Shown piece after piece: positions 1 to 63,418 of a stretch of 63,418 nucleotides of DNA. Within the stretch, counting starts at the first letter, position 1; each line of letters opens with the position of its first letter. Below the pieces are notes generated by a model, which did not search any database, was not told where the DNA came from, and worked only from the letters and a program-made list of their open reading frames with translations. Source of the DNA: an uncultured Bacteroidales bacterium (GTDB taxonomy: Bacteria > Bacteroidota > Bacteroidia > Bacteroidales > Muribaculaceae); contig CACYVC010000026.1 of assembly GCA_902777835.1 (NCBI GenBank), positions 1 through 63,418 of the forward strand, written 5' to 3'. Both the position numbers and the translations under genes were made by a program.

Positions 1-207
1 GAACACAACTTTGTTCTCATTGCTAAGGACATTGATGAGTGTGTCGTTGGCGTTGTAAAAACTGGCTTCCAGATCATTCACATGTACCCATGCCTGCTCG
101 ATGTCGCACTCGGCATTAAGAGGCTCTTCCTTAAAGCACGATGTGTTAATCGCTGCCAGAATCATAACAGCCACAACTACAAGTGTTTTATCGTTGAAGA
201 ATATCAT
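1..207 (-). CDS. Lipoprotein, 5' part only (possibly PCMD family)
   Basis: The reading frame starts with an ATG at 207 and stays open for 69 codons to the window edge, so the C-terminal part is missing. Residues 1-20 form a lipoprotein signal peptide: a short N-region, a hydrophobic run (VVVAVMILAA) and the lipobox INTSC, with Cys20 as lipidation site. This predicts an outer-membrane lipoprotein. The mature start (FKEEPLNAECDIEQAW) resembles, from memory, Bacteroidetes proteins with a putative carbohydrate-metabolism (PCMD) domain, but too little is present to be sure. A sigma-ABfr -7 box lies about 40 bp upstream, and the gene diverges from the dehydratase gene at 441. Confidence 0.6.
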   Translation of the reverse strand, partial: MIFFNDKTLVVVAVMILAAINTSCFKEEPLNAECDIEQAWVHVNDLEASFYNANDTLINVLSNENKVVF

Positions 208-247
208 TTCAAATATTTCGTTTTTTAATAAATTTCAATTCAAGCTG

Positions 248-255
248 CAAAGGTA
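248..255 (-). promoter_or_regulatory. Sigma-ABfr -7 box upstream of the lipoprotein gene
   Basis: On the minus strand this reads TACCTTTG, an exact TAnnTTTG match, about 40 bp before the ATG at 207. I see no good -33 TTTG at the usual distance. Confidence 0.5.
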
Positions 256-337
256 GTGTTTTTTCTTGAATTATGCTCTAATTAATATTAAAATATTATA
301 TATAAAAGAAAAATTATGTTTTTAAGTAGAAATGTTG

Positions 338-367
338 TTTGTTTATAAAATAAAAATAGTATATTTG
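338..367 (+). promoter_or_regulatory. Sigma-ABfr promoter of the CapD-like gene
   Basis: TTTG (338-341) and TATATTTG (360-367) are separated by 18 bp, close to the Bacteroidetes consensus. The predicted leader to the ATG at 441 is about 70 nt. Confidence 0.65.
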
Positions 368-440
368 CGACACTTTTTCAAGAGCGCCAGTTTTTGTTGC
401 ATAACGAAAACAGAGTGACTATGTTTTAGCCTATTCGATT

Positions 441-2444
441 ATGTTAGATAAATTAATAAGACAGTTATTTGAACTGAAATGGTTTAAGAATCTGAAAACC
501 AACACGGTTCCGCGATGGATTATACTTCTTATTGACATGTTGCTGGTAACATGCAGTATTGGCATTTACTATTTGTCGAGTCTTAACCATCAAGCGATAG
601 ACACCTTGGTGATTTTACGTAATCTGATAATTGTAGTTGCTGTCTATGGATTAGTGACTTATTTTTCAAAGAGTTATACTTGTATAATCCGACTATCGGT
701 AATTGAGGACTTGTACCGAGAGTTTGTTGTTGTGTTCATGTCAACAATCATTTTGATATTAATCAATATGATATGGTCTGCTATCACCAATAACGTGCTC
801 TTCAGCTATTGGGGTGTAGTTTATGTTGGAGTGCTAGCGTTTGCACTGCTCACTATTGAGCGCTTGGTTATCAAGTATATGTATGCCCGCATGACGGTTA
901 CCGAGAGCAATCGTCGCAAGGTGCTGGTGCTTGGCACATCGCTCGACTCGCTAATCCTTGCCAACGCACTCAAGAACGAGATTGGCGGTAAATATGAGCC
1001 TGTGGGACTGCTCAGCATAAAGAAGGGCAAGGACAAAGACGAAATCAACGGCTTCAGAGTGTATAAATACAATGACGACGATGTTGCAAATATATTTGTT
1101 GGTGGTGGCATACATGCTCTGATATTTGACTCTTCGGCTATCAAATTGATGCGCAACGGCTTTGCCGATAAGTTTATAGAGAACAATATCGCATTGTTGG
1201 CGATTAACAAGGTGGAGGAGTTTGAGATCGATGATGAACGCGATGGCTCTAACATATCTACCTACATCAAGGAGGTTCAGATTGAGGACTTGCTGGGGCG
1301 TGATCCCATTATTCTGAACAATACTCTAGTGCGCTCGCACATCAAGGACTCGGTGGTGCTCATCACCGGCGCATGTGGTTCAATTGGTAGTGAGATAGTG
1401 CGCCAGGTGGCAAGCTACAAAGCAAAACAAATTGTGCTTGTTGACCAGGCCGAGACACCAATGCACGACTTGAGCCTTGAGATGAAGAAGTCGTTCCCCG
1501 ATGCCAACGTGGTGCTATTTATGGGCGACGTGCAAAACCATGCCCGCATGGAGGAGGCTTTCAAGCAGTATCAACCTAAATATGTATTCCACGCTGCCGC
1601 CTACAAGCATGTGCCAATGATGGAGCTTAATCCTACCGAGGCTGTGATCACCAACGTGGAAGGCACCAAGAACATTGCCGACTTGGCTCTGAAATATGGC
1701 GTTTATAAGTTTGTGATGGTATCTACCGATAAGGCGGTGAACCCCAGCAACATTATGGGTTGTACAAAGCGCCTTGCCGAGATTTACTGCCAGTCGCTCT
1801 TCTTCGATGCTCAGAAGATGGGCAAGAACACCCAGTTCATCACCACTCGCTTTGGTAATGTGCTGGGCAGCAATGGCTCTGTAATTCCGCTGTTTCGCAA
1901 GCAGATAGAGAGCGGTGGCCCTGTGACTGTGACTCACCGTGATATCATCCGCTACTTCATGACTATTCCCGAGGCTTGTTCGCTCGTGCTTGAGGCAGGA
2001 TGCATGGGTCATGGCGGCGAGATTTATATCTTCGATATGGGCCAACCAGTGCGCATCTATGACCTTGCGACTCGCATGATATCGCTTGCTGGTCTGCGTC
2101 CACACATCGACATCCAAATTGAGGAGATAGGTCTTCGTCCTGGTGAGAAACTCTATGAGGAACTTCTCAACGACAAGGAGAACACCATCAAGACCGACAA
2201 CGAGAAGATTATGATTGCGCGTGTACGTAAGTACGACTACCTCGATGTGTGCAACAATGTTGACAATATCATTGAGCTCGCCCAGAGCGGTAACATCCAC
2301 GACATGGTTAAGGGCATGAAGCAGTTTGTGCCCGAGTACAAGAGCATGCACAGCGAGTATGAGAACATTGACCACGAAATAGAGCAAGGCGATAAAAGAG
2401 ACGACAACTACTACTTTAACCCAACTGCTCCAGTAGGAGAATGA
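441..2444 (+). CDS. Membrane-bound nucleoside-diphosphate-sugar epimerase/dehydratase (CapD/WbpM/FlaA1-like)
   Basis: This 667-residue protein has the layout of long membrane-bound UDP-GlcNAc 4,6-dehydratases: about four N-terminal transmembrane segments (residues 25-150), a first Rossmann domain (VLVLGTS near 160) and a C-terminal short-chain dehydrogenase domain. The NAD(P)-binding motif TGACGSIGSE lies near residues 306-315. STDKAVNPSN followed by MGCTK near residues 427-446 is the family's active-site region, where Met replaces the usual Tyr of YxxxK. Members make 4-keto-6-deoxy sugar nucleotides for capsule, LPS or glycoprotein glycans at the inner membrane. The gene is monocistronic, with its own promoter and a strong terminator, and no other glycan gene lies in the window, so the exact substrate is open. 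Confidence 0.92.
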   Translation: MLDKLIRQLFELKWFKNLKTNTVPRWIILLIDMLLVTCSIGIYYLSSLNHQAIDTLVILRNLIIVVAVYGLVTYFSKSYTCIIRLSVIEDLYREFVVVFMSTIILILINMIWSAITNNVLFSYWGVVYVGVLAFALLTIERLVIKYMYARMTVTESNRRKVLVLGTSLDSLILANALKNEIGGKYEPVGLLSIKKGKDKDEINGFRVYKYNDDDVANIFVGGGIHALIFDSSAIKLMRNGFADKFIENNIALLAINKVEEFEIDDERDGSNISTYIKEVQIEDLLGRDPIILNNTLVRSHIKDSVVLITGACGSIGSEIVRQVASYKAKQIVLVDQAETPMHDLSLEMKKSFPDANVVLFMGDVQNHARMEEAFKQYQPKYVFHAAAYKHVPMMELNPTEAVITNVEGTKNIADLALKYGVYKFVMVSTDKAVNPSNIMGCTKRLAEIYCQSLFFDAQKMGKNTQFITTRFGNVLGSNGSVIPLFRKQIESGGPVTVTHRDIIRYFMTIPEACSLVLEAGCMGHGGEIYIFDMGQPVRIYDLATRMISLAGLRPHIDIQIEEIGLRPGEKLYEELLNDKENTIKTDNEKIMIARVRKYDYLDVCNNVDNIIELAQSGNIHDMVKGMKQFVPEYKSMHSEYENIDHEIEQGDKRDDNYYFNPTAPVGE

Positions 2445-2473
2445 TGCGGTAGGAGTTTAAGGACTATAAAACC

Positions 2474-2515
2474 AAAATCAGCTCAAATAGCATGAATGCC
2501 GTTTGGGCTGATTTT
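2474..2515. terminator. Bidirectional hairpin terminator between convergent genes
   Basis: A 14-bp stem (AAAATCAGCTCAAA against TTTGGGCTGATTTT, one G-T pair) encloses a small inner GCAT/ATGC stem. It is A-rich before and T-rich after, so it can end both the dehydratase transcript and the rlmN transcript. Confidence 0.8.
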
Positions 2516-2587
2516 ATTGTAGGGTTTAGTGTTATGTTAGCTGCTTGCGTGCCAGTTGAATGCTTTGCATTGGCAGAAGTGGCAGTT

Positions 2588-3676
2588 TTATTTGCTGGTT
2601 TTTGCTGCTTTCTTTGATTTCTTGTCGTCTTCTTTTTCAGCATCTTTTACCTTGCCAGCAAGCATACCGCAGGCTGCGCTAATGTCCTCGCCACGACTGC
2701 GGCGAATGGTGCAGGTTATGCCCTTGCCGTTAAGGTAGTCGCGGAAGTAGGCCATGCGCTCGTCGCTCGAGGTGCGCAGCTTGGCGGCACCAGGAATCAT
2801 GTGGTAGCGGATGAGGTTAACGCGCACGTGCTCGTTGGGCAGTATCTCGCGCAGCGCTTCGGCGTGCTTGATGTCGTCGTTGAACCATTGCCACATGATA
2901 TACTCCACCGAGAGACGGCGCTGGTGGGCGAAGTCGTACTTGCCGAGCAGTTCCATCACTTCCTTGATGTGATAAGCATTCTCGATGGGCATCAGTTGGC
3001 TGCGCTCGTCCTCGATGGCATTGTGCACGCTCACAGCGATGTGCACGCTGGTGGTTTCGCATAGCACTTTGAGGGCATTCTTCACACCCACTGTCGAGAC
3101 AGTAATGCGCTTAGGGCTCCATGCCAGACCCCAGTCGGCGGTGAGAATCTCTATGACTTTGAGCACATTGTCAAGGTTATCGAGTGGTTCACCCATGCCC
3201 ATAAACACTACGTTGGTGAGCTCTTGACTCTGAGGAACGCTGAGCACTTGGTTGATGATTTGGTTGGAGGTGAGATTGCCGTGGAAACCTTGGCGGCCAG
3301 TCATGCAGAAGTAGCAATTCATGCGGCAGCCTTTCTGCGACGAGATGCACAGGGTGGCGCGGTCTTCCTCGGGGATGAAGACGCTCTCCACCGCCTTGTC
3401 GCCGCCAGCGTCGAACAGGTATTTAATTGTACCATCCTCGCTCGACTGGGCGCTTTGAGGACCATAAAGACCCACGCAGTACTGTTGCGACAGCAGCTCT
3501 TTGTTGGCATTTGAGATGTTGCGCATTTCGTCAAACGAGTTCACTCGCTTATTGTAAATCCAGTCGGCAAGCTGAGTTGCGACAAATTTGGGCATGCCGA
3601 GTCCGGCAGTTACTTCACGCAGTTCTTGAAGGTTCATGCCAGCGAGTGGCTTAAGTTTCTTGCTCTTGGTTTCCAT
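2588..3676 (-). CDS. rlmN: 23S rRNA (adenine-2503-C2)-methyltransferase RlmN
   Basis: A 362-residue radical-SAM protein of normal RlmN length. The cluster-binding motif is GC-RMN-CYFC with Cys117, Cys121 and Cys124. It is followed by MTGRQGF and by GMGEPLDN, which binds the SAM substrate. A late conserved Cys (in ISAACGML, near 340) fits the methyl-carrying cysteine. The enzyme methylates A2503 of 23S rRNA, and in this family also A37 of some tRNAs. The Lys/Ala-rich last 25 residues are a poorly conserved tail. The gene has its own promoter and converges on the dehydratase gene. Confidence 0.95.
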   Translation of the reverse strand: METKSKKLKPLAGMNLQELREVTAGLGMPKFVATQLADWIYNKRVNSFDEMRNISNANKELLSQQYCVGLYGPQSAQSSEDGTIKYLFDAGGDKAVESVFIPEEDRATLCISSQKGCRMNCYFCMTGRQGFHGNLTSNQIINQVLSVPQSQELTNVVFMGMGEPLDNLDNVLKVIEILTADWGLAWSPKRITVSTVGVKNALKVLCETTSVHIAVSVHNAIEDERSQLMPIENAYHIKEVMELLGKYDFAHQRRLSVEYIMWQWFNDDIKHAEALREILPNEHVRVNLIRYHMIPGAAKLRTSSDERMAYFRDYLNGKGITCTIRRSRGEDISAACGMLAGKVKDAEKEDDKKSKKAAKTSK

Positions 3677-3707
3677 ATCGTTTTTGGTCTAATTTCTAAA
3701 TAATGTG

Positions 3708-3715
3708 CAAAGTTA
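3708..3715 (-). promoter_or_regulatory. Sigma-ABfr -7 box of rlmN
   Basis: The minus strand reads TAACTTTG, 32 bp before the rlmN ATG. No convincing -33 element is visible. Confidence 0.5.
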
Positions 3716-3768
3716 GTCATAATTTTGTGAAATCATGGATTATAACGATTATTTTTGAGAAAATGTAT

Positions 3769-3776
3769 TACCTTTG
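3769..3776 (+). promoter_or_regulatory. Sigma-ABfr -7 box of the esterase gene
   Basis: TACCTTTG lies 29 bp before the ATG at 3806. The nearest TTTG (3754-3757) is too close to serve as a standard -33 element. Confidence 0.5.
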
Positions 3777-3805
3777 TGGTGTATTTCATTTAGTTATTTA
3801 CAGCA

Positions 3806-5143
3806 ATGAAACGATATGGTTTGATTCTTGTGCTGGCGACGCTGATGCTTGGCATAAATGCTGGCGCACATGAGATAATCAAAGGCACACTCAAGAGCAA
3901 GTTGTACTATCCTGGCACTGAGCGCGAAATTCAGGTCTATCTGCCCGATGCCTACGACGGCAAGACACCGGCGTGCCTCTATGTGGGGCTTGACGGTATT
4001 TTGTGCAATGCTCCTAATGTGATGGACAGTCTCATCGCTGTAGGCAAGATGCCAGTGACCATCGGTGTTTTCATTCAGCCAGGAGTGATAAAGGACAAGG
4101 ACGGCAATGTGGTACGTTACAACCGCAGCAACGAGTTTGACATGACAACTCGTACGTTTGTATCCTTCATCGAGAAAGAGGTGCTGCCCTGGGTGGAGAG
4201 CCTCACCACTGCCCGTGGGTTTCCTATTAAGCTCTTGTATCGTGGGGGCGGCGGCATGATTTTCGGTCTGAGCAGTGGTGGCATTGCAGCGTTCGCGGCG
4301 GCTTGGCATCGCCCCGAATTGTTCAGCCGAGTGTTCAGCGGCGTGGGCACCTTTGTTGCGATGCGTGGCGGCAACGACCTCCAGGCTATAGTCCGCAAGA
4401 GCGAACCTCGTCCCTTGCGCATCTTCTTGCAAGACGGCACCAACGATGTGTGGAACCCATTGTTCGGCCACTGGTACGAGGGGAACCGCATGCTCGCCTC
4501 GGCGCTCGACTTCGCTGGCTATGACACCCGCTACGACTGGAGCGATTGCTACCACGGCGTGAAACGCGCCAACGAGATTTTCCCTGAGGTAATGGAATGG
4601 ATGTGGGAAGGTTGGCCTGAGGCGCCCCGCTGCGGCAAGACGCAGAACAACCTGCTCGACACCATGCTGGTTGAGGGTGGCAGAGGCTGGAAACCATGGT
4701 TATGGGTCGTTAAAGAGAATGAGAATGATGTGCCTACTGCTGTCTATCCTGACTCTACGCTGATGGTTAAAGCTCATCCTGGCTCAAATTGCCTGTGGCA
4801 GTACACGATAGACGAAAATGGCAATGAGCAAAATGGGCAACCTTTCTATTGGCTGCACAGCTACGACAACTCGCAACTCGACGTGAAAGCAATGACATTT
4901 GACGGAGCCGGCAATCTATGGGTAGTAACCAAAGATGTTGGCATCCAGATTTGTGACCAGAATGGCCGAGTGAGAGGCATCTTGAAGTTTCCTGGCACTT
5001 TGGATGGAAGCGACATGATGCGCATTGAGATACATAAAGATGGCATTAATTTGTATGACCGTAGAGGCTATATACACACGCGTCAGCTCTATGTCACCCC
5101 TCCCACACCTGGCATCACCCCCAAGAGCCAAGGGCAAGGATAA
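3806..5143 (+). CDS. Secreted esterase-like alpha/beta hydrolase with a C-terminal propeller-like part
   Basis: A 445-residue protein with an N-terminal signal peptide (MKRYGLILVLATLMLGINAG). Residues 25-270 look like a putative-esterase (Fes/esterase D) fold: RYNRSNEF, nucleophile elbow GLSSGG near residue 154, DGTNDVWN near the acid position, and a likely catalytic His in CYHGVKR near 252. The last 160 residues (AMTFDGAGNLWVVTKDVG) resemble one or two blades of an SMP-30/gluconolactonase-type propeller. A full propeller would be longer, so this is either a short or a truncated domain. Inferred role: periplasmic or surface ester cleavage of a carbohydrate or siderophore-like substrate; the true substrate is unknown. 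Confidence 0.75.
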   Translation: MKRYGLILVLATLMLGINAGAHEIIKGTLKSKLYYPGTEREIQVYLPDAYDGKTPACLYVGLDGILCNAPNVMDSLIAVGKMPVTIGVFIQPGVIKDKDGNVVRYNRSNEFDMTTRTFVSFIEKEVLPWVESLTTARGFPIKLLYRGGGGMIFGLSSGGIAAFAAAWHRPELFSRVFSGVGTFVAMRGGNDLQAIVRKSEPRPLRIFLQDGTNDVWNPLFGHWYEGNRMLASALDFAGYDTRYDWSDCYHGVKRANEIFPEVMEWMWEGWPEAPRCGKTQNNLLDTMLVEGGRGWKPWLWVVKENENDVPTAVYPDSTLMVKAHPGSNCLWQYTIDENGNEQNGQPFYWLHSYDNSQLDVKAMTFDGAGNLWVVTKDVGIQICDQNGRVRGILKFPGTLDGSDMMRIEIHKDGINLYDRRGYIHTRQLYVTPPTPGITPKSQGQG

Positions 5144-5148
5144 ATTTA

Positions 5149-5190
5149 TTAAGTGTTAAGTGTTAAGTAGTAAGTTGTAAGTGTTAGGTA
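5149..5190 (+). repeat. 7-bp tandem array, TTAAGTG family (6 units)
   Basis: Units run in strict 7-bp phase: TTAAGTG, TTAAGTG, TTAAGTA, GTAAGTT, GTAAGTG, TTAGGTA. The array starts 5 bp after the stop codon of the esterase gene. Confidence 0.85.
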
Positions 5191-5229
5191 ATATGAGTCC
5201 TTATTATTCCTTACACTCCTTTTGATTAA

Positions 5230-6588
5230 ATGAACAGTCCAGCGCAGCATGCAAAATTTGTGAAGTTGACAACCCAGCCAGTAGGCAGGTTGGTAACTGG
5301 GCTTGCTGTGCCTGCTATGGTGAGCATGCTCGTGACGGGTATCTACAACCTGGTTGACACCTTCTTCGTTGGGCAAATCAACACGCAGAGCGTGGCGGCG
5401 CTGGGCATCGTGTTCTCCTATATGTCGATAGTGCAGAGCATCGCTTTCTTCTTTGGGCAGGGTGCGGGCAACTACATCTCCCGCATGCTCGGCCATGAGG
5501 ACAGCCACAACGCAGGCATCATGGCATCGGTGGGCCTGGTGTCGACATGGCTCACGGGCGCTGTGATTGCGACCATCGGCTTTGTGTTTATGCAGCCAGT
5601 GTTGCGCTTCTTTGGCTCAACCGAAACTATTCTGCCTTACGCTTGCGACTATTTCACATTCATACTGCTGGGCACGCCGTTCATCATGAGCTGTTTCACG
5701 CTCAACAACTTGATGCGTCATCAGGGCAACGCCATGCTCTCGATGCTCGGCATCATGACGGGCGCAGCGCTCAACGTGATTCTCGACCCAATCTTCATCT
5801 TTGGCTTAGGCCTTGGCGTGAAAGGCGCGGGCATGGCAACGGCGCTGTCGCAGGTGGTGAGCTTCACCATCATGCTCATGCTCTCAGGCAAGAGGGGAGG
5901 GGTGCCAATACGTCTCTCGCAGTTCAAACCCACGATGCAGCGTTACCGCGACATAGCGGCAGGAGGTCTGCCATCGCTGGCACGACAGTCGATGATGGGC
6001 ATCGCCGCTCTCATCCTCAACCATGTGGCGGGACTCTATGGCGACTCGGCGATTGCTAGCTTCTCGGTTGTGAGCCGCATCACTATGCTTGCCAGCGCTG
6101 CGATGATAGGTTACGGACAAGGCTTCCAGCCGGTGTGCGGCTTCAATTATGGTGCGGGCAAGTTCGACCGTGTGCGAGCCGCCTTCATCCACAGCTGCAA
6201 AGTCTCGACAATCTACTGCACGGTCCTTGCAGTGGCGGGGTTCATCTTTGCGAGGGAACTAGTGTCGCTCTTTGTCGAGAGCGACCCCGAGGTGAGCCGC
6301 ATAGGCACCGAGGTGCTCCGTTTCCAGTGCCTTTCGTTCCCGCTCACGGGTTTTGTGGTGATGGTGAACATGTACCTGCAGAACATCCGCCGCACCGTGC
6401 CTGCCGTCATCATAGCTATGGCACGACAGGGCATATTCCTTATCCCTGCTCTGTTCTTGGGTAATTGGCTGCTTGGCTTCCTTGGTGTGGAGATCGCCCA
6501 AGCAGTAGCCGACACCGCCTCGTTCCTACTCGCCATCCCCTTAGGCATCAAGACCTTAAACCGAATGGGAAAATCAATTAATGCATAA
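5230..6588 (+). CDS. MATE family efflux transporter
   Basis: A 452-residue, very hydrophobic protein with about twelve transmembrane segments, the usual size for MATE antiporters. The start (LTTQPVGRLVTGLAVPAMVS, then NLVDTFFVGQI) is the family's N-terminal hallmark, and the second half repeats the pattern (GGLPSLARQS, GYGQGFQPVCGFNYGA). Such proteins export drugs or metabolites by Na+ or H+ exchange at the inner membrane. The last codons (INA then TAA) are made of the first unit of the following 7-bp array. Confidence 0.93.
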   Translation: MNSPAQHAKFVKLTTQPVGRLVTGLAVPAMVSMLVTGIYNLVDTFFVGQINTQSVAALGIVFSYMSIVQSIAFFFGQGAGNYISRMLGHEDSHNAGIMASVGLVSTWLTGAVIATIGFVFMQPVLRFFGSTETILPYACDYFTFILLGTPFIMSCFTLNNLMRHQGNAMLSMLGIMTGAALNVILDPIFIFGLGLGVKGAGMATALSQVVSFTIMLMLSGKRGGVPIRLSQFKPTMQRYRDIAAGGLPSLARQSMMGIAALILNHVAGLYGDSAIASFSVVSRITMLASAAMIGYGQGFQPVCGFNYGAGKFDRVRAAFIHSCKVSTIYCTVLAVAGFIFARELVSLFVESDPEVSRIGTEVLRFQCLSFPLTGFVVMVNMYLQNIRRTVPAVIIAMARQGIFLIPALFLGNWLLGFLGVEIAQAVADTASFLLAIPLGIKTLNRMGKSINA

Positions 6589-6656
6589 TGCACAATTCAC
6601 AATGCACAATTCATAATGCACAATTCATAATGCACAATTCATAATGCACAATTCAT
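6580..6656 (+). repeat. 7-bp tandem array, AATGCAC/AATTCAT family (11 units)
   Basis: Eleven consecutive 7-bp units, mostly alternating AATGCAC and AATTCAT. The stop codon of the MATE gene (6586-6588) lies inside the first two units. Confidence 0.9.
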
Positions 6657-6659
6657 AAT

Positions 6660-6701
6660 CTCTCACCTCTCCACTCTCCCCTCTCCCCTCTCCCCTCTAA
6701 C
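6660..6701 (+). repeat. 7-bp tandem array, CTCTCCC family (6 units)
   Basis: CTCTCAC, CTCTCCA, CTCTCCC three times, CTCTAAC. It follows the AATGCAC array almost directly, with the same 7-bp period but an unrelated unit. Confidence 0.85.
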
Positions 6702-6714
6702 CTGGGCTAAACGC

Positions 6715-6758
6715 ATAAAAAGATGGCAAGGATTATTTTCGTCAAATGATCCTTGCCA
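6715..6758 (-). terminator. Inverted repeat, probable minus-strand terminator
   Basis: A perfect 10-bp stem (TGGCAAGGAT, 6724-6733, with its complement 6749-6758) has a 15-nt loop. On the minus strand it is followed by TCTTTTTA, the U-rich tail of an intrinsic terminator. No minus-strand gene ends nearer than lpxH at 7278. Confidence 0.5.
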
Positions 6759-6759
6759 A

Positions 6760-7277
6760 GCATTCAATAGGTAATAATTTGTGTGTAAGGTAATAAAAGA
6801 ATGTTTTGAGGTTTATATAAATTCAAAGTTATGCTTTCAAAGGTAATGCGGCATTAAACGCAGGTTTTTTCATATTTAACGCTGTTGCGTTTATTAGAAA
6901 GTTCCGTTAGTTATGCAATCCAATTGAAAGAAAGCTTGTTACGCCCGCTGTTGCAGCATCTAAATAAAAGATTGTGCAAACGATTGCGGATGCCTCTCCA
7001 AAAAAATCCAGACATGGTTTTCTGGACTGGAAAGTTTCAAAAATTCTTCAATGACCTTTTGTTTTGCGCTGCAAAGTTATGTATAATTTTTGAATATACC
7101 ATACTTTTTCGGAAGAAAAATCTTGGCGCTATCAAAAAGGGTTGTAAATCAAAGCGATACAAAATATGTTATAAAACATATTGACAAGAGGAAGAGAGAA
7201 CAAGAAGCGTGGGCGTTGTTGAAGTATTGCGCTGCACCTGCGGCTTTTGCAAAGCAAGAACCACCAAACCATAAACT
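6760..7277. other. Non-coding stretch between MATE gene and lpxH
   Basis: About 520 bp without a believable gene. Weak open frames on the plus strand have no family features and poor composition. On the minus strand there is a promoter-like TAACTTTG (7072-7079) and, some 65 bp on, a hairpin with a T-tract (7000-7026), which together could define a very short RNA. Nothing else is recognisable. Confidence 0.5.
7000..7026 (-). terminator. Minus-strand intrinsic terminator in the lpxH-MATE gap
   Basis: Read on the minus strand, TCCAGA and TCTGGA form a 6-bp stem followed directly by seven T residues. It could end the lpxH transcript about 250 nt after its stop codon, or a short RNA started at the TAACTTTG box at 7072-7079. 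Confidence 0.55.
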
Positions 7278-8033
7278 CTAACCTTCAAGCTTTGCTTGAG
7301 CTAGGCGCATCTCGTTGCCATCGAAGGTGGCGTAGGTGAACTGGTCGATCCATTCGCCGAGGATAGTCATGGTGCGGTCGCCTTTGAGCATGACTTGACG
7401 TGCCAGATGCACGTGCCCAAACACGTAGTGCTGAACCTCGGGATGCTGGGCGGCATGCTCGTTGCAGAAAGTCTCCAAGCGCTGGCAGCACACCTCTTTG
7501 AGTTTGTCTTCGTAGTCTTGAGGCCGAGTGACGCGGTTTTGCTGCGACCATCCGGTGGCGATGGGGTAGGTCCAGCGGGGATGGATGCTGGCATATAGCC
7601 ACTGGCACACGCGGTTGTAGAAGCACCAGCGAGTGAAGCGGTACATGGGCCTCTGGTATCCCACGTCATCGCCATGCGAGAGCAGGAACTGCTTGCCCAT
7701 AATCTCCATCATAGTGCTGCCTTTAAGCACTTTAAGGCCTATCTCGTTGGTGAGGTAGTCGAAGAGCCACACGTCGTGGTTGCCGGTGAACCAGAAAATC
7801 TTCACGCCAGCATCGGCGAGCTCAGCGAGTTTGCCCAAGAACCTGACATGCCCGCGTGGCACCACATATTTATATTCATACCAATAGTCGAGGATGTCAC
7901 CCAGCAGGTACAGCTCGGCGGCATCGTCTTTAATGCTGTCGAGGAAGGCGACCAGTTGTCCTTCATGCTCACGCTTATTGGTGATGTAGCGTGCTCCCAG
8001 GTGCGCGTCCGATAGGAAATAGGCTTTTTTCAT
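7278..8033 (-). CDS. lpxH: UDP-2,3-diacylglucosamine diphosphatase (LpxH-like metallophosphoesterase)
   Basis: A 251-residue calcineurin-like phosphoesterase with all metal-binding motifs in order: SDAHLG near residue 8, GDILDYW near 46, GNHDVW near 83, SHGDD near 119 and FGHVHL near 205. This set fits the LpxH type, which splits UDP-2,3-diacylglucosamine to lipid X in lipid A synthesis at the inner membrane. It lies downstream of a SufT-like gene on the same strand, separated by about 100 bp that hold a 7-bp array. Confidence 0.85.
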   Translation of the reverse strand: MKKAYFLSDAHLGARYITNKREHEGQLVAFLDSIKDDAAELYLLGDILDYWYEYKYVVPRGHVRFLGKLAELADAGVKIFWFTGNHDVWLFDYLTNEIGLKVLKGSTMMEIMGKQFLLSHGDDVGYQRPMYRFTRWCFYNRVCQWLYASIHPRWTYPIATGWSQQNRVTRPQDYEDKLKEVCCQRLETFCNEHAAQHPEVQHYVFGHVHLARQVMLKGDRTMTILGEWIDQFTYATFDGNEMRLAQAKLEG

Positions 8034-8099
8034 GCTATAAAGAGATTACTAGAAAACAAGATGATAAGAAAACAAGAAAACAAGAGAACGAGAGGACAA

Positions 8100-8134
8100 C
8101 TCTCAACTGTGAACTCTTAACTCTTAACTCCTGC
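8100..8134 (+). repeat. 7-bp tandem array, CTCTTAA/CTGTGAA family (5 units)
   Basis: CTCTCAA, CTGTGAA, CTCTTAA, CTCTTAA, CTCCTGC. It ends 2 bp from the stop codon of the minus-strand SufT-like gene (8137). Just before it (8050-8099) there is an irregular purine-rich repeat of AAAACAAG type. Confidence 0.8.
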
Positions 8135-8136
8135 GA

Positions 8137-8463
8137 TCAATCCATGTCAAAGCCGAGCTCTAGTTTTGCCTCGTCGCTCATCATGCGCACGTCCCATTCG
8201 GGCTCATACACCAGGTTGACGGTGCACGAGTTGATGCCGTCGATGCTCTCCACCTTCTGGCGCACGTCCTCAAAGATGAAATCGGCCATCGGGCAGTTAG
8301 GGGCGGTGAGCGTCATGTCGATTACCACGTTGCCGTCATCCTGAAGGTCAATCTTATAGACCAACCCTAGGCTATAGACGTCAACTGGTATCTCAGGGTC
8401 AAACACCGTCTTGAGCATCATTATGATCTGCTCTTCAAGCTTAAGTTTCTGTTCTTGTTCCAT
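8137..8463 (-). CDS. SufT/MIP18-family (DUF59) iron-sulfur assembly protein
   Basis: A 108-residue protein that is almost entirely one MIP18/DUF59 domain: DPEIPVDVYSLGLVYKI near residues 22-38 and LTAPNCPMAD near 62-71, with the conserved Cys in APNCP. Members help mature Fe-S proteins; this stand-alone form matches SufT-like proteins of Bacteroidetes. No suf genes adjoin. The gene sits between a large 7-bp array (5' side) and another array (3' side). Confidence 0.88.
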   Translation of the reverse strand: MEQEQKLKLEEQIIMMLKTVFDPEIPVDVYSLGLVYKIDLQDDGNVVIDMTLTAPNCPMADFIFEDVRQKVESIDGINSCTVNLVYEPEWDVRMMSDEAKLELGFDMD

Positions 8464-8465
8464 AT

Positions 8466-8727
8466 GTGGTTGTTCGTTTATCGTTTTTCGTTTATCGTTG
8501 TTCGTTTTTCGTTTATCGTTGTTTCGTTTATCGTTGTTCGTTTATCGTTGGTCGTTTATCGTTGTTTCGTTTATCGTTGTTTCGTTTATCGTTGTTCGTT
8601 TATCGTTTATCGTTTATCGTTTATCGTTTATCGTTGGTCGTTTATCGTTGTTTCGTTTATCGTTGTTTCGTTTATCGTTGTTCGTTTATCGTTGTTCGTT
8701 CATTGTTATTCGTTTATCGTTGATCGG
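8466..8727 (+). repeat. Large 7-bp tandem array, GTTTATC/GTTGTTC family
   Basis: About 260 bp made of GTTTATC units alternating with GTTGTTC, GTTGTTTC or GTTGGTC, including five consecutive GTTTATC copies near 8599-8633. An extra T in some units gives local 8-bp steps. The plus strand has no stop codon in any frame over most of the array, producing long but meaningless open frames. It begins 2 bp upstream of the SufT-like start codon. Confidence 0.9.
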
Positions 8728-8738
8728 GAGCCGGGAAT

Positions 8739-8832
8739 TGATAACTGGAAACTGATAACTGATAACTGTGAACTATGAACTATGAACTGTGAACTATGAA
8801 CTGTGAACTGTGAACTGTGAACTATGAACTTC
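8739..8832 (+). repeat. 7-bp tandem array, CTGATAA/CTATGAA/CTGTGAA family (13 units)
   Basis: Thirteen units in 7-bp phase that drift from CTGATAA through CTGTGAA to CTATGAA. A short inverted block (CAGTTAT twice, 8873-8887) follows about 40 bp later, next to the stop codon of the phosphatase gene at 8911, so the two could pair. Confidence 0.88.
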
Positions 8833-8910
8833 TTTTAAATGCTTTGCGCCTGCAAAAGTAGTAATTAGTTTTCAGTTATCAGTTATCGGCAACCAGTTTT
8901 TTGTGCTACA

Positions 8911-9612
8911 TCACAAAATCTTCTTCACGTCTAGCAGTGACTCCACCGTGTGGTCGGCGATGGGGCAGGGTACGTTGCGGGTATTGAGGTAGATGGTCTT
9001 CCAGCCGGCGTTTTTGGCACCGGGGATGTCGGTAGTGGGGTCGTCGCCTATCATCACAATCTCTTCGGGCTTGGCTCCGCACAGGCTCATGGCATAGTCG
9101 TAGATGCCCCGCCTGGGCTTTGTGATGCCGCAGTCCTCGCTCAGCACCACGTGAGTGATGTATCGGTTCATGCCTCCAGCCTCGAGTTTGCGCTCCTGCA
9201 CCCCCTTGAAACCATTGCTCAGGGTGTTGATCTCATAGCCCTTGTCGTGCAGGTATTGCAGCAGTTCCAATGCGCCAGGCATCAGGTGCTCTTGCCTCAC
9301 CAGCTGATTGAGATAGCATGAGTTCATTGCCGACGCTAGCTCATCCACATCATCACAACAATAGTGGCTCGCTTCAAGAGCCTGCTCAAACCGCCTCACT
9401 TCAAGCACTTCCTTCTCAACAGCCCCTTGGTTGTAGAGCTGCCACAACTCATGGTTAAAGTGCTCATAGTGATCATGAAACGTGTCATAGCTCTTGCACC
9501 AATTGCCGCACCCCATGAGCCTGAAAGTAGTCTCAAGAGCCACCTCACTGTTGCGTGAGAACCACCACAGCGTGTCGTCAATGTCGATAAAAACCGTTGT
9601 AATTTGTTGCAT
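8911..9612 (-). CDS. YjjG-family HAD hydrolase (noncanonical pyrimidine nucleotidase-like)
   Basis: A HAD-superfamily phosphatase of about 234 residues. Motif I is FIDIDDTLWWF near the N-terminus (nucleophile Asp in DxDxT), motif II is in NTLSNGF, the motif III Lys is in TKPRRGIYDYA, and motif IV is MIGDDPTTDIPGAKNAG. The long alpha-helical cap after motif I fits YjjG/class I HADs that dephosphorylate nucleotides. I chose the ATG at 9612 and not 9648 because the longer start would lie inside the promoter -7 box (9646-9653). Confidence 0.85.
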   Translation of the reverse strand: MQQITTVFIDIDDTLWWFSRNSEVALETTFRLMGCGNWCKSYDTFHDHYEHFNHELWQLYNQGAVEKEVLEVRRFEQALEASHYCCDDVDELASAMNSCYLNQLVRQEHLMPGALELLQYLHDKGYEINTLSNGFKGVQERKLEAGGMNRYITHVVLSEDCGITKPRRGIYDYAMSLCGAKPEEIVMIGDDPTTDIPGAKNAGWKTIYLNTRNVPCPIADHTVESLLDVKKIL

Positions 9613-9645
9613 ATTAAGATTTGTAATACAATCGCAGCCGCTATG

Positions 9646-9653
9646 CAAAGATA
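9646..9653 (-). promoter_or_regulatory. Sigma-ABfr -7 box of the HAD hydrolase gene
   Basis: The minus strand reads TATCTTTG, 33 bp before the ATG at 9612. It fixes the start-codon choice. Confidence 0.55.
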
Positions 9654-9787
9654 AAAGATTTTTCCCAAATCACGATATTTTTATCCAGAGAAAAAGCATC
9701 AGCTTATTATGAGAATTATGGAGCTATGTTTATCAAACAACCAAAACAACAAATCCACAAATTTTATCCTTTAACTAACCATTATTC

Positions 9788-9817
9788 TTGCACTCTGAAA
9801 AAAAATCACTATCTTTG
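9788..9817 (+). promoter_or_regulatory. Sigma-ABfr promoter at the left edge of the restriction island
   Basis: TTG (9788-9790) and TATCTTTG (9810-9817) are 19 bp apart, a near-ideal Bacteroidetes promoter. Predicted transcription start is around 9822-9825, some 320 nt before the first gene. Confidence 0.7.
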
Positions 9818-9823
9818 TAACCA

Positions 9824-10126
9824 AACTTTCAGCAATCGACCGCAGAGGCGGCAACCACATAGCTGAAAGCTGACATATTAAAAAGCGTATATTGACGCTT
9901 TGTTCTTTGGCTTCTAAAGAACTAGCTACTCTTTATAAGAAACAGTCGAAGACATGGCAACAATAGACGCTCCAAGGTATGTTTATTCATCTCTGTGCCA
10001 TTATTGGCGCAGTGTGTGATTGCATATCTGCGTGAGGTCTATGTTGCTCGTCTTACTGTTTCGGGCAAGTAGCTAGGCCTTTTAGAAGCGGGACGAGTCA
10101 ACAATATAGACTCTCACGCTTTTTTT
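9824..10126 (+). ncRNA. Putative structured RNA (about 300 nt) ending in an intrinsic terminator
   Basis: Seen directly: a promoter just upstream, then five hairpins and a terminator. Stems are 9826-9833/9862-9869 (8 bp, enclosing CCGC/GCGG at 9840-9851), 9882-9888/9895-9901 (7 bp), 9902-9908/9916-9922 (7 bp), 9993-10000/10005-10012 (8 bp, one G-T), and a long stem of about 23 pairs from 10030-10052 to 10092-10119 with small bulges. Seven T residues follow (10120-10126). It lacks the conserved sequences of tmRNA, RNase P RNA and SRP RNA as I know them. It could be an independent small RNA or a leader that attenuates the Mod-Res operon, which starts 19-58 bp later. Identity unknown. Confidence 0.65.
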
Positions 10127-10183
10127 GACACCTTAATTTGTGATATGGTTCTTTTGAGGGTCAGGACCTTACTTGACCATTGC

Positions 10184-12055
10184 ATGGACCGACAGAAACT
10201 TATAGAGAAAATTCGCCAACTTGAAGGATTGACCGATGATGAGCGGTCGGCACTGCTTGAGCTTGCAAACACTCAAAAGTCTTATGGCCTAGTGTGGGAA
10301 TACAAGCCCGAAGATGTGGAGGAACGACTGCGTGATAACCTGCCAGTGCTTACCGAGGTAAAAGAACGTGCAATAATCAGTGATAACCCCGATGCTCCCA
10401 ATCACATCCTTATTGAGGGCGACAACCTTGAAGCACTAACTGCACTTGCATATACTCATGCTGGAAAAATTGACGTAATTTATATAGACCCTCCTTATAA
10501 TACGGGAAAGAAAGATGAGTTCAAATACAATGATCATTGGGTAGATTCTGAAGATAGTTATAGGCATTCTAAATGGTTGTCTTTTATAGACAAACGAATT
10601 AAATTTGCCAAACTGTTATTAAAAGATGACGGTTTATTATTTATTTCAATTGATGACAATGAAATAGCTCATCTTAAGTTGATTTGTGATGAATATTTCT
10701 GTCACAATAGCAATCCAAAAGAATCAAATTGTTTAGGTATATTAATATGGGATTTAGGTTCTGGTACATCTGCAGGTCATTTTACTAGAGCACATGAATA
10801 TATTCTTTGTTATTGCAAAAATAAAAAACAATTACCTAATTTTTCAGGAGGTGACGGTGTTATTGATGATAGAGCAATTAAAAAGAAATCCTCTAAGAAT
10901 GCTGAATCGGAATATTTATTTAAAAAAGGAACCAAATTTGAAGCAGAGGATGGATTTGAATTATTTGGAGAATGGGGCGGTTCTGAGAAAACTAGATTAA
11001 TTTCTGGAAGAATGATTTGTCAAAATGGGAAATTGGCAGAGGATGTTATTCTATCATCTTGTTGGACTCAAAGAGACCAAATGGAGTCTTTCTTCTCTGG
11101 AGTGGACACTATCGATTCTAAAGGTCAGCATGTTATTGAGTTTTATTTTAGAGATAATGGCAAGTTATATTATAGAAAGGATAGAAGTAAGATTAATCCA
11201 CCAACGGTCTTAAGAGATATTGCTACTACTAAGCAAGGTTCAAAAGTAATAAAAGAAATTTTTGATAATGAGGAACCCATTAAATTTGCGAAACCAATTA
11301 ATTTAATCTCATTTCTTTTATCACTTAAAGGGAATAATTCCACCGTACTTGACTTCTTCGCAGGCAGCGGCACTACTATGCATGCAGTAATGCAGCTTAA
11401 TGCTGAGGACGGTGGGCATCGTCAATGCATTTTGGTTACCAATAATGAGAACGGCATCTGTGAGAATGTGACATACGAACGCAATAAGCGTGTGATTAAT
11501 GGCTACACCAAGCCTAATGGTCAAGCAGTGGAAGGATTGCATGACAACACGCTTCGCTATTACCGCACAGAGCTGATGAGCCGTGACCGCACGAGTGCTA
11601 ACAAACAAAGCCTTGTTCATCTTGCAACCGACCTGCTGTGCATAAAAGAGGACCTTCACGACGAACACCAGCTAATGATAAACGGCAAGAAACTCCGCCG
11701 GCAGTATGCGCGCTTTTTTGCAAAGGACGACCGCAACATGATAGTCATTTATGACCCTGCAGTGATAAAATATGTTGTGGAGTCGATAAAAGAGGAAGAG
11801 CCACCGCGCCCCGTGAAAGTGTATGTGTTCAGTGACGGTCGCTATGCCTTTGACGACGACTTTGCTGCAGTAATAGACAAGGTGGAATTATGCGCCCTGC
11901 CCGATGCCATCTATGAGGCTTATAGCGCAGTGTTGCCCCCTCGCAAAGATAAAAACGTGGTGCCAGCCGATTATGACAAAGAAGATGCCAAGGTTGAGCT
12001 TGCTCAAGCCGATAGCAGTTCATATAAATCAACAGAAAACGACAACCAGCTATGA
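10184..12055 (+). CDS. mod: Type III restriction-modification DNA methyltransferase (Mod)
   Basis: About 623 residues. DPPYNTG near residue 102 is catalytic motif IV of adenine-N6 methyltransferases. DFFAGSGTTMHAV near residue 389 is the SAM-binding motif I. This order (IV before I) defines the beta class to which type III Mod subunits belong. The region between them, about 10500-11340, is the target-recognition part and is markedly more AT-rich than either flank, as if exchanged. I chose the ATG at 10184 because MDRQKLIEKIRQLEGL matches usual Mod N-termini; an ATG at 10145 would add 13 unconserved residues. Mod methylates one strand of an asymmetric site and gives specificity to the Res partner, whose gene overlaps by 4 bp. 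Confidence 0.92.
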   Translation: MDRQKLIEKIRQLEGLTDDERSALLELANTQKSYGLVWEYKPEDVEERLRDNLPVLTEVKERAIISDNPDAPNHILIEGDNLEALTALAYTHAGKIDVIYIDPPYNTGKKDEFKYNDHWVDSEDSYRHSKWLSFIDKRIKFAKLLLKDDGLLFISIDDNEIAHLKLICDEYFCHNSNPKESNCLGILIWDLGSGTSAGHFTRAHEYILCYCKNKKQLPNFSGGDGVIDDRAIKKKSSKNAESEYLFKKGTKFEAEDGFELFGEWGGSEKTRLISGRMICQNGKLAEDVILSSCWTQRDQMESFFSGVDTIDSKGQHVIEFYFRDNGKLYYRKDRSKINPPTVLRDIATTKQGSKVIKEIFDNEEPIKFAKPINLISFLLSLKGNNSTVLDFFAGSGTTMHAVMQLNAEDGGHRQCILVTNNENGICENVTYERNKRVINGYTKPNGQAVEGLHDNTLRYYRTELMSRDRTSANKQSLVHLATDLLCIKEDLHDEHQLMINGKKLRRQYARFFAKDDRNMIVIYDPAVIKYVVESIKEEEPPRPVKVYVFSDGRYAFDDDFAAVIDKVELCALPDAIYEAYSAVLPPRKDKNVVPADYDKEDAKVELAQADSSSYKSTENDNQL

Positions 12056-14415
12056 TACAACTCAAGGACTATCAGCGCAAGGCAGTGAATGAGCTAAAGA
12101 CCAAACTCATTGACATGCTCAACATTCCCGACGAGGACAGGCAGAAACTTGTTTTCAAAGCCCCCACAGGCAGTGGCAAAACCGTTATGGCCAGTGCCAT
12201 GCTCGACGAGTTGACACAAGAGCTGCAAGTGGGCAGCGAGTGCCTATACTCAAGAGTGGCATGGGTGTGGATAGCTCCCAACAAGCTACACCAGCAGAGC
12301 TACCTCTCGATGCGCAATTTCTTTAGCGAGACTCGCGCCTTGAGGCCTGTGATGTTTGACGAATGCGACCACCTCGAAGGTCTAAAGCCCGGCGAAGTGC
12401 TGTTCCTTAACTGGGAAAGCGTGAACAAAGACAATGCAGTGATGATTCGTGACAACGAGCAGAACCGCACCCTTCATGAGCTGCTAAGAAAAACACGCAT
12501 CATCCAAAAGATGCCCATTGTGGTGATCATTGACGAGGAGCACATGTTTGGTGGCAGAAACGCCGTCAAGAGTGAGCAGTTGCTCCAGAGCATCAACCCA
12601 AAGATTGAAGTGCGCATCTCTGCAACCCCAGTGACACAATCATTCCAAGTGGTAGAGGTGAAACGAAACAGAGTTATCGCCGAGGAAATGATTAAAAAGG
12701 GCGTGCAGCTCAATCCCAACATTCGTTCGGACAACGAGCAACAAGAGCTCACGGTGAATCAGCGACTGCTAGTAAAAGCCTTGAAAAAGCGAGACGAGCT
12801 GGCTAAAATATATGCACAACATGGCATCAACCCGCTGCTGCTCATCCAACTGCCAAACGACACCAGCGACACACTCTCGCAAGAGGAACGCACAATAGCC
12901 GAGGAGATAGAGAACTACCTGAGCACAATGTGCGACATCAGCGTGGAGAATGGCAGGCTAGCAGTGTGGCTCAGCAAGAACAAGTCGCCCAACCTGGACA
13001 CCATCACCAAGAAAGACGACATGTGCCAGGTGCTGCTGTTCAAGCAGGCCATCGCACTGGGTTGGGACTGCCCAAGAGCTACAGTGCTGCTTATCTTCCG
13101 CAAGTTGCAAAGCGTGACATTCACTACCCAGACGGTGGGTCGCATCCTGCGCATGCCCGAGCAACACTTCTATCAAGATGAGAGATTGAACTATGGCTAT
13201 GTGTATACCAACCTATCGGAAGACATCATTGAGATTGTGGGCGATGACATGAGCTACTTGAGCTCGGTGTATGGCAACATGCGCAAGGACCTGAACAACA
13301 TCTCGCTTCGCTCGGTGTTTCAGGACACTAGAGGAAAGCGTAATCGCTTGGGAGCAGACTTCAGAAACGTTTTTCTTCAAGTGATGAAAGAAACATGGGA
13401 GCAACAGCCACAATCACTGTTTGGAAATGATGACTTCTTTGATGACGATGATGATAACAAGAAAGAAAGCAGCATCGCTAATGTTGAAGATATAATTACA
13501 AAAAACCGACTCAACGCCAAAAATCACGGAGTGAGAACCGATGTGTCGCGCGTGATGATTGCCATACCCAAGAACACCCCCATCACTGGAGAGGGAGGCA
13601 TTGTGAAAATTAATGAAAAAGCACGGTTGGCACTTAATGCTACAGAATTAGATTCATTATTCAACATGTTCTGCCGCAAGAATGTGGGAAATTTTGCAAA
13701 AGTGGATAGTACACCAGTGCTGAAAGGTGCTATAGAAAACGCGCTGGAGCAATACCTGCAAATCTTTGCTACCGATGTTCCCAAAGTGGTTCTTTATCAT
13801 GGCAATAGGGCACATTTCGAAGACTTGATTAATAAAGCCGTGACTCGATATTCCAACATGCTGAAGATTGAGATTGCCAATCAAGCAGGTCAAGATATAC
13901 AATACAAGATTTCGCATTGGCAGGTTCCTGAAACCCGTTTATATAACTCGGCTATGTATGTCAATCAAGACACTAAAATATTCAATCATGCCATAAAACC
14001 ATTCTTTGAATCAAAGCGAGTTTCAGCACCAGAATATCATTTTGCACGATGGATTGACAAGCAGAACGAGGTGATAGACTGGTGGTACAAGAATGGCGAT
14101 GAGGGCAAGCAGCACTTTGCTGTTCCTTACAACGACATTAACGGAAAGCCACGTAGCTTCTATGTGGATTTCATCATAAGGCTGAAAAACGGAAAGGTGT
14201 GCCTCTTTGACACCAAAACTGTGGGAAGCGACGAAAATGGCGCTTTAAAGAATAATGCATTATATAAATATGTCAAAGAATACAATGAGATGGGCATGCC
14301 CATAACAGGAGGCGTGATAATAGGCTATGGTGATAACTGGTATTACCCTGACGGCATTGTAGAAAACATCGACAATGTGGAAGGCTGGACAAAACTCGAT
14401 TTTAATAACCTTTAA
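12052..14415 (+). CDS. res: Type III restriction enzyme helicase-nuclease subunit (Res-like)
   Basis: A 787-residue DEAD/DEAH-box (SF2) ATPase. Q-motif-like start QLKDYQRKAV, Walker A APTGSGKT at residues 37-44, Walker B IIDEEH near 160, motif III ISATP near 190, and motif VI-like TVGRILRMPEQ near 360. The C-terminus carries a likely PD-(D/E)xK nuclease: YVDFIIRLKNGKVCLFDTKT near residues 704-722. It cuts unmodified DNA after ATP-dependent communication between sites when bound to Mod. Shorter than classical Res (about 970 aa). It overlaps mod by ATGA, so translation is coupled. Confidence 0.88.
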   Translation: MIQLKDYQRKAVNELKTKLIDMLNIPDEDRQKLVFKAPTGSGKTVMASAMLDELTQELQVGSECLYSRVAWVWIAPNKLHQQSYLSMRNFFSETRALRPVMFDECDHLEGLKPGEVLFLNWESVNKDNAVMIRDNEQNRTLHELLRKTRIIQKMPIVVIIDEEHMFGGRNAVKSEQLLQSINPKIEVRISATPVTQSFQVVEVKRNRVIAEEMIKKGVQLNPNIRSDNEQQELTVNQRLLVKALKKRDELAKIYAQHGINPLLLIQLPNDTSDTLSQEERTIAEEIENYLSTMCDISVENGRLAVWLSKNKSPNLDTITKKDDMCQVLLFKQAIALGWDCPRATVLLIFRKLQSVTFTTQTVGRILRMPEQHFYQDERLNYGYVYTNLSEDIIEIVGDDMSYLSSVYGNMRKDLNNISLRSVFQDTRGKRNRLGADFRNVFLQVMKETWEQQPQSLFGNDDFFDDDDDNKKESSIANVEDIITKNRLNAKNHGVRTDVSRVMIAIPKNTPITGEGGIVKINEKARLALNATELDSLFNMFCRKNVGNFAKVDSTPVLKGAIENALEQYLQIFATDVPKVVLYHGNRAHFEDLINKAVTRYSNMLKIEIANQAGQDIQYKISHWQVPETRLYNSAMYVNQDTKIFNHAIKPFFESKRVSAPEYHFARWIDKQNEVIDWWYKNGDEGKQHFAVPYNDINGKPRSFYVDFIIRLKNGKVCLFDTKTVGSDENGALKNNALYKYVKEYNEMGMPITGGVIIGYGDNWYYPDGIVENIDNVEGWTKLDFNNL

Positions 14416-14426
14416 ATAAGATATTT

Positions 14427-14636
14427 ATGGCAAAAGGACTTGACAGCACATTCCTCCATTATGGAGTGAGAAATGACGACATGGAAATAATAGAACAATC
14501 ATGCCGTGAAAATGAAATTGACCCTGAATGGATTAAAGAACATTTCTTGAAAGTGTATAACGCTCGACGCAACGAGGGAGAGTTGAATGACAAAGCGATA
14601 AATAAAATAGTAAAGAAGGCTATCAAACAAATATAA
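14427..14636 (+). CDS. Small protein of the restriction island (DNA-modification-system-associated type)
   Basis: A 69-residue, mainly helical, charged protein: LDSTFLHYGVRNDDMEIIEQ at the start and a basic tail (KIVKKAIKQI). From memory it resembles short proteins found next to DndD-like ATPases and named DNA-modification-system-associated small protein. It lies 11 bp after res and 2 bp before the SMC-like gene, so it is certainly part of the operon. Its role is unknown; an adaptor between the Mod-Res pair and the ATPases is an inference. Confidence 0.7.
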   Translation: MAKGLDSTFLHYGVRNDDMEIIEQSCRENEIDPEWIKEHFLKVYNARRNEGELNDKAINKIVKKAIKQI

Positions 14637-14638
14637 CT

Positions 14639-16654
14639 ATGAGGATAAAACGAATTGTAGCTCGTAACTACAAAACCTACAGAAATCTTGACTTGAATCT
14701 GGAGATTGAAAAAGACCGCCCTATAATTTTGATAGGTGGCGCAAATGGTTGTGGCAAGACAACACTGTTTGATGCTATTTACCATGCTCTTTATGGCCTG
14801 AAATTCAAGGGCGTGGATGAGTTTAAGCAAGTGTTCAACGCAGGGGCGATGCTAGACAATGGCATTGATGGGCAAATTATCATGCTCGAAGTGCATTTCT
14901 CGGGAATGGTACTTGGGCAAGAGGCGCAATATACCCTCGCTCGTTCCTATATGATTTATGACAACAGCGTGCGAGAATCAGTCACCTTTAACATGAATGG
15001 CAACAAATATACATACGGAGACCACACTTCGGCAAAAGTAAGATCTGAAAGTGAGGAGGTAGTGAACAAAATCATCAATGCCAACCTTCCTGCTGAATTG
15101 AGTAATTATTTCCTCTTCGATGCCATGAAAACTAGTGAACTGGTTAAAGAGGAGCAAATCAATAAGCTCATAATGAAAAATGTGAATGCCGTAATGGGAT
15201 TCAATAAATATTACCAATTCCAAAAAGCTGCCGAGGTTCTGCTTGCCGAGAAAAAAGCTGAAAGACTAGAGAATGACAAGTTGAGAGAAGAATATAACGA
15301 CCTCAACAACAAAAAACGAGAAGCCGAGGAAGAACTCCATAAAATGGAAAAGCAATACACTGCTGCTATCAACTATGCTAATGACCATAATGCTGAATAT
15401 GAGCAACTAAAGGCTGGACGAAACGACGATGAGGTAACTAAGGATAAAATCAAGCAGATAGAGCAGCAATTAAAATCGTTTGCTGATACTGAAGTCAGCT
15501 ATCGCAAAGATGCTGATGCCCTCTCTAAAGACCTTGAAATAAAGGTCGTGTATCCAAAACTAGCTAACATCATTCGTACCGAGGTTGAAGTGATTCTCAA
15601 TGAGAAAAAGATGGTAGAAAGAGCACATGCCAATATGTTAAGTGACAGCCAGCTCGATAAAATAACCAATGATATAGTAAAACTTATTGAGCAGCGTTAT
15701 ATCGAGACGGGAAAAATCAATGTGCCTCTTATTATCAACGAATTAAAAGAACTACAGCGCAATGAGATGATTGTGCAAGATTCTTATGCCTATCTCTCAA
15801 AGCATGACGTTGAATTGCTTGATAATCTCGTGAAAAATGCTGTTGTAAATCCTTTCCTTGCTGTGGCAGAACAGCGTGACCGAATTAATGCTGAGTTGGA
15901 AAGTGTACCCGAAAAAAAGAAGCAACTCGAGGATTTGAGACGCGCAATGAATGGCAATGACTACACACTTCTTGAACTTTATGAGAAAAATAATGGGAAA
16001 ATCAGCAAGTTAAAAGAGGATATGTCATTAAAAAAAGATGAGATTGCTAAATTGAAAAAGAAAATTGAGGGTTATGATTACGATATTCCACAAATCCCTG
16101 ACCCCCAATACGACATGCTTTGCAAACTCCCAGATTTCTTTAAGAAACTGTCGTCTCGTCTTTTGAGAGCTAAGAAAATAAGCATCGAAAATATGATGCG
16201 TGACCAACTCAACCTCAATTTGGTAATCTATGCCGGTTATATAGGAAAAGTAGAACTCTCGGCAATCGACAGTGATGACATTTCGTTCAAGATTTATCAC
16301 AAGAATGGTAATGAGATTTATCTCAGTCAACTTAATGCAGGAGCAAAGCAGACCGTGATGCAGGTGCTGCTCAAAGTGCTTTACAATTTGGGCGACTACG
16401 ATCCTCCTGTAATGATTGACACTGTGATGGGTGTGCTTGACAAGGAGAGCCGTGAAGTGATTTTGGAAAGTTATTTCCCCGACCTTGCTAGTCAAACCAT
16501 TCTGCTTAGTACCGATACCGAAATAACCACAGAGCACGACTTTGAAAAGATTCAGGCTTATGTAGCTAAGACCTACACTCTACACCGTGACAAGGAGAAC
16601 CAATGCACGACTATTACCGACGATTATTTTGGACTCAAAACCAGTAAATATTGA
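14639..16654 (+). CDS. DndD/SMC-like AAA ATPase of the restriction island
   Basis: A 671-residue ATPase built like Rad50/SMC/DndD. The N-terminal lobe has IGGANGCGKTTLFDAIYHA (Walker A, residues about 32-50). Long coiled-coil segments rich in Lys, Glu and Leu run from about 190 to 500. The C-terminal lobe has a signature-like LNAGAKQ near 560 and Walker B PPVMIDTVMGVLD near 588-600, where Thr-Val takes the place of the usual catalytic Glu, so ATP hydrolysis may be slow. DndD nicks or bends DNA in phosphorothioation systems, but no dndB, dndC or dndE is here. Its partners in this operon are a HerA-like ATPase and a type III RM pair. Confidence 0.85.
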   Translation: MRIKRIVARNYKTYRNLDLNLEIEKDRPIILIGGANGCGKTTLFDAIYHALYGLKFKGVDEFKQVFNAGAMLDNGIDGQIIMLEVHFSGMVLGQEAQYTLARSYMIYDNSVRESVTFNMNGNKYTYGDHTSAKVRSESEEVVNKIINANLPAELSNYFLFDAMKTSELVKEEQINKLIMKNVNAVMGFNKYYQFQKAAEVLLAEKKAERLENDKLREEYNDLNNKKREAEEELHKMEKQYTAAINYANDHNAEYEQLKAGRNDDEVTKDKIKQIEQQLKSFADTEVSYRKDADALSKDLEIKVVYPKLANIIRTEVEVILNEKKMVERAHANMLSDSQLDKITNDIVKLIEQRYIETGKINVPLIINELKELQRNEMIVQDSYAYLSKHDVELLDNLVKNAVVNPFLAVAEQRDRINAELESVPEKKKQLEDLRRAMNGNDYTLLELYEKNNGKISKLKEDMSLKKDEIAKLKKKIEGYDYDIPQIPDPQYDMLCKLPDFFKKLSSRLLRAKKISIENMMRDQLNLNLVIYAGYIGKVELSAIDSDDISFKIYHKNGNEIYLSQLNAGAKQTVMQVLLKVLYNLGDYDPPVMIDTVMGVLDKESREVILESYFPDLASQTILLSTDTEITTEHDFEKIQAYVAKTYTLHRDKENQCTTITDDYFGLKTSKY

Positions 16655-16659
16655 ACGAT

Positions 16660-18258
16660 ATGAATATTGAGAAATTGACAATAACAGGTGTTAAAGCTAT
16701 TGTAAATATGCATAGCAATATTCAGGATGTTAAAAATGCTTTAGAGCAAAAGATAAACCTTTATGAGTATTCTGATAACTTAAGACCAATTACTTTAAAT
16801 CTTAGTTCTGTTCTTAGAGTATGTTTGCTTGCAGGATTAAGCGATAATTGCAAAAGAAATTCAAATGATTTGGATGGCTTGCCTGTGGATTCAACTCCAT
16901 ACGCAACAACATTTTTCTCTAAGGCCGATATAGGAAGCATGTTTGAGGCATTACTGAAATTGCGTTATCACGATGTCGATGACGTTGACTGGAGTATTCC
17001 TGCAAATGTGAGCAAGGCAATTGGGCGTGAAATATTGCGAGGGCGTGACATTCTTATGCAAGAGGGTGGTATTGATGCTTGGCTGTGTAATACCCCTCTA
17101 CGAGGTGGCGGTTCATTGACGGATGAAATACCAGAGCTGAATCTTAGGATTGGTGAATATGAAAACGGCATGGACGCTTTCCTTGACATCAACACGCGGG
17201 CTATTGCTAATACTCAAGTGCTCGTGGCTGGCACCACCGGCTCTGGCAAAACAAACCTACTGGCGGTACTCATCAATCAAATACGCTCTTGCTCAAGCGA
17301 TAGTCATTATCCAGTTAATTTCTTGCTCTTTGACTACAAAGGGGAGTTCAGCGACCCCGATAATGCTGCCTGGCTTGAGAAATTTGATACTGATGAAAAA
17401 GCGATCTTGCGACCTGTGGAGCGTCCTTTGCCATTCACACCGTTCACCGATTTCACAGGCAAGCCCATAAATGAGGTGAATATGTACGCAACAACACTAT
17501 CAAGTGCCTTACGTGCTATTGCACCAACCACAATTAGTGCCAAGATGGAGAATCGACTTGCAGTGGCCATTATTAATGCTTATAAGGTGAAGAACTTTAA
17601 ACCTATAACTTTCAAGGAGATACTTCAGTATTATCTTGCACCTCTACCTGAGAACAAGAGAAATGAAAGCGATAGTGTGACATCGGCGTTAGAGCAGTTG
17701 ATACGTGCTAATCTTTTTGAGGAAGAAGATAGAATTGACCTGATAAATGACTGTTATATCATAGACTTGGGAAGATTCCCAAAAGATGAGATTTTGGCTA
17801 AGGCAATAGTCTATTTTGTTATATCTAAACTTAACAACATTTATGAGAATCTGCCTAAGCAAGCGGTAAATGATGAGAGAGTGGAGTTAAGGCATTTCAC
17901 GATTATTGATGAGGCACATTATATGCTTGGTTTTGAGAATAAACCGCTGCAAAACCTTATCGCTGTGGGGCGTAATAAGGGTATGAGCATCATTCTTGCT
18001 ACTCAAAACATGGAAAGCTTCAAGAGCAAGCATTTCGACTTTTACGCCAATGCTCAATATCCTCTCATCATGAAACAACAGCAACAGAATGATGCGGTGA
18101 TACGTGACCTTTTCGGGGTATCAGGAAATGGCTTGCAAGAACTCAAGCAAGCGATAACAGGCCTGCAAAAGGGAGAGCTAATAACAAGAGATGCCACTAA
18201 TGCAGCACTTGGAATTGGAAAAACATGGCAAAAGATTAAAGTAACTCATTTAATTTGA
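16660..18258 (+). CDS. HerA/FtsK-like ATP-binding protein (DUF87 type)
   Basis: About 532 residues. Walker A VLVAGTTGSGKTN lies near residues 187-199, followed by LLFDYKGEFSD near 220 and Walker B TIIDEAHYMLG near 413-423. ILATQNMESF near 445 matches sensor regions of HerA/FtsK hexameric DNA translocases. The N-terminal 180 residues hold the barrel-like region of such proteins. I took the ATG at 16660, 5 bp after the SMC-like gene; a TTG at 16651 is also in frame. HerA-type pumps drive DNA through nucleases or modification complexes; here it probably acts with the DndD-like protein. Confidence 0.85.
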   Translation: MNIEKLTITGVKAIVNMHSNIQDVKNALEQKINLYEYSDNLRPITLNLSSVLRVCLLAGLSDNCKRNSNDLDGLPVDSTPYATTFFSKADIGSMFEALLKLRYHDVDDVDWSIPANVSKAIGREILRGRDILMQEGGIDAWLCNTPLRGGGSLTDEIPELNLRIGEYENGMDAFLDINTRAIANTQVLVAGTTGSGKTNLLAVLINQIRSCSSDSHYPVNFLLFDYKGEFSDPDNAAWLEKFDTDEKAILRPVERPLPFTPFTDFTGKPINEVNMYATTLSSALRAIAPTTISAKMENRLAVAIINAYKVKNFKPITFKEILQYYLAPLPENKRNESDSVTSALEQLIRANLFEEEDRIDLINDCYIIDLGRFPKDEILAKAIVYFVISKLNNIYENLPKQAVNDERVELRHFTIIDEAHYMLGFENKPLQNLIAVGRNKGMSIILATQNMESFKSKHFDFYANAQYPLIMKQQQQNDAVIRDLFGVSGNGLQELKQAITGLQKGELITRDATNAALGIGKTWQKIKVTHLI

Positions 18259-18265
18259 TAATATC

Positions 18266-18883
18266 ATGAAAAAATTGAAAAAAGCTTATGAGGCAATCGA
18301 AATGCTCAATAAATTGGGTTTGCCGGTGAGCAAAGAGCAGAAAGACGCTTTGGCAAAAATGGAAAACAGCTATTTGAAGCGTGAAGTTATACCATTCATT
18401 GAGCAGGAAGTACAAAAAAAGGTAGAGGGCTTTTACAATGAATTCTACATCTATGTTTCTTATAGTAAGGATAATGCCGTAAAGGTGTCTCTTATTGATA
18501 ATACAAATAATAGTTCTAAAAATAGGCGAAGTGCAAAAGCCAAATCAACCAAAACAAGGAAATTCACTATTAGAGTAATATTTCCCAATGGTCGGGCGAT
18601 TTGTCACAAACAAGTGCTTAACACTTTGATTGAAGTGGTAGAATTTGCTGGCCCCGAAAATGTGATGAATCTTAAAATCCCTAGTGTGACAGGAAATTTG
18701 GTGTCTCCCGAATTAGTTGACCACCCTACTTATTCTCGTTCACAAAAAAGACTATCTACTGGGCATTATATTCAAACTAATTCAGGAACTGACAGGAAAT
18801 TTGCACAAATCAACACAATCAATAAAAAACTAAAGTTAGGCTTAAAGGTCGAAAAGGTTTTAATTGACAAACCTGACCAGTAA
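18266..18883 (+). CDS. Unrecognised last protein of the restriction island
   Basis: A 205-residue basic protein, 7 bp after the HerA-like gene. Residues 1-60 are helical (KKLKKAYEAIEMLNKLGLPV); a Ser/Lys-rich linker follows (NNSSKNRRSAKAKSTKTRK). The C-terminal 100 residues (FTIRVIFPNGRAICHKQVLN, then HPTYSRSQKRLSTGHYIQTN) look like a compact beta-rich domain. I recall similar C-terminal domains in proteins linked to restriction systems but cannot name the family. The basic linker suggests nucleic-acid contact. It probably completes the operon. Confidence 0.65.
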   Translation: MKKLKKAYEAIEMLNKLGLPVSKEQKDALAKMENSYLKREVIPFIEQEVQKKVEGFYNEFYIYVSYSKDNAVKVSLIDNTNNSSKNRRSAKAKSTKTRKFTIRVIFPNGRAICHKQVLNTLIEVVEFAGPENVMNLKIPSVTGNLVSPELVDHPTYSRSQKRLSTGHYIQTNSGTDRKFAQINTINKKLKLGLKVEKVLIDKPDQ

Positions 18884-19204
18884 TTGGCTAGAAGAAATAT
18901 TGATTTCGTTTTTGAAAATCTCACAAAGCTGCACCTCTAAGGGTGAGAAAGCACAGAAGAGCTCAAAAGAACAGAATTTATGTTCTTATGTCCCACCAAG
19001 TGGGTGGGTTATGTCCTTCTGTCTAAACAAGAAGAGTAGTCAAAGGAGATTCGTGGCATTCGCAAGATTCTCAGTTTTATTCAAAAAGTGTCCCACACTA
19101 CTTGTAGGTCCGTTCCTCGTTCCACCTTCCTCGTTCCACAAAAAAATGGTCCTTCTGTCTAAACAAGTGTGGGCCCATTCCACCTTCCACGTTCCACTTT
19201 CCAC
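18884..19204. other. Non-coding right edge of the restriction island
   Basis: No gene. It holds a hairpin around 18990-19008 (CCACC and GGTGG arms), a 19-bp perfect direct repeat (GTCCTTCTGTCTAAACAAG at 19013-19031 and 19149-19167), and two short 7-bp arrays of GTTCCAC/CTTCCAC type (about 19111-19138 and 19177-19204). Confidence 0.6.
19111..19204 (+). repeat. Two short 7-bp arrays, GTTCCAC/CTTCCAC family
   Basis: Four units lie near 19111-19138 (GTTCCTC, GTTCCAC, CTTCCTC, GTTCCAC) and four near 19177-19204 (ATTCCAC, CTTCCAC, GTTCCAC, TTTCCAC). Each is followed by a run of seven A residues and ATGG, so the segment itself looks duplicated. Confidence 0.75.
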
Positions 19205-19233
19205 AAAAAAATGGCATTGCTGCCATTTTTTTT
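19205..19233. terminator. Strong hairpin terminator closing the restriction island
   Basis: A perfect 12-bp stem AAAAAAATGGCA / TGCCATTTTTTT with loop TTGC and eight T residues. It can act in both directions and separates the island from the HU gene. Confidence 0.85.
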
Positions 19234-19470
19234 GGTGCAAAAATGCTGAAAATGAGAAAAAAACTAAAAAAAACGATAATTTTTTGTGAATAATATGCTG
19301 TAATTAAAAAAAAAGTACGATATTTGCAGTTGCAAAAATTGAGGGTATTGTTTATCTGCTTGTTTTTTAGGCGTTTTGCTCGTTTTTGAAGACAAGTGAG
19401 AGTATGATGCGACCTCAAATTTTAGAGAGTAACAATGAATTTTATAAATAAACTTTAAATTTTTACTAAA

Positions 19471-19746
19471 ATGACTAAAGCAGATATCGTAAGCGAAATC
19501 GCTAAATCAACAGGCATTGACAAAGCATCAGTGTTGGAGACAATTGAGAAATTTATGGAGACCGTTAAAGATTCACTCGCTGAGGGTGAGAACGTTTATC
19601 TGAGAGGCTTCGGCAGCTTCATCGTGAAGACCCGCTCGCAGAAGACCGCTCGCAACATCTCTAAGAACACTGCTATCATCATTCCAGAGCACAAGATCCC
19701 AGCTTTCAAGCCAGCTAAGGTGTTCATGGAGCAAGTGAAGAAATAA
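19471..19746 (+). CDS. HU-family histone-like DNA-binding protein
   Basis: A 91-residue protein, the normal HU size. The helical N-terminus (MTKADIVSEIAKSTG) is followed by the beta-arm region (YLRGFGSFIVKTRSQKTARN), including the GFGSF and R-K/T-ARN signatures. The C-terminus PAFKPAKVFMEQVKK is typical. It binds and bends DNA as a dimer and shapes the nucleoid. A promoter-like GATATTTG lies about 150 bp upstream. Its position before RNase G is conserved in Bacteroidetes. Confidence 0.95.
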   Translation: MTKADIVSEIAKSTGIDKASVLETIEKFMETVKDSLAEGENVYLRGFGSFIVKTRSQKTARNISKNTAIIIPEHKIPAFKPAKVFMEQVKK

Positions 19747-19785
19747 TTATCGATACAGAAGTTAAATTTCTAAAGATCAAATAAA

Positions 19786-19878
19786 ATGCCAAGCGGAAAA
19801 AAGAGAAAAGGCCACAAGATGGCTACGCATAAGCGCAAAAAAAGACTTAGAAAGAACCGCCACAAGAACAAGAAGTAA
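19786..19878 (+). CDS. 30-residue basic protein (AURKAIP1/COX24-like, probable ribosome-associated)
   Basis: A 30-codon ORF with a normal ATG, TAA stop and extreme Lys/Arg content: MPSGKKRKGHKM, then ATHKRKKRLRKNRHK. From memory the same short protein is conserved before RNase G in many Bacteroidetes and is annotated as an AURKAIP1/COX24-domain protein, related to small ribosomal proteins such as bS22. It starts 40 bp after HU, and a strong terminator follows. A ribosomal role is inference. Confidence 0.75.
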   Translation: MPSGKKRKGHKMATHKRKKRLRKNRHKNKK

Positions 19879-19903
19879 TTCTTTCTAGATGACTCTATAG
19901 AAG

Positions 19904-19976
19904 GAACAAGCCAATGGATGGATGCTCTTGTGTGCTGTGTGCCATGACGGGTGACATTGATTGGCTTGTTCTTTTT
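19904..19976 (+). terminator. Long-loop hairpin terminator after the small basic protein
   Basis: A perfect 12-bp stem (GAACAAGCCAAT and its complement) spans a 44-nt loop and is followed by TTTTT. The unusually long loop could itself fold. Confidence 0.75.
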
Positions 19977-20099
19977 ATACACAATGCAGTCCTCTGTAGC
20001 TGAGGACTTGATCCCCACTCCTGCCGAGCCACTTGATTATATATTAATGTGTGTGGCGACCGTGTGACGGTTAGGCGAGAGTACACTAAAAAATTCACA

Positions 20100-21737
20100 A
20101 TGAAAAGTGAACTGATTGTTGACGTACGGCCCACAAGCATCAGCACTGCCTTGCTCGAAGACGGAAGGCTGATGTCGCTTCAAAAGGAGACGCGCGACGC
20201 CTCCTATGCAGTGGGTAACCTCTATTTTGCCAAGGTAAAGAAACTCATGCCGGGCCTGAATGCCGCGTTTGTGAACGTGGGATATGGCAAGGAGGCTTTT
20301 CTTCATTACCTTGATTTGGGCTCACAATTCAACAGCTATTGCGAGTTTGTCAAGCAGCTTAAAGAGAGCGGGGGCAAGCGCCCGGTGAACCTCTCGAAGA
20401 TGAAGCTGCAGCCCGATATCGACAAGCATGGTTCAGTGACCGACGTGCTCACGCAAGGACAGGAACTGATAGTGCAGATATCTAAGGAGCCGATATCGAC
20501 CAAAGGTCCGCGCCTGACGACCGAAATCACCTTCACAGGCAGGTTTCTGGTGCTGATACCGTTTAACAACAAGATTCTGGTATCGCAAAAGATTAAGGAC
20601 CGCGCCGAGAAGATGCGCCTGCGCCGCCTGGTGGAGAGCATCAAGCCAAAGAACTTTGGCATCATAGTCAGGACCTCGGCCGAGGGCAAGCGCGCCGCCG
20701 AGCTCAACAGCGAGCTGCGAGTGCTCATGAAATGCTGGGAAGAGAGCGTCGCTAAGATTAACTACAGCACCGCGCCAAGTCTGCTTTATGAGGAGGACAG
20801 CAGGGCAGTGAGTTTGATACGCGACATCTTCAGCCCCGATTTCGAGAGCATACATGTGAATGATGCCGAGATTTTTGAGCAGATTCACAACTACGTGAGC
20901 CTAATCGCCCCCGAGCGTGGCGACATCGTGAAGATTTACAGCGACGACATGCCCATCTTCGACAAGTTTAATGTCACCAGGCAGATGAAGTCGTCGTTTG
21001 GAAAAACGGTTTCGTTCCGTTCGGGCGCATACATAATTATTGAAAGCACCGAGGCATTGCACGTCATCGATGTGAACTCGGGTAACAGGTCACGCAAGAC
21101 TACCGACCAGGAGAGCAACGCTCTCGACGTGAACCTGCTGGCAGCCGACGAGATAGCGCGCCAGTTCAGGCTCCGCGACATGGGAGGCATCATAGTCATC
21201 GACTTCATCGACATGGCCAAGAGCGAGCACCGTCAAGCCCTCTACGACCACATGCGAGAAGTGATGCAGAAAGACCGAGCCAGGCACAACATCTTGCCAC
21301 TGAGCAAGTTTGGCTTGATGCAGATTACCCGCCAGCGAGTGCGCCCCGCGCTCGACATCGTCACTAGCGAGACGTGCCCCTCTTGTGGAGGTAAAGGGGA
21401 GATCATGCCTTCGCTGCTTTTCACCGACCGCCTCAAGGACAAGATTGACTACCTTGTCAATGACCTGGGCGTGAAAGGTTTTGTTATGTATGTCCATCCA
21501 TTTGTCGATGCCTATCTCAAGAAGGGCCTTATCAGCCTTTACATGAAATGGCGTAGAGAGTACGGGCGCAAATTCAGAATCATGCCCGACCAAGACCTCG
21601 CCTACCTGCAATACCGAGTCATCGACAACAAAAAGCAGGAAATTGACCTTAGCGAAGAGAAAGACACTAGCAGTTCCTCGAGCAAGAAGGAAAACCGGCT
21701 CAGGAAGCAAAACGAACTAGAAGACGATGGCGAGTGA
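20100..21737 (+). CDS. rng: Ribonuclease G (Rne/Rng family)
   Basis: About 545 residues. The N-terminal S1-like region (NLYFAKVKKLMPGLNAAFVN) is followed by the RNase-H-like catalytic part with HVIDVNSGNRS near residue 320 and GGIIVIDFIDM near 360, which supply the metal-binding Asp residues. The zinc-link motif TCPSCGGKG lies near 425. A charged Ser-rich tail ends the protein. It cuts single-stranded RNA in rRNA and mRNA processing. I chose the ATG at 20100 (MKSELIVDVRP, the usual N-terminus) over an in-frame GTG at 20049. Confidence 0.93.
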   Translation: MKSELIVDVRPTSISTALLEDGRLMSLQKETRDASYAVGNLYFAKVKKLMPGLNAAFVNVGYGKEAFLHYLDLGSQFNSYCEFVKQLKESGGKRPVNLSKMKLQPDIDKHGSVTDVLTQGQELIVQISKEPISTKGPRLTTEITFTGRFLVLIPFNNKILVSQKIKDRAEKMRLRRLVESIKPKNFGIIVRTSAEGKRAAELNSELRVLMKCWEESVAKINYSTAPSLLYEEDSRAVSLIRDIFSPDFESIHVNDAEIFEQIHNYVSLIAPERGDIVKIYSDDMPIFDKFNVTRQMKSSFGKTVSFRSGAYIIIESTEALHVIDVNSGNRSRKTTDQESNALDVNLLAADEIARQFRLRDMGGIIVIDFIDMAKSEHRQALYDHMREVMQKDRARHNILPLSKFGLMQITRQRVRPALDIVTSETCPSCGGKGEIMPSLLFTDRLKDKIDYLVNDLGVKGFVMYVHPFVDAYLKKGLISLYMKWRREYGRKFRIMPDQDLAYLQYRVIDNKKQEIDLSEEKDTSSSSSKKENRLRKQNELEDDGE

Positions 21738-21796
21738 CGCCACACTTCAACGACATCCCTGCCCATACCTCGGCGGGGATGTTTTTTTTGTCTCGA

Positions 21797-21886
21797 GGAA
21801 GGTGGAAGGTGGAAAGTGGAAAGTGGAAAGTGGAAAGTGGAAGGTGGAAGGCTTTATCGTTCCACATTCCTCGTCCCTCGTTCCAC
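21797..21886 (+). repeat. 7-bp arrays in inverted orientation, GGAAAGT family
   Basis: Eight units of GGAAGGT/GGAAAGT (21797-21852) are followed, 6 bp later, by four units of the complementary type (GTTCCAC, ATTCCTC, GTCCCTC, GTTCCAC, 21859-21886). The arms could form a hairpin. The right arm ends 6 bp from the LysO stop codon at 21893. Confidence 0.85.
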
Positions 21887-21892
21887 GGATTG

Positions 21893-22495
21893 CTACAATC
21901 CTGCGAAGAAGGTGACGAGCAAGGGCACGCTGAAATCGACGATGAAGCCGTGGAAGATGGAGACGATGACCAGGTCTTTGCCGCAGGCGCGGGTGATGAT
22001 GGGGAGAGTGGTGTCCATAGTGGTGGCGCCGCCTACCGAGATGGGCGCCAATTTGCCAAACCACCGCACCATCAATGGCGCTCCAAGCAGGGTGATGACT
22101 TCGCGCACAATATTGGCAAGCAGCGCTACGGTGCCCAGTTCGGCACCTTTATATTGGGTTATTAGCACGCTCGAGAGCGAGTAGTAGCCCATTCCCGAAC
22201 CCACAGCAAGGCAGTCGCTGAGCGAGCGGTTAGGGAGTAGGAGGGTGGTGATGGCACATCCTGCCAGAGTGCCCACAATGGTCATCAATGGCAGTAGCAT
22301 ATATAGGCGGTTGAGGCGCTTGAACTTCGTGAAAATCTCGGCATCGTTGCCAATCATAAAGCCCACAAGGAAGATGAGGGCACACAGCGTGATGTAGCTG
22401 ATGTTGCCCAGGCTGCTCATGGGTGGCAGCAGGTGGGTGACACCCACTATGATGCCTGCAATAAAGAATGCTACGATGATTAGACTGCCTTTCAT
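21893..22495 (-). CDS. LysO-family transporter, C-terminal subunit
   Basis: About 200 residues, nearly all hydrophobic, with some six membrane segments. MIGNDAEIF near residue 53 and GSGMGYYSLSS near 106 are hallmarks of the LysO (YbjE, DUF340) lysine exporter C-terminal domain, as is GGATTMDTTLPII near 160. The ATG at 22495 overlaps the stop codon of the preceding gene by 4 bp (ATGA). In E. coli both parts are one protein; here they are two genes. It probably exports lysine or toxic lysine analogues. Confidence 0.85.
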   Translation of the reverse strand: MKGSLIIVAFFIAGIIVGVTHLLPPMSSLGNISYITLCALIFLVGFMIGNDAEIFTKFKRLNRLYMLLPLMTIVGTLAGCAITTLLLPNRSLSDCLAVGSGMGYYSLSSVLITQYKGAELGTVALLANIVREVITLLGAPLMVRWFGKLAPISVGGATTMDTTLPIITRACGKDLVIVSIFHGFIVDFSVPLLVTFFAGL

Positions 22496-22770
22496 CGCTT
22501 GCCTCCTTCCTTGTGCCTGATGTACTTCCACAGCGCCCATGCCAGGGCTATGCTGCCTGCCGTGCCGGCAATAGAGAGCAGCAGCGCCTCTAGGCCTAGG
22601 TCTTTGAGACCCTCAATAACGGCAGGGTTCTCGCCGGCTTCCACGCCCAGAAAGAACAGCAGCGCCCACACCAGCACAATGAGCAATGTGTTGATGAACT
22701 TGAACGTGCGCTTGCGCAAAAGCCACCCAGTGGCAATGCCGGCCGCCATTATGAGAATAATCTGCAGCAT
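22492..22770 (-). CDS. LysO-family transporter, N-terminal subunit
   Basis: About 92 residues with three membrane segments (MLQIILIMAAGIATGWLLRK, then LLIVLVWALLFFLGVEAGEN). FLGVEAGEN is typical of the LysO N-terminal half. I chose the ATG at 22770 because the longer ORF start at 22809 would lie upstream of the -7 promoter box. With the next gene it forms a two-gene unit that together equals one LysO. Confidence 0.8.
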   Translation of the reverse strand: MLQIILIMAAGIATGWLLRKRTFKFINTLLIVLVWALLFFLGVEAGENPAVIEGLKDLGLEALLLSIAGTAGSIALAWALWKYIRHKEGGKR

Positions 22771-22779
22771 AAATCGTTG

Positions 22780-22787
22780 CAAATGTA
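22780..22787 (-). promoter_or_regulatory. Sigma-ABfr -7 box of the lysO pair, very close to the start codon
   Basis: The minus strand reads TACATTTG only 9 bp before the ATG at 22770, so the mRNA would have almost no leader. Confidence 0.55.
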
Positions 22788-22827
22788 CGCAATTACCCGC
22801 AATCCACAACTATCATCGGCAAAAAAG

Positions 22828-22858
22828 TTGGAGAAGAAGATAAAAACCACTAATTTTG
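22828..22858 (+). promoter_or_regulatory. Sigma-ABfr promoter of the C_GCAxxG_C_C gene
   Basis: TTG (22828-22830) and TAATTTTG (22851-22858) are 20 bp apart. It diverges from the lysO promoter. Confidence 0.65.
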
Positions 22859-22871
22859 TCGTGAAAAAACA

Positions 22872-23264
22872 ATGTCTATGGAAACAAGAAAACACTTAGC
22901 GGCCGAGAGAAAGAAAACGTGTAATTGCGCTCAGGCGGTGATCGCCACCTACGCTGACCTCGCGGGCATCGACGAGGAGACGGCGATGGCGCTGGGCAAC
23001 GCCTTCGGCAGCGGCATGGGTAACATGGAAGGCACCTGCGGTGCGCTCACTGGAGCAGCAATGGTAGTGGGCCTTGCTACCCGCGACAAACTCCGCTCTC
23101 GCCAAGTGATGAGCAAGATAATGAACGAGTTTCATGCGCGCAACGGCGCTACGCAGTGCAAGTTGCTAAAAGGAGTAGGCACAGGCAAAGTGCTTCGCTC
23201 CTGTGAGGGCTGCGTGGCCGACGCCAGCGAGCTGCTCGAAAAAGAACTCTTTGACAATGCATAA
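22872..23264 (+). CDS. C_GCAxxG_C_C family redox protein
   Basis: A 130-residue protein showing the pattern that names the family: CNCAQAV near residue 17, GTCGALTGA near 57-65, TQCKLL near 97 and SCEGCV near 114-119. These Cys residues are thought to bind a cofactor or act in redox chemistry; the exact reaction is not established. The last codons (NA then TAA) are part of the first unit of the following 7-bp array, as in the MATE gene. Confidence 0.85.
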   Translation: MSMETRKHLAAERKKTCNCAQAVIATYADLAGIDEETAMALGNAFGSGMGNMEGTCGALTGAAMVVGLATRDKLRSRQVMSKIMNEFHARNGATQCKLLKGVGTGKVLRSCEGCVADASELLEKELFDNA

Positions 23265-23400
23265 TTGGTAATGCATAATGCATAATGCACAATGCACAAT
23301 GCATAATTGGCAATGCATAATGCACAATTGGCAATGCACAATGCTCAATGCATAATTGGCAATGCATAATGCATAATGCACAATTCATAATTGATAATGC
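23256..23400 (+). repeat. 7-bp tandem array, AATGCAC/AATTGGC family (about 20 units)
   Basis: Twenty full units in uninterrupted 7-bp phase, mixing AATGCAT, AATGCAC, AATTGGC and AATTCAT. The stop codon of the preceding gene (23262-23264) lies inside it. Confidence 0.92.
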
Positions 23401-23484
23401 TTACTGTCGAGTGCCGCGCTTGTGGCGCAATATAAAACCATCTCTGTTATTGGCTTTTTTGGGCGGTTGTGCTTGAGCATAGCC

Positions 23485-23624
23485 GATTCCCGATTCCCGA
23501 TCTCCGATCCACCTTCCCCGTTCCACGTTCCCCGTTCCACTTTCCACGTTCCCCGTTCCACGTTCCCCGTTCCCCGTTCCACCTTCCACCTTCCACTTTC
23601 CACCTTCCACGTTCCACCTTCCAC
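23485..23624 (+). repeat. 7-bp tandem array, GTTCCAC/GTTCCCC/CTTCCAC family (20 units)
   Basis: Twenty consecutive units in strict phase, starting as GATTCCC and drifting to GTTCCCC, GTTCCAC and CTTCCAC. Confidence 0.92.
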
Positions 23625-23964
23625 AAAAACTTTTTATGCCCTGATTAAACCCTCATTCACTTTACTAGTCAAAGGCCACAAAATGGAGGAAAAAACTGGT
23701 TGCGCAGGAGCGCGCTGGGACCAGCGTTTTGGGTCAAAGAATGTGGCATGATAATTAGGCAAAAAGTGCCGCCACATTGTTAAAAAAGGTCATTTTGTGT
23801 TTCTAAGTTGCTAGTTTTAAGCCTCGTTAAGTAATTTTTGCACAAAAAATGGGTGCTTGTGCACAAAATGTTTGGCTTTTGCTTTTCTATTTGAAAAATA
23901 ATGCCTTACTTTGCACCGCAAAATTTGGAAATAATTTATTTAACAATTTAAAATTCATACAATT
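23625..23964. other. Non-coding region upstream of acpP
   Basis: About 340 bp of AT-rich leader without a gene. A near-consensus -7 box TTACTTTG lies at 23906-23913, about 50 bp before acpP. Confidence 0.5.
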
Positions 23965-24201
23965 ATGTCAGAAATTCAAGAAAGAGTAACAGCGATTATC
24001 GTTGAGAAATTGGGTGTTAGTGAGTCACAAGTCACTCCTGAGGCAACATTTGCACAGGATCTCGGTGCCGACAGTCTCGACACTGTAGAGCTCATCATGG
24101 AGCTTGAGAAGGAATTTGACATTACTATCCCCGATGCTGAGACCGAGAAGATTCAAACAGTGGGCGACGCTGTTTCTTTCATCGAGGCTGCTAAAGCTTG
24201 A
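23965..24201 (+). CDS. acpP: Acyl carrier protein
   Basis: A 78-residue acidic four-helix protein. The [12 protein letters not shown] motif holds Ser37, the site of 4'-phosphopantetheine attachment. It carries growing acyl chains in type II fatty acid synthesis in the cytoplasm. It lies 21 bp before fabF. Confidence 0.97.
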
Positions 24202-24222
24202 TAGAAATACATCTCCTTATTT

Positions 24223-25482
24223 ATGGAATTAAAGAGAGTAGTGGTAACAGGTCTTGGTGCCATCACTCCATTAGGAAATGACGTTGAAACCACATGGAAG
24301 AACGCCATTGACGGAGTGAGCGGTGCAGGACCTATTACTCATTTTGATGCCTCATTGTTCAAGACACAGTTTGCTTGCGAGGTCAAGAACTTTAACGTGG
24401 ACGAGTACCTGGACCGCCGCGACGCACGTCGCATGGACCTCTACTGCCACTATGCTATGGCGAGCGCCACTCAGGCTCTTGCCGACTCAAAGCTTCTTGA
24501 CGACGAGAAGGTTGACCGCAACGAGATAGGAGTCATCTACGGCTCTGGTATTGGCGGTCTTCACACCTTCGAGAGCGAGGCAGGCTACTATGCCAAGAAC
24601 GAGGAGAAAGGACCAAAGTACAACCCATTCTTTATCCCTATGATGATTGCCGACATTGCTGCCGGTCACATCTCGATAAAGTGGGGCTTGCGCGGTCCTA
24701 ACTATGGCATTGTTTCGGCGTGTGCCACATCGACCAACGCCCTTATCGACGCCTTCAACTACGTGCGCTTAGGCAAGGCAACAGCCATCATCACTGGTGG
24801 CTCGGAGGCAGCAATCTTCCCCGCAGGCGTGGGAGGCTTCAACTCAATGAAGGCCATCTCCACCCGCAACGACGATCCTGCTACTGCTTCTCGCCCCTTC
24901 AGCGGTTCTCGCGACGGCTTCGTGATGGGCGAGGGTGGCGTGACACTCGTTTTTGAGGAGCTTGAGCATGCTCTGGCTCGTGGTGCTAAGATTTATGCTG
25001 AGGTGATTGGCGGCGGCATGAGTGCCGATGCTTATCACATCACCGCCAGCCATCCTGAGGGCCTTGGCGCATCGCTCGTGATGCAGCGCGCTCTTGAGGA
25101 TGCCGGAATCACTGCCAACGATGTTGACTATATCAACGTTCACGGCACTTCAACTCCTGTTGGTGACCTCAGCGAGGCACAGGCGATACTTGAGGTATTT
25201 GGCAAACATGCCTATGAGTTGAACATTAGCTCCACCAAGTCGATGACCGGCCACATGCTCGGTGCTACCGGCGCTATGGAGGCTCTGTTCTGCATTAAGG
25301 CTTGTCAGGATGGCATCGTTCCTCCTACCATCAACCATGAGGACGGTGACAACGATCCTGAGATTGACTACAACCTCAACTTCACCTTCAACAAGGCTCA
25401 GCGCCGCGAGGTGAAAGTGGCTTTGTCCAACACCTTCGGCTTTGGCGGACACAACGCCAGCCTTATCGTGAAGAAGTATTGA
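24223..25482 (+). CDS. fabF: 3-oxoacyl-ACP synthase II (FabF)
   Basis: A 419-residue thiolase-fold condensing enzyme. The catalytic Cys is in SACATSTNA near residue 167, and the two His are in VHGTSTPVGD near 307 and FGFGGHNAS near 409. STKSMTGHMLGATGA supplies the conserved Lys near 340. It elongates acyl-ACP with malonyl-ACP. The acpP-fabF-rnc order is conserved in Bacteroidetes. Confidence 0.96.
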   Translation: MELKRVVVTGLGAITPLGNDVETTWKNAIDGVSGAGPITHFDASLFKTQFACEVKNFNVDEYLDRRDARRMDLYCHYAMASATQALADSKLLDDEKVDRNEIGVIYGSGIGGLHTFESEAGYYAKNEEKGPKYNPFFIPMMIADIAAGHISIKWGLRGPNYGIVSACATSTNALIDAFNYVRLGKATAIITGGSEAAIFPAGVGGFNSMKAISTRNDDPATASRPFSGSRDGFVMGEGGVTLVFEELEHALARGAKIYAEVIGGGMSADAYHITASHPEGLGASLVMQRALEDAGITANDVDYINVHGTSTPVGDLSEAQAILEVFGKHAYELNISSTKSMTGHMLGATGAMEALFCIKACQDGIVPPTINHEDGDNDPEIDYNLNFTFNKAQRREVKVALSNTFGFGGHNASLIVKKY

Positions 25483-25589
25483 TTAGTTAAACATATTTGA
25501 AAAGGTATTAACCTCTTTAGGATTTCCCTTTTTACCATCACAGTGGAGTGCTATGGCGGTTTTGCCTGTTAATTAAAGACTCCACGACC

Positions 25590-26363
25590 TTGTTTGACAG
25601 AATCATATCAGTCGTAAAGTTCCTTTTCGCTAAGGAAAAGGAACTTTACGTTTTTATTCATGGCATAACAGGGTTTTATCCGCTTCACATCGAGTATTAT
25701 AGATTGGCATTCGTGCACCGCTCAATGCCAGTGAAAACTGCCGACGGACGGTGGGCCAACAATGAGCGCCTGGAGTTCCTTGGTGACGCTATCCTCGATG
25801 CCGTAGTGGGCGCTTACCTCTACGACCGTTACCCCAAAAAGCACGAGGGGTTCCTCACCAGCACCCGCGCCAAGATTGTGCAGCGCGAGAGCCTTAACCG
25901 CATAGGCAAGGTGTTTCGCTTGGAATCACACGTGAGGGCATCTACACACTCCTCAAGCCACAACTCCTACATCAGCGGCAATGCCGTGGAAGCTCTAGTG
26001 GGAGCTATCTATCTCGACCGAGGCTACAAAGCCTGCAAGAACTTTATAGAAAGGAAAATCATTGCCGATAACCTCGATCTAAAGGAACTCGTCAAGACCG
26101 AGCAGAACTACAAGTCGCGACTCATAGAGTGGACTCAGAAGTACAGGGTACAAATTGAGTTCCAGCTTATTGACACCATTAACGACACTCAGGGGAACCC
26201 AGTGTTCCGCACTGCCGTGCTGCTCGGAGGTATCTTTGCCGCCGACGGTGAAGGTTACAGCAAGAAAGAGTCGCATCAAGCCGCCAGCAAGAAAACCTAT
26301 GAGCGACTCAAAAAAGACAATATCTTCCGCGAACAAGTGCTCTCAACAGCAGCGATTTCGTGA
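25590..26363 (+). CDS. rnc: Ribonuclease III
   Basis: About 257 residues: catalytic domain with NERLEFLGDAILDAVVGAYL near residues 55-74 (Glu and Asp that bind Mg2+) and EALVGAIYLDRG near 135, then a double-stranded-RNA-binding domain (SHQAASKKTYERLKKD). It cuts double-stranded RNA in rRNA maturation and regulation. No good ATG exists upstream; a TTG at 25590 gives the N-terminus MFDRIISVVKFLF, which fits family members; GTG at 25548 is an alternative. A perfect 16-bp hairpin lies in codons 8-21. Confidence 0.9.
   Translation: MFDRIISVVKFLFAKEKELYVFIHGITGFYPLHIEYYRLAFVHRSMPVKTADGRWANNERLEFLGDAILDAVVGAYLYDRYPKKHEGFLTSTRAKIVQRESLNRIGKVFRLESHVRASTHSSSHNSYISGNAVEALVGAIYLDRGYKACKNFIERKIIADNLDLKELVKTEQNYKSRLIEWTQKYRVQIEFQLIDTINDTQGNPVFRTAVLLGGIFAADGEGYSKKESHQAASKKTYERLKKDNIFREQVLSTAAIS
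25613..25650 (+). promoter_or_regulatory. Perfect 16-bp hairpin inside the 5' end of rnc
   Basis: CGTAAAGTTCCTTTTC (25613-25628) pairs without mismatch with 25635-25650 around a 6-nt loop, and TTTTT follows. In E. coli RNase III destroys its own mRNA by cutting a leader hairpin; this hairpin could do the same, or act as an attenuator. Confidence 0.6.
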
Positions 26364-26394
26364 AAGATTCCGTAAAACCAATTCTACTTTTTGG

Positions 26395-26592
26395 TTATAT
26401 CACCCACACTATCAAACCTATAATTAAGACGATAACGCTTGCAATCAGGCAGCCTGTTGATGTGCCGCCGTCCGATTGAGGATTGTTGTCACCTTGATTA
26501 TAATCGGGATCATCATCCTCGAAATTCTCGCGAAGTTCGCCAGTATTCTGATACCAGTCATAATCGTTCATCATGTCATCGTAGTCACTCAT
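26395..26592 (-). CDS. Small single-span membrane protein, unknown function
   Basis: A 65-residue protein. The N-terminal 40 residues are very acidic and Asn/Tyr-rich (MSDYDDMMNDYDWYQNTG); a Gly/Ser linker follows and the C-terminal 19 residues are one membrane segment (CLIASVIVLIIGLIVWVI). A minus-strand TAACTTTG box 32 bp upstream supports expression. The tail-anchored layout recalls DUF4190-like or interferon-induced-transmembrane-like small proteins, but no family is recognised. Confidence 0.6.
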   Translation of the reverse strand: MSDYDDMMNDYDWYQNTGELRENFEDDDPDYNQGDNNPQSDGGTSTGCLIASVIVLIIGLIVWVI

Positions 26593-26623
26593 GAATGTGT
26601 CTTTTATGGTTATGTTTTGCTCA

Positions 26624-26631
26624 CAAAGTTA
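26624..26631 (-). promoter_or_regulatory. Sigma-ABfr -7 box of the small membrane protein gene
   Basis: The minus strand reads TAACTTTG, 32 bp before the ATG at 26592. Confidence 0.5.
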
Positions 26632-26741
26632 ATAATATTTTGTTGTAAACTTTTCATGGGTATGAAAAAATGAAAAGGTGACTTCGAGACTTCCTCATTA
26701 GAAATCTGGCAACTGATGGTAAAAATCTGAAAACTTTTTAC

Positions 26742-26749
26742 TATCTTTG
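26742..26749 (+). promoter_or_regulatory. Sigma-ABfr -7 box of the mlaEF pair
   Basis: TATCTTTG lies 42 bp before the mlaE ATG. The -33 region is weak. Confidence 0.5.
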
Positions 26750-26790
26750 CCGATTGATAACAAAACACACAGAGATATAACACACCTTTT

Positions 26791-27540
26791 ATGGTACTCT
26801 TTAAGTCATTTGAGAAACTAGGCTCTTATTGCGCGCTGATGTGGCGAAGCATCGGCATTCCCGACAAGTGGCGGGAGTTTTTCAAGCGCTATATGGCCGA
26901 GATATACAAACTGGGCATCGACTCTATCCCCCTGATTCTGATTGTGTCGCTATTCATCGGCGCACTGTGTACTCTGCTCATCAAGCTTAACATCAGCAAC
27001 CCGCTGCTGCCTCGCTACACGGTGGGCTTGACCACCCGCGAGATTATCCTTCTGGAGTTCTCGTCGTCGATTTTGTGTCTTATCCTCTCAGGTAAGATAG
27101 GCAGTAACATTGCCAGTGAGATAGGCACGATGCGCGTTACCGAGCAGATTGACGCCCTCGACATTATGGGCATCAACAGTGCCAACTACCTGATAATGCC
27201 CAAAATCACTGGTTTGGTGACCATTATGCCCTTCTTGGTGATAATATGTATGGTGACGAGTCTATTTGGTGGTTTCCTGATATGCGTTATAACGGGAATC
27301 ATCGACACCGACACCTATATATTTGGTATTCAGACGCTATTCATAGAGTGGTATGTGTGGTTTGCCTTGATTAAGTCGCTGTTCTTTGCTTTCATTATTT
27401 CAAGCATCTCGGCGTTCTACGGCTACACCGTTAAGGGTGGCTCCATCGAGGTGGGCAAGGCAAGTACCGATGCCGTGGTGATGAGCAATATCATGATTCT
27501 GCTCACCGACGTGCTGCTGACTAAGCTGATGATGATGTAA
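26791..27540 (+). CDS. mlaE: MlaE-family ABC transporter permease
   Basis: A 249-residue inner-membrane protein with five or six membrane segments. The family signature is clear: GLTTREIILLEFSSSILCLI, SEIGTMRVTEQIDALDIMGI and FYGYTVKGGSIEVGKASTDAV. MlaE is the permease of the phospholipid-trafficking complex that keeps outer-membrane lipid asymmetry. Its ATPase partner follows 38 bp downstream; no MCE (MlaD) gene is adjacent here. Confidence 0.93.
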   Translation: MVLFKSFEKLGSYCALMWRSIGIPDKWREFFKRYMAEIYKLGIDSIPLILIVSLFIGALCTLLIKLNISNPLLPRYTVGLTTREIILLEFSSSILCLILSGKIGSNIASEIGTMRVTEQIDALDIMGINSANYLIMPKITGLVTIMPFLVIICMVTSLFGGFLICVITGIIDTDTYIFGIQTLFIEWYVWFALIKSLFFAFIISSISAFYGYTVKGGSIEVGKASTDAVVMSNIMILLTDVLLTKLMMM

Positions 27541-27578
27541 GAGTTTTGAGTTTTCATTTGTGAGTAAAGTTCTACACT

Positions 27579-28379
27579 ATGATAGAAGTAAAAAACGTTG
27601 AGAAGTCGTTTGACGAGGATGGTGGCAAGAGGCAGGTGCTTTTTGGCGTCAATGCCAAGTTCTATGATGGCAAGGTTAACCTGATAATAGGTCAAAGTGG
27701 CTCGGGAAAGACGGTGCTTGTGAAGAACCTAGTGGGCCTCTTCAAGCCCGACAGCGGAGAAATCTTATATGACGGCCGCGACATCACCAAGCTCGACACC
27801 AAGCAGATGAAAGAGCTGCGCAAGGAGATTGGCATGCTGTTTCAAGGTTCTGCGCTTTTCGATAGCGAGACAGTGATGGGTAATGTGATATTCCCTTTGA
27901 AGATGTTTTCCAAGATGAGTCATGCCGAGCAGGTGGAGCGTGCCCAGTTCTGCATTGACCGTGTGAACCTCACTGGTAGCGAAAATAAGTACCCTAGCGA
28001 GCTGAGTGGTGGTATGCAGAAGCGCTGCGCCATTGCCCGCGCCATTGCGCTTAATCCCAAATACTTGTTCTGTGACGAGCCTAACTCAGGTCTTGATCCC
28101 AAGACATCGATTGTGATTGATGAGCTGCTGTTTGACATCACTCACGAGTTTGGCATTACCACTATCATCAACACCCACGACATGAACTCGGTGATGGGAA
28201 TTGGAGAGAACATCGTGTTCATCTTCAAGGGCCACGTGGGGTGGGTAGGCAACAAAGACGAGATTTACAATGTTGACAATGAAGACCTCAACAACTTCGT
28301 TTATGCCACCGACCTCTTTGCCGACGTGCGCAAATACCGCCTCAAGCATGGCTACAAGCGCACACGTATCACAAAATAA
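27579..28379 (+). CDS. mlaF: MlaF-family ABC transporter ATPase
   Basis: A 266-residue ABC ATPase: Walker A IIGQSGSGKTV near residue 37, Q-loop LFQGSALFDS near 88, signature ELSGGMQKR near 143, Walker B YLFCDEPNSGLDP near 162 and switch His in INTHDM near 198. ALFDSETV is typical of MlaF-type proteins. It powers phospholipid transport with the permease encoded just upstream. Confidence 0.93.
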   Translation: MIEVKNVEKSFDEDGGKRQVLFGVNAKFYDGKVNLIIGQSGSGKTVLVKNLVGLFKPDSGEILYDGRDITKLDTKQMKELRKEIGMLFQGSALFDSETVMGNVIFPLKMFSKMSHAEQVERAQFCIDRVNLTGSENKYPSELSGGMQKRCAIARAIALNPKYLFCDEPNSGLDPKTSIVIDELLFDITHEFGITTIINTHDMNSVMGIGENIVFIFKGHVGWVGNKDEIYNVDNEDLNNFVYATDLFADVRKYRLKHGYKRTRITK

Positions 28380-28421
28380 TAAGTTAATTAAACCAGATAT
28401 TATCAAATTAATCACACGACT

Positions 28422-28934
28422 ATGAAGAAAACATTTTTTACATTAATGCTTGTGCTGGCATCAACTCTGGTAATGAATGCTCAGAGCCTTACTGGCAAGC
28501 AATGGTGCACTAAGATCGCCGATGAGGATGGTCAGGACATTGCTTTGATTTTGAATTTCGAGAAAAATGGCTCATGCGAGGTTGTTTTGGCTGCTGAGCA
28601 AGACATGAAAGAAGATGGAGTGCCCATTGAAATCTTAGCAGGTGTTAATATCCCTGGCACTTATGCCCTTAATGACAAAGACCTGAACATTAAACTCAAC
28701 AAGGGAAAGACTACTGTTGAAATCGACTATGAGATAAAAGGCATGGATGCCAAGACCAAGTCGTTGATGGACAAGCAAATCAGGTCGGAGCTTGACAGCA
28801 TGAAGAGTGAATTCAAGAAAATGATGCTCGATGGCATGCCAAACCTGGAGAACATGAAGATTGTTTCGCTTGATAAGAATAGACTCGTGGTAACCCTCAG
28901 CGTTGGCGCCGAAGTCACATTCTATGCGAAGTAG
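28422..28934 (+). CDS. Secreted protein, lipocalin-like, duplicated (copy 1)
   Basis: A 170-residue protein with a signal peptide (MKKTFFTLMLVLASTLVMNA, cut before Gln). The mature part alternates beta strands (IALILNFEKNGSCEVVLAAE, then IPGTYALNDKDLNIKLNKGK) and helices, as in short lipocalin-like or DUF domains of Bacteroidetes. It is a tandem paralogue of the next gene: the same length, signal peptide and KIVSL C-terminal motif, but only moderate identity. Function unknown. Confidence 0.75.
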   Translation: MKKTFFTLMLVLASTLVMNAQSLTGKQWCTKIADEDGQDIALILNFEKNGSCEVVLAAEQDMKEDGVPIEILAGVNIPGTYALNDKDLNIKLNKGKTTVEIDYEIKGMDAKTKSLMDKQIRSELDSMKSEFKKMMLDGMPNLENMKIVSLDKNRLVVTLSVGAEVTFYAK

Positions 28935-29043
28935 CGATGCATTTTGTTAGCAGAAATCACTCTTTAAACCTTTCTGTCGCAAAGTCATCTAATATATTCG
29001 GAAATTTTATTTTTATACCATACTTTTTTTATTTTCTATTATT

Positions 29044-29562
29044 ATGAAAAAAACATTCTTTACATTGATGCTGATGCTTGCATCGGTAGTGGTTATTAAC
29101 GCTCAGTCTTTGAATGGCACTTGGAGCACTATGTTGCCTGTTAATGACGAGGAAATTCCCCTGGTTCTTGACTTTGCTGATGACGGTTCATGCATTTTGG
29201 GGCTTCTCGTAAGTCAGGACATGAGTGATGCTGGCATGGGCATGAAAATGATTCTTAACGCCTCTTTGATGATGCCAGGCATTTACACTCGTAATGGTGA
29301 GAGATTGAAATTCACTTTTGACAGAAATAATGCTGAAGTGGATATTGATTATGTGATAGATGGTGTTGACGAACAGGCCAAGAAGATGATGGATTCCATG
29401 ATTAAGCCTGAGATCGAAAAAATGAAACCAGACTTCATGAAAGAAGTTTTGCCGAGTATTCCAGATTTGGGCGAGATGAAGATTGTTTCATTAACCAATG
29501 AATCATTGGAACTTGCCGGCGCTGATGGCTTAATCATGAAATTTGAACCTTATAAGGAGTGA
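29044..29562 (+). CDS. Secreted protein, lipocalin-like, duplicated (copy 2)
   Basis: A 172-residue paralogue of the gene at 28422 with an almost identical signal peptide and the same order of motifs (GTWS, LDFADDGSC, MMPGIYTRNGERLKF, MKIVSLTNESL). The 109-bp spacer is AT-rich. A terminator follows. Function unknown. Confidence 0.75.
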   Translation: MKKTFFTLMLMLASVVVINAQSLNGTWSTMLPVNDEEIPLVLDFADDGSCILGLLVSQDMSDAGMGMKMILNASLMMPGIYTRNGERLKFTFDRNNAEVDIDYVIDGVDEQAKKMMDSMIKPEIEKMKPDFMKEVLPSIPDLGEMKIVSLTNESLELAGADGLIMKFEPYKE

Positions 29563-29584
29563 TAAGAACTAACATTTCATTTAG

Positions 29585-29620
29585 GAGGGTGCAAATCTTG
29601 TTTGCGCCCTCTTTTGTTTT
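29585..29620 (+). terminator. Hairpin terminator after the duplicated secreted proteins
   Basis: An 11-bp stem (GAGGGTGCAAA with TTTGCGCCCTC, one T-G pair) and loop TCTTG, followed by TTTTGTTTTTTG. Confidence 0.8.
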
Positions 29621-29655
29621 TTGTGATAAGATTGTTAAAATAAAAATGTGTTTTC

Positions 29656-29688
29656 GTTAGGATAGTTTACTAGAAATTTGTATATTTG
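29656..29688 (+). promoter_or_regulatory. Sigma-ABfr promoter of the first deoxynucleoside kinase gene
   Basis: TATATTTG at 29681-29688, with a weak GTTAG at 29656-29660. It shows that the kinase starts at 29713, because the longer start at 29686 lies in the promoter. Confidence 0.6.
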
Positions 29689-29712
29689 CAAACTAGAAAT
29701 TATCCATCCCCG

Positions 29713-30336
29713 ATGCACATCGTCATAGCCGGAAATATAGGTTCAGGAAAGTCAACGCTCACGCGCTTGCTGGCGCAGCACTATGGCTGGACTCCCCGCT
29801 ATGAGAGTGTGGCCCACAATCCCTATCTCGAAGATTATTACCACGACATCCAGCGGTGGTCGTTCAACCTTGAGGTGTATTTCCTCAAGGAGCGCTTCCG
29901 TGACCTCTTGGCAATATCTCAGGCCCAAGGCACCATCCTTCAGGACCGCTCGATCTTTGAGGGCGTGTATGTGTTTGTTGCCAACAACCGCGCTATGGGC
30001 AACATCTCGGAGCGTGATTTTGCCACCTATATGGAGCTTTTTGAGCACATGCTCTCAATCGTGAAGCTGCCCGACCTGATGATCTATCTGCGCTCGTCGG
30101 TAGAACATCTGGTGGCAAATATCCAGAAACGAGGCCGCGACTATGAGCAGACGATGCAGATTGAATATCTCGACAACCTCAACCGCCGCTACGAGGACTT
30201 CATAAACAACCACTACAAAGGTCGTGTGATGATTGTCGATAAAGATAACCTCGACTTCGAGAACCGCCGAGAAGACTTCATTGGCATCACCAATCGCATC
30301 GACAGCATCCTCTACGGACTGTTCCCGATGGAATAG
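29713..30336 (+). CDS. Deoxynucleoside kinase (first of a tandem pair)
   Basis: A 207-residue P-loop kinase of the dCK/dGK family: GNIGSGKSTLT at residues 6-16, the base-contact region NPYLEDYYHD, the catalytic DRSIFEG near 76 and the lid LRSSVEHLVANIQKRGRDYE near 121-140. It phosphorylates deoxynucleosides (dA, dG or dC) for salvage. A close homologue follows directly, as in the dak/dgk pairs of other bacteria, so the two may differ in base preference or form a heterodimer. Confidence 0.9.
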   Translation: MHIVIAGNIGSGKSTLTRLLAQHYGWTPRYESVAHNPYLEDYYHDIQRWSFNLEVYFLKERFRDLLAISQAQGTILQDRSIFEGVYVFVANNRAMGNISERDFATYMELFEHMLSIVKLPDLMIYLRSSVEHLVANIQKRGRDYEQTMQIEYLDNLNRRYEDFINNHYKGRVMIVDKDNLDFENRREDFIGITNRIDSILYGLFPME

Positions 30337-30432
30337 GGGAGAGGGAAGAGGTGAGAGGGGAGAGACGCCCCCAGCACCGTAGGTGCCACGCTTAACACTT
30401 AACACTTAAAACTTAACACTTAAAACTTACAT
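30337..30432 (+). repeat. Two 7-bp arrays between the kinase genes (GGGAGAG and CTTAACA families)
   Basis: Four units GGGAGAG, GGAAGAG, GTGAGAG, GGGAGAG start at the base after the stop codon (30337-30364). Six units CTTAACA/CTTAAAA follow at 30391-30432, ending 4 bp before the next ATG. Confidence 0.85.
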
Positions 30433-30436
30433 AGTT

Positions 30437-31057
30437 ATGCATATAGCAATATCAGGAAACATAGGGTGTGGCAAGACCACGTTGACGCGAATGCTCGCCG
30501 AGCACTACGGCTGGGAGCCACGTTTTGAGTCTGTTACCAACAATCCATATCTCGCCGACTTCTACGACGACATGGAGCGCTGGTCGTTTAACCTTCAAAT
30601 CTACTTCCTCAACAAACGTTTCAAGGACGTGGTGGAGATTTCCAAGAGCAGCGATGTGATTATCCAGGACCGCACCATCTTTGAAGACGCGTGCATCTTT
30701 GCGCCCAACCTCCACAACCAGGGCAAGATGAGCGACCGCGACTTTGAGACTTATCAGGACCTGTTCCAGTTGATGATGTCGCTGGTGGAGAAGCCCGACT
30801 TGATGATTTACATCCGCTCCAGCATCTCGACGCTGGTAGGGCAGATTCAGAAGCGTGGTCGCGAGTATGAGCAGACCATCCGCCTCGACTACCTGCAGGG
30901 TCTAGAGCGCCTCTACGAGAAGTGGATTGAGGACTATGACGGCAAGCTCATCATCATCGACGGCGACAACTGCAAGTTTGGCGACCGTGCCGAAGACTTC
31001 GCCAAAGTCACCGAGCGCATCGACGGCTTGCTCTATGGCCTGTTCCCAATAATGTAA
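30437..31057 (+). CDS. Deoxynucleoside kinase (second of a tandem pair)
   Basis: A 206-residue homologue of the preceding gene with the same motifs: GNIGCGKTTLT at residues 6-16, NPYLADFYDD, DRTIFEDACIF near 76 and the lid IRSSISTLVGQIQKRGREYE. Differences cluster around DRxIFE and the following helix, which shapes base choice. Role: deoxynucleoside salvage. Confidence 0.9.
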   Translation: MHIAISGNIGCGKTTLTRMLAEHYGWEPRFESVTNNPYLADFYDDMERWSFNLQIYFLNKRFKDVVEISKSSDVIIQDRTIFEDACIFAPNLHNQGKMSDRDFETYQDLFQLMMSLVEKPDLMIYIRSSISTLVGQIQKRGREYEQTIRLDYLQGLERLYEKWIEDYDGKLIIIDGDNCKFGDRAEDFAKVTERIDGLLYGLFPIM

Positions 31058-31063
31058 TAACTA

Positions 31064-31128
31064 GTGGAACGTGGAATGTAGAACGTGGAACGAGAACATC
31101 CTTCCACTTTCCCCTTTCCTCCTTTCAC
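31064..31128 (+). repeat. 7-bp arrays in inverted orientation, GTGGAAC family
   Basis: Five units (GTGGAAC, GTGGAAT, GTAGAAC, GTGGAAC, GAGAACA) and then four units of the complementary type (CTTCCAC, TTTCCCC, TTTCCTC, CTTTCAC). It starts 6 bp after the kinase stop codon. Confidence 0.85.
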
Positions 31129-31130
31129 TT

Positions 31131-31169
31131 CTCTGGCATTTATAGGTAAAATGCCAGAGGACATTTTTT
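31131..31169 (+). terminator. Hairpin terminator after the kinase pair
   Basis: A perfect 11-bp stem (CTCTGGCATTT and complement) with a 7-nt loop, followed by six T residues at 31164-31169. Confidence 0.85.
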
Positions 31170-31272
31170 AATACACAATAAAAGAAACTAAGAATTATGA
31201 GCGTGTAGAAGTGACTACCTCCCAATCCCAAGTTCACCGGAAAGGCGAGCGATCTCGATACAAGATATTAAC

Positions 31273-31596
31273 ATGAAGCGATTTATTTCTAATTATACTC
31301 TCACCGGCAGTGGTGAGGAGTTTATTAATCACATCACTACAGTAGATGATGAGGGCAGGTTGGTTTCCATCCTGCCTTTTGACCGTGAGCTCGGCAACAC
31401 CATCTATGTACCTGAGCCGCTGTGCGTTGTCGCAACTGATGATGTGCCTCTTGTTGAGGAGGCTTTTGGTGACAGCGCTTCGCGCCAGCAATTAAAGAAG
31501 AGACTTCTTAAGCAGAATAGACCACAGCCTCAAGCGGGCTCACCGGTGTTGGTGCTGCGGCTTGATTTTGCTCACAATATACTAAACCGATTATAA
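31273..31596 (+). CDS. Conserved hypothetical protein
   Basis: A 107-residue protein. MKRFISNYTLTGSGEEFINH, then DDEGRLVSILPFDRELGNT, resembles the small composite beta-domain found at the N-terminus of amidohydrolases, but no catalytic part is present. The C-terminus is basic and helical. A DUF4298 gene follows 10 bp downstream, so the two are probably one operon. Function unknown. Confidence 0.65.
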   Translation: MKRFISNYTLTGSGEEFINHITTVDDEGRLVSILPFDRELGNTIYVPEPLCVVATDDVPLVEEAFGDSASRQQLKKRLLKQNRPQPQAGSPVLVLRLDFAHNILNRL

Positions 31597-31606
31597 CCCG
31601 TTGATC

Positions 31607-31912
31607 ATGGACCAGATAGAAAGAATAAAGACTATGGAGGAGCACTTGAACAAGGCTTCTCAAGCAGTGAAGGCGCTGAGCGATGCTCTCGACCTATATG
31701 CCGAGGCTATGGAATCAATAGAGACTATCGACGACTACCTCGTCAGCGACGAGTGGCAGCAGGACTTCGACGACAGCGAGGCAGGACGCCTGCCAAAAGA
31801 CCTGAAATGTGGAGTCCTTAGCGAGGACGGCATCTGGAATGTGATCGACACCAGCCGCGAGCTAAACTGCCAGATGCTAGAGCTCGTCGCCACCCATCTG
31901 CGCAACGAGTAG
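31607..31912 (+). CDS. DUF4298 domain protein
   Basis: A 101-residue acidic helical protein (MDQIERIKTMEEHLNKASQA, then YLVSDEWQQDFDDSEAGRLP). The LPKDLKCGVLSEDGIWNV segment is characteristic of DUF4298. ATG at 31607 is preferred over TTG at 31601. Function unknown; it follows a conserved hypothetical gene. Confidence 0.8.
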   Translation: MDQIERIKTMEEHLNKASQAVKALSDALDLYAEAMESIETIDDYLVSDEWQQDFDDSEAGRLPKDLKCGVLSEDGIWNVIDTSRELNCQMLELVATHLRNE

Positions 31913-31917
31913 ATTGA

Positions 31918-32045
31918 ATTGAATCAAACAAAGTCAACAAATCCAGACAAGCAAAACAAAGATATTTGTTGCCTTTGTTTTTTATTTGTTGTGTTTGTTT
32001 GAAATTATGAGGCCTCAAGAGGTGCAACTTCGCGAGAGTATATCC
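31918..32045 (+). repeat. Dispersed palindromic repeat, copy 1
   Basis: About 128 bp resembling 33921-34051. It has nested inverted repeats: CAAACAAA (31925-31932) with TTTGTTTG (31994-32001), and AAAACAAAG with CTTTGTTTT inside. It starts just after the stop of the DUF4298 gene. Confidence 0.7.
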
Positions 32046-32197
32046 GAGGCCGCCATTATGCATTTTGCATTGATTTAAGCTTTTTGCATTCAGCTTTGCG
32101 CTACCATGTGCGGTAGTTTTATAGAAAGGTACGTTCTAATATTTTGTATTCGACATATTGACAGGAATTTGTGTATGTGAAGGGTACGGTAGTTTTT

Positions 32198-32229
32198 CTT
32201 GATAGATTGCCAGATATTTACTACCTTTG
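32198..32229 (+). promoter_or_regulatory. Sigma-ABfr promoter of the TPR sensor gene
   Basis: CTTG (32198-32201) and TACCTTTG (32222-32229) are 20 bp apart. The longer ORF start at 32227 would lie inside it. Confidence 0.7.
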
Positions 32230-32253
32230 CAGTTTAAATTATTGCTTTTTAAG

Positions 32254-33891
32254 ATGAAAAAACTGCTAAATATAATCTTAATATCTGTATTTATGTCGGC
32301 TGTCATGAGCTGTGGCCGCGGTGTGGACAAGAGGCTCGTTCTTGCCGATACCCTTATGTGGACTAATCCCGATAGCTCGCTTGCTATCCTTGAGAAGATT
32401 GACAGCAAGTCTCTAAAGGGGAAAGAGAACCAAGCATATTACGCCCTCCTGCTCACACAGGCCCAGTTTCGATGCAATATTCCTCTCACTAGCGATACGC
32501 TAATAAGCAAAGCTGTCGAATATTATAGCGATAACCACAACCGTGAGCATTATACTCGCTCGTTATTATATAAAGGTGGTGCATATGAGGACATGGGCAA
32601 TCCCGTTGAGGCTATTAAGTGCTATAAACAGGCCGCAGATAATGCTGATTCTACAGACTACCGAAATTTGGCACAAATAAACTTCAGAATGGGAATGTTA
32701 TACTTTAATAGCTATGCTAGCAACAACCTCGACTTAAACAAGTTCAAAATGGCGGCTCATTATTACGAGAAATTAAATGACAAGATAATGCTAATGCAAT
32801 CGCTATATTATTGTGCGAATGTGCTAAGAATTACAGATAATAATGAGGCAAGAAAATGCTATGACAAGGCTTTATCAACGGCAAGAGAGTTAAAGGATAC
32901 AACAAATATTTATAGCATCAATATCAATTATGCATTAATGTACCTTGAAGATTCTTTATGCTCTCAGGCAAAGAGATATATTCTGGATGCATACCGATTG
33001 AATAACAGGTTTGAAGAAAACAACAATTATTACATGATGAGCCTTATTTATGCAAATCAGAAAGATATTGATTCAGCTAAATATTTCATCTCTTTGCCTG
33101 ACAAATCACAAAACACAGCCTACGACAGCCTGCTGATGTATAAGGCTTTAAAGGAGATTGCGTTGTGTGAGAACAATCTTTCAGAATATCGTAATTTTAG
33201 CTATCAGTACAATAGTATCTCTAACTTTCTAGAACACAACGAAACAAAATATAAACTTCATGATTTAGAACAGGAATTTGATAAGAGTACTAAATCTGAA
33301 GCTTCAATAAGTTTAGGAAAGAAAAAGAGAATTATTTCTTTTCTTATAGGGTTATTGCTGCTGGTTTCGATAGTTTTCTTGTTGCTATATTTGAAAAAGA
33401 AAAAAGATGCAAAAAGAATGCTCGCAGAATTGAAGCGTGAGAATTTCTCTCATTACGAGCAGCTTGGGAACAGCATCAACGATTTTGACAGCGAGCTCAG
33501 TGAGGCGATGGGTGCTAAGCTTGAGGTTTTTGAGGAGATAATGACGGGGGCCTACAACCCTCAGCAGGACTACAAAAGCAATGTGATTGCCCATCGCATG
33601 ACTCCTATCGATGACAAAGACACAAAGTTCTGGAATGGCTTGTTTGCCTATCTCAACTACAAGCATGATGGCATTATGGACAAAGTCTCGTCGCAGTTCC
33701 CGCAGCTCACAGTTCCCGATCTCAATTTCATCGCACTGATGTGCTGCGACTTCTCCAGTGCTGCTATTGCCGTGTGCAAGGGGTATCGAAACATCGACTC
33801 AGTGCGCAGCCGCCGCATGAAGATTCGTGACAAAATGGGAATAGAAGGCACTCTCACCAAATATATCGCTACCCTGAAAACAGCGAATTGA
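32254..33891 (+). CDS. TPR lipoprotein regulator with membrane span and C-terminal HTH-like domain
   Basis: About 545 residues. An N-terminal lipobox (SAVMSC) anchors it. Residues 60-350 are TPR-like helical pairs (YTRSLLYKGGAYEDMGNPVE, then AIKCYKQAADN). A membrane segment (IISFLIGLLLLVSIVFLLLYL) sits near 375 and a charged linker follows. The C-terminal part (LTVPDLNFIALMCCDFSS, then IDSVRSRRMKIRDKMG) matches the degenerate LuxR-type helix-turn-helix of Bacteroidetes TPR sensors. Probably an envelope sensor that acts on transcription. It is flanked on both sides by copies of the same palindromic repeat. Confidence 0.78.
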   Translation: MKKLLNIILISVFMSAVMSCGRGVDKRLVLADTLMWTNPDSSLAILEKIDSKSLKGKENQAYYALLLTQAQFRCNIPLTSDTLISKAVEYYSDNHNREHYTRSLLYKGGAYEDMGNPVEAIKCYKQAADNADSTDYRNLAQINFRMGMLYFNSYASNNLDLNKFKMAAHYYEKLNDKIMLMQSLYYCANVLRITDNNEARKCYDKALSTARELKDTTNIYSININYALMYLEDSLCSQAKRYILDAYRLNNRFEENNNYYMMSLIYANQKDIDSAKYFISLPDKSQNTAYDSLLMYKALKEIALCENNLSEYRNFSYQYNSISNFLEHNETKYKLHDLEQEFDKSTKSEASISLGKKKRIISFLIGLLLLVSIVFLLLYLKKKKDAKRMLAELKRENFSHYEQLGNSINDFDSELSEAMGAKLEVFEEIMTGAYNPQQDYKSNVIAHRMTPIDDKDTKFWNGLFAYLNYKHDGIMDKVSSQFPQLTVPDLNFIALMCCDFSSAAIAVCKGYRNIDSVRSRRMKIRDKMGIEGTLTKYIATLKTAN

Positions 33892-34281
33892 GCAAATGGA
33901 AAGGGGCGTTTCGCACAGGCGAAATTAAATCAAACCAAGTCAACAAATCCTGACAAACAAAACAAAGAATATTTGTTGCATTTGTTGTTCTTTGTTGTTT
34001 TTGTTTGAAATCATAAGGCCCTCGTAGGTGCAATTTTGTGAGAGGATGCCTGAGTAATTTTTATTTAGATTTTAATCAAATTTTAAGGGCAGCGCCCACC
34101 CAGTATCTATCGCTATTATGCGTTTGAGGAGGTGAAGCTGAAAACTAAGAAATAAATTATTCTCTCTCCAGAACCCACTCTCCTCTCACCTAAATAGCAT
34201 TTTCATAAAAGGTACTTTTTATAATTGTTGCATCTTAAAGATTGTCAGTCTATTATAAAAAGTAAAGGTACGTGCAATTTT
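33892..34281. other. Non-coding stretch with repeat copy 2 and a possible coding remnant
   Basis: Contains the second palindromic repeat (33921-34051). At 34087-34155 a short open segment reads GQRPPSIYRYYAFEEVKLKT and ends with TAA; it looks like the C-terminal tail of a lost protein but is too short to assign. A promoter follows at 34282. Confidence 0.45.
33921..34051 (+). repeat. Dispersed palindromic repeat, copy 2
   Basis: Same order of elements as 31918-32045 (AAGTCAACAAATCC, GACAA, ATATTTGTTGC, TTTGTTTGAAAT, then GGTGCAA), with scattered substitutions and small indels. It also lies just downstream of a stop codon. Confidence 0.7.
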
Positions 34282-34313
34282 CTTGCAAAATTCAATACCA
34301 CCCCTTATCTTTG
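34282..34313 (+). promoter_or_regulatory. Sigma-ABfr promoter of the surface-protein gene
   Basis: CTTG (34282-34285) and TATCTTTG (34306-34313) are 20 bp apart, 28 bp before the ATG. Confidence 0.7.
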
Positions 34314-34341
34314 CAACGAGTTAAAATAAAAGAATTATATC

Positions 34342-37053
34342 ATGAAAAAGTATCTTCTCTCTCTCTTTTTAGCTATTATATGTTTCTGTGGCAAGGCTCA
34401 GGATTTTGCCCAATACAAGCAGAATCTGGACTGGCAGGTTTATAACTACCCGCAGGAGAAGATCCATGTGATGACCGATAAGCCTTACTACATCACTGGC
34501 GACACCATTTGGCTTCGTGCCTTTGTGGTCAATGCTGTAAATAACCAACCTGTGGATGCCAGCAAGTTTGTCTATGTGGAATTGATTAGCCCTATGAACT
34601 CAGTTGATATGCGTGTCAAGATAAAGGAGCGTGATGGCGTGTTCAAAGGGTATCTGCCTCTAGACCCCACCAAAATCGCAGAGGGAGAATACACCTTAAC
34701 CGCCTACACGATGTTCATGCAAAACCAGGGAGAGCAGTACTTTTTCAAGAAGATCAACAGTAAAATTGATTATGATTTTGAATGGAAGAATAAGGGAAAA
34801 GGAAAAGAGTTCTTACGTGTTAATTTTCAATATATTGATGCTCAAACTGGAGAAAAAAGAGATTATAAAAGTTTTAAATGCTTTTTCCTTAGCGACAAGA
34901 GCATTGAATGGGGAGGTGGCAAGAACAATTTAAGCATTGATATTAAAAATGATGATTTGAAAGGTGAATGTTTTAAGGTGGAGTATGGCAATTATGGTAA
35001 ATACATTACTTATCCTTCAAAAAGTCAAACCACCTACGATGTTAGTTTCTACCCCGAAGGCGGCTACCTGGTACCTGGCTTTGAGAACCGCATGACATTC
35101 AAGGCTATGGACAGCAACGGCAGGTCGATTGGCATAACTGGCAACATAGTTGACGGCAGTGGCAACAAGGTGGCAGGCATAACCACCACTCACGACGGCA
35201 TGGGGCTCGCCACGTTCACACCACAAGCAGGGATAACCTATCAGGCAATCTGCATTAACGATGATTTAGGAGAAAAGTCTTTTGACCTGCCACAAGTGAG
35301 AAACGATGCGACAGTGCTGCAAGTAACGCAAGAAAACAAGACAGTAAAGATTGAGGCAAAGGGCAGTCAGCAAAGCACGGCGATGATAGCGGTGCAGCAG
35401 CGAGGCAATCTGCTTGCCACTGGCTTTGAAAGTGTGACTGTTGTGACAGATACACTTCCTGCTGGAGTTGTTCAGGCTTTACTTATGAATAACAATGGAC
35501 GAATGCTTAGCGAGCGACTGTTTTATGTGACTAGCAAACAAATGCCTAATACCAAATTGACTAGCAATAAAGAAGAATATGGCAACCGTGAACTCGTGCA
35601 GGCAGACATTGATTTGAGCGACTTTGTTTTTGTTGATACGATTGTAGGCCACCTCGCCGTAAGTGTTACCGATGACCGCACCATAATTCCTGATAGCACC
35701 TCCTCTATCCTCACTGAACTACTGCTCCAGAGCGACCTGCAAGGTAGAATTAACAATCCTGCTTGGTATTTTTCTGCTCCTAACCGTAATAAGGAGCTTG
35801 ACCTACTGATGATGACCCAGGGTTGGCGGCGATATGACGTGCCCCATGCTCTGACTGGCATATTCTTAGGGCCCAAATATCCCATTGAGAAGGGGCAAGT
35901 GTTGAGTGGTACCGTTAGGTCGGAATGGCGCAAGGCCCTAATGAAAGATGCTATGGTAAAGATTATAGCACCCAAGATAGGTTACGGAGACGTGGCAATG
36001 ACAGATGAAAATGGGAGATGGATGGTTGACAATGTGATTTTTCCAAACGGAACCAAATTTGTTGTTCAGGCAACCAACCAAAAGGGACATGGACAGAGTA
36101 ATCTCACCATCGACAAAGGAGATGATCGACTAGATATCATAGGTATAAAACCTATAATATCTCCTTTTTCAAGTTCTCAAGATATAAACACATTAGAATT
36201 CACTTATTTAAATAATCAGAAACAGAGATTGCAATATATCGAAGGAGTGGCAAATATTATGCTGGATGAAATTGTTGTCACAAAAAAGAAAAAAGAGAAA
36301 ATTGAAAGCATATACCAACTTGTAGCCCTTAAATCCTATAACTATAGATATTTTGAAAAGTGGGAGATTAATAGTTATGATGCTGCCTTGCAACGATACC
36401 CAGGCATAAGAGTCACCCCACAGGGCCTTAAATACAGAGGCGAATTAGTCGGGATTTATATTGATGGATCGCCATTGTCGGGATGGAGAGGCCCCAACAG
36501 CAGCAATCTTACTTTTGCCAGATCAGGCGACGTTGATTACTTGGGAAGAGAACGCTTTAATGCTGGAAATCCGAAAAATATACCTACAGACAGAGGGCAA
36601 GAAAGTATGGTTGTGTCTAACGATGACTCTTACAGCACTTTACAAATGATGTGTCCTTTTAATATAGTAAGGACTATGGACTTCATTCCACCTGGTGCTT
36701 CAGCTGGATTCACAGGATATACAGGTGGAGTGCTGTCGATAAGAACCAAAAATGGTACCGAGGAAGGTTCCAACAGACATGACTACACTATTAAGAGCGT
36801 CTTTCCGCTCGGTTTCCAGCGTCCAGCCGAGTTTTATGCTCCACATTATGACTCTGGTGACTGTGGAATTATTGAAGGCACCGATCTGCGCGAGACACTA
36901 TATTGGAACCCCAGCATCGCCATAAACAACAAGCAAGCTCACTTCAACTTCTACACCAACGATGCCGCCAGCACCACTTACACTATCACTGTTGAAGGCG
37001 TTACCGCCAACGGAGAACTTATCCATGCAACCAAGAAGATTACAAAGAAATAA
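34342..37053 (+). CDS. MG2/TonB-plug-like surface protein
   Basis: A 903-residue exported protein (signal peptide MKKYLLSLFLAIICFCGKAQ). Residues 40-140 form a macroglobulin MG2-like domain (EKIHVMTDKPYYITGDTIWL), and several further beta domains follow. Near residues 530-590 there is a carboxypeptidase-regulatory-like segment. Near 655-800 a TonB-receptor plug-like part contains YPGIRVTPQGLKYRG and GVLSIRTKNG. No beta-barrel follows, so it is not a channel itself; such proteins are probably periplasmic or surface partners of TonB systems. The C-terminal end is echoed in a remnant at 38577. Confidence 0.8.
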   Translation: MKKYLLSLFLAIICFCGKAQDFAQYKQNLDWQVYNYPQEKIHVMTDKPYYITGDTIWLRAFVVNAVNNQPVDASKFVYVELISPMNSVDMRVKIKERDGVFKGYLPLDPTKIAEGEYTLTAYTMFMQNQGEQYFFKKINSKIDYDFEWKNKGKGKEFLRVNFQYIDAQTGEKRDYKSFKCFFLSDKSIEWGGGKNNLSIDIKNDDLKGECFKVEYGNYGKYITYPSKSQTTYDVSFYPEGGYLVPGFENRMTFKAMDSNGRSIGITGNIVDGSGNKVAGITTTHDGMGLATFTPQAGITYQAICINDDLGEKSFDLPQVRNDATVLQVTQENKTVKIEAKGSQQSTAMIAVQQRGNLLATGFESVTVVTDTLPAGVVQALLMNNNGRMLSERLFYVTSKQMPNTKLTSNKEEYGNRELVQADIDLSDFVFVDTIVGHLAVSVTDDRTIIPDSTSSILTELLLQSDLQGRINNPAWYFSAPNRNKELDLLMMTQGWRRYDVPHALTGIFLGPKYPIEKGQVLSGTVRSEWRKALMKDAMVKIIAPKIGYGDVAMTDENGRWMVDNVIFPNGTKFVVQATNQKGHGQSNLTIDKGDDRLDIIGIKPIISPFSSSQDINTLEFTYLNNQKQRLQYIEGVANIMLDEIVVTKKKKEKIESIYQLVALKSYNYRYFEKWEINSYDAALQRYPGIRVTPQGLKYRGELVGIYIDGSPLSGWRGPNSSNLTFARSGDVDYLGRERFNAGNPKNIPTDRGQESMVVSNDDSYSTLQMMCPFNIVRTMDFIPPGASAGFTGYTGGVLSIRTKNGTEEGSNRHDYTIKSVFPLGFQRPAEFYAPHYDSGDCGIIEGTDLRETLYWNPSIAINNKQAHFNFYTNDAASTTYTITVEGVTANGELIHATKKITKK

Positions 37054-37070
37054 TAATAACTAAAAACATT

Positions 37071-38555
37071 ATGGTTATGAAAAAGTGTTTACTCTCTCTC
37101 TTTGCCTTATTAGCGTGTGTGACACTGTTGACTTCCTGTGAAGATGATATCGGTAAGCGCCAAGCATTCTTCACCGCCACAATGCCAGCCGATGACTTAT
37201 CGTCCTCGCGGCCTGGCAGTATTATTAATGGCATTCCAGATGCTGACGGTTTCAATCTGAATGCCCAGTGGAAAGAAGGAGACAAGATACAGCTTTTTGT
37301 CCGTCAAGACGGTAAAGTGTATCAAGCCGAGAGCCAATCCACAGTTTCTGATATAAGCAGCGACGGCAAGACTTGCTCTTTTGAGCTGGTGTTGCCAAAG
37401 TCAGTCAAAACTGATCGTGACTATGATATTATAGGCGTGACTGGAGTAGAAGCCTATATCGATGGAGATGATATTATCGCCACTTGCGCCCTGACGCGAG
37501 TAGGTATTGATGACAGTGGTTCAGTCTCGCTGCCAATGTGGTTCACAGCAAAGAAAGGCAGCAACCAAGCGAAGTTCCGTCACATGTGCGCCTACGAGGT
37601 TCTTTTTGTGAACAACAGCTCTGAGTCAAGTATCACGTTCAAGCACAAAGGATTTGAGGTAATGACTTCCTGGTACAAGTACAGCGACAGAGTTGTGCTC
37701 ACTAATGATGTTTTTTCAGGATATGAAGCAGGACAAACCGAAGCTGAGAGCAATGAAATAACGATTGACGCTTGGGATACTGGTATGATAGTTTCATGGT
37801 ATATACCTGCACATGATATAACAGATGAGTCAATAGGCGCTGCAATCGATAATGCCAGGCTCAAGGCTGTTGTAAATGGCAACACTGTCACCACTATTGA
37901 TGCGTTGAAAGCATATAAAACCTTCTCGCGTGGCAATGCCTATTACATGCAAGTCACCTGGGATGGCTCGACGCTTTGCTTCTCTAATGACTTCTGTCCC
38001 GATGGAAATCACCCGCACATGATAGACTTAGGCTTGCCGTCAGGAACTAAATGGGCATGCTGTAATGTGGGAGCCAACAGCCCAGCAGAGTATGGTGTTT
38101 TTTTCGCCTGGGGAGAAACCTCACCCAAGTCGACATTTAAGCTTTATAACTACAAGTGGTACAGCGGTGGTGACGACCATAATATCTTGAGGTACTGCTG
38201 TAATAGTGATTACGGCACCATAGATAACAGACAAGAACTCGAACCAGAAGATGACGCCGCCTATGTGAACTGGGGTCCTGAGTGGCGCATGCCATCACTA
38301 ACACAGATTCGTGAGCTTTTGAATAACTGCACAAGTGAGTGGACTATAGCAAATGGCATAGGGGGCTATCTTTTCAAGCTTAGGCATCAAGTATCGTACG
38401 GGTCCAGATGCATTCTATTTACCCCGTTATTATGGTGGGAATGTCCGTCCTGTGTATGTTGGACAAGAGTAGAAGCACACGAACTGCTGAGATTGACTTG
38501 CCAGTCTAACCAGCACGGTATATTATCTACGGAGTGTGAGGAGTTAAGGAGTTAA
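37071..38555 (+). CDS. Fimbrillin/FISUMP-like lipoprotein with a C-terminal frameshift
   Basis: A lipoprotein (lipobox LLTSCE, Cys near residue 24) starting 17 bp after the preceding gene. Residues 30-300 have fimbrillin-like features (EGDKIQLFVRQDGKVY). Residues 320-430 form a major-paralogous-domain (FISUMP) module: DLGLPSGTKWACCNVGANSP, WRMPSLTQIRELL. After about 38365 the frame becomes nonsense-like and Cys/Trp-rich. The +1 frame instead reads YLPRYYGGNVRPVYVGQE and ends in TAG at 38470-38472, the expected FISUMP end. So a frameshift, probably with a deletion, has damaged the C-terminus. Confidence 0.75.
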   Translation: MVMKKCLLSLFALLACVTLLTSCEDDIGKRQAFFTATMPADDLSSSRPGSIINGIPDADGFNLNAQWKEGDKIQLFVRQDGKVYQAESQSTVSDISSDGKTCSFELVLPKSVKTDRDYDIIGVTGVEAYIDGDDIIATCALTRVGIDDSGSVSLPMWFTAKKGSNQAKFRHMCAYEVLFVNNSSESSITFKHKGFEVMTSWYKYSDRVVLTNDVFSGYEAGQTEAESNEITIDAWDTGMIVSWYIPAHDITDESIGAAIDNARLKAVVNGNTVTTIDALKAYKTFSRGNAYYMQVTWDGSTLCFSNDFCPDGNHPHMIDLGLPSGTKWACCNVGANSPAEYGVFFAWGETSPKSTFKLYNYKWYSGGDDHNILRYCCNSDYGTIDNRQELEPEDDAAYVNWGPEWRMPSLTQIRELLNNCTSEWTIANGIGGYLFKLRHQVSYGSRCILFTPLLWWECPSCVCWTRVEAHELLRLTCQSNQHGILSTECEELRS

Positions 38556-38576
38556 ACAATTCTCTATTACTCCAAG

Positions 38577-38628
38577 ACCAACAATGCCACCAGCACCACT
38601 TACACTATTACTGTGGAAGGCGTTACCC
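38577..38628 (+). pseudogene. Remnant duplicate of the 3' end of the MG2/plug gene
   Basis: 51 bp differ at only 4 positions from 36955-37005, inside the gene at 34342, and encode TNNATSTTYTITVEGVT in place of TNDAASTTYTITVEGVT. No flanking coding sequence remains. Confidence 0.75.
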
Positions 38629-38649
38629 AATTGGGTGGACTATCATACT

Positions 38650-38681
38650 CCCCCCAACCCCCTCTATCTTAGAGGGGGAGC
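38650..38681. repeat. C/G-rich hairpin element
   Basis: A run of C residues, then CCCCCTCTA and TAGAGGGGG around a TCT loop: a 9-bp perfect stem of REP-like appearance between convergent genes. It could act as a terminator or a mobile palindrome. Confidence 0.55.
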
Positions 38682-38742
38682 TACTAACAGAGTGATTATC
38701 AAAAGATAAACTCGTCAAACTCACTTTTTTTAGATTTGTTTG

Positions 38743-39882
38743 CTACTTATCCACTGGTCGTGGTGCGTGGGTGCTGTTGGGGTTTGGCCTTAGGTCGCGG
38801 TGTGGCGATGACGACTTGTGGAGGCCTGGCTTGGGAATGAAGGAACCGGGTTTAGGTGATGCTGGTCGCCCGGGATAAGAACCTGCTGGCCGCCCTGGGT
38901 AAGATCCTGGTTGTCGTCCGGGATAGTTGTTAGGCGGCGGTGTGCCTTGTTGTGGTTGATTAGGTGTTGTGTTCTGTGGTTGGTTGGGAATTGTGTTACT
39001 CGGTGTGGGAGCGATGGTTTTGTCACTATTCTCTTGGTTTTGCTTCTCTATAATGGCCTTAGGTCCCACTAGGCGTTGTGAAATGGTGCTGTAAGAGCCT
39101 TTGTCGAAGTGAGTGCGCAGCAAGTAGGTGCTGTCGATGAAAGTGATGCCAAGCGGGCGTGTCTTGAATTTTATGAAACCATAAATGCGCTTGATAACTC
39201 GAGAGGAGTCGCCTTGAATGGCGTTTTCTATCCATCCGTTGGCCTGTGCTGTTCGGTTAAGATAAGACGTGCAACTATCATTATAGTCGATTGCTATGAG
39301 CATAGTGATGGAATTGCCCGAGTTTATCATCTTGAAGCATAAAGCATATTTGTCACCCTTGCGACTGTCCTTGTCGGGGGTGTAGTCAAACTTGATGTAT
39401 CCGTTGCGTAGAGAATTGGTGAGGATCCATTGCTGCGGCTCTTTCCACACGTTGGCACTGTCGCCCGAGTTGGGGAAGGTGCGTCTAGCCTTGTTGGTAT
39501 TGTCATCAAAGGCAAAATTGTCGCCAGGGGAGTTGGAGTACACTGCTTGGCCGTTGTTGTTCTCCTTCTCAAGGATTTCTATGGCTTTGTCGTGGACCTT
39601 GGAATAGACCTTCAGGTTGTGGCCATACCACACCAGCGATGAGTCGTACATTGCCAAGTCGGCGTCATATTTCTTTAGGATTGACTGCTTGAGCAGCATT
39701 CTCGATGAGTCATCGGGAAACATTGCGGGATTCTGCTCAATAAACATTTCGGCTTTGGCAAAGTCGGCAAGCAAATGCGCCATGTCTTTCTCATCGATTA
39801 CCCCGTCGGGGGTGCTGTCGCAACCCGTAAAAAGGACTGCGGCAATCATGAGTAATACAATAATGGCTGGCGCTTTGTGCAT
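38743..39882 (-). CDS. DUF4296 lipoprotein with proline-rich C-terminus
   Basis: A 379-residue lipoprotein (lipobox LFTGCD, Cys21). Residues 25-115 match DUF4296: IDEKDMAHLLADFAKAEMFI and KKYDADLAMYDSSLVWYGHN. The middle part is beta-rich. The last 100 residues are low-complexity, with repeated PGRQPGSYP/PGRPAGSYP units, suggesting a flexible surface tail. It is last in the minus-strand ileS to lspA group; DUF4296 genes often accompany lspA in Bacteroidetes. Function unknown. Confidence 0.82.
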   Translation of the reverse strand: MHKAPAIIVLLMIAAVLFTGCDSTPDGVIDEKDMAHLLADFAKAEMFIEQNPAMFPDDSSRMLLKQSILKKYDADLAMYDSSLVWYGHNLKVYSKVHDKAIEILEKENNNGQAVYSNSPGDNFAFDDNTNKARRTFPNSGDSANVWKEPQQWILTNSLRNGYIKFDYTPDKDSRKGDKYALCFKMINSGNSITMLIAIDYNDSCTSYLNRTAQANGWIENAIQGDSSRVIKRIYGFIKFKTRPLGITFIDSTYLLRTHFDKGSYSTISQRLVGPKAIIEKQNQENSDKTIAPTPSNTIPNQPQNTTPNQPQQGTPPPNNYPGRQPGSYPGRPAGSYPGRPASPKPGSFIPKPGLHKSSSPHRDLRPNPNSTHAPRPVDK

Positions 39883-39890
39883 TGCTAACT

Positions 39891-40017
39891 AAGTGTTAAG
39901 TGTTAAGTGTCAAGTGTTAAGTGCTAAGTGTTAAGTGTTAAGTGCAGGTGTATAAACCTCAAGATTTTCAAGGAAAATCATACTTAAAACTTAACACTTA
40001 TGACTCAACACTTAATT
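39891..40017 (+). repeat. 7-bp arrays in inverted orientation, AAGTGTT family
   Basis: Eight units AAGTGTT/AAGTGCT (39891-39946) and, 36 bp later, five complementary units (CTTAAAA, CTTAACA, CTTATGA, CTCAACA, CTTAATT; 39983-40017). The right arm overlaps the lspA stop codon and its last codons. Confidence 0.88.
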
Positions 40018-40660
40018 CTTTTTCTTTTTCTTTTTCTTTGTCTTTGTCTTTCTTGTCACCAAGCAGTTGCTTGTTGTAGAAGATGATGATGGCGAGGATG
40101 CTTGTGGTGAGGCATGCGTCGGCAACGTTAAATATTGGCTGGAAGAACAGATAGTGCTTGCCGCCTATCCATGGCATCCAATCGGGCCAGTCCCACTCGG
40201 CGAGTGGGAATTGCAGCATGTCAACCACCTTGCCATTGAAGAGCGACGCATATCCTCCCTCGCTAGGCAGGAATTGTGCCACCTCGGGAGCAGCAGGATC
40301 GTTGAAGAGTTGTCCGTAGGCGATGCAGTCGATGACGTTGCCAATGGCGCCAGCAGTAATCAGCGATACGCACACCACAAAGCCGCGTGGCAGGTCGGTG
40401 CGCCGTCTTATCTTGACGAGATAGTAGATGAACAATCCCGAGAAGATGATTCTGAGCCAAGTGAGCACCATCTTGCTGCCAAGCTCCATGCCGTAGGCCA
40501 TACCGTTGTTCTCGATGAACAAAATCTTGAACCATGAGGTTACATCAATTTGCTCACCAAGGAAGAAGTGCGTCTTGACGTAGATCTTTGATGCCTGGTC
40601 AAGAATAATGACGGTGGCGATGATTATTGTCGCCAGCCATCCATTAGATATTTTTTTCAT
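39998..40660 (-). CDS. lspA: Lipoprotein signal peptidase (SPase II)
   Basis: About 220 residues with four membrane segments. The catalytic Asp pair is seen in GAIGNVIDCIAYG and FNVADACLT, and VVDMLQF matches the family's conserved region. It removes signal peptides from prolipoproteins, of which several are encoded in this window. I chose the ATG at 40660 (MKKISNGW), 17 bp after the DksA-like gene; the longer open frame overlaps that gene. The C-terminus is a Lys/Asp/Glu repeat tail encoded by TCTTTT-type repeats, and its last residues LSVES come from a 7-bp array. Confidence 0.92.
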   Translation of the reverse strand: MKKISNGWLATIIIATVIILDQASKIYVKTHFFLGEQIDVTSWFKILFIENNGMAYGMELGSKMVLTWLRIIFSGLFIYYLVKIRRRTDLPRGFVVCVSLITAGAIGNVIDCIAYGQLFNDPAAPEVAQFLPSEGGYASLFNGKVVDMLQFPLAEWDWPDWMPWIGGKHYLFFQPIFNVADACLTTSILAIIIFYNKQLLGDKKDKDKEKEKEKELSVES

Positions 40661-40677
40661 TACCTTTGGCGATGAAA

Positions 40678-41064
40678 TTAGCGTTTGTTCTTCCTCTGCT
40701 GCTCGATTTCTTTGCCTTCTACCGAGAGAGTGGCGTGGGGCACTGCCATCAAGCGGCCCTTGGGAATGAGTTTGCCAGTGACACGACAAATGCCGTAGGT
40801 CTTGTTCTCAATGCGCACGAGAGCGGCTTGCAGCTTGTTGATGAAGTCCTGCTGACGAGCAGCACGCTGGCTGGCCTCTTCCTGCACCATAGTGCTGGCG
40901 CCCTCTTCGAGCATATTGAAGCTGTTCTTTGTCTCGTCGGCCTGAATTCTTGCCATCAGCTGGTCGTAATTAGACTTTGCGACCTCTAATTTCTCAAGAA
41001 TAATTGCTTTGAACTCTTGTAGTTCCTCGTCGCTGTAACGGGTTTTTTCTTGTTCTTTAGCCAT
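40678..41064 (-). CDS. TraR/DksA-like protein lacking most zinc-finger cysteines
   Basis: A 128-residue protein with an N-terminal helical hairpin (YSDEELQEFKAIILEKLEVA) and a DksA/TraR-type C-terminus (RIENKTYGICRVTGKLIPKG, then RLMAVPHATLSVEGK). Only one of the usual four zinc Cys is left (in GICRV). DksA-like proteins bind the RNA polymerase secondary channel and modulate transcription. It lies between ileS and lspA, a conserved Bacteroidetes order. Confidence 0.85.
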   Translation of the reverse strand: MAKEQEKTRYSDEELQEFKAIILEKLEVAKSNYDQLMARIQADETKNSFNMLEEGASTMVQEEASQRAARQQDFINKLQAALVRIENKTYGICRVTGKLIPKGRLMAVPHATLSVEGKEIEQQRKNKR

Positions 41065-41070
41065 AATATA

Positions 41071-41195
41071 TAGTTCATAGTTAATAGTTCATAGTTCACA
41101 GTTCGCGGTTCACAGTTCGTGGCTCTGCCACTACACTCTAAACTTAGGCGAAGCCAAGTGACACTTAACACTTAACACTTAACACTTGTGACTTA
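41071..41195 (+). repeat. Two 7-bp arrays between ileS and the DksA-like gene
   Basis: Seven units TAGTTCA/CAGTTCG (41071-41119) just upstream of the DksA-like start, and five units ACACTTA (41161-41195) ending 1 bp from the ileS stop codon. They belong to two different families. Confidence 0.85.
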
Positions 41196-41196
41196 A

Positions 41197-44100
41197 TTAT
41201 GCTTTGTCAACCTTGATTTTCAGAGTCCATCCGTCCATGTCAAGCTCAATAGCGTCGGCAGGCACCTCACCCACGGCGAGCGAAACGGCCTGTACTTGGC
41301 CTGCAATGTAGTCATGGAACTCGGCTACTGTCTGGTTGATGCGCTCATCGGGAGCTATTACCACGTTGATTTTGTCGGTAATCTCAAATCCTGAGCTTTT
41401 GCGTACGTTCTGGATGCGGTTTACCAGTTCACGTGCCATGCCCTCGCGTCGCAGCTCGTCGGTGATGGTAATGTCGAGTGCCACAGTTAGGTTGCCTTCG
41501 TTGGCCACGAGCCATCCTGGGATGTCTTCGCTGATGATTTCCACATCGTTCAAATCAACTACGGCCTCTTGACCATCGACATTGAGCTTGATGCTGCCTT
41601 CCTGCTCAAGTTTGAGAATGTCGGCTTGAGGCAGGGTGGTGAGTTGAGCGGCAAGGGCTTTCATGATTTTGCCATATTTAGGACCGAGCTTCTTGAAGTC
41701 GGGTTTCACCTTCTTGACAAGTATGCCCTCGTCATTGCCCACAAACTTGATGCCCTTGACGTTGACCTCGCTGGTGATGAGGTCGCTCACTGCCTCTATG
41801 TCGGCACGCTGCTTCTCGTCGGAGACGGGTATCATTATTTCTGTGAGTGGCTGGCGTACCTTGATGTTCTTCTTGCGACGCAGTGCGAGAACCATAGATG
41901 TCTCCTTTTGGGCAATGTCCATGCGGTGCTCTAGCTCGTTGTCAATAATTTCCTCGCAAACGGTTGGATAGAATGCAAGGTGTACCGACTTCTCGCTGCC
42001 AGTGAGGTCGCGGTAGAGCATGTCGCTGTAGAATGGTGCTACAGGTGCCATAAGGCGTGCTACTGTCTCAAGGCACTGGTAGAGGGTTTGGTAAGCAGCA
42101 AGTTTGTTCTCGGTCATTTCACCTGCCCAGAAACGATGACGGTTGAGACGCACATACCAGTTGCTCAGGTTCTCACCCACAAAGTCGCTGATTGCGCGAG
42201 CAGCGCGAGTGGGCTCATAGTCGTTGAATTGCTCAGTAACGTCCTTGATGAGAGTATTGAGCAGCGAGATTATCCAGCGGTCAATCTCGGGACGCTTCTC
42301 CAGAGGCACCTGAGGCGCTGATGGGTCGAAGTTATCGACGTTGGCATATTGCGCGAAGAATGAGTATGTGTTGTAGAGAGTGCCGAAGAACTTGCGGCTG
42401 GTCTCCTCAACGCCTGCGGTGTCAAACTTCAAGTTCTCCCATGGTGCCGAGTTGCTGATCATGTACCAGCGCAAGGGGTCGGAACCATATTTCTCGATGG
42501 CGTTGAATGGGTCAACGGCGTTGCCCAATCGCTTGCTCATCTTGTTGCCGTTCTTGTCTTGAACAAGACCATTGGAAACAACACACTTATAAGCTACGCT
42601 GTCAAATACCATAGTGCCGATAGCGTGCAGAGTGAAGAACCATCCACGGGTCTGGTCCACACCCTCGGCAATGAAGTCGGCAGGGTAGAACTTGCGTTCA
42701 TCAACGAGGTCTTTGTTCTCAAATGGATAGTGCAACTGTGCGTAGGGCATAGCACCGCTGTCGAACCACACGTCGATCAAGTCGAGCTCGCGCTTCATGG
42801 GTTTGCCAGTGTCGCTCACGAGGGTGATGTAGTCAACGTATGGGCGATGGATGTCGATTTTGTCGTAGTTCTCCTCGCTGTAGTCGCCAGGCACGAAGCC
42901 TTTGTCCTTGAGTGGGTTGCCGCCCATGATGCCTGCTGCAACTGACTTCTCAATCTCGTTGTATAGTTCCTCTATGCCGCCAATACACTTCTCCTCGCCG
43001 TCCTCGCTGCGCCAGATGGGCAGTGGAGTGCCCCAGTAGCGGCTGCGGCTTAGGTTCCAGTCGTTGAGGTTCTCAAGCCACTTGCCAAAGCGGCCAGTGC
43101 CGGTGTGCTCGGGTTTCCACTTGATGGTCTTGTTAAGTGCTACCATGCGGTCTTTGCAAGCCGTAGAGCGGATGAACCAGCTGTCAAGAGGGTAGTAGAG
43201 CACTGGTTTGTCGGTGCGCCAGCAGTGAGGATAGTTGTGCACGTGCTTCTCAATCTTGAAGGCGGTGCCTTCTTGCTTCATGCGTATGCACATGTAGATG
43301 TTGAGGTCCTCGGCTTTGCTGGCTGCTTCCTCGTCGTACTTGCCATCTACGGTGAACTTGGGGTCGTAGGCGTTCTTTACCCACGCGCCAGCATATTCTT
43401 TGTATAGCTCCACGTTAACGAAGTTCTTGACGAAATCCTCGTCAAGGTCTTCGATGTTGTAGTACTTGCCAGTGAGATCTACCATTGGGCGGGTCTCAAG
43501 CTTTTTGTTGATCATATAAAGGGCTGGAATGCCAGCGGCATGAGCCACAAAGGCATCGTCGGCACCAAAGGTTGGTGCGATGTGAACGATACCGGTACCG
43601 TCGTCGGTGGTGACATAATCGCCAGGGATTACGCGGAAACCGTTGTCGTTGCCCACAATCTTGTCGTCAATCTTGTCAACGGGCTTAACCCATGGGAAGA
43701 GCTGCTTGTACTTGATGTCGAGCAGGTCGCTGCCCTTGAATTCGGCAATCACCTTGTAAGGTATCACCTTGTCGCCAGTTGTGTATTCGTCGAGAGATTT
43801 CTCAGCGCCTTCGGGTTTGAAATAGGCGTTAACACGTGCCTTTGCCATCAGGTAGATGGCGGGGTTGCCATTATAGGGGTTGTAGCTCTCAATGGCCACA
43901 TAGTCGATTTTCTGACCAACGCACAGGGCGGTGTTGCTTGGCAAGGTCCAGGGGGTGGTGGTCCAAGCGAGGATGCGCAGGTTGTCGCGGAATTTCTCAT
44001 CGGCGGCAGCCTTGATAGCCTCAAGTGCCTTGTGGCCGTTGTCAACCACAGTGAACTCTGCTGTCACGGTCTGGTCTTTCACGTCGCGGTAGCATCCTGG

Positions 44101-44691
44101 TTGGTTGAGCTCGTGAGAGCTGAGGCCTGTGCCAGCAGCTGGCGAGTAAGGTTGGATGGTGTAGCCCTTGTAGAGCAGACCCTTGTTGTAGAGCTGCTTC
44201 AAGAGATACCACAAAGACTCTATGTAGCTGTTCTTGTAAGTGATATACGGGTTTTTCATGTCAACCCAGTATCCCATCTTGTGAGTGAGGTCTTCCCACT
44301 CCTTGGTATATTTCATCACCTCCTTGCGGCAGGTGGCATTATATTCATCAACACTAACCTTCTTGCCAATGTCCTCTTTGGTGATGCCAAGAGATTTCTC
44401 CACGGCGAGTTCCACTGGCAGTCCGTGTGTGTCCCAGCCTGCTTTGCGCAGCACTTGATGACCTTGCATAGTCTTGAATCGGCACACCACATCCTTGATG
44501 GTTCGTGCCATCACATGGTGAATACCTGGCATGCCGTTGGCGCTAGGAGGTCCTTCATAAAAGACAAAAGCTGGAGCGCCCTCGCGTTCCTCAATGCTTT
44601 TGTGGAACACATTCTCTTCGTCCCATTTCTTCAGGACTTCCTTGTTGATGTCCGAAAGATTGAACTTGTTGTATTCGTTAAATTTCTTCAT
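41197..44691 (-). CDS. ileS: Isoleucine-tRNA ligase
   Basis: A 1164-residue class I aminoacyl-tRNA synthetase, the length of the eukaryote-like IleS type. The HIGH-equivalent motif is PSANGMPGIHH near residues 50-60 and KMSKR lies in NGNKMSKRLGN near 680. The editing domain and the anticodon-binding helices (WYVRLNRHRFW) are present. It charges tRNA-Ile in the cytoplasm. Its start overlaps the end of the upstream membrane-protein gene by 14 bp. Confidence 0.97.
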   Translation of the reverse strand: MKKFNEYNKFNLSDINKEVLKKWDEENVFHKSIEEREGAPAFVFYEGPPSANGMPGIHHVMARTIKDVVCRFKTMQGHQVLRKAGWDTHGLPVELAVEKSLGITKEDIGKKVSVDEYNATCRKEVMKYTKEWEDLTHKMGYWVDMKNPYITYKNSYIESLWYLLKQLYNKGLLYKGYTIQPYSPAAGTGLSSHELNQPGCYRDVKDQTVTAEFTVVDNGHKALEAIKAAADEKFRDNLRILAWTTTPWTLPSNTALCVGQKIDYVAIESYNPYNGNPAIYLMAKARVNAYFKPEGAEKSLDEYTTGDKVIPYKVIAEFKGSDLLDIKYKQLFPWVKPVDKIDDKIVGNDNGFRVIPGDYVTTDDGTGIVHIAPTFGADDAFVAHAAGIPALYMINKKLETRPMVDLTGKYYNIEDLDEDFVKNFVNVELYKEYAGAWVKNAYDPKFTVDGKYDEEAASKAEDLNIYMCIRMKQEGTAFKIEKHVHNYPHCWRTDKPVLYYPLDSWFIRSTACKDRMVALNKTIKWKPEHTGTGRFGKWLENLNDWNLSRSRYWGTPLPIWRSEDGEEKCIGGIEELYNEIEKSVAAGIMGGNPLKDKGFVPGDYSEENYDKIDIHRPYVDYITLVSDTGKPMKRELDLIDVWFDSGAMPYAQLHYPFENKDLVDERKFYPADFIAEGVDQTRGWFFTLHAIGTMVFDSVAYKCVVSNGLVQDKNGNKMSKRLGNAVDPFNAIEKYGSDPLRWYMISNSAPWENLKFDTAGVEETSRKFFGTLYNTYSFFAQYANVDNFDPSAPQVPLEKRPEIDRWIISLLNTLIKDVTEQFNDYEPTRAARAISDFVGENLSNWYVRLNRHRFWAGEMTENKLAAYQTLYQCLETVARLMAPVAPFYSDMLYRDLTGSEKSVHLAFYPTVCEEIIDNELEHRMDIAQKETSMVLALRRKKNIKVRQPLTEIMIPVSDEKQRADIEAVSDLITSEVNVKGIKFVGNDEGILVKKVKPDFKKLGPKYGKIMKALAAQLTTLPQADILKLEQEGSIKLNVDGQEAVVDLNDVEIISEDIPGWLVANEGNLTVALDITITDELRREGMARELVNRIQNVRKSSGFEITDKINVVIAPDERINQTVAEFHDYIAGQVQAVSLAVGEVPADAIELDMDGWTLKIKVDKA

Positions 44692-45205
44692 CTTGATTTA
44701 TAGATTGTGTTTTGTTGTGATTTTTCTTTGAAAATAGCCCCACTATCCAGTTTGCGCCGAGCAGGAGCACGTAGGAGAATGATGCTAGCAGAAGCATAAA
44801 CATGCCTGCTTCGAGCGTGAACTTGGCGGTGAACAGCGAGGCGCCACAGGCTGCAACTATTGCCAGCACAATTATGATTGTGATGATGGCTCGTGGGCTC
44901 AATTTAAGCCTTTTGGCTTTCTTTGAGAACATCATGGTTATGGCAAGAGCTAAAATGGCTATTGCGATAAGTGCCACCACCATCCACGACTCGCGGGCGT
45001 AGGTCGAGGCGCATGCCACGAGTGCCGCCATTGGCAGGATGCGCTTTCCGCTATAGGTCTCGTCGCTGTCATGTAGCCATGCCATGAACTTCTTGTTGCT
45101 GCAGTCTTGCTGCTGCAGCATTACCATATCGTGTCGTAGCATCATGGCAAGCGCCAGAAAGCCTACCACAACGAGAGAAATATGTGTAATTAACTGATAG
45201 TCCAT
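44678..45205 (-). CDS. Hypothetical membrane protein upstream of ileS
   Basis: A 175-residue protein with about five membrane segments (HISLVVVGFLALAMML, WMVVALIAIAILALAITMMF, AIITIIIVLAIVAACGASLF, GMFMLLLASFSYVLLLGANW) and a short polar region between the first two. No family is recognised. The stop lies 14 bp inside ileS, so they are co-transcribed. A TATATTTG box lies 33 bp upstream of the start. Confidence 0.65.
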   Translation of the reverse strand: MDYQLITHISLVVVGFLALAMMLRHDMVMLQQQDCSNKKFMAWLHDSDETYSGKRILPMAALVACASTYARESWMVVALIAIAILALAITMMFSKKAKRLKLSPRAIITIIIVLAIVAACGASLFTAKFTLEAGMFMLLLASFSYVLLLGANWIVGLFSKKNHNKTQSINQDEEI

Positions 45206-45237
45206 GACTTATGCATGTGTGCCTCTAAAATAATTTG

Positions 45238-45245
45238 CAAATATA
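45238..45245 (-). promoter_or_regulatory. Sigma-ABfr -7 box of the ileS operon
   Basis: The minus strand reads TATATTTG, 33 bp before the ATG at 45205. Confidence 0.55.
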
Positions 45246-45321
45246 CAAAATATCCTCGAAATACCGTGCTATAACACATCTTTAAATAAGAAAAACTTTT
45301 CAACAAGAGGGGGTGTAGGGA

Positions 45322-45414
45322 TGGAAGGTGGAAAGTGGAACGTTGGTTGCATCAGTTCAACTATTTTGCAATTTACTAACTATGAACTCTGAACTATAAA
45401 CTATAAACTATGAA
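45322..45414 (+). repeat. 7-bp arrays near the ATPase stop codon (GGAAAGT and CTATGAA families)
   Basis: Three units GGAAGGT, GGAAAGT, GGAACGT lie near 45322-45342; five units CTATGAA, CTCTGAA, CTATAAA, CTATAAA, CTATGAA lie at 45380-45414. The stop codon of the minus-strand ATPase gene (45408-45410) is inside the last unit. Confidence 0.82.
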
Positions 45415-46157
45415 CCAGTAGATAGCCCTAATTGCTTTAAATAAAGTTCGCGGTTGAGGATGAAGTTGTGTAGGTCACGATAGACACTGCAATCGTCGTA
45501 GGTCTTGTGATGAATATATCCGTCTTCTATCTCATAGATGCAGGCATCGGGGTAGGAGAGAACCACTGGCGAGTGGGTAGAGATAATGATTTGGGCGCCT
45601 TGTTGCACGACTTCTTTTATCCAACACAAGAAGGCGAGCTGATTTACGAAAGAGAGTGCTGCTTCGGGTTCATCAAAGATGTAGATGCCCTTGCCTTGCA
45701 AGCGGTTTTGAATCAAAGCTATAAAGCCTTCGCCATGCGAGCGTTCATGGATGCTCTTGCCGCCGTAGTAAGCTATATATCCTGGGTCGATATGTGCGAG
45801 GCGGTCAATTTCCGAAATTACGTTGTAATAACTCTCGGCACGGAAGAAGAAAGTGTCCTCAAACGATAGGCTGGCCATACCTTTGCCTAGTTCTTCCCAT
45901 AGCGATGAGTGGGAATCTACTGTGCGAAAGTTGAAGTTGCGTGTGCCGCCCTCGGGATTCATGCCCAGCAGTACGGCAATAGCCTCAAGCAATGTGGATT
46001 TTCCTGAGCCGTTTGGTCCAACGATGTATGTAACTGACTTCTTGAAAATAAGTTCTTTGAAGTTGGCGATAACTGGAATCGAAAAAGGATATTGCTCATG
46101 TGCCTGCCCCTCGTGCTTGTTAAAGATGCGATTGAGATAGATGTTTTCTTTTCCCAT
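45408..46157 (-). CDS. AAA-family ATPase (stand-alone, RecF/ABC-like)
   Basis: A 249-residue ATPase: Walker A IVGPNGSGKSTLLEAIAVLL near residues 42-61, Walker B GIYIFDEPEAALS near 157 and a switch-like IIISTHSPVV near 192. This is the compact predicted-ATPase family that resembles ABC heads and stand-alone OLD/RecF-like ATPases, without coiled coil or nuclease domain. Targets are unknown. It stands alone between the ileS operon and an AraC regulator. Confidence 0.82.
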   Translation of the reverse strand: MGKENIYLNRIFNKHEGQAHEQYPFSIPVIANFKELIFKKSVTYIVGPNGSGKSTLLEAIAVLLGMNPEGGTRNFNFRTVDSHSSLWEELGKGMASLSFEDTFFFRAESYYNVISEIDRLAHIDPGYIAYYGGKSIHERSHGEGFIALIQNRLQGKGIYIFDEPEAALSFVNQLAFLCWIKEVVQQGAQIIISTHSPVVLSYPDACIYEIEDGYIHHKTYDDCSVYRDLHNFILNRELYLKQLGLSTGS

Positions 46158-46236
46158 AGTGTTTGTTATTTATTTTTTTGTACAAAGAAAAACGAAACAT
46201 GTGCAGAAAACTATCCCATTAAAGTTAAATAATATT

Positions 46237-47121
46237 TTATGATAGAAATTTGTGGCGAGTGGCGAGCGGGGTAGTGCCTCGCATGCGTTTGTAAAATTTG
46301 TCAAATGAGGCGCTTGTCGCGAAGTGAAGTTGGTCTGCAATCTGCTCGACTGTAAGCGCTGTTGACTTAAGAAGTCGTGTTGCCTCCATTGCTAAGAGTT
46401 CGTTGATGCATTCCATCACCGTGCGGCCTGTTATTTGTTTCACTATTCTTGATAGGTAGGTGGTGGTGATGAAGAGGCTGTCGGCGTAGAATGACAAGTC
46501 GCGGTGCTTAAGGTAGTTGCTGGTGAGCAAAGTGTAGAATGAGACAAATATTTCCTCGCTTTGTCGTGACATTGAGAGCCTGGTTTTCTCAAACGACTGG
46601 ATGCTGATTAGGTCGTTGATGAAAACCGAGTAGAGATGCTCCAAAATCTCACTTTTTAGTGACAAAGGTTGCATGATGTATTGCCTGATAAGGAGCATGA
46701 GTGATTGCAACCGCTGAGCGTCATCAGGCAAAAGTGTGACCTTACAATTTCCATAATTAGAAAGAGGTATGACCGAAGCTTTGATAAGGTTGCGAAAGGC
46801 TTGTGTGTCGTGAGCCATCTGCTCGTCGATGATAAGGCAAATGCCCTTGTAATCATCAGTTGTTTCATAGATATAGATTGGACTTCCAGGGTAGAAGACA
46901 AACATCTCGTTAGGAGTGAATATCATCTCTCCACCGCCGTTGTCAAGAATAATGTGCCCTTTGGTCACAAGGGTGAAACTGTATATTTTCAGTTCTCCCG
47001 ACATCTCGTTGGTGAGCATGGTGAGCTGTTTGTTGGTGAGGGCGCATGTAAGTTTGTTGTCCCAGGTTTCGCGCTCGAGCATCTGGAGGTGACTTCTGCT
47101 GATTTCGTTCAGATTTGGCAT
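46237..47121 (-). CDS. AraC-family transcriptional regulator
   Basis: About 294 residues: an N-terminal cupin-like sensing part (GHIILDNGGGEMIFTPNEMF, then VFYPGSPIYIY) and a C-terminal double helix-turn-helix (LFITTTYLSRIVKQITGRT, VEQIADQLHFATSASFDKFY, then KRMRGTTPLATRH). I chose the ATG at 47121, because the ATG at 47142 lies in the -7 box. It diverges from the ferritin-like gene and may control it. Confidence 0.9.
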   Translation of the reverse strand: MPNLNEISRSHLQMLERETWDNKLTCALTNKQLTMLTNEMSGELKIYSFTLVTKGHIILDNGGGEMIFTPNEMFVFYPGSPIYIYETTDDYKGICLIIDEQMAHDTQAFRNLIKASVIPLSNYGNCKVTLLPDDAQRLQSLMLLIRQYIMQPLSLKSEILEHLYSVFINDLISIQSFEKTRLSMSRQSEEIFVSFYTLLTSNYLKHRDLSFYADSLFITTTYLSRIVKQITGRTVMECINELLAMEATRLLKSTALTVEQIADQLHFATSASFDKFYKRMRGTTPLATRHKFLS

Positions 47122-47139
47122 GTAGTGATATTTTTGCGG

Positions 47140-47147
47140 CAAAGATA
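47140..47147 (-). promoter_or_regulatory. Sigma-ABfr -7 box of the AraC gene
   Basis: The minus strand reads TATCTTTG, 18 bp before the ATG at 47121. Confidence 0.55.
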
Positions 47148-47197
47148 ATAAAAAATTTCATTTGTTTCGTTTGGGATAATAATTGGTTTTGAAAAAT

Positions 47198-47230
47198 TTT
47201 GTTTTGACGGTGAAAAAGGCAGTAACTTTG
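47198..47230 (+). promoter_or_regulatory. Sigma-ABfr promoter of the ferritin-like gene
   Basis: TTTG (47198-47201) and TAACTTTG (47223-47230) are 21 bp apart, 44 bp before the ATG at 47275. Confidence 0.65.
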
Positions 47231-47274
47231 CAGCATCAAAAACAAACATTTTATAAACACACATTTTTTAAGAA

Positions 47275-47733
47275 ATGGACGCAAAAAAATCAATCGAAGC
47301 ATTACAGTTTTTCGTTACTAATTTGAACGCTTAGTCGTTCCAACACAAGTTGCAGGCCAAAATTTTTGGTTCACTTGGATTTAAGAAGCTTGAGGCAAAG
47401 TATCTTGAGCATGCCAAGGAGGAAGGCGAGTTTGTTGACCAGTTCATCGACCGTCTGCTTGACTCGGGTGGTGAGCTCAAGCAAGAAGCTGTTGAGGCTC
47501 AAACTCTCTACAATGACCCCATCGAATTCCTCAAGGCCGACTACAATGTGTCGGTTAATGGCATAGAACTGCTGCGCAAGTGCATGGATGGCATCAAGGA
47601 CGACATCACCACTTTTGACATGATGAAGGTATATCTCAAAGACGAGGAAGATGACATGTACTGGAGCGAGGAGCAACTGGGATTGATAGAACTCATCGGA
47701 GCTAAGCCCTGGCTTATTAAGACTGCACTTTAA
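47275..47733 (+). pseudogene. Ferritin-like protein gene interrupted by an in-frame TAG
   Basis: ATG at 47275 encodes MDAKKSIEALQFFVTNLNA, then TAG at 47332-47334, and the same frame continues SFQHKLQAKIFGSLGFKKLE to a TAA at 47731-47733. Without the TAG it would be one protein of about 152 residues with ferritin-like helices and acidic metal-type residues (HAKEEGEF, DEEDDMYWSEEQ). One base change (for example CAG to TAG) explains it. The promoter and full downstream frame are intact, so the lesion is recent, or the codon is suppressed, or it is a sequencing error. A TTG restart at 47350 is possible. Confidence 0.75.
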
Positions 47734-47757
47734 GAACCATTTATAATTGTTATAATC

Positions 47758-47937
47758 ATGGAAGCAAAAGATCAAGTATTGGAAGCTATGCGCAAGGCAG
47801 GTGTGCCTTTGAACGCAGGCAAGGTGGCAGAGCTCACTGGTCTCGACCGCAAGGTCGTAGATAAGGCCTTTGCCGAGTTGAAGAAAGAGGGTGCTATCAC
47901 ATCGCCCGTGCGCTGCAAGTGGGAACCTGCTAAATAA
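47758..47937 (+). CDS. Small winged-helix-like DNA-binding protein
   Basis: A 59-residue protein: MEAKDQVLEAMRKAGVPLNA, then GKVAELTGLDRKVVDKAFAE, LKKEGAITSPVRCKWEP. The middle segment is a clear helix-turn-helix followed by a wing, like a minimal MarR/winged-helix fold. It lies 24 bp after the ferritin-like gene and before a terminator, so it is probably co-transcribed with it. Target unknown. Confidence 0.75.
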   Translation: MEAKDQVLEAMRKAGVPLNAGKVAELTGLDRKVVDKAFAELKKEGAITSPVRCKWEPAK

Positions 47938-47960
47938 GGGGTTACACGTTATTTACAATC

Positions 47961-48017
47961 TAATGGTTGGGTTATTGTGATTGCATCGATGCAACCATGA
48001 AGCCCAACCATTATTTT
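47961..48017 (+). terminator. Long hairpin terminator
   Basis: An outer stem of about 12 bp (TAATGGTTGGGT with GCCCAACCATTA, one G-T pair) encloses a second stem TTGCAT/ATGCAA. TTTTAG follows. Confidence 0.75.
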
Positions 48018-48042
48018 AGAATCGAAAATAGTTAGTTTTTAT

Positions 48043-48522
48043 ATGGAGACAATATATGATTTTAAAGCTTTGACGAGCAGGGGCCAGGAGCTGGACTTCG
48101 CTCAGTTTAAGGGCAAGGTGTTGCTCATTGTCAACACTGCCAGCAAGTGTGGCTTCACACCTCAATTCAAGGGGCTTGAGGAGTTGAACCAGAAATATAA
48201 GGATCGCGGTCTGGTTACGATAGGATTCCCCTGCAACCAGTTCAACCATCAGGACCCTGGCACCGATAGCGAGATAGAGGGCTTCTGCCAGCTCAACTAT
48301 GGTGTGACATTCCAAATCATGAAGAAAATCGACGTCAATGGCGACAATGCCCATCCGATCTTCAAGTTTTTGAAGAGCAAGACCAAAGGCGTGCTTGGCA
48401 GTGCCATCAAGTGGAACTTCACAAAGTTCCTTATTTCGCGTGATGGAGAAGTGATAAAGCGTTATGCTCCTATCACTGCACCTGAGAAAATAGTAAAGGA
48501 CATAGAGAAAATGCTAGGATAA
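48043..48522 (+). CDS. Glutathione peroxidase-family protein
   Basis: A 159-residue thioredoxin-fold peroxidase. The active-site segment NTASKCGFTPQ has Cys36 in place of selenocysteine; IGFPCNQF near 64 holds the second family motif and a possible resolving Cys, and WNFTKFLI near 125 the conserved Trp-Asn. It reduces hydroperoxides, most likely with thioredoxin. The stop codon overlaps the ATG of the following gene fossil. Confidence 0.92.
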   Translation: METIYDFKALTSRGQELDFAQFKGKVLLIVNTASKCGFTPQFKGLEELNQKYKDRGLVTIGFPCNQFNHQDPGTDSEIEGFCQLNYGVTFQIMKKIDVNGDNAHPIFKFLKSKTKGVLGSAIKWNFTKFLISRDGEVIKRYAPITAPEKIVKDIEKMLG

Positions 48523-48847
48523 TGAAGAAGATTATAATCATTGATGGAGGCCCACGTAAAACGTTCAACACGTCCTCGATGTTACAGAAGATAGCCATAC
48601 CAAGGGCAACAGCATTGTGATTGCTGAGGATGGCGACCTGTTCTACATGATGCATGGCGACGTGACCTATTGCGACGCTGCTCTCAAGGCCAACAAATTA
48701 AGCATCATTTTTGAGGACCTGGCAGCGGCCCGCGACACCCTCGACCGCGTGCGTGAGTTCATCGTCAATAATCCTACCGTTTACCTCTCCACTCACTGCC
48801 CCGAGGGCTATGAGAATCTGGAAATGAAACGCGTGATGAAGCTGTAG
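48522..48847 (+). pseudogene. Hybrid gene fossil: oxidoreductase start joined to MBL-hydrolase end
   Basis: The ATG at 48522 opens MKKIIIIDGGPRKTFNTSSM, the usual start of NAD(P)H-dependent FMN reductases, but the frame stops at 48620. From about 48590 another frame reads DSHTKGNSIVIAEDGDLF and HGDVTYCDAAL, through to LSTHCPEGYENLE, stopping at 48847. That is the C-terminal third of a metallo-beta-lactamase-fold lactonase-like hydrolase. A deletion has apparently fused two neighbouring genes out of frame; neither is functional. Confidence 0.72.
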
Positions 48848-48866
48848 GCCTCATCAACATACTAGA

Positions 48867-48907
48867 AAATGAGACATTAAGGGTTGGCCTCTATGTCTCA
48901 TTTTTTT
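48867..48907 (+). terminator. Hairpin terminator
   Basis: A perfect 11-bp stem AAATGAGACAT / ATGTCTCATTT followed by a run of T residues. Confidence 0.8.
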
Positions 48908-48938
48908 GTTTACACGGTTTTATGTAGCACCTGCTTTC

Positions 48939-49151
48939 TCAATCTATCTTTTCGATAATCAGTTCGGTAGAGTTCTCCTCGAGGGAGTTGTGTTCATCAA
49001 GATGAAAGTGCGCGCCAGGAGCATTGTCTTGTGCCAATGCTGCCATGTGATTTGCCAATGATAGCAATCCTTCCTTGTTGGCGGTGATAATCACAGCGTT
49101 ATTTTCAATTTTTACGGCAATCGTAAAGCCGTCTTCCCATTTCATTTCCAT
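48939..49151 (-). CDS. Imm32-like immunity-family protein
   Basis: About 70 residues: MEMKWEDGFTIAVKIENNAV, then ITANKEGLLSLANHMAALAQ, HFHLDEHNSLEENSTELII. The SANKEGLLSLAN and HxHLD...L...S.ELII pattern matches the Immunity protein 32 family as I remember it. Such proteins neutralise polymorphic toxins, but orphan copies are common. ATG at 49151 is preferred over 49208, which would overlap the beta-lactamase gene. It follows that gene by 22 bp. Confidence 0.7.
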   Translation of the reverse strand: MEMKWEDGFTIAVKIENNAVIITANKEGLLSLANHMAALAQDNAPGAHFHLDEHNSLEENSTELIIEKID

Positions 49152-49173
49152 AGTGGTGTGTTGGGGCTTTATG

Positions 49174-49983
49174 TTACTCTGAGAGTAAGAACTTGGCAAT
49201 TTCGGCAACTTCTTCTTCGCGTTTGGTGTGCTTTATGAAGATGGCGATAGGGTAGTAGTCGCCATTGGGCATGACAACAATGCCTACGTCGTTAATGCCT
49301 CTAAGTGTTTTGCCTTTAGAGAATCCTGTTCCGGTCTTATGGGCAAGTTTGGCACCTGGTGGCAGTGCTGCTTTGATGCGGTTGTTGCCAGTTTCGCACT
49401 TGAGCATCAAGTCCCATATATACATCAACACAGGGCTTGATAGTCGCTCGCAGTAGAACCAATTGAGCAGTTCGGCCATATCGCGAGGAGTGCACCAATT
49501 ATCGCGTGATCGTCGTGGCTTGCTGTGCATTTGCTTTTCGGTCCATTTTAGGCGTATGTCCTTAAATTCCAAGTTTCGCAAGTAGTTTTGTACATCCTTG
49601 GGACCACCGCACAACTTGAACAGCAGGTCGCAGGCGTTGTTGTCACTCTGCTGCAGCGACAGGGCAAGCAGTTCGCCATAGCTGAATTCTCGCTCCTCGT
49701 CAATAATCTTAAGCATTGGCGACCAAGTGTCTTGCTCTAAATCCTGCTTTTTCACAGTAACACGCTCGTCGAGACTGATGCCGCACGAGTCAAGATAATG
49801 GGCGACATATATGGCCTGAGGAAACTTCATCACACTGTTCATCTCATATCGTTTTTCAAAAGAATATTCATAGCTGGTGACAATGTCTCCTTTGATAATG
49901 CAAGCCCCACATCGCTGAGCCTGGACTTGAAAGCCTAGCGAAAGGACAATGAAAAGAAATGATATTTTCTTTATTTTTCCCAT
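49174..49983 (-). CDS. Class A beta-lactamase-like serine hydrolase (subclass A2 type)
   Basis: A 269-residue protein with a signal peptide ending near Ala22. All class A active-site elements are visible: S50-VMK, S113-D114-N115, a candidate general-base Glu149 in TEKQMH (the omega-loop pattern of PER/CfxA-type enzymes), and K216-TGTG. Length and motifs fit a periplasmic beta-lactamase of the A2 subclass common in Bacteroidetes, so it may hydrolyse cephalosporins; activity is not shown. The ATG overlaps the end of the AbiEii gene by 13 bp, coupling it to a toxin-antitoxin module. Confidence 0.85.
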   Translation of the reverse strand: MGKIKKISFLFIVLSLGFQVQAQRCGACIIKGDIVTSYEYSFEKRYEMNSVMKFPQAIYVAHYLDSCGISLDERVTVKKQDLEQDTWSPMLKIIDEEREFSYGELLALSLQQSDNNACDLLFKLCGGPKDVQNYLRNLEFKDIRLKWTEKQMHSKPRRSRDNWCTPRDMAELLNWFYCERLSSPVLMYIWDLMLKCETGNNRIKAALPPGAKLAHKTGTGFSKGKTLRGINDVGIVVMPNGDYYPIAIFIKHTKREEEVAEIAKFLLSE

Positions 49984-50798
49984 TTAATCATTTGTGCTAG
50001 TTGAAGGAAATAATCATTAGACCAAATATTGAGTTCGTTAGGATTCTTTAGGAATGGCATTACGTCTTGTTTTACCTGGTTGATGTTGGTGGTTGCTAGC
50101 TTTTCTTTAAGCATTGTCAAAAACTCATCTTGACTCACAATTATTCCATTGAATTGCCGTATTCTCTCCTGCAAATGCTTGAAGTTTAATGGTACAGAAT
50201 TTCTCACATACCATTCAAAGTCGTACCAATCTCGGCCTTTCACTCTGTTTTTCCATGAGCGGAATACAAGTGCGTGCATCTTGCCTGCGAATAAACATGG
50301 CAGTGTGAAGCATCGTGTCATGAATGAATAAGGTTGTAATAGCAATTTGTGCTCTGTAGAGAATTCTAATGGTGGTTGTGTGTCAACCTCAATTTTTATT
50401 TTTATTGATTTCTCGGTACGAAATGAGATGTCATAAACATCGGTGGTGTCCTTGAGGAAGGCAGACTCAACTTTCCCAAAGCTCTTTTTGTCCTTTTTTG
50501 TTATCTCAACCTCTCGGCCAACGATGACAAACTGATCAATAATTGGTTGGAAAAACTTCTTGAAGTCAAAGTTGTCATCTGGTTTAAGAAGTGAGAAGTC
50601 CATGTCCTCACTAAATCGTTGCAAACCATGAAAGATTCTTAGACATGTGCCTCCATAGAAAGCTGCATTGTCGAAGAAACCGCCATGATAAAGACCTGCT
50701 AAAACAATCTGTTGGTTGACTTCGAAGATAGCGTTTCTCTTTTTTTGCTCGGTTGACAAGTCATACTGACTGAGCATTTTTTGATATACCTCATTCAT
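49971..50798 (-). CDS. AbiEii-type nucleotidyltransferase toxin
   Basis: A 275-residue protein of the AbiEii/AbiGii family. The nucleotidyltransferase signature is AFYGGTCLRIFHG near residue 46, then RFSEDMDFSLL near 61 with the two metal-binding Asp. AbiEii toxins act with AbiEi antitoxins in type IV toxin-antitoxin and abortive phage-infection systems, transferring nucleotides to tRNA or other targets. The antitoxin gene overlaps its start by 4 bp. Confidence 0.9.
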   Translation of the reverse strand: MNEVYQKMLSQYDLSTEQKKRNAIFEVNQQIVLAGLYHGGFFDNAAFYGGTCLRIFHGLQRFSEDMDFSLLKPDDNFDFKKFFQPIIDQFVIVGREVEITKKDKKSFGKVESAFLKDTTDVYDISFRTEKSIKIKIEVDTQPPLEFSTEHKLLLQPYSFMTRCFTLPCLFAGKMHALVFRSWKNRVKGRDWYDFEWYVRNSVPLNFKHLQERIRQFNGIIVSQDEFLTMLKEKLATTNINQVKQDVMPFLKNPNELNIWSNDYFLQLAQMIKWEK

Positions 50799-51424
50799 GA
50801 TTTACTTAGAAGATTAATAATTTGTTGGACACTGTTTGCCTTCTTGCCAACTGTAGCATATTCTTGAAAAATTGATTTTCTCATCTTGTAGAATTCTTCC
50901 ATGTCAAGACGCAAATACTCTTCTAAATATTCTTCAGTTTCTCTCTTGTATCTTAAATTCAAAGATGGGGTTGTGGCTATGAAATCGCACAACGCTTTCT
51001 CGGGAGTTGCAATTAAGAATTGCTGATTGCCGACCTTTGCAATAGTGATACCCACGGCAAAAGCCTCCTTTGAGCATGTGAAATATTGGAAATAGCCCAA
51101 CTTAGTATTAAAAGTGCGTCCACGCTTTATTGTCATAGACTGCGTGATAAATACATCTTCGGGAATAAGACCATAAAATCTCAAAGCAGTGAGACATGAG
51201 ACATAAGACGGAGAATATAAATGATTAGCGATTAGTTCAGTTGATAGAGGTGTGTGTGTGATCTCGGGGGAAGCTACATATAGCCCCCTCTTAAGTCGAA
51301 TTAATGCATTCGAATGCTCTAACTCGCTAATTTTCTTGTTTATAGCCTTTATGTTTGGATGAAGGCTAGATATTATGGAGTTAGTAACAGGTATATTGCT
51401 TATTTCTCGAAGTAAATTATTCAT
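50795..51424 (-). CDS. AbiEi-type antitoxin
   Basis: A 209-residue protein with an N-terminal winged helix (AINKKISELEHSNALIRLKR, then GLYVASPE) and the AbiEi C-terminal domain (SCLTALRFYGLIPE, IATPEKALCDFI). It is the antitoxin and likely operon repressor. The region is AT-rich compared with its flanks, consistent with gene transfer. A -7 box lies directly before the ATG. Confidence 0.9.
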   Translation of the reverse strand: MNNLLREISNIPVTNSIISSLHPNIKAINKKISELEHSNALIRLKRGLYVASPEITHTPLSTELIANHLYSPSYVSCLTALRFYGLIPEDVFITQSMTIKRGRTFNTKLGYFQYFTCSKEAFAVGITIAKVGNQQFLIATPEKALCDFIATTPSLNLRYKRETEEYLEEYLRLDMEEFYKMRKSIFQEYATVGKKANSVQQIINLLSKS

Positions 51425-51428
51425 GGCG

Positions 51429-51436
51429 CAAAGATA
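51429..51436 (-). promoter_or_regulatory. -7 box only 4 bp before the abiEi start codon
   Basis: The minus strand reads TATCTTTG with its 3' end at 51429; ATG begins at 51424. Transcription would start at or near the A of the ATG, so the mRNA is predicted leaderless. Confidence 0.6.
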
Positions 51437-51537
51437 GCAAAATTTTGAATAGTAAATAACCTTTTTGGTAATTTTCTGTTCAAAATTTTACTTTTTTATT
51501 AAATGCAACCATGTGAACTGTTTTAGATGTTGAATCT

Positions 51538-52050
51538 TTATCGCGACGGCTTAGCGCGGCGTGCCATCTCGAAAAGGCCCACTGGCAGGTGGCAGTAACC
51601 GTCGGGGTTCTTGTCTAGATAATCCTGATGGTATTCCTCAGCGGGGTAGAAGCAGTTGAGCGGTAGCACCTCAGTTACGATGGGCTTGAAGTAGCGCTCT
51701 GCCTCTACTGCCACGCGTTTTTCGATGATAGGCAAGTCGGCGGGGTCAACGTAGTAAATGCCGGTGCGATACTGCGATCCCACGTCGTGTCCTTGTTGGT
51801 CCTTGAGTGTGGGGTCGATGGCTTTGAAATACATATCGAGCAGGAATTCCAGCCCTATCTTTTCAGGGTCATAAACCACCTTCACTGTCTCGGCATGCCC
51901 TGTCTTGTGGGTGCACACTTGCTCGTAACTTGGGTTCTCGACTGTGCCATTGGCATATCCCACTTGCGTGTCAATTACACCGTCAATTAACTTGAAAAAA
52001 TGCTCGGTACCCCAAAAGCATCCGCCAGCGAAATAAATTTCTCGTGTCAT
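51538..52050 (-). CDS. msrA: Peptide-methionine (S)-S-oxide reductase
   Basis: A 170-residue protein with the MsrA signature YFAGGCFWGTEHFF at residues 6-19 (catalytic Cys11), YANG and GHAETVKVVYDP. It repairs oxidised methionine in proteins. No MsrB domain is fused. It is a stand-alone gene on the minus strand with a hydrophilic tail. Confidence 0.95.
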   Translation of the reverse strand: MTREIYFAGGCFWGTEHFFKLIDGVIDTQVGYANGTVENPSYEQVCTHKTGHAETVKVVYDPEKIGLEFLLDMYFKAIDPTLKDQQGHDVGSQYRTGIYYVDPADLPIIEKRVAVEAERYFKPIVTEVLPLNCFYPAEEYHQDYLDKNPDGYCHLPVGLFEMARRAKPSR

Positions 52051-52125
52051 AATCGTCTATTTTTTTATTTTATAACGCATTAAGTTTCTCCAAATTATAT
52101 GTGGAACCAAAAATGTGCTCTCAAG

Positions 52126-52157
52126 GTTGCAGAATCGTGAGATTTTCACTATATTTG
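52126..52157 (+). promoter_or_regulatory. Sigma-ABfr promoter of the acyl-CoA synthetase gene
   Basis: GTTG (52126-52129) and TATATTTG (52150-52157) are 20 bp apart, 21 bp before the ATG. Confidence 0.7.
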
Positions 52158-52178
52158 CACGATTAAATCAAAATAACT

Positions 52179-54044
52179 ATGCAAAACGAATTTGTGAGCC
52201 TGATTAGCAATCAGGCAAAGAAATATGGAAACCGCGAGGCATTGCGTTACCGTGACTATCTTTCGGACCAGTGGACATCGATGTCATGGAAAAGTTTCAA
52301 GCAAGACATAGAGCGGTGCGCTCATGCTTTGCTGCATGCTGGCGTGGAGCCACAGGGCAAGGTGGCTGTGTTCTCGCAAAACTGCCCCGAGATATTAATA
52401 ACGCATTTCGCATCGTTCTACAACTGCGCTGTGCCGGTGCCTATCTATGCTACTAGCAGCAAGGACGAGGCGGCCTATATCATCAACGATTCAGGAGCAA
52501 CTATCTTAATGGTGGGTGGACAAGAGCAATATGACATCGCCATGCAGCTATTTGATGAATGTCCTTGCCTCAAACTTGTTGTTGTGATGAATACCAAGGT
52601 CGTGGTTGATAAGCAGATGAAGAATGTAACTACTTGGCGTCGCTTCCTCAGCGAAGGTGGCCAAGCAGGCGAATTAGAGCGTAGCGCGCTTGCCAAGCGC
52701 ATGGAAGATGGCCGTCCCGACGACTTGATGTATCTTATCTACACCTCGGGCACCACAGGTCAGCCCAAGGGTGTGATGCTTACCCACAGCAACTTCAGTG
52801 CGGCAATGATGGCGCACGGCATGCGACTAACCTATGTTGACGACAACGATGTGTCTCTCAGTTTCTTGCCATTGAGCCATATTTTTGAGTTGGGTTGGAC
52901 TATGTTCTGCCTCATTCATGGTTTGGTGGTCGCCATCAATTATGACCCTCGAGACATTCAGCGCTCCGTCAAGGAGATAAACCCCAACTGCATGTGTAGC
53001 GTGCCCAGATTCTGGGAGAAAGTATATACTGCAATCATGGACAACGTGAACGGTGCAAAACCAGTGGTCAAGACAATGTTTAAGACAGCTATACGTGTGG
53101 GTAAGGCGCGCAACATCAAATATGTGCGCAACGGCAAGAAGGCGCCATATCTCATTGAGAAGCAATATCAATATTTTGAGAAAAAGGTGTATTCACGCCT
53201 GCGCAAAGCGATTGGTGTGGAAAACGGAAAACTCTTCCCCACTGCTGGTGCCATGCTTAGCGACAATATCACCGCACTGCTTCATGCCGTGGGCATCAAC
53301 ATCGTGATAGGCTATGGTCTGAGCGAGACCAACGCTTCGGTGTGCTTTTATCCTAATCAAGGTTGGGAGCTTGGCACCATTGGCGAACCCATCCCTGGTG
53401 TAAAGTTGAAAATTGGCGACCAGAACGAGATTCTCGTTAAAGGTCCAACCGTGATGCGCGGTTACTATAACAAGCCCGAAGAAACCGCTCAGGCTATTGA
53501 TGCTGACGGATGGTTCCATACTGGCGACTGCGGCGAAATAACCGAGAAGGGACACCTCATTATGACCGAGCGTCTAAAGGATCTCTACAAGACCAGCAAT
53601 GGCAAGTATATCGCTCCCCAGCAGCTTGAGACGTTGCTCGCTCAGGATAAATATATGGCTCAAGTGGCAGTGATTGGCGACGGAAAGAAATATGTGAGCG
53701 CACTTATTGTGCCTGACTTCGACGAACTTGGAATATGGGCTGCCAAGCACAAAATCAAGTTTAAGAACAACGAGGAGCTGGTCAATGACCCCAAGGTTCA
53801 TGAGATGATAGAGAAACTCATCAACGAGTATCAGAAGGATCTTGCCAGCTATGAACAGATAAAGCGCTTTGTGCTCCTGCCCCGACCTTTCACTATGGAA
53901 AGCGGCGAACTTACCAACACTCTGAAAATCAGGCGTGCCGTTGTCAATAAACGCTATGCCAAGTTGATTGACGCGATGTATGCCGTTGATTATCGCCCCA
54001 AAGGCAAGAAAGAAGAAAAACTGAATGTCGAATTTGTTTTTTAA
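52179..54044 (+). CDS. Long-chain fatty acid-CoA ligase (AMP-binding)
   Basis: A 621-residue adenylate-forming enzyme. The P-loop LIYTSGTTGQPKGVM lies near residue 187, the A5 motif GYGLSETNASV near 380 and the A7 motif DGWFHTGDCGEI near 445. LKTSNGKYIAPQQLE-type sequence (KTSNGKYIAP) near 472 is the FadD-like linker. It activates fatty acids with ATP and CoA, for lipid recycling or breakdown. Confidence 0.92.
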   Translation: MQNEFVSLISNQAKKYGNREALRYRDYLSDQWTSMSWKSFKQDIERCAHALLHAGVEPQGKVAVFSQNCPEILITHFASFYNCAVPVPIYATSSKDEAAYIINDSGATILMVGGQEQYDIAMQLFDECPCLKLVVVMNTKVVVDKQMKNVTTWRRFLSEGGQAGELERSALAKRMEDGRPDDLMYLIYTSGTTGQPKGVMLTHSNFSAAMMAHGMRLTYVDDNDVSLSFLPLSHIFELGWTMFCLIHGLVVAINYDPRDIQRSVKEINPNCMCSVPRFWEKVYTAIMDNVNGAKPVVKTMFKTAIRVGKARNIKYVRNGKKAPYLIEKQYQYFEKKVYSRLRKAIGVENGKLFPTAGAMLSDNITALLHAVGINIVIGYGLSETNASVCFYPNQGWELGTIGEPIPGVKLKIGDQNEILVKGPTVMRGYYNKPEETAQAIDADGWFHTGDCGEITEKGHLIMTERLKDLYKTSNGKYIAPQQLETLLAQDKYMAQVAVIGDGKKYVSALIVPDFDELGIWAAKHKIKFKNNEELVNDPKVHEMIEKLINEYQKDLASYEQIKRFVLLPRPFTMESGELTNTLKIRRAVVNKRYAKLIDAMYAVDYRPKGKKEEKLNVEFVF

Positions 54045-54094
54045 GGAACAATTCACACTTTATATATTTTGAAAATCTAGAACTTCTAGAAAAA

Positions 54095-54122
54095 CTCTAA
54101 ACTCTTCCCTCTCTCCTCCCAA
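54095..54122 (+). repeat. Short 7-bp array, CTCTAAA/CTCTTCC type (4 units)
   Basis: CTCTAAA, CTCTTCC, CTCTCTC, CTCCCAA in 7-bp phase between the ligase gene and prfB. Confidence 0.55.
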
Positions 54123-54156
54123 CTATATTTATTAACCCCTAAATCATTGAGCTCAG

Positions 54157-55270
54157 ATGATTACAACCGACCAACTAAAAGAGATACAAGAACGCAAGGA
54201 TGCGTTGAGGAGGTATCTTTGACGTCGATAACAAGAAAATCCAAGTAGAAGAAGAGGAATTGCGCACTCATGTGCCCGATTTCTGGAGTGACCAAAAGAA
54301 AGCTGAAGCGCAGATGCGCAAAATCAAGACACTGAAGATGTGGATTGAGAAATGCGAAGAAGTGGAGGCGGCAGTAGGTGAAGTGGAAGTTGGCTTTGAC
54401 TTCGTGAAGGAAGGCCTGCTCACCGAGGAAGAACTCGATGCGCTCTATGCCGATGCCATCGATAAAATTGAGAAACTCGAGTTGCGCAACATGCTGCGGC
54501 GCGAGGAAGACAAACTCAGCGCAATCATGAAGATTAACTCGGGTGCCGGTGGCACCGAGAGTCAGGACTGGGCGTCGATGCTTATGCGCATGTACCTACG
54601 ATGGTGCGAGAAGCATGGCTACAAGACCGCCATTCAGCACCTGGTTGATGGCGATGAGGCTGGCATCAAGAGTGTGACAATAGGCATTGAAGGCGATTTC
54701 GCCTATGGATACCTCAAAAGTGAGAACGGCGTGCATCGCCTAGTGCGTGTGTCGCCCTACAACGCTCAAGGTAAGCGCATGACCTCGTTTGCCTCGGTTT
54801 TTGTTAGTCCTATGGTTGACGACACCATTGAGATAGTTCTCGACCCAGCTCGCATCTCGTGGGACACCTTCCGCAGTAGTGGCGCTGGTGGCCAGAACGT
54901 GAATAAGGTTGAGAGTGGTGTGCGCGTGCGCTATCAGTTCAAGGATCCATATACTGGCGAAGAAGAGGAAATCCTCGTTGAGAACACCGAGACACGCGAC
55001 CAACCCAAAAACCGCGAGAATGCCCTGCGCAACCTCAAGTCTATCCTTTACAATAAGGAACTTGAGCACCGCCGCGAAGAACAGCGCAAAATTGAGGATA
55101 GCAAGAAGAAGATTGAGTGGGGCAGCCAGATTCGCAGCTACGTCTTCGATGACCGCCGCGTGAAAGACCACCGCACCAACTACCAGACCAGCAACGTGGG
55201 CGCTGTGATGGACGGCGATCTCGATAACTTCATCAAAGCCTACCTGATGGAATTTTCTACCGACGAATAG
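54157..55270 (+). CDS. prfB: Peptide chain release factor 2 with programmed +1 frameshift
   Basis: The first frame (ATG at 54157) encodes MITTDQLKEIQERKDALRRY, then Leu, and meets TGA at 54220. The site AGGAGG-TAT-CTT-TGA-C is the classical RF2 autoregulatory frameshift, with an internal Shine-Dalgarno-like AGGAGG. Translation resumes at GAC (54221) and runs to 55270, giving about 370 residues. GGQ lies in SGAGGQNVNK near 246. The stop-codon recognition tripeptide is SPY in RVSPYNAQ, where E. coli has SPF. RF2 reads UAA and UGA; shortage of RF2 raises frameshifting and so its own synthesis. Confidence 0.96.
54205..54223 (+). promoter_or_regulatory. RF2 programmed frameshift site
   Basis: AGGAGG (54208-54213), TAT, slippery CTT (54217-54219), in-frame TGA (54220-54222) and a following C. 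Confidence 0.9.
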
Positions 55271-55391
55271 CCTCTTTTTGTACGACAATTAAGGACAATT
55301 TTTTGTTGCATTCTTTTATTAAGGACAAGATAATTACGTTCTTATGTTTGAATTTGATTATTTGTTTTCAATTAAAGATAGCAGTTTTTAA

Positions 55392-55838
55392 ATGATAGAT
55401 ATAAGTTGTTTAAAACAAAGAGTCTATGATGTGGTTAGAGCTATTTATGATGTCCACGACGTTCTTGGTCCGGGGCTTAATGAATCATGCTATCAAGAAG
55501 GCTTAGAGCTTGAGTTAAAAGAGAAAAAGATTCCTTTTGTTCGTGAGATGACATTCCATCCTCACTATCGTGGGCATCCTATGGAGTCAACATTCCGTGT
55601 AGATTTCATTTGCAAAGATGATATTATAGTGGAATGCAAGGCTGTTTCTGATGTGATAGGTAACCATCGTGCTCAGTTGTTTAATTATATGCGACTTTTG
55701 CAGAAACAATGTGGTATTTTAGTTAATTTTTATCCTTTCTCTGCTAATGTAGAAAGGTATTTCTATGATAAGAATACCAATCAGATTATTGTGACTGATG
55801 GCCACGTAATTTATAATTACAATATAAAAAATAAATAG
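55392..55838 (+). CDS. GxxExxY protein (PD-(D/E)xK nuclease-like)
   Basis: A 148-residue protein with the naming motif GPGLNESCYQEGLELEL near residues 26-42. FRVDFICKDDIIVECKAV near 68-85 provides the D...ExK triad of a PD-(D/E)xK fold. Such proteins are common orphans in Bacteroidetes and suspected nucleases, but no reaction is established. The gene is AT-rich. The upstream spacer holds two copies of TTAAGGACAA. Confidence 0.85.
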   Translation: MIDISCLKQRVYDVVRAIYDVHDVLGPGLNESCYQEGLELELKEKKIPFVREMTFHPHYRGHPMESTFRVDFICKDDIIVECKAVSDVIGNHRAQLFNYMRLLQKQCGILVNFYPFSANVERYFYDKNTNQIIVTDGHVIYNYNIKNK

Positions 55839-55956
55839 TCGAAAAGGTTAGCATATATTTACAATTAAATTATCGTTGGTAACTAAAATCATAATGTGAT
55901 TCAATTGTCGATAATAAAAGAGTATCAAAAATATTGTCATTAATAGTCTTAAGAAA

Positions 55957-56736
55957 ATGCGTAAGAAGTTGACTATAGTAAATGTTGAGGGGGTTGTGGT
56001 GGAGGATCCACAGAACTTGAAGGCGCTGATTCGTGACTTTGCTGCTATCCAGGGGCTTAAGCTTTTTGTACATGGCGAGGGCACTATGGCGTCGATGGTT
56101 GCCGAGAAGATGGGCATCACTATACGTCAGACTAGTGACGGCCGCGATATCATCGATGACCGTGTTATGGACCTCGTGACAATGGTGTATGGCGGACTCG
56201 TCAACAAGCGCCTCGTTGCCATCATGCAGTGGCGAGGTCTCAATGCTGTGGGCCTAACGGGTGTGGACCTGAACCTAGTGCAGAGCACCAAAGTGCCTAT
56301 CAAGCCAGTCAATGTAGGGCGTGTGGGCACTGTGCGGCGTGTGAACACATCAATGCTCATAAAGCTCTTAGAGGAGAACGTGGTGCCAGTGATTGCTCCA
56401 CTCACCCACGACGGCAGGGGTAACCTGCTCAATGGCGATGTGAAGATGTTTGCCTATGAGATAGCGCGCACCCTGACTAGCACTTACGATGTTAGAGTCA
56501 TTAATGTCATGAGTGAGGAAAACTGTGTGCTTACCAACGATAAGAAAACTAACAATGTGATCTCCATGCTACGACGTGCCCAATATAAGGTGTTGCGTGA
56601 GAAGGGGGTCATTAATCCTGCTGCCTATCCCATCCTTGACAACGCCTTCTCGGCTATCGACCACGGCGTGAACGAAGTCGTGCTTGTCAATGCTGCCCGC
56701 TTTAGTGACCTACATGCGGGTACTCACTTGAAATAA
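55957..56736 (+). CDS. Acetylglutamate kinase-like protein with degenerate active site
   Basis: A 259-residue amino-acid-kinase-fold protein that aligns with ArgB throughout: VEDPQNLKALIRDFAAIQG, VTMVYGGLVNKRLVA, NAVGLTGVDLNL, VIAPLTHDGRGNLLN. The catalytic elements look lost: the N-terminal K-x-GG is VNVEG, the GGG loop is HGEG, the Asp-bearing NxDxxA segment is NGDVKMFAY and the GGMxPK loop is absent (NPAAYPILDNAF). So it may no longer make N-acetylglutamyl phosphate and could have a regulatory or binding role. No other arg gene adjoins. Confidence 0.8.
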   Translation: MRKKLTIVNVEGVVVEDPQNLKALIRDFAAIQGLKLFVHGEGTMASMVAEKMGITIRQTSDGRDIIDDRVMDLVTMVYGGLVNKRLVAIMQWRGLNAVGLTGVDLNLVQSTKVPIKPVNVGRVGTVRRVNTSMLIKLLEENVVPVIAPLTHDGRGNLLNGDVKMFAYEIARTLTSTYDVRVINVMSEENCVLTNDKKTNNVISMLRRAQYKVLREKGVINPAAYPILDNAFSAIDHGVNEVVLVNAARFSDLHAGTHLK

Positions 56737-56748
56737 TGAACAATTCAT

Positions 56749-56784
56749 AATGTCCTCAAAAGTTGCTCCTTTGAGGACATTTTT
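56749..56784 (+). terminator. Hairpin terminator after the ArgB-like gene
   Basis: A perfect 12-bp stem AATGTCCTCAAA / TTTGAGGACATT with T-rich tail. Confidence 0.82.
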
Positions 56785-56843
56785 CATTTTTAAGTTGGTA
56801 ATATTCCACAAATGGTAAATAATGTTAAATAATTATTTAATAA

Positions 56844-56874
56844 ATTGTTATATTAATAAAAAAATATAACTTTG
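56844..56874 (+). promoter_or_regulatory. Sigma-ABfr promoter of the exported thiol-redox cluster
   Basis: ATTG (56844-56847) and TAACTTTG (56867-56874) are 19 bp apart. The leader to 56968 is about 88 nt. Confidence 0.65.
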
Positions 56875-56967
56875 TGACGATAAAAAAGAGTTATAATAGT
56901 AGTTAACGGGTTCAGTGCTTTTGTGACTCTAGAATTAGACCTTTAGAACCCTCTTTTAATAACATTT

Positions 56968-57630
56968 ATGGTAAAAAAAATACTCTCAATTGCAACATTG
57001 TTGCTTATGTCGATGCCTGCAGTCTTGGCACAGAGTTTTGAGTTTAGATATCATGGTGAGTCGCTTGCCGATGGAGCAACAGTGACTATCCAAGCCGAGG
57101 AAGACGAATGGGGCTTTGGAGAGATGAATTGCTGCACCAATCCTACTTCTGACCCTAACAATGGACTTATCTTGAAAATCCTTTCGGGTAGTCAAAACTC
57201 AGGAGATGCTACAATTAAAATTGAAGAAAACACTTTATTTCCAGCGAGAATCTTGTGGTGCATGGGTGGTAACTGTATGATGGTACTCAATCCATCAATA
57301 ACCAAACCTTTCACTGCTGATGATGGCATCTGCCAAGTGCAGTTTGATGCCGAAGATATTCAGAGCGAGGGTCATCTTCTTGCAACGCTCACAGCTACAA
57401 TTGGCAGTGAGACTCACATGGTTAAGATTAAATTTGTTTATGGCGAGCAACCCGCAATTCCTGGTGATGTTAATGGTGACGGCGAAGTTACTGCGTCGGA
57501 CGTAACGGCTCTTTACACCTTCCTGCTCAACAATGATTTAAGCGCTCTCGTTAATGGCGACGTTAACGGTGACGGTAATATTACTGCCAGTGATGTGACT
57601 GCAGTCTATAACATACTTTTAGGCGATTAA
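56968..57630 (+). CDS. Secreted protein with C-terminal dockerin-type repeats
   Basis: A 220-residue exported protein (signal peptide MVKKILSIATLLLMSMPAVL, then AQ). The middle is beta-rich with four Cys (NCCTN, WCMGGNC). Residues 165-220 are two calcium-binding dockerin type I repeats: DVNGDGEVTASDVTALYTFL and DVNGDGNITASDVTAVYNIL. The same tail ends the next protein. No cohesin gene is seen here, so the tail may serve as an anchor or stability module, not for a cellulosome. Confidence 0.8.
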   Translation: MVKKILSIATLLLMSMPAVLAQSFEFRYHGESLADGATVTIQAEEDEWGFGEMNCCTNPTSDPNNGLILKILSGSQNSGDATIKIEENTLFPARILWCMGGNCMMVLNPSITKPFTADDGICQVQFDAEDIQSEGHLLATLTATIGSETHMVKIKFVYGEQPAIPGDVNGDGEVTASDVTALYTFLLNNDLSALVNGDVNGDGNITASDVTAVYNILLGD

Positions 57631-57654
57631 TTAACATTTAAATACTTTACAACA

Positions 57655-59898
57655 ATGAAAAAAACAGTACTATTCCTCTTTGCCATGTTTATGGCAATTT
57701 CGATTTTCGCCCAATCGGCGACAACTCCGAAAGGCACCATCACTCCTGGTGCTGGTGAGACTTGGTGGGGCTACTTCACCGACAACGATGCAAATGCCGC
57801 AAACTTTAGCGCTTACGGCGTTAACACATTAGCCAATTATGAGGCTGCAATTAAAATTGTGAAAAATGATCCTATTATGGGCAATGCCACTGTTAAAGCA
57901 ATGCGCTTGTGGTTAAACTCAACTACTATTCCCAAAATCACTAGCCTGAAGATTTGGGTAACTAAGACTCTAAAGCTTAATGCAGAGGGTGTTTTGTATG
58001 TTCAAGATGTTGATTTGTCAACTTTGACTGCTGGTGCTAACGATATAGCGCTTAATACTCCTTTTGCGATTAATAACACTGTAACCTACTTTGGTTATAC
58101 GATGACTCTTAGCAGTCAGGATTATTCTATCATGAATGGTGGTGAGTATGAACCTAACACATTCTTCTTCCGTGCAACAGCACAGCAGACCAATTGGTCG
58201 TCGGTTACCAACCACGGAAAGCTTGCATTGCAACTCCTTGGCGAGGGTGTAAACATTCCTCAAAACGCGGCTATCTTTACTAATAAGAATCTTGGAACTC
58301 ACAACTATCAAGTGGGCGATGAGGCTGTTGTGCCTGTAACTATCAAGAATAAAGGAGAGAACAATATCACCTCCGTTTCATATATCATAACCAGCAATAA
58401 TGACCCATCTACTGCTACCCCCGAGGTTACAGTGCCTATTAATAACATCTCTAATGGTGCCACTGCAACATTTGACGTATCGTTCGACACCAGTGAGCCA
58501 CTTAGAGACACAAGGACTGTCACTATTACAAAGGTTAATGGACAACCCAACGATGCTCCTGCTGCTGATTGTGTAGCAAGCGGCCAATTTACTGTGGTTT
58601 CATTCTTGTTTACAAGGGTTCCCGTTATCGAGGAGTTCACTGGCACATGGTGTGGCTGGTGCCCAAGAGGATTTGTAGGCATGGAAACAGCACATGAGAA
58701 ATTCGGCGACCAAGTTGTACTAATCGCAGCCCACAACGGTGACCCAATGGAGATTTCGGACTATAACCCAGTAATGTCAACCGTAAGTGGATTCCCCGAT
58801 GCACGTGCTAACCGTGCCACCGACTTCGATCCAAATCCAGATGCTATTGAGAGTATGATTAATCAGAGTATGCTCGAAGTTCCTGTTGGTATGGTACAAG
58901 TTACGGCTCAATGGAATGATGAGGAAATGAAAACCATTAAAATGGATGCTACTTCAAAGTTTGCCTTTGCCGAGGAAAATACCAATTACGGCATTGCCTT
59001 TGTTCTTACCGAGGACGGTATGAAGGGCACAAGTTCTAGCTGGGCACAGTCCAATTACTACAGTGGCCAAAGCGGATATCCCGATTATATGTCGTGGTGG
59101 TGCAGTCAAGGTTCAAAAGTTTCTGGATTAGAGTATAACTTTGTGGCCGTGGGTGCTTGGCAAATCGCAAGTGGCTTTAACGGCTCGGTTAAGACATCTT
59201 TCGAGGCTGGTGAAGTTATGCCTTTCAGCTATACTGCTGATATCTCAACTAAGACTCTCATTCAAGATAAGTCGAAACTGAAAGTTGTAGCTCTGCTCAT
59301 CGATCGCAATGCTAACAAAATTATCAATGCATGGCAGACCACAATCAATCCTTATGGATACAATCCTGTTCCTAGCGAGTTCTACATGGTTGGTACTTTC
59401 AACGAGTGGAATACTACCGAGGCAGGTGGACGCTTAGTATTCACTGCTACCGAGGATGAGGGCTTTTACGAGGCAACAGGCACACTCGAGGCTGGTGCTG
59501 AGTTCAAGGTTATCACTCCAAATGGTGACGACTGGACATGGTATGGTGGCGTTGACGAGAACAACGTTGGTTTCTTCATGATCTATGACGACCTGCTCAA
59601 CACTCCACTGCAGATGGTTGACGGTTCTAACTTCCGCATTGAGAATGGTGGTGAGTTTACTTTCAGCATCAATGCTAACGACATGACCCTCACCGTTCAT
59701 CCTATTGGTAATCCTATTGTTCCTGGCGATGTTGATGGCGACGGTGTAGTTACCAGTGGCGATATTACATTGCTCTACAACATTCTGCTTAATGACGACA
59801 ATACAGGCGTTGCTAACGCTGACCAGAATGGCGATGGTGTAATAACAAGTGCCGACATAACAGCTGTCTATAACATTCTGCTCGGTAGCAAGAAATAA
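57655..59898 (+). CDS. Omp28-type thioredoxin-fold secreted protein with dockerin repeats
   Basis: A 747-residue exported protein (signal peptide to about Ala19). Residues 20-200 are an adhesin-like beta domain and 210-315 an immunoglobulin-like domain. The Omp28 thioredoxin-like domain follows, with FTGTWCGWCPRG (Cys333, Cys336). Residues 575-680 look like a SusE/SusF-type or CBM48-like domain (EFYMVGTFNEWNTTEAG). The end holds two dockerin repeats (DVDGDGVVTSGDITLLYNIL, DQNGDGVITSADITAVYNIL). It probably acts in thiol chemistry or glycan contact at the cell surface. It follows a dockerin protein by 24 bp. Confidence 0.85.
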   Translation: MKKTVLFLFAMFMAISIFAQSATTPKGTITPGAGETWWGYFTDNDANAANFSAYGVNTLANYEAAIKIVKNDPIMGNATVKAMRLWLNSTTIPKITSLKIWVTKTLKLNAEGVLYVQDVDLSTLTAGANDIALNTPFAINNTVTYFGYTMTLSSQDYSIMNGGEYEPNTFFFRATAQQTNWSSVTNHGKLALQLLGEGVNIPQNAAIFTNKNLGTHNYQVGDEAVVPVTIKNKGENNITSVSYIITSNNDPSTATPEVTVPINNISNGATATFDVSFDTSEPLRDTRTVTITKVNGQPNDAPAADCVASGQFTVVSFLFTRVPVIEEFTGTWCGWCPRGFVGMETAHEKFGDQVVLIAAHNGDPMEISDYNPVMSTVSGFPDARANRATDFDPNPDAIESMINQSMLEVPVGMVQVTAQWNDEEMKTIKMDATSKFAFAEENTNYGIAFVLTEDGMKGTSSSWAQSNYYSGQSGYPDYMSWWCSQGSKVSGLEYNFVAVGAWQIASGFNGSVKTSFEAGEVMPFSYTADISTKTLIQDKSKLKVVALLIDRNANKIINAWQTTINPYGYNPVPSEFYMVGTFNEWNTTEAGGRLVFTATEDEGFYEATGTLEAGAEFKVITPNGDDWTWYGGVDENNVGFFMIYDDLLNTPLQMVDGSNFRIENGGEFTFSINANDMTLTVHPIGNPIVPGDVDGDGVVTSGDITLLYNILLNDDNTGVANADQNGDGVITSADITAVYNILLGSKK

Positions 59899-59923
59899 AC
59901 CTTCGAGCACTTTAGATGTCTAA

Positions 59924-59965
59924 AAGGATGTTGCATAACTTGCAAAATAGTTTTGCAACATCCTT
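59924..59965 (+). promoter_or_regulatory. Two competing hairpins between the Omp28-dockerin gene and tlpA
   Basis: A 12-bp perfect stem (AAGGATGTTGCA, 59924-59935, with 59954-59965) overlaps an alternative 8-bp stem TTGCAAAA-TAG-TTTTGCAA. No T-tract follows on the plus strand, so it is more likely an mRNA processing or stability element than a terminator. Confidence 0.5.
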
Positions 59966-59992
59966 AAAACAATTAAAAACTTTACTAATAAA

Positions 59993-60484
59993 ATGAAGAA
60001 AATTGCTTTATTACTGTGTCTTTTTGCTTTGGTGGCGTCGAGCGATGTGTTTGCTCAGCTACCAGCTGTGACGCTTAAGACTATCGACGGCCAGGAGGTG
60101 AAAATTAACGAACTCTCCAACGATGGCAAGCCGTTTATCATCGACCTCTTTGCTACTTGGTGTAAGCCTTGCCTGCGTGAGCTCGATGCCATTGCCGAAG
60201 TTTATGAAGAGTGGCAGCAGGAGACTGGCGTAAAGATTATTGCCGTGAGCACCGACCAAGCGCAGAACATTCATAAGGTGAAACCACTTGTGAGCAATCA
60301 TGGATGGGAATATGAAGTGCTACTCGACCCCAATGAAGACCTCAAGCGTGCGTTGGGAGTGCAGATGATTCCATTCACCATGATTGTTGATGGTCAGGGA
60401 AATATCGTGTATAAACACACTGGATATACCGATGGTGCCGAGGCAGAACTTTTAGAAAAAGTTAGAGAACTCGTCGGTAAATGA
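59993..60484 (+). CDS. TlpA-family thiol-disulfide oxidoreductase
   Basis: A 163-residue periplasmic thioredoxin-like protein (signal peptide MKKIALLLCLFALVASSDVF). The active site is LFATWCKPCLREL with Cys57 and Cys60; the cis-Pro is in VQMIPFTMIVDG near 125. It reduces or exchanges disulfides outside the cytoplasm. It overlaps the next gene by 4 bp (ATGA), so it is tightly coupled to the DUF6029 and Omp28 genes. Confidence 0.92.
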   Translation: MKKIALLLCLFALVASSDVFAQLPAVTLKTIDGQEVKINELSNDGKPFIIDLFATWCKPCLRELDAIAEVYEEWQQETGVKIIAVSTDQAQNIHKVKPLVSNHGWEYEVLLDPNEDLKRALGVQMIPFTMIVDGQGNIVYKHTGYTDGAEAELLEKVRELVGK

Positions 60485-62064
60485 AACGAACACTGATCTA
60501 TATTGCATTACTTTGTTGTTACTTCTGTGCCTCGGCCGATGAAGGTCAAGACAACAAGCAGAAGGTGAAGATCACGGGTAGCATACAGAGCGATATGCTT
60601 GTGCCTATGCGTGACGAGGCCATCGGCGCGGAGAAAACCGAGGATTTCCAGACCAACACCTACGGCGACATTATGCTGCAAAGCAAATATGTCGATGCTG
60701 GGTTTAGGTTTGAATATCTCGATCACCCGTTGCCTGGCTTCGAGAAGGACTTCAAAGGCTGGGGTGTGCCTCACTTTTGGGTGAAAGGACGCTACAAGGG
60801 CGCTGAACTGACAGTGGGCACGTTCTACGAGCAGTTTGGCTTAGGACTCATCTTGCGTACCTACGAGGAACGCTCGCTGGGCATCGACAATTCGCTGCTT
60901 GGAGCACGTCTGGTGGTGAGGCCCACCAAGGGCGTTACCATCAAGGCGCTCTCTGGCCGCCAGCGCCGCTACTGGGGCTGGAACAAGGGCTTAGTGAGCG
61001 GTGCCGATGCTGAACTCAATATCAACGAGTGGATTCCATCTATGCGTGAACATGGCACCGAGTTGATGATTGGCGGCTCTTGGGTTAACAAATATGAGAA
61101 GAAGGAGGAGATCTTCGTTGACCCTACCCATATGCTCAATTTGCCTGAGTTTGTCAACGCCTGGGACGTGCGTGCATCACTCAACACAGGCCCATGGAGC
61201 CTACACGCCGAGTATGCACAAAAGACGCAAGACCCATCGTTCGACAATGGATATAACTACCGTAAAGGAACTGCCGCAGTGCTCTCGGGTTCTTATTCTA
61301 ATAATGGCTTGAGCGTGTTGTTGCAGGCTAAGCGCAGCGAGAATATGTCGTATCGCAGCCGTCGTAGCATGATTGGCACTTCTTCTTTCATCAATCACCT
61401 GCCGGCATTCACGCAGGAGCAGACCTACGCATTGGCGGCCCTCTATCCCTATGCTACACAGTTGGCAGGAGGCGAATGGGCCTATCAGGCCGAAGTGGGT
61501 TATAATTTCAAACGTAAGACGAAATTGGGCGGCAAGTACGGCATGAACCTGAAGCTCAATTTCTCGCATGTTCGCTGGGAAGGTGAGACGTTCTATCAGG
61601 ATATTGATGTGACCTTGACCCGTAAATTATCGAGCAGCGTGAAGCTGGCATTGATGTATATGAATCAGCGTTACAACAAGACGGTGGTTGAGGGTCATGG
61701 TGGCATGGTGCGCTCTAATATTTTCATCGCCGACGCTAAATTCCAACTTTCGAAGAAAACCACTCTGCGCACCGAGTTGCAATACCTCAGCACACGTGAC
61801 GATGAAGGCGACTGGCTTTACGGCTTATTGGAGTTCTCGTTGGCTCCTAACTGGATGTTCTCGGTTAGTGACATGTATAATGTGGGCGTGACCAACATTC
61901 ACTATTATCATGGCGACGTCACTTTCAGCCGCTCTGGGCATCGTGTGTCATTGGGGTTCGGTCGCACCCGCGCAGGATATAACTGCTCGGGTGGTGTTTG
62001 CCGATATGTTCCTGCAAGTAGAGGTTTCACATTGTCTTACAATTACAACTTTAGCATCTTATGA
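60481..62064 (+). CDS. DUF6029 outer-membrane beta-barrel-like protein
   Basis: A 527-residue exported protein (signal peptide to about Ala19). Beyond a short polar start it is a long series of amphipathic beta strands (TYGDIMLQSKYVDAGFRFEY, YKGAELTVGTFYEQFGLGLI, VSLGFGRTRAGYNCSGG) ending in aromatic SYNYNFSIL, typical of an outer-membrane barrel. It fits DUF6029. Placed between TlpA and Omp28 with 4-bp overlaps on both sides, it is probably an outer-membrane partner of these redox proteins. Confidence 0.82.
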   Translation: MKRTLIYIALLCCYFCASADEGQDNKQKVKITGSIQSDMLVPMRDEAIGAEKTEDFQTNTYGDIMLQSKYVDAGFRFEYLDHPLPGFEKDFKGWGVPHFWVKGRYKGAELTVGTFYEQFGLGLILRTYEERSLGIDNSLLGARLVVRPTKGVTIKALSGRQRRYWGWNKGLVSGADAELNINEWIPSMREHGTELMIGGSWVNKYEKKEEIFVDPTHMLNLPEFVNAWDVRASLNTGPWSLHAEYAQKTQDPSFDNGYNYRKGTAAVLSGSYSNNGLSVLLQAKRSENMSYRSRRSMIGTSSFINHLPAFTQEQTYALAALYPYATQLAGGEWAYQAEVGYNFKRKTKLGGKYGMNLKLNFSHVRWEGETFYQDIDVTLTRKLSSSVKLALMYMNQRYNKTVVEGHGGMVRSNIFIADAKFQLSKKTTLRTELQYLSTRDDEGDWLYGLLEFSLAPNWMFSVSDMYNVGVTNIHYYHGDVTFSRSGHRVSLGFGRTRAGYNCSGGVCRYVPASRGFTLSYNYNFSIL

Positions 62065-62858
62065 AAATCAAGGCTTACTTAGCATTATTGTTGACTGCCC
62101 TACTTATGGTGGCATGCAGCCACATCGACGAGGATGAGCAACTGATATATGTGAAACCGGCACCAGTTGAGCGTTGTGTCTTGATAGAGGACTTCACAGG
62201 GCAGCGATGCGTGAACTGTCCTAATGCTGCTGAGGAAATAGAGAAACTGATAGAGCAGTATGGCGATGCTATCATTGCAGTGAGCATTCACTCTGGCCCA
62301 TTAGGGTTTCACACCAATACCCGTTTCTTGGGACTTGCTACCGATGTGGGTGATGAATACTACAATCATTGGAATCTGGAATTTCAGCCAGTGGGATTGA
62401 TTGACCGTGGCGCTCCTGCCGAATATACCGCTTGGGGTACACTCATCAGGCAAGAGTTGCAAAAGACTGCACCAATCGATATTGATCTTATGGTGAATCC
62501 TAGTGATGACAATCAAATCGATATCTACACCGAGATTCAAGGTGTAGATGGAAACACACAAGGCAAACTGCAGCTGTGGATCGTTGAAGATGATATCACT
62601 GCCTTCCAGATGATGCCCGATGGCACTATGAACACTAACTATCTTCATCAGCACGTGTTCCGTGCTGCCGTCAATGGAGAGTGGGGTGAAGATGTTGAAG
62701 TAAAAGAGGGATATTCTGTCTCGAATAATCACTTAATCACTCTATCTGATGATTGGAATGCCGAAAATCTCTATGTTATAGCTTTCGTATATAATGATTC
62801 AGGAGTTCTTCAGGTAACAAAGACTAAACTGCTGAATAATGACTCAGCCGAAGAATAA
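62061..62858 (+). CDS. Omp28-related lipoprotein with thioredoxin-like CxxC
   Basis: A 265-residue lipoprotein (lipobox LLMVACS, Cys19). The thioredoxin-like domain starts at CVLIEDFTGQRCVNCPNAAE with Cys50 and Cys53, and continues IIAVSIHSGPLGF. The C-terminal part is an Omp28 beta domain (GKLQLWIVEDDITAFQ, YLHQHVFRAAVNGEWGED). Outer-membrane anchored; likely works with the TlpA and DUF6029 proteins encoded just upstream. Confidence 0.88.
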   Translation: MKIKAYLALLLTALLMVACSHIDEDEQLIYVKPAPVERCVLIEDFTGQRCVNCPNAAEEIEKLIEQYGDAIIAVSIHSGPLGFHTNTRFLGLATDVGDEYYNHWNLEFQPVGLIDRGAPAEYTAWGTLIRQELQKTAPIDIDLMVNPSDDNQIDIYTEIQGVDGNTQGKLQLWIVEDDITAFQMMPDGTMNTNYLHQHVFRAAVNGEWGEDVEVKEGYSVSNNHLITLSDDWNAENLYVIAFVYNDSGVLQVTKTKLLNNDSAEE

Positions 62859-62881
62859 AGAGATGTTTTACCCTAACTTTT

Positions 62882-62919
62882 AAGTCCCGGAACATAAAGC
62901 ACAATGTTTCGGGACTTTT
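62882..62919. terminator. Hairpin terminator after the redox cluster
   Basis: A 14-bp stem AAGTCCCGGAACAT / ATGTTTCGGGACTT (one G-T pair) followed by TTTTG. It separates the cluster from a convergent AraC gene. Confidence 0.82.
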
Positions 62920-62928
62920 GTTTAGTTG

Positions 62929-63418
62929 TCACTCTATTTTGGGTTGATGACTTCGGCGGTAGTCGCTGGGCGACATGCCAAGATGCTTAGTGCAATAGCG
63001 GCTGAAGTAGCTCAGCGAGGCGAAATTCATGCGGTCGGCAATTTGAGAGAGCGACAGGCGCTCGTCTTCAAGAAAATTTTTCAGTATGGGCACAGTGGCA
63101 CGGTCTATATACGATGTGACACTGTGCCCTGTGAGTCGCTTAATGGTAGCCGAGAGGTATTTTGGCGACACGTTCAGGCTCTCAGCATAGTAGTTCACGC
63201 TGCGTTCGGTGCAGCTCACTCCAGTCGACAGCAGTTCCATGAGCGACTTCACGATATAGCCCGTGCGGTCGCTATGCTCGCTTGTGGTGTCGCGCTGTGA
63301 ATGTGATTCGAAGATATCATACATCATGGTCAGGCACAGGCTCCCCATCATTTCACGGTAAAACATGGCCTGCCGGTTTTCCATGCGCTCTCTCAGCCGG
63401 TGGAAATCGTCAAGGATG
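62929..63418 (-). CDS. AraC-family transcriptional regulator, C-terminal part
   Basis: The frame is open to the window end, so the N-terminal sensing part is cut off. The visible 162 residues begin ILDDFHRLRERMENRQAMFY, a helical linker, and end with the AraC DNA-binding domain: YYAESLNVSPKYLSATIKRL (first helix-turn-helix) and SLSQIADRMNFASLSYFSRY, then LGMSPSDYR. An ATG at 63384 is only an internal Met. It converges on the redox cluster. Confidence 0.88.
   Translation of the reverse strand, partial: ILDDFHRLRERMENRQAMFYREMMGSLCLTMMYDIFESHSQRDTTSEHSDRTGYIVKSLMELLSTGVSCTERSVNYYAESLNVSPKYLSATIKRLTGHSVTSYIDRATVPILKNFLEDERLSLSQIADRMNFASLSYFSRYCTKHLGMSPSDYRRSHQPKIE

Follow-up and report, generated by a model that had tools for sequence, protein, structure and literature searches.

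Tandem arrays with a 7-bp period lie in mirror image on either side of genes for PF05635 proteins, the four-helix-bundle family (fhb) known as the "23S rRNA intervening-sequence protein". Heptamer repeats themselves are known; the mirror-image arrangement around PF05635 genes appears to be the new part, and we found no report of it among the literature matches listed. The arrays that led to this finding lie in a 63,418-nucleotide stretch of DNA from an uncultured Bacteroidales bacterium (the window). The step from unit to unit is usually 7 nt and sometimes 8 nt, and it follows the clade of the fhb gene rather than the genus of the host.

Heptamer arrays in the window and its genome

The window arrays are real and far beyond chance. 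At a score of at least 12, we found 22 period-7 segments in 13 clusters between positions 5149 and 45415 (Table 1). One segment each was found at periods 6, 8 and 12, none at periods 2-5, 9-11 or 13, and 18 at period 14, a multiple of 7. At a score of at least 14, period 7 retained 17 segments and periods 6, 8 and 12 one each. Markov-resampled sequence (437 kb) contained no arrays at any period from 1 to 30. When 400 kb of the same genome were sampled blind to repeats, period 7 gave 31 arrays, periods 2-6 and 8 none, period 9 two and period 12 three, and the predicted genome-wide excess of period 7 over 5, 6 and 8 was thus observed. An assembly artifact is an unlikely source, because period 7 recurs in many separate assemblies; the recurrence in relatives is nevertheless weak in some samples, such as 16 same-genus IleRS loci (95 kb) with one array of period 7, three of period 9 and two of period 12.

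Table 1. Repeat arrays of the window, with unit and surroundings
Position	Unit	Surroundings and features
5149-5190	TTAAGTG	6 bp past stop codon of gene 3806-5143
6579-6698	AATGCAC/AATTCAT, in phase into CTCTCCC	overlaps stop codon of 5230-6588
8051-8099	period-8 array	
8097-8130	AACTCTT	adjoins stop codon of 8137-8463(-)
8474-8726	TCGTTTA/TCGTTGT	~35 units; TCGTT core invariant in 8582-8649
8735-8887	AACTGAT/AACTGTG/AACTATG	AACT invariant in 13/13 units of 8743-8830
19178-19204	TTCCACC	
21797-21851	GGAAAGT/GGAAGGT	between convergent genes
23256-23400	AATGCAT	overlaps stop codon of 22872-23264
23483-23624	CCGATTC, in phase into TTCCACG/TTCCCCG	core less fixed
30335-30364	AGGGGAG	begins at stop codon of 29686-30336
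30388-30429	CTTAACA	directly before start codon of 30437-31057
31064-31092	GTGGAAC	directly after stop codon of 30437-31057
39890-39944	TAAGTGT	left arm of mirror-image pair
39982-40015	ACTTAAC	right arm, pairs with 39890-39944
40016-40051	period-6 array	
41070-41118	ATAGTTC	adjoins start of gene 40678-41064(-)
41161-41187	ACACTTA	directly after stop codon of IleRS gene 41197-44691(-)
45378-45415	AACTATG	overlaps stop codon of 45408-46157(-)

An earlier note on this DNA had described about twenty intergenic arrays, all of period 7, extending to position 54122. The extent was too long: between 45415 and 54122 no period-7 array scored at least 12, and the best later segments reached 8.5 and 10.5 (54041-54262 was also read directly). 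The uniform period survives as a strong excess, with exceptions in a CTAG-core family of period 9 and in the single arrays of periods 8 and 6. The arrays are mostly intergenic, with 5 of 124 array centers inside called genes of this genome, but are frequently in contact with a stop or start codon. The unit families that the note named are present, and its observation that phase is kept while units diverge was borne out genome-wide.

Many units in the arrays we inspected combine a short core at fixed spacing with a freer spacer, which leaves the sequence free to drift or be exchanged at constant spacing. In this genome, 124 arrays fall into 35 units, and the leading two account for 37 of the arrays. 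The families had been called unrelated. This description is too simple: several share the design of fixed core and variable spacer, one unit occurs at dozens of loci, and AGTT, AAGT and AACG follow a common orientation rule. In pooled samples of this genome (L001-L020, a biased set picked near AACTATG matches, and L021-L040, not so picked, with genes called by a simple codon-usage script), 70 of 112 arrays were no more than 10 bp away from a coding edge, where 38.6 were expected. After stop codons, the same samples held 26 AGTT against 2 AACT and 11 AAGT against 1 ACTT; before start codons they held 11 AACT, 8 ACTT and 5 AACG, with none in the opposite orientation. The rule was not evident for GGAA (2 against 2 after stops), for GAGA, and for CGTT after stops. 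An inverted partner beyond 10 shuffles was found in 18 of 87 array-bearing gaps of these samples. Most arrays therefore look single, and the idea that they always form hairpin pairs was rejected. In the window, two gaps contain inverted partners: that at 8464-8910, which scored 22 where shuffles gave 11, and that with the pair at 39890-39944 and 39982-40015 (best inverted score 25, against 9).

Mirror-image arms around PF05635 genes

PF05635 matches above the Pfam gathering score occurred in 24 of 31 genomes, and another scan gave 285 of 392. The window's contig has no such match, and the window arrays are without an fhb gene; gene 22872-23264, considered as a candidate, belongs to PF09719. 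An Rfam scan of the window returned no match at the gathering score. The TCGTTTA/TCGTTGT family also forms the arms of a PF05635 gene on contig C3 of the same genome (L218/L329), and units of the AGGGGAG type form the arms of fhb locus L198.

Inverted arms scored above all 50 shuffles at 83 of 118 fhb loci and reached at least 20 at 60 of them (118 being the 136 loci given less 18 dropped, with orthologues included and L216 and L335 being one place). At the remaining 35 loci no arms beyond shuffles were seen. The arms are far commoner at fhb genes than at others: scores of at least 20 were reached at 23 of 58 fhb loci (60 less two in which the ORF was not found, orthologues included), compared with 8 of 542 genes of the window's genome, the one Bacteroidales genome of this control and sampled in the pooled sets above; among genes of 80-200 aa, none of 92 reached this score. 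Arms exceeded 20 shuffles at 38 of the 58 fhb loci, and exceeded 10 shuffles at 85 of the 542 and 14 of the 92 control genes. Inverted heptamers common to both sides were found at 12 of 30 fhb loci and 1 of 540 genes. The earlier note had listed protein binding among possible causes, and these arms provide evidence for a protein-linked one.

The association extends to plasmids. Genes for fhb proteins, identified here by tblastn and their annotation only, also lie between heptamer arrays on Nostoc, Planktothrix, Dolichospermum and Anabaena plasmids. On two Nostoc plasmids, arm scores of at least 20 were found for 2 of 2 fhb genes and 0 of 79 other genes. We examined 12 of 31 fhb-bearing plasmid records (nine from cyanobacteria and one each from Bernardetia, Treponema and Chlorohelix), and 11 had arms above 20 shuffles. 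All 12 annotated plasmid fhb genes sit between protein-coding genes and not inside a 23S rRNA gene; non-plasmid sites were judged from the surrounding reading frames for the loci inspected. Some PF05635 genes lie between defense genes, namely drmD and pglX, or cas2 and cas1. Phage records rarely carry fhb (2 of 50,697), and neither phage locus has arms.

By eye, the full element is often flush with an upstream stop codon and a downstream start codon. Each element has arms of its own, unlike a transposon with terminal inverted repeats, whose terminal repeats would be conserved between copies. Inspection of two junctions by eye showed no target-site duplication; the array edges blur the element ends there. 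Related fhb proteins tend to have similar units even where their genes occupy different sites: at 60% identity or more, unit similarity was 0.615 (42 pairs), compared with 0.47-0.48, and the rho of 0.12 was reached by 5 of 300 shuffles.

We also asked how many cores an arm contains. The longest run of a single dinucleotide in the 5' arm was five in 27 of 52 step-7 loci and 8 of 12 step-8 loci; it was below five in 5 of these 64 (orthologues included), and wrong steps never gave more than four in 320 trials. For trinucleotides, run length in fhb arms peaked at four. In the window's genome, AACT, AAGT and AACG show a five-core peak and GGAA and AATG do not; the peak was absent from the samples of the relative G001 and other relatives. 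In 7 of 28 genomes, exact AACT runs of five were commoner than those of four; over all 28, the totals were 549 and 765 (28 of 41 genomes counted, the 13 excluded having between 0 and 5 matches to four-core AACT each). Five cores as a general rule was rejected on the last count and the trinucleotide peak. We therefore retain five only for the three core families of this genome and the dinucleotide runs of fhb arms. AG as a universal core was likewise rejected, being among the best cores in 25 of 64 loci.

The step follows the fhb clade

Among the 83 armed loci, the step was 7 in 49, 8 in 11, 9 in one, 11 in one and unclear in 21. A quick tree was built from 62 fhb rows chosen because their step was clearly 7 or 8; 22 of its 58 inner branches are open. 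On this tree the step requires two changes, compared with a mean of 10.3 and a minimum of 7 in 200 shuffles. One period-7 row, L195, was placed within the step-8 clade. One host genus (g22) has both steps, with one split, by fhb clade. The median arm was 33 nt at step 7 and 40 nt at step 8. Where loci are orthologous, a conserved step may simply have been inherited.

We compared the arrays among relatives. G001 gave 27 period-7 arrays in 220 kb. In G012 and G013, of the same genus and with no PF05635 match, we found none in the 209 and 80 kb sampled (289 kb). Period 7 accounted for 5 arrays at 15 close named loci, against 3 each at periods 9 and 12. G003 and G016 have fhb and lack an AACT array, and two fhb-rich genomes of other families gave no arrays in 40 kb. 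At one junction, G001 has AGTT arms with fhb, the window's genome and G011 have CGTTTAT arms without fhb, and G010 has a CTAG array. The G011 junction folds as RNA with a z of -3.3, and 2 of 200 shuffles were as stable. Junctions were compared for 32 gaps; among the matches listed, G010 has an AATGCAT array at the junction of 5149-5190, G001 has different arrays and G010 none marked at that of 21797-21851, and G001, G010 and G011 have no array at those of 41070-41118 and 41161-41187.

Origin of the arrays and related systems

On balance, we favor the explanation that the arrays, as arms and scattered copies, belong to a family of short elements produced by PF05635 proteins or on their behalf, with a protein ring setting the step. 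A full element consists of a 5' array arm, an fhb gene and a reverse-complement 3' arm, placed between two genes. Gene-less derivatives and single arrays, presumably descended from full elements, would be scattered in the same genome by some form of mobility, and the window would carry only these. In RNA, the putative working form, base pairing between the arms would create a stem with the fhb reading frame in its loop, much like a 23S rRNA intervening sequence. A pentameric ring could then read about one core per subunit, fixing the step at 7, or at 8 in some fhb clades. The Xanthomonas PF05635 protein is reported to be a homopentameric ring of four-helix bundles (Lin 2006, in PMC4990558), and 2RLD, listed with five chains, is the solved chain nearest to the G001 protein (E 5e-33).

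Replication slippage is an unlikely source of these arrays. On this view, the stretch of DNA that the polymerase grips would make 7 nt the preferred slip (Mrazek 2007, according to PMC4679880 and PMC4692102), and neutral arrays would collect where frameshifts are harmless. Heptanucleotides are reported as the most abundant category of long repeats in most genomes (Mrazek 2007, cited in PMC4679880), indels between two Cyanothece strains are reported to be mostly of 7 nt (MacGregor 2015, PMC4679880), our arrays lie mostly outside genes, and superperiods of 14, 21 and 86 bp in the window suggest that several units were duplicated at once. Slippage fits poorly, however, with step 8 in the same host genus under another fhb clade, with the absence of arrays from samples of two fhb-less genomes of the same genus, with the few units that serve so many arrays, with an orientation set by gene edges in three families, and with complementary arms around fhb genes. 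Variation also avoids the core columns, as in the AACT units, less strongly so in 23483-23624. That random slippage alone fits poorly had already been proposed from the sequence, and the period-7 excess with its phase kept supports this.

Less likely still, the arrays may be RNA hairpins or insulators selected at gene junctions, with arrays as cheap stems and fhb genes as cargo landing in their loops, as in 23S rRNA helices. The stable G011 fold, the excess near coding edges and the junction at which arms enclose either fhb or an empty loop, with units changing while pairing stays in most of five species, are consistent with such stems. Most gaps show a single array, however; a 7-nt step is not required for ordinary hairpins, and the link of the step to the fhb clade would stay unexplained. 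Binding sites of a host chromosomal or regulatory protein unrelated to fhb, with one subunit per 7 bp, would suit the fixed core and freer spacer, the vocabulary common to many loci and the edge and orientation rules, but we consider them improbable, as they do not explain why arms built from different units accompany PF05635 genes in several phyla, or why samples of fhb-less relatives have no arrays.

Bacterial heptamer arrays have been described for decades and are reviewed in PMC4679880 and PMC4692102; we know of no accepted cause. In REPIN/RAYT systems, inverted repeats flank a protein gene, and dispersed gene-less hairpins lie between genes of the same genome. The PF05635 elements resemble them in having a flanked gene and gene-less copies; they differ in that units vary by element and form tandem arrays, and PF05635 is not to our knowledge a transposase. 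The trp RNA-binding attenuation protein (TRAP) is a toroid in which each subunit binds one of a series of short cores set at even intervals, and is the model we borrow for the putative fhb ring. TRAP has eleven subunits and steps of about 5 nt, as against five subunits and 7 or 8 nt proposed here.

The arrays share with cyanobacterial STRR and TAACTGA arrays (PMC4679880, PMC4692102, PMC4853749) tandem 7-bp units between genes in many copies per genome, many before a start codon and several in some gaps. MacGregor 2015 (PMC4679880) reports arrays of TAACTGA, a circular permutation of the TGATAAC unit seen in the window, from Beggiatoaceae, cyanobacteria and five Bacteroidetes, and some of the gaps concerned contain further heptamers. 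A claim of novelty for heptamer arrays as such is thus not supported. The candidate binders in the excerpted text of that paper are S1, cold-shock proteins and CsrA, with PF05635 unnamed there, whereas here PF05635 genes lie between the arrays. In 23S rRNA intervening sequences, a PF05635-type ORF (S23p) occupies the loop of a stem with complementary ends, the distribution is sporadic, and transposition or mobility is discussed (PMC4990558). Our fhb elements likewise have complementary ends around a PF05635 ORF, but those inspected lie between protein genes, their arms are stepped arrays, and many copies lack the ORF. Avd of diversity-generating retroelements, which is essential to retrohoming, is described as similar to PF05635 in sequence and structure (PMC10053308).

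A broader version of the favored explanation, which we offer tentatively, is that PF05635 pentamers form TRAP-like rings that bind one core per subunit on RNA or single-stranded DNA, their geometry setting the 7- or 8-nt step. Protein, arms and scattered arrays would then constitute one selfish or regulatory system, which would account for the heptamer arrays found in cyanobacteria, Beggiatoaceae and Bacteroidota. If true, heptamer arrays would be tied to a widespread ring protein, and the questions of why seven and of what PF05635 does would become one. Ribosomal RNA intervening sequences and intergenic heptamer arrays would be one kind of element, and this would offer a reason for the PF05635 genes found between defense genes.

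Period-7 arrays and their turnover

A lag-match scan of the window found 22 period-7 segments in 13 clusters (5149 to 45415), and Tandem Repeats Finder returned the same arrays. Periods 6, 8 and 12 were represented by one segment each, and periods 2-5, 9-11 and 13 by none. The window lies on contig C26 of a draft genome (G000; 2.89 Mb, 52 contigs, 90% complete), which showed a similar excess. In 400 kb picked regardless of repeats, we counted 31 arrays of period 7, two of period 9, three of period 12 and none of periods 2-6 or 8. As a chance control, a Markov-resampled copy of 437 kb yielded no arrays. These counts bear out the core of the earlier note, that arrays with a 7-bp period recur here. 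Its right-hand limit of 54122 was wrong, and its claim that all arrays share this period holds only as dominance, since a CTAG-core family has period 9. This second intergenic family, with free spacers between cores, was seen in sample loci L001-L040 and in the window (22 counted in the own-genome sample, both strands scanned).

Positions of arrays and neighboring features
Sequence	Positions	Feature
Window	6579-6698	Different unit families succeed each other in phase
Window	8051-8099	Period-8 array (AGAAAACA), a rotation of the step-8 arm unit at fhb (PF05635 gene) locus L194 of G011
Window	8582-8649	TCGTT invariant in 10/10 units
Window	8743-8830	AACT invariant in 13/13 units; remaining three columns vary
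Window	~9716-19238	Block with restriction-like N6/N4 DNA methylase and ResIII helicase genes
Window	23483-23624	Just two columns constant
Window	54075-54095	CTAG 9-bp family
L007	11797-14661	Gene with one copy of a palindrome-like ~110-bp sequence, unrelated to heptamers, on each flank
L322	near 498-553	CTAG 9-bp family
L326	near 561-716	CTAG 9-bp family
L321; L323	gaps 509-621; 531-668	Loop between arms, seemingly inverted in G000 vs G011 (by eye)
L330	G433:C12:14239-16827	fhb-flanking genes of G000, G001 and G011 adjoin in different relative orientation
L251 / L423	24101-25568 (L423)	Nostoc plasmid: fhb, then xisH and xisI genes

Variation within the inspected arrays was uneven across the unit (see table). 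The commonest cores at 7-bp spacing in 837 kb of G000 include AACT, AAGT, TTCC, AACG, AGAG and their complements. For orientation, 74 gaps were read first and arrays were then counted, the after-stop class being arrays within 15 bp past a stop codon, scored on the sense strand. AGTT outnumbered AACT 26 to 2 after stop codons, and AAGT outnumbered ACTT 11 to 1. Before start codons, the counts were 11 AACT to 0 AGTT, 8 ACTT to 0 AAGT and 5 AACG to 0 CGTT (after stops, AACG 1 and CGTT 0). GGAA (2 vs 2 after stops) and GAGA (2 vs 1 after stops, 1 vs 0 before starts) showed no orientation rule. A coding edge lay within 10 bp of 70 of 112 arrays; if the arrays were placed at random within their gaps, 38.6 would be expected.

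At the same gene junctions in the close relatives G001, G010 and G011, the array was often missing or made of a different unit (part of 32 gaps). The junction after the stop codon at 5143 has TTAAGTG in the window and AATGCAT in G010, and the arrays beside IleRS in the window are absent from all three relatives. The relatives varied. G001 contained 32 period-7 arrays in 264 kb, and none of the other periods between 2 and 12 had more than four. Across 37 more distant named MAG loci there were 36 period-7 arrays versus at most six at others. Fifteen closer named loci gave five of period 7 versus three each of periods 9 and 10. In 95 kb from 16 IleRS loci of the same genus, there was one array of period 7, with three of period 9 and two of period 12. 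The methylase and helicase block of the window had no aligned counterpart among the G001 matches listed, where the flanking matches lie ~180 bp apart.

Mirror-image arms around fhb genes

In G001, a 123-codon PF05635 gene lies between AATGCAC and GCATTGT arrays, at a junction that is array-free in G000. We therefore tested for arrays around loci of this four-helix-bundle family (fhb; 23S_rRNA_IVP, S23p). Counting our own genome, fhb genes occurred in 25 of 31 genomes in a search of relatives and in 300 of 392 across the phylum. Period-7 arrays on both sides, sharing at least three inverted heptamers, flanked 12 of 30 fhb loci versus 1 of 540 own-genome genes. To score arms, we also aligned each upstream flank locally with the downstream flank in reverse complement. 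A score of at least 20 was reached at 23 of the 58 fhb loci tested; among control genes of our own genome, 8 of 542 reached it, as did none of 92 with 80-200 codons. Scores above shuffles were found at 38 of the 58 (20 shuffles) versus 85 of the 542 (10 shuffles). In a larger set, 83 of 118 fhb loci had arms above all 50 shuffles, and 60 scored at least 20. G exceeded C in the 5' arm in 34 of 38 cases, the same polarity as in the AGTT and AAGT arrays that follow stop codons. At L252, L258 and L260, fhb is flanked by defense or methylase genes: by drmD/pglX, by cas2/cas1 (fhb on the opposite strand) and by helicase/N6 methylase genes, respectively.

A protein search identified 31 plasmid records with fhb, 15 of them from Nostoc. 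Arms exceeded 20 shuffles in 11 of the 12 records examined. At the twelfth, from Treponema, the arm score used the wrong reading frame, but fhb has a period-7 array on either side. Plasmid units were diverse (CAATTCG, CAAGTCG, GATTTAC, TAATTCG, ATTAGTG, GTCGGAA and others). In two 50-kb Nostoc stretches, the two fhb genes scored 28 and 29, and 0 of 79 other genes reached 20. Arms were absent at both of two phage fhb loci. Heptamer repeats are reported from Nostoc among other genera (PMC4692102, PMC4679880), as are similar distributions of TAACTGA repeats and XisH/XisI (MacGregor 2015, PMC4679880).

Two genomes of the same genus with no PF05635 match, G012 (96% complete) and G013 (83%), had no period-7 arrays in 209 and 80 kb, samples for which the G000 density predicts ~22. 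G014 (66% complete) had no PF05635 match over the cut-off but contained three AACT matches of four cores. G003 and G016, both with fhb, lacked AACT arrays. In other families, six fhb-less genomes had no arrays in 120 kb, but two fhb-rich genomes also had none in 40 kb, so this comparison says little.

Step, core number and a shared junction

The spacing of cores (step) was 7 at 49 of 83 loci with arms, 8 at 11, 9 at one and 11 at one, with 21 lacking a clear step. We built a quick tree from 62 fhb proteins chosen for their clear step (22 of 58 inner branches open). The label 7 or 8 needed two changes on it, versus a mean of 10.3 and a minimum of 7 in 200 shuffles. Step-8 rows cover several loci in three host families (f1, f19, f37). 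Host genus g22 has seven step-8 and five step-7 rows, separated by a single split, and L195 (step 7) sits among step-8 rows at an open fork. Median arm length was 40 nt at step 8 versus 33 nt at step 7, the direction expected if cores, not nucleotides, are counted. Unit similarity between different sites was 0.615 for fhb proteins at least 60% identical (42 pairs) versus 0.47 to 0.48 for others; the overall rho of 0.12 was matched by 5 of 300 shuffles. Slippage is probably still at work, and superperiods of 14, 21 and 86 bp suggest that several units were duplicated together. Slippage alone, however, does not account for the dependence of step on fhb clade, for the constancy of the core, for the orientation rule or for the arms.

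The longest dinucleotide run at the arm's own step, in 5' arms of 64 fhb loci, was five in 35, four in 5 and more in 24; wrong steps never gave more than four in 320 trials. Trinucleotide runs had their mode at four. Exact runs of four, five and six in G000 numbered 8, 25 and 5 for AACT, 4, 12 and 2 for AAGT, and 1, 6 and 1 for AACG, with no five-core peak for GGAA (7, 2 and 1) or AATG. A peak at five is suggestive because the family is reported to form a homopentamer in Xanthomonas. It fails to generalize, however: among 28 genomes from the genus, exact AACT runs of five outnumbered those of four in 7, and pooled four-letter runs had no five-core peak in G001 or other relatives. We therefore consider one core per subunit a tentative and rather doubtful idea.

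One junction (L325) was compared in five species. In G001, AGTT arms enclose the fhb gene; in G000 and G011, arms of CGTTTAT enclose a short gene-less loop. The site is occupied by a step-9 CTAG array in G010 and by another hairpin-like sequence in G433. The RNA of the G011 junction folds into a single long stem (z -3.3). The comparison and the fold therefore indicate that, at this junction, the sequence turns over but the capacity to pair tends to be kept, whether or not the gene is present. The apparent loop inversion at L321/L323 looks as if mirror-image arms had recombined. At two G010 junctions, the CTAG family takes the place of heptamer arms.

Proposed relation to 23S rRNA intervening sequences

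Heptamer repeats generally, their excess over other lengths and a few Bacteroidetes cases are in print (PMC4679880; PMC4692102), as are intervening sequences with S23p (PMC4990558). Our literature search returned no published link between heptamer arrays and PF05635 among the matches listed, which is weak evidence, as most subscription journals lay outside it. PMC4990558 describes 23S rRNA intervening sequences as complementary ends around a PF05635-type ORF, replacing a hairpin loop. The simplest account of our data is an element, kin to these sequences, that consists of an fhb gene and mirror-image arms. The likeness lies in the complementary ends around the ORF; unlike intervening sequences, the fhb elements here sit between protein genes, and their arms are built of stepped cores. 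An inverted partner was found in 18 of 87 array-bearing gaps, so single arrays predominated among the gaps examined. Such single arrays would be decayed or gene-less derivatives of fhb elements, acted on in trans.
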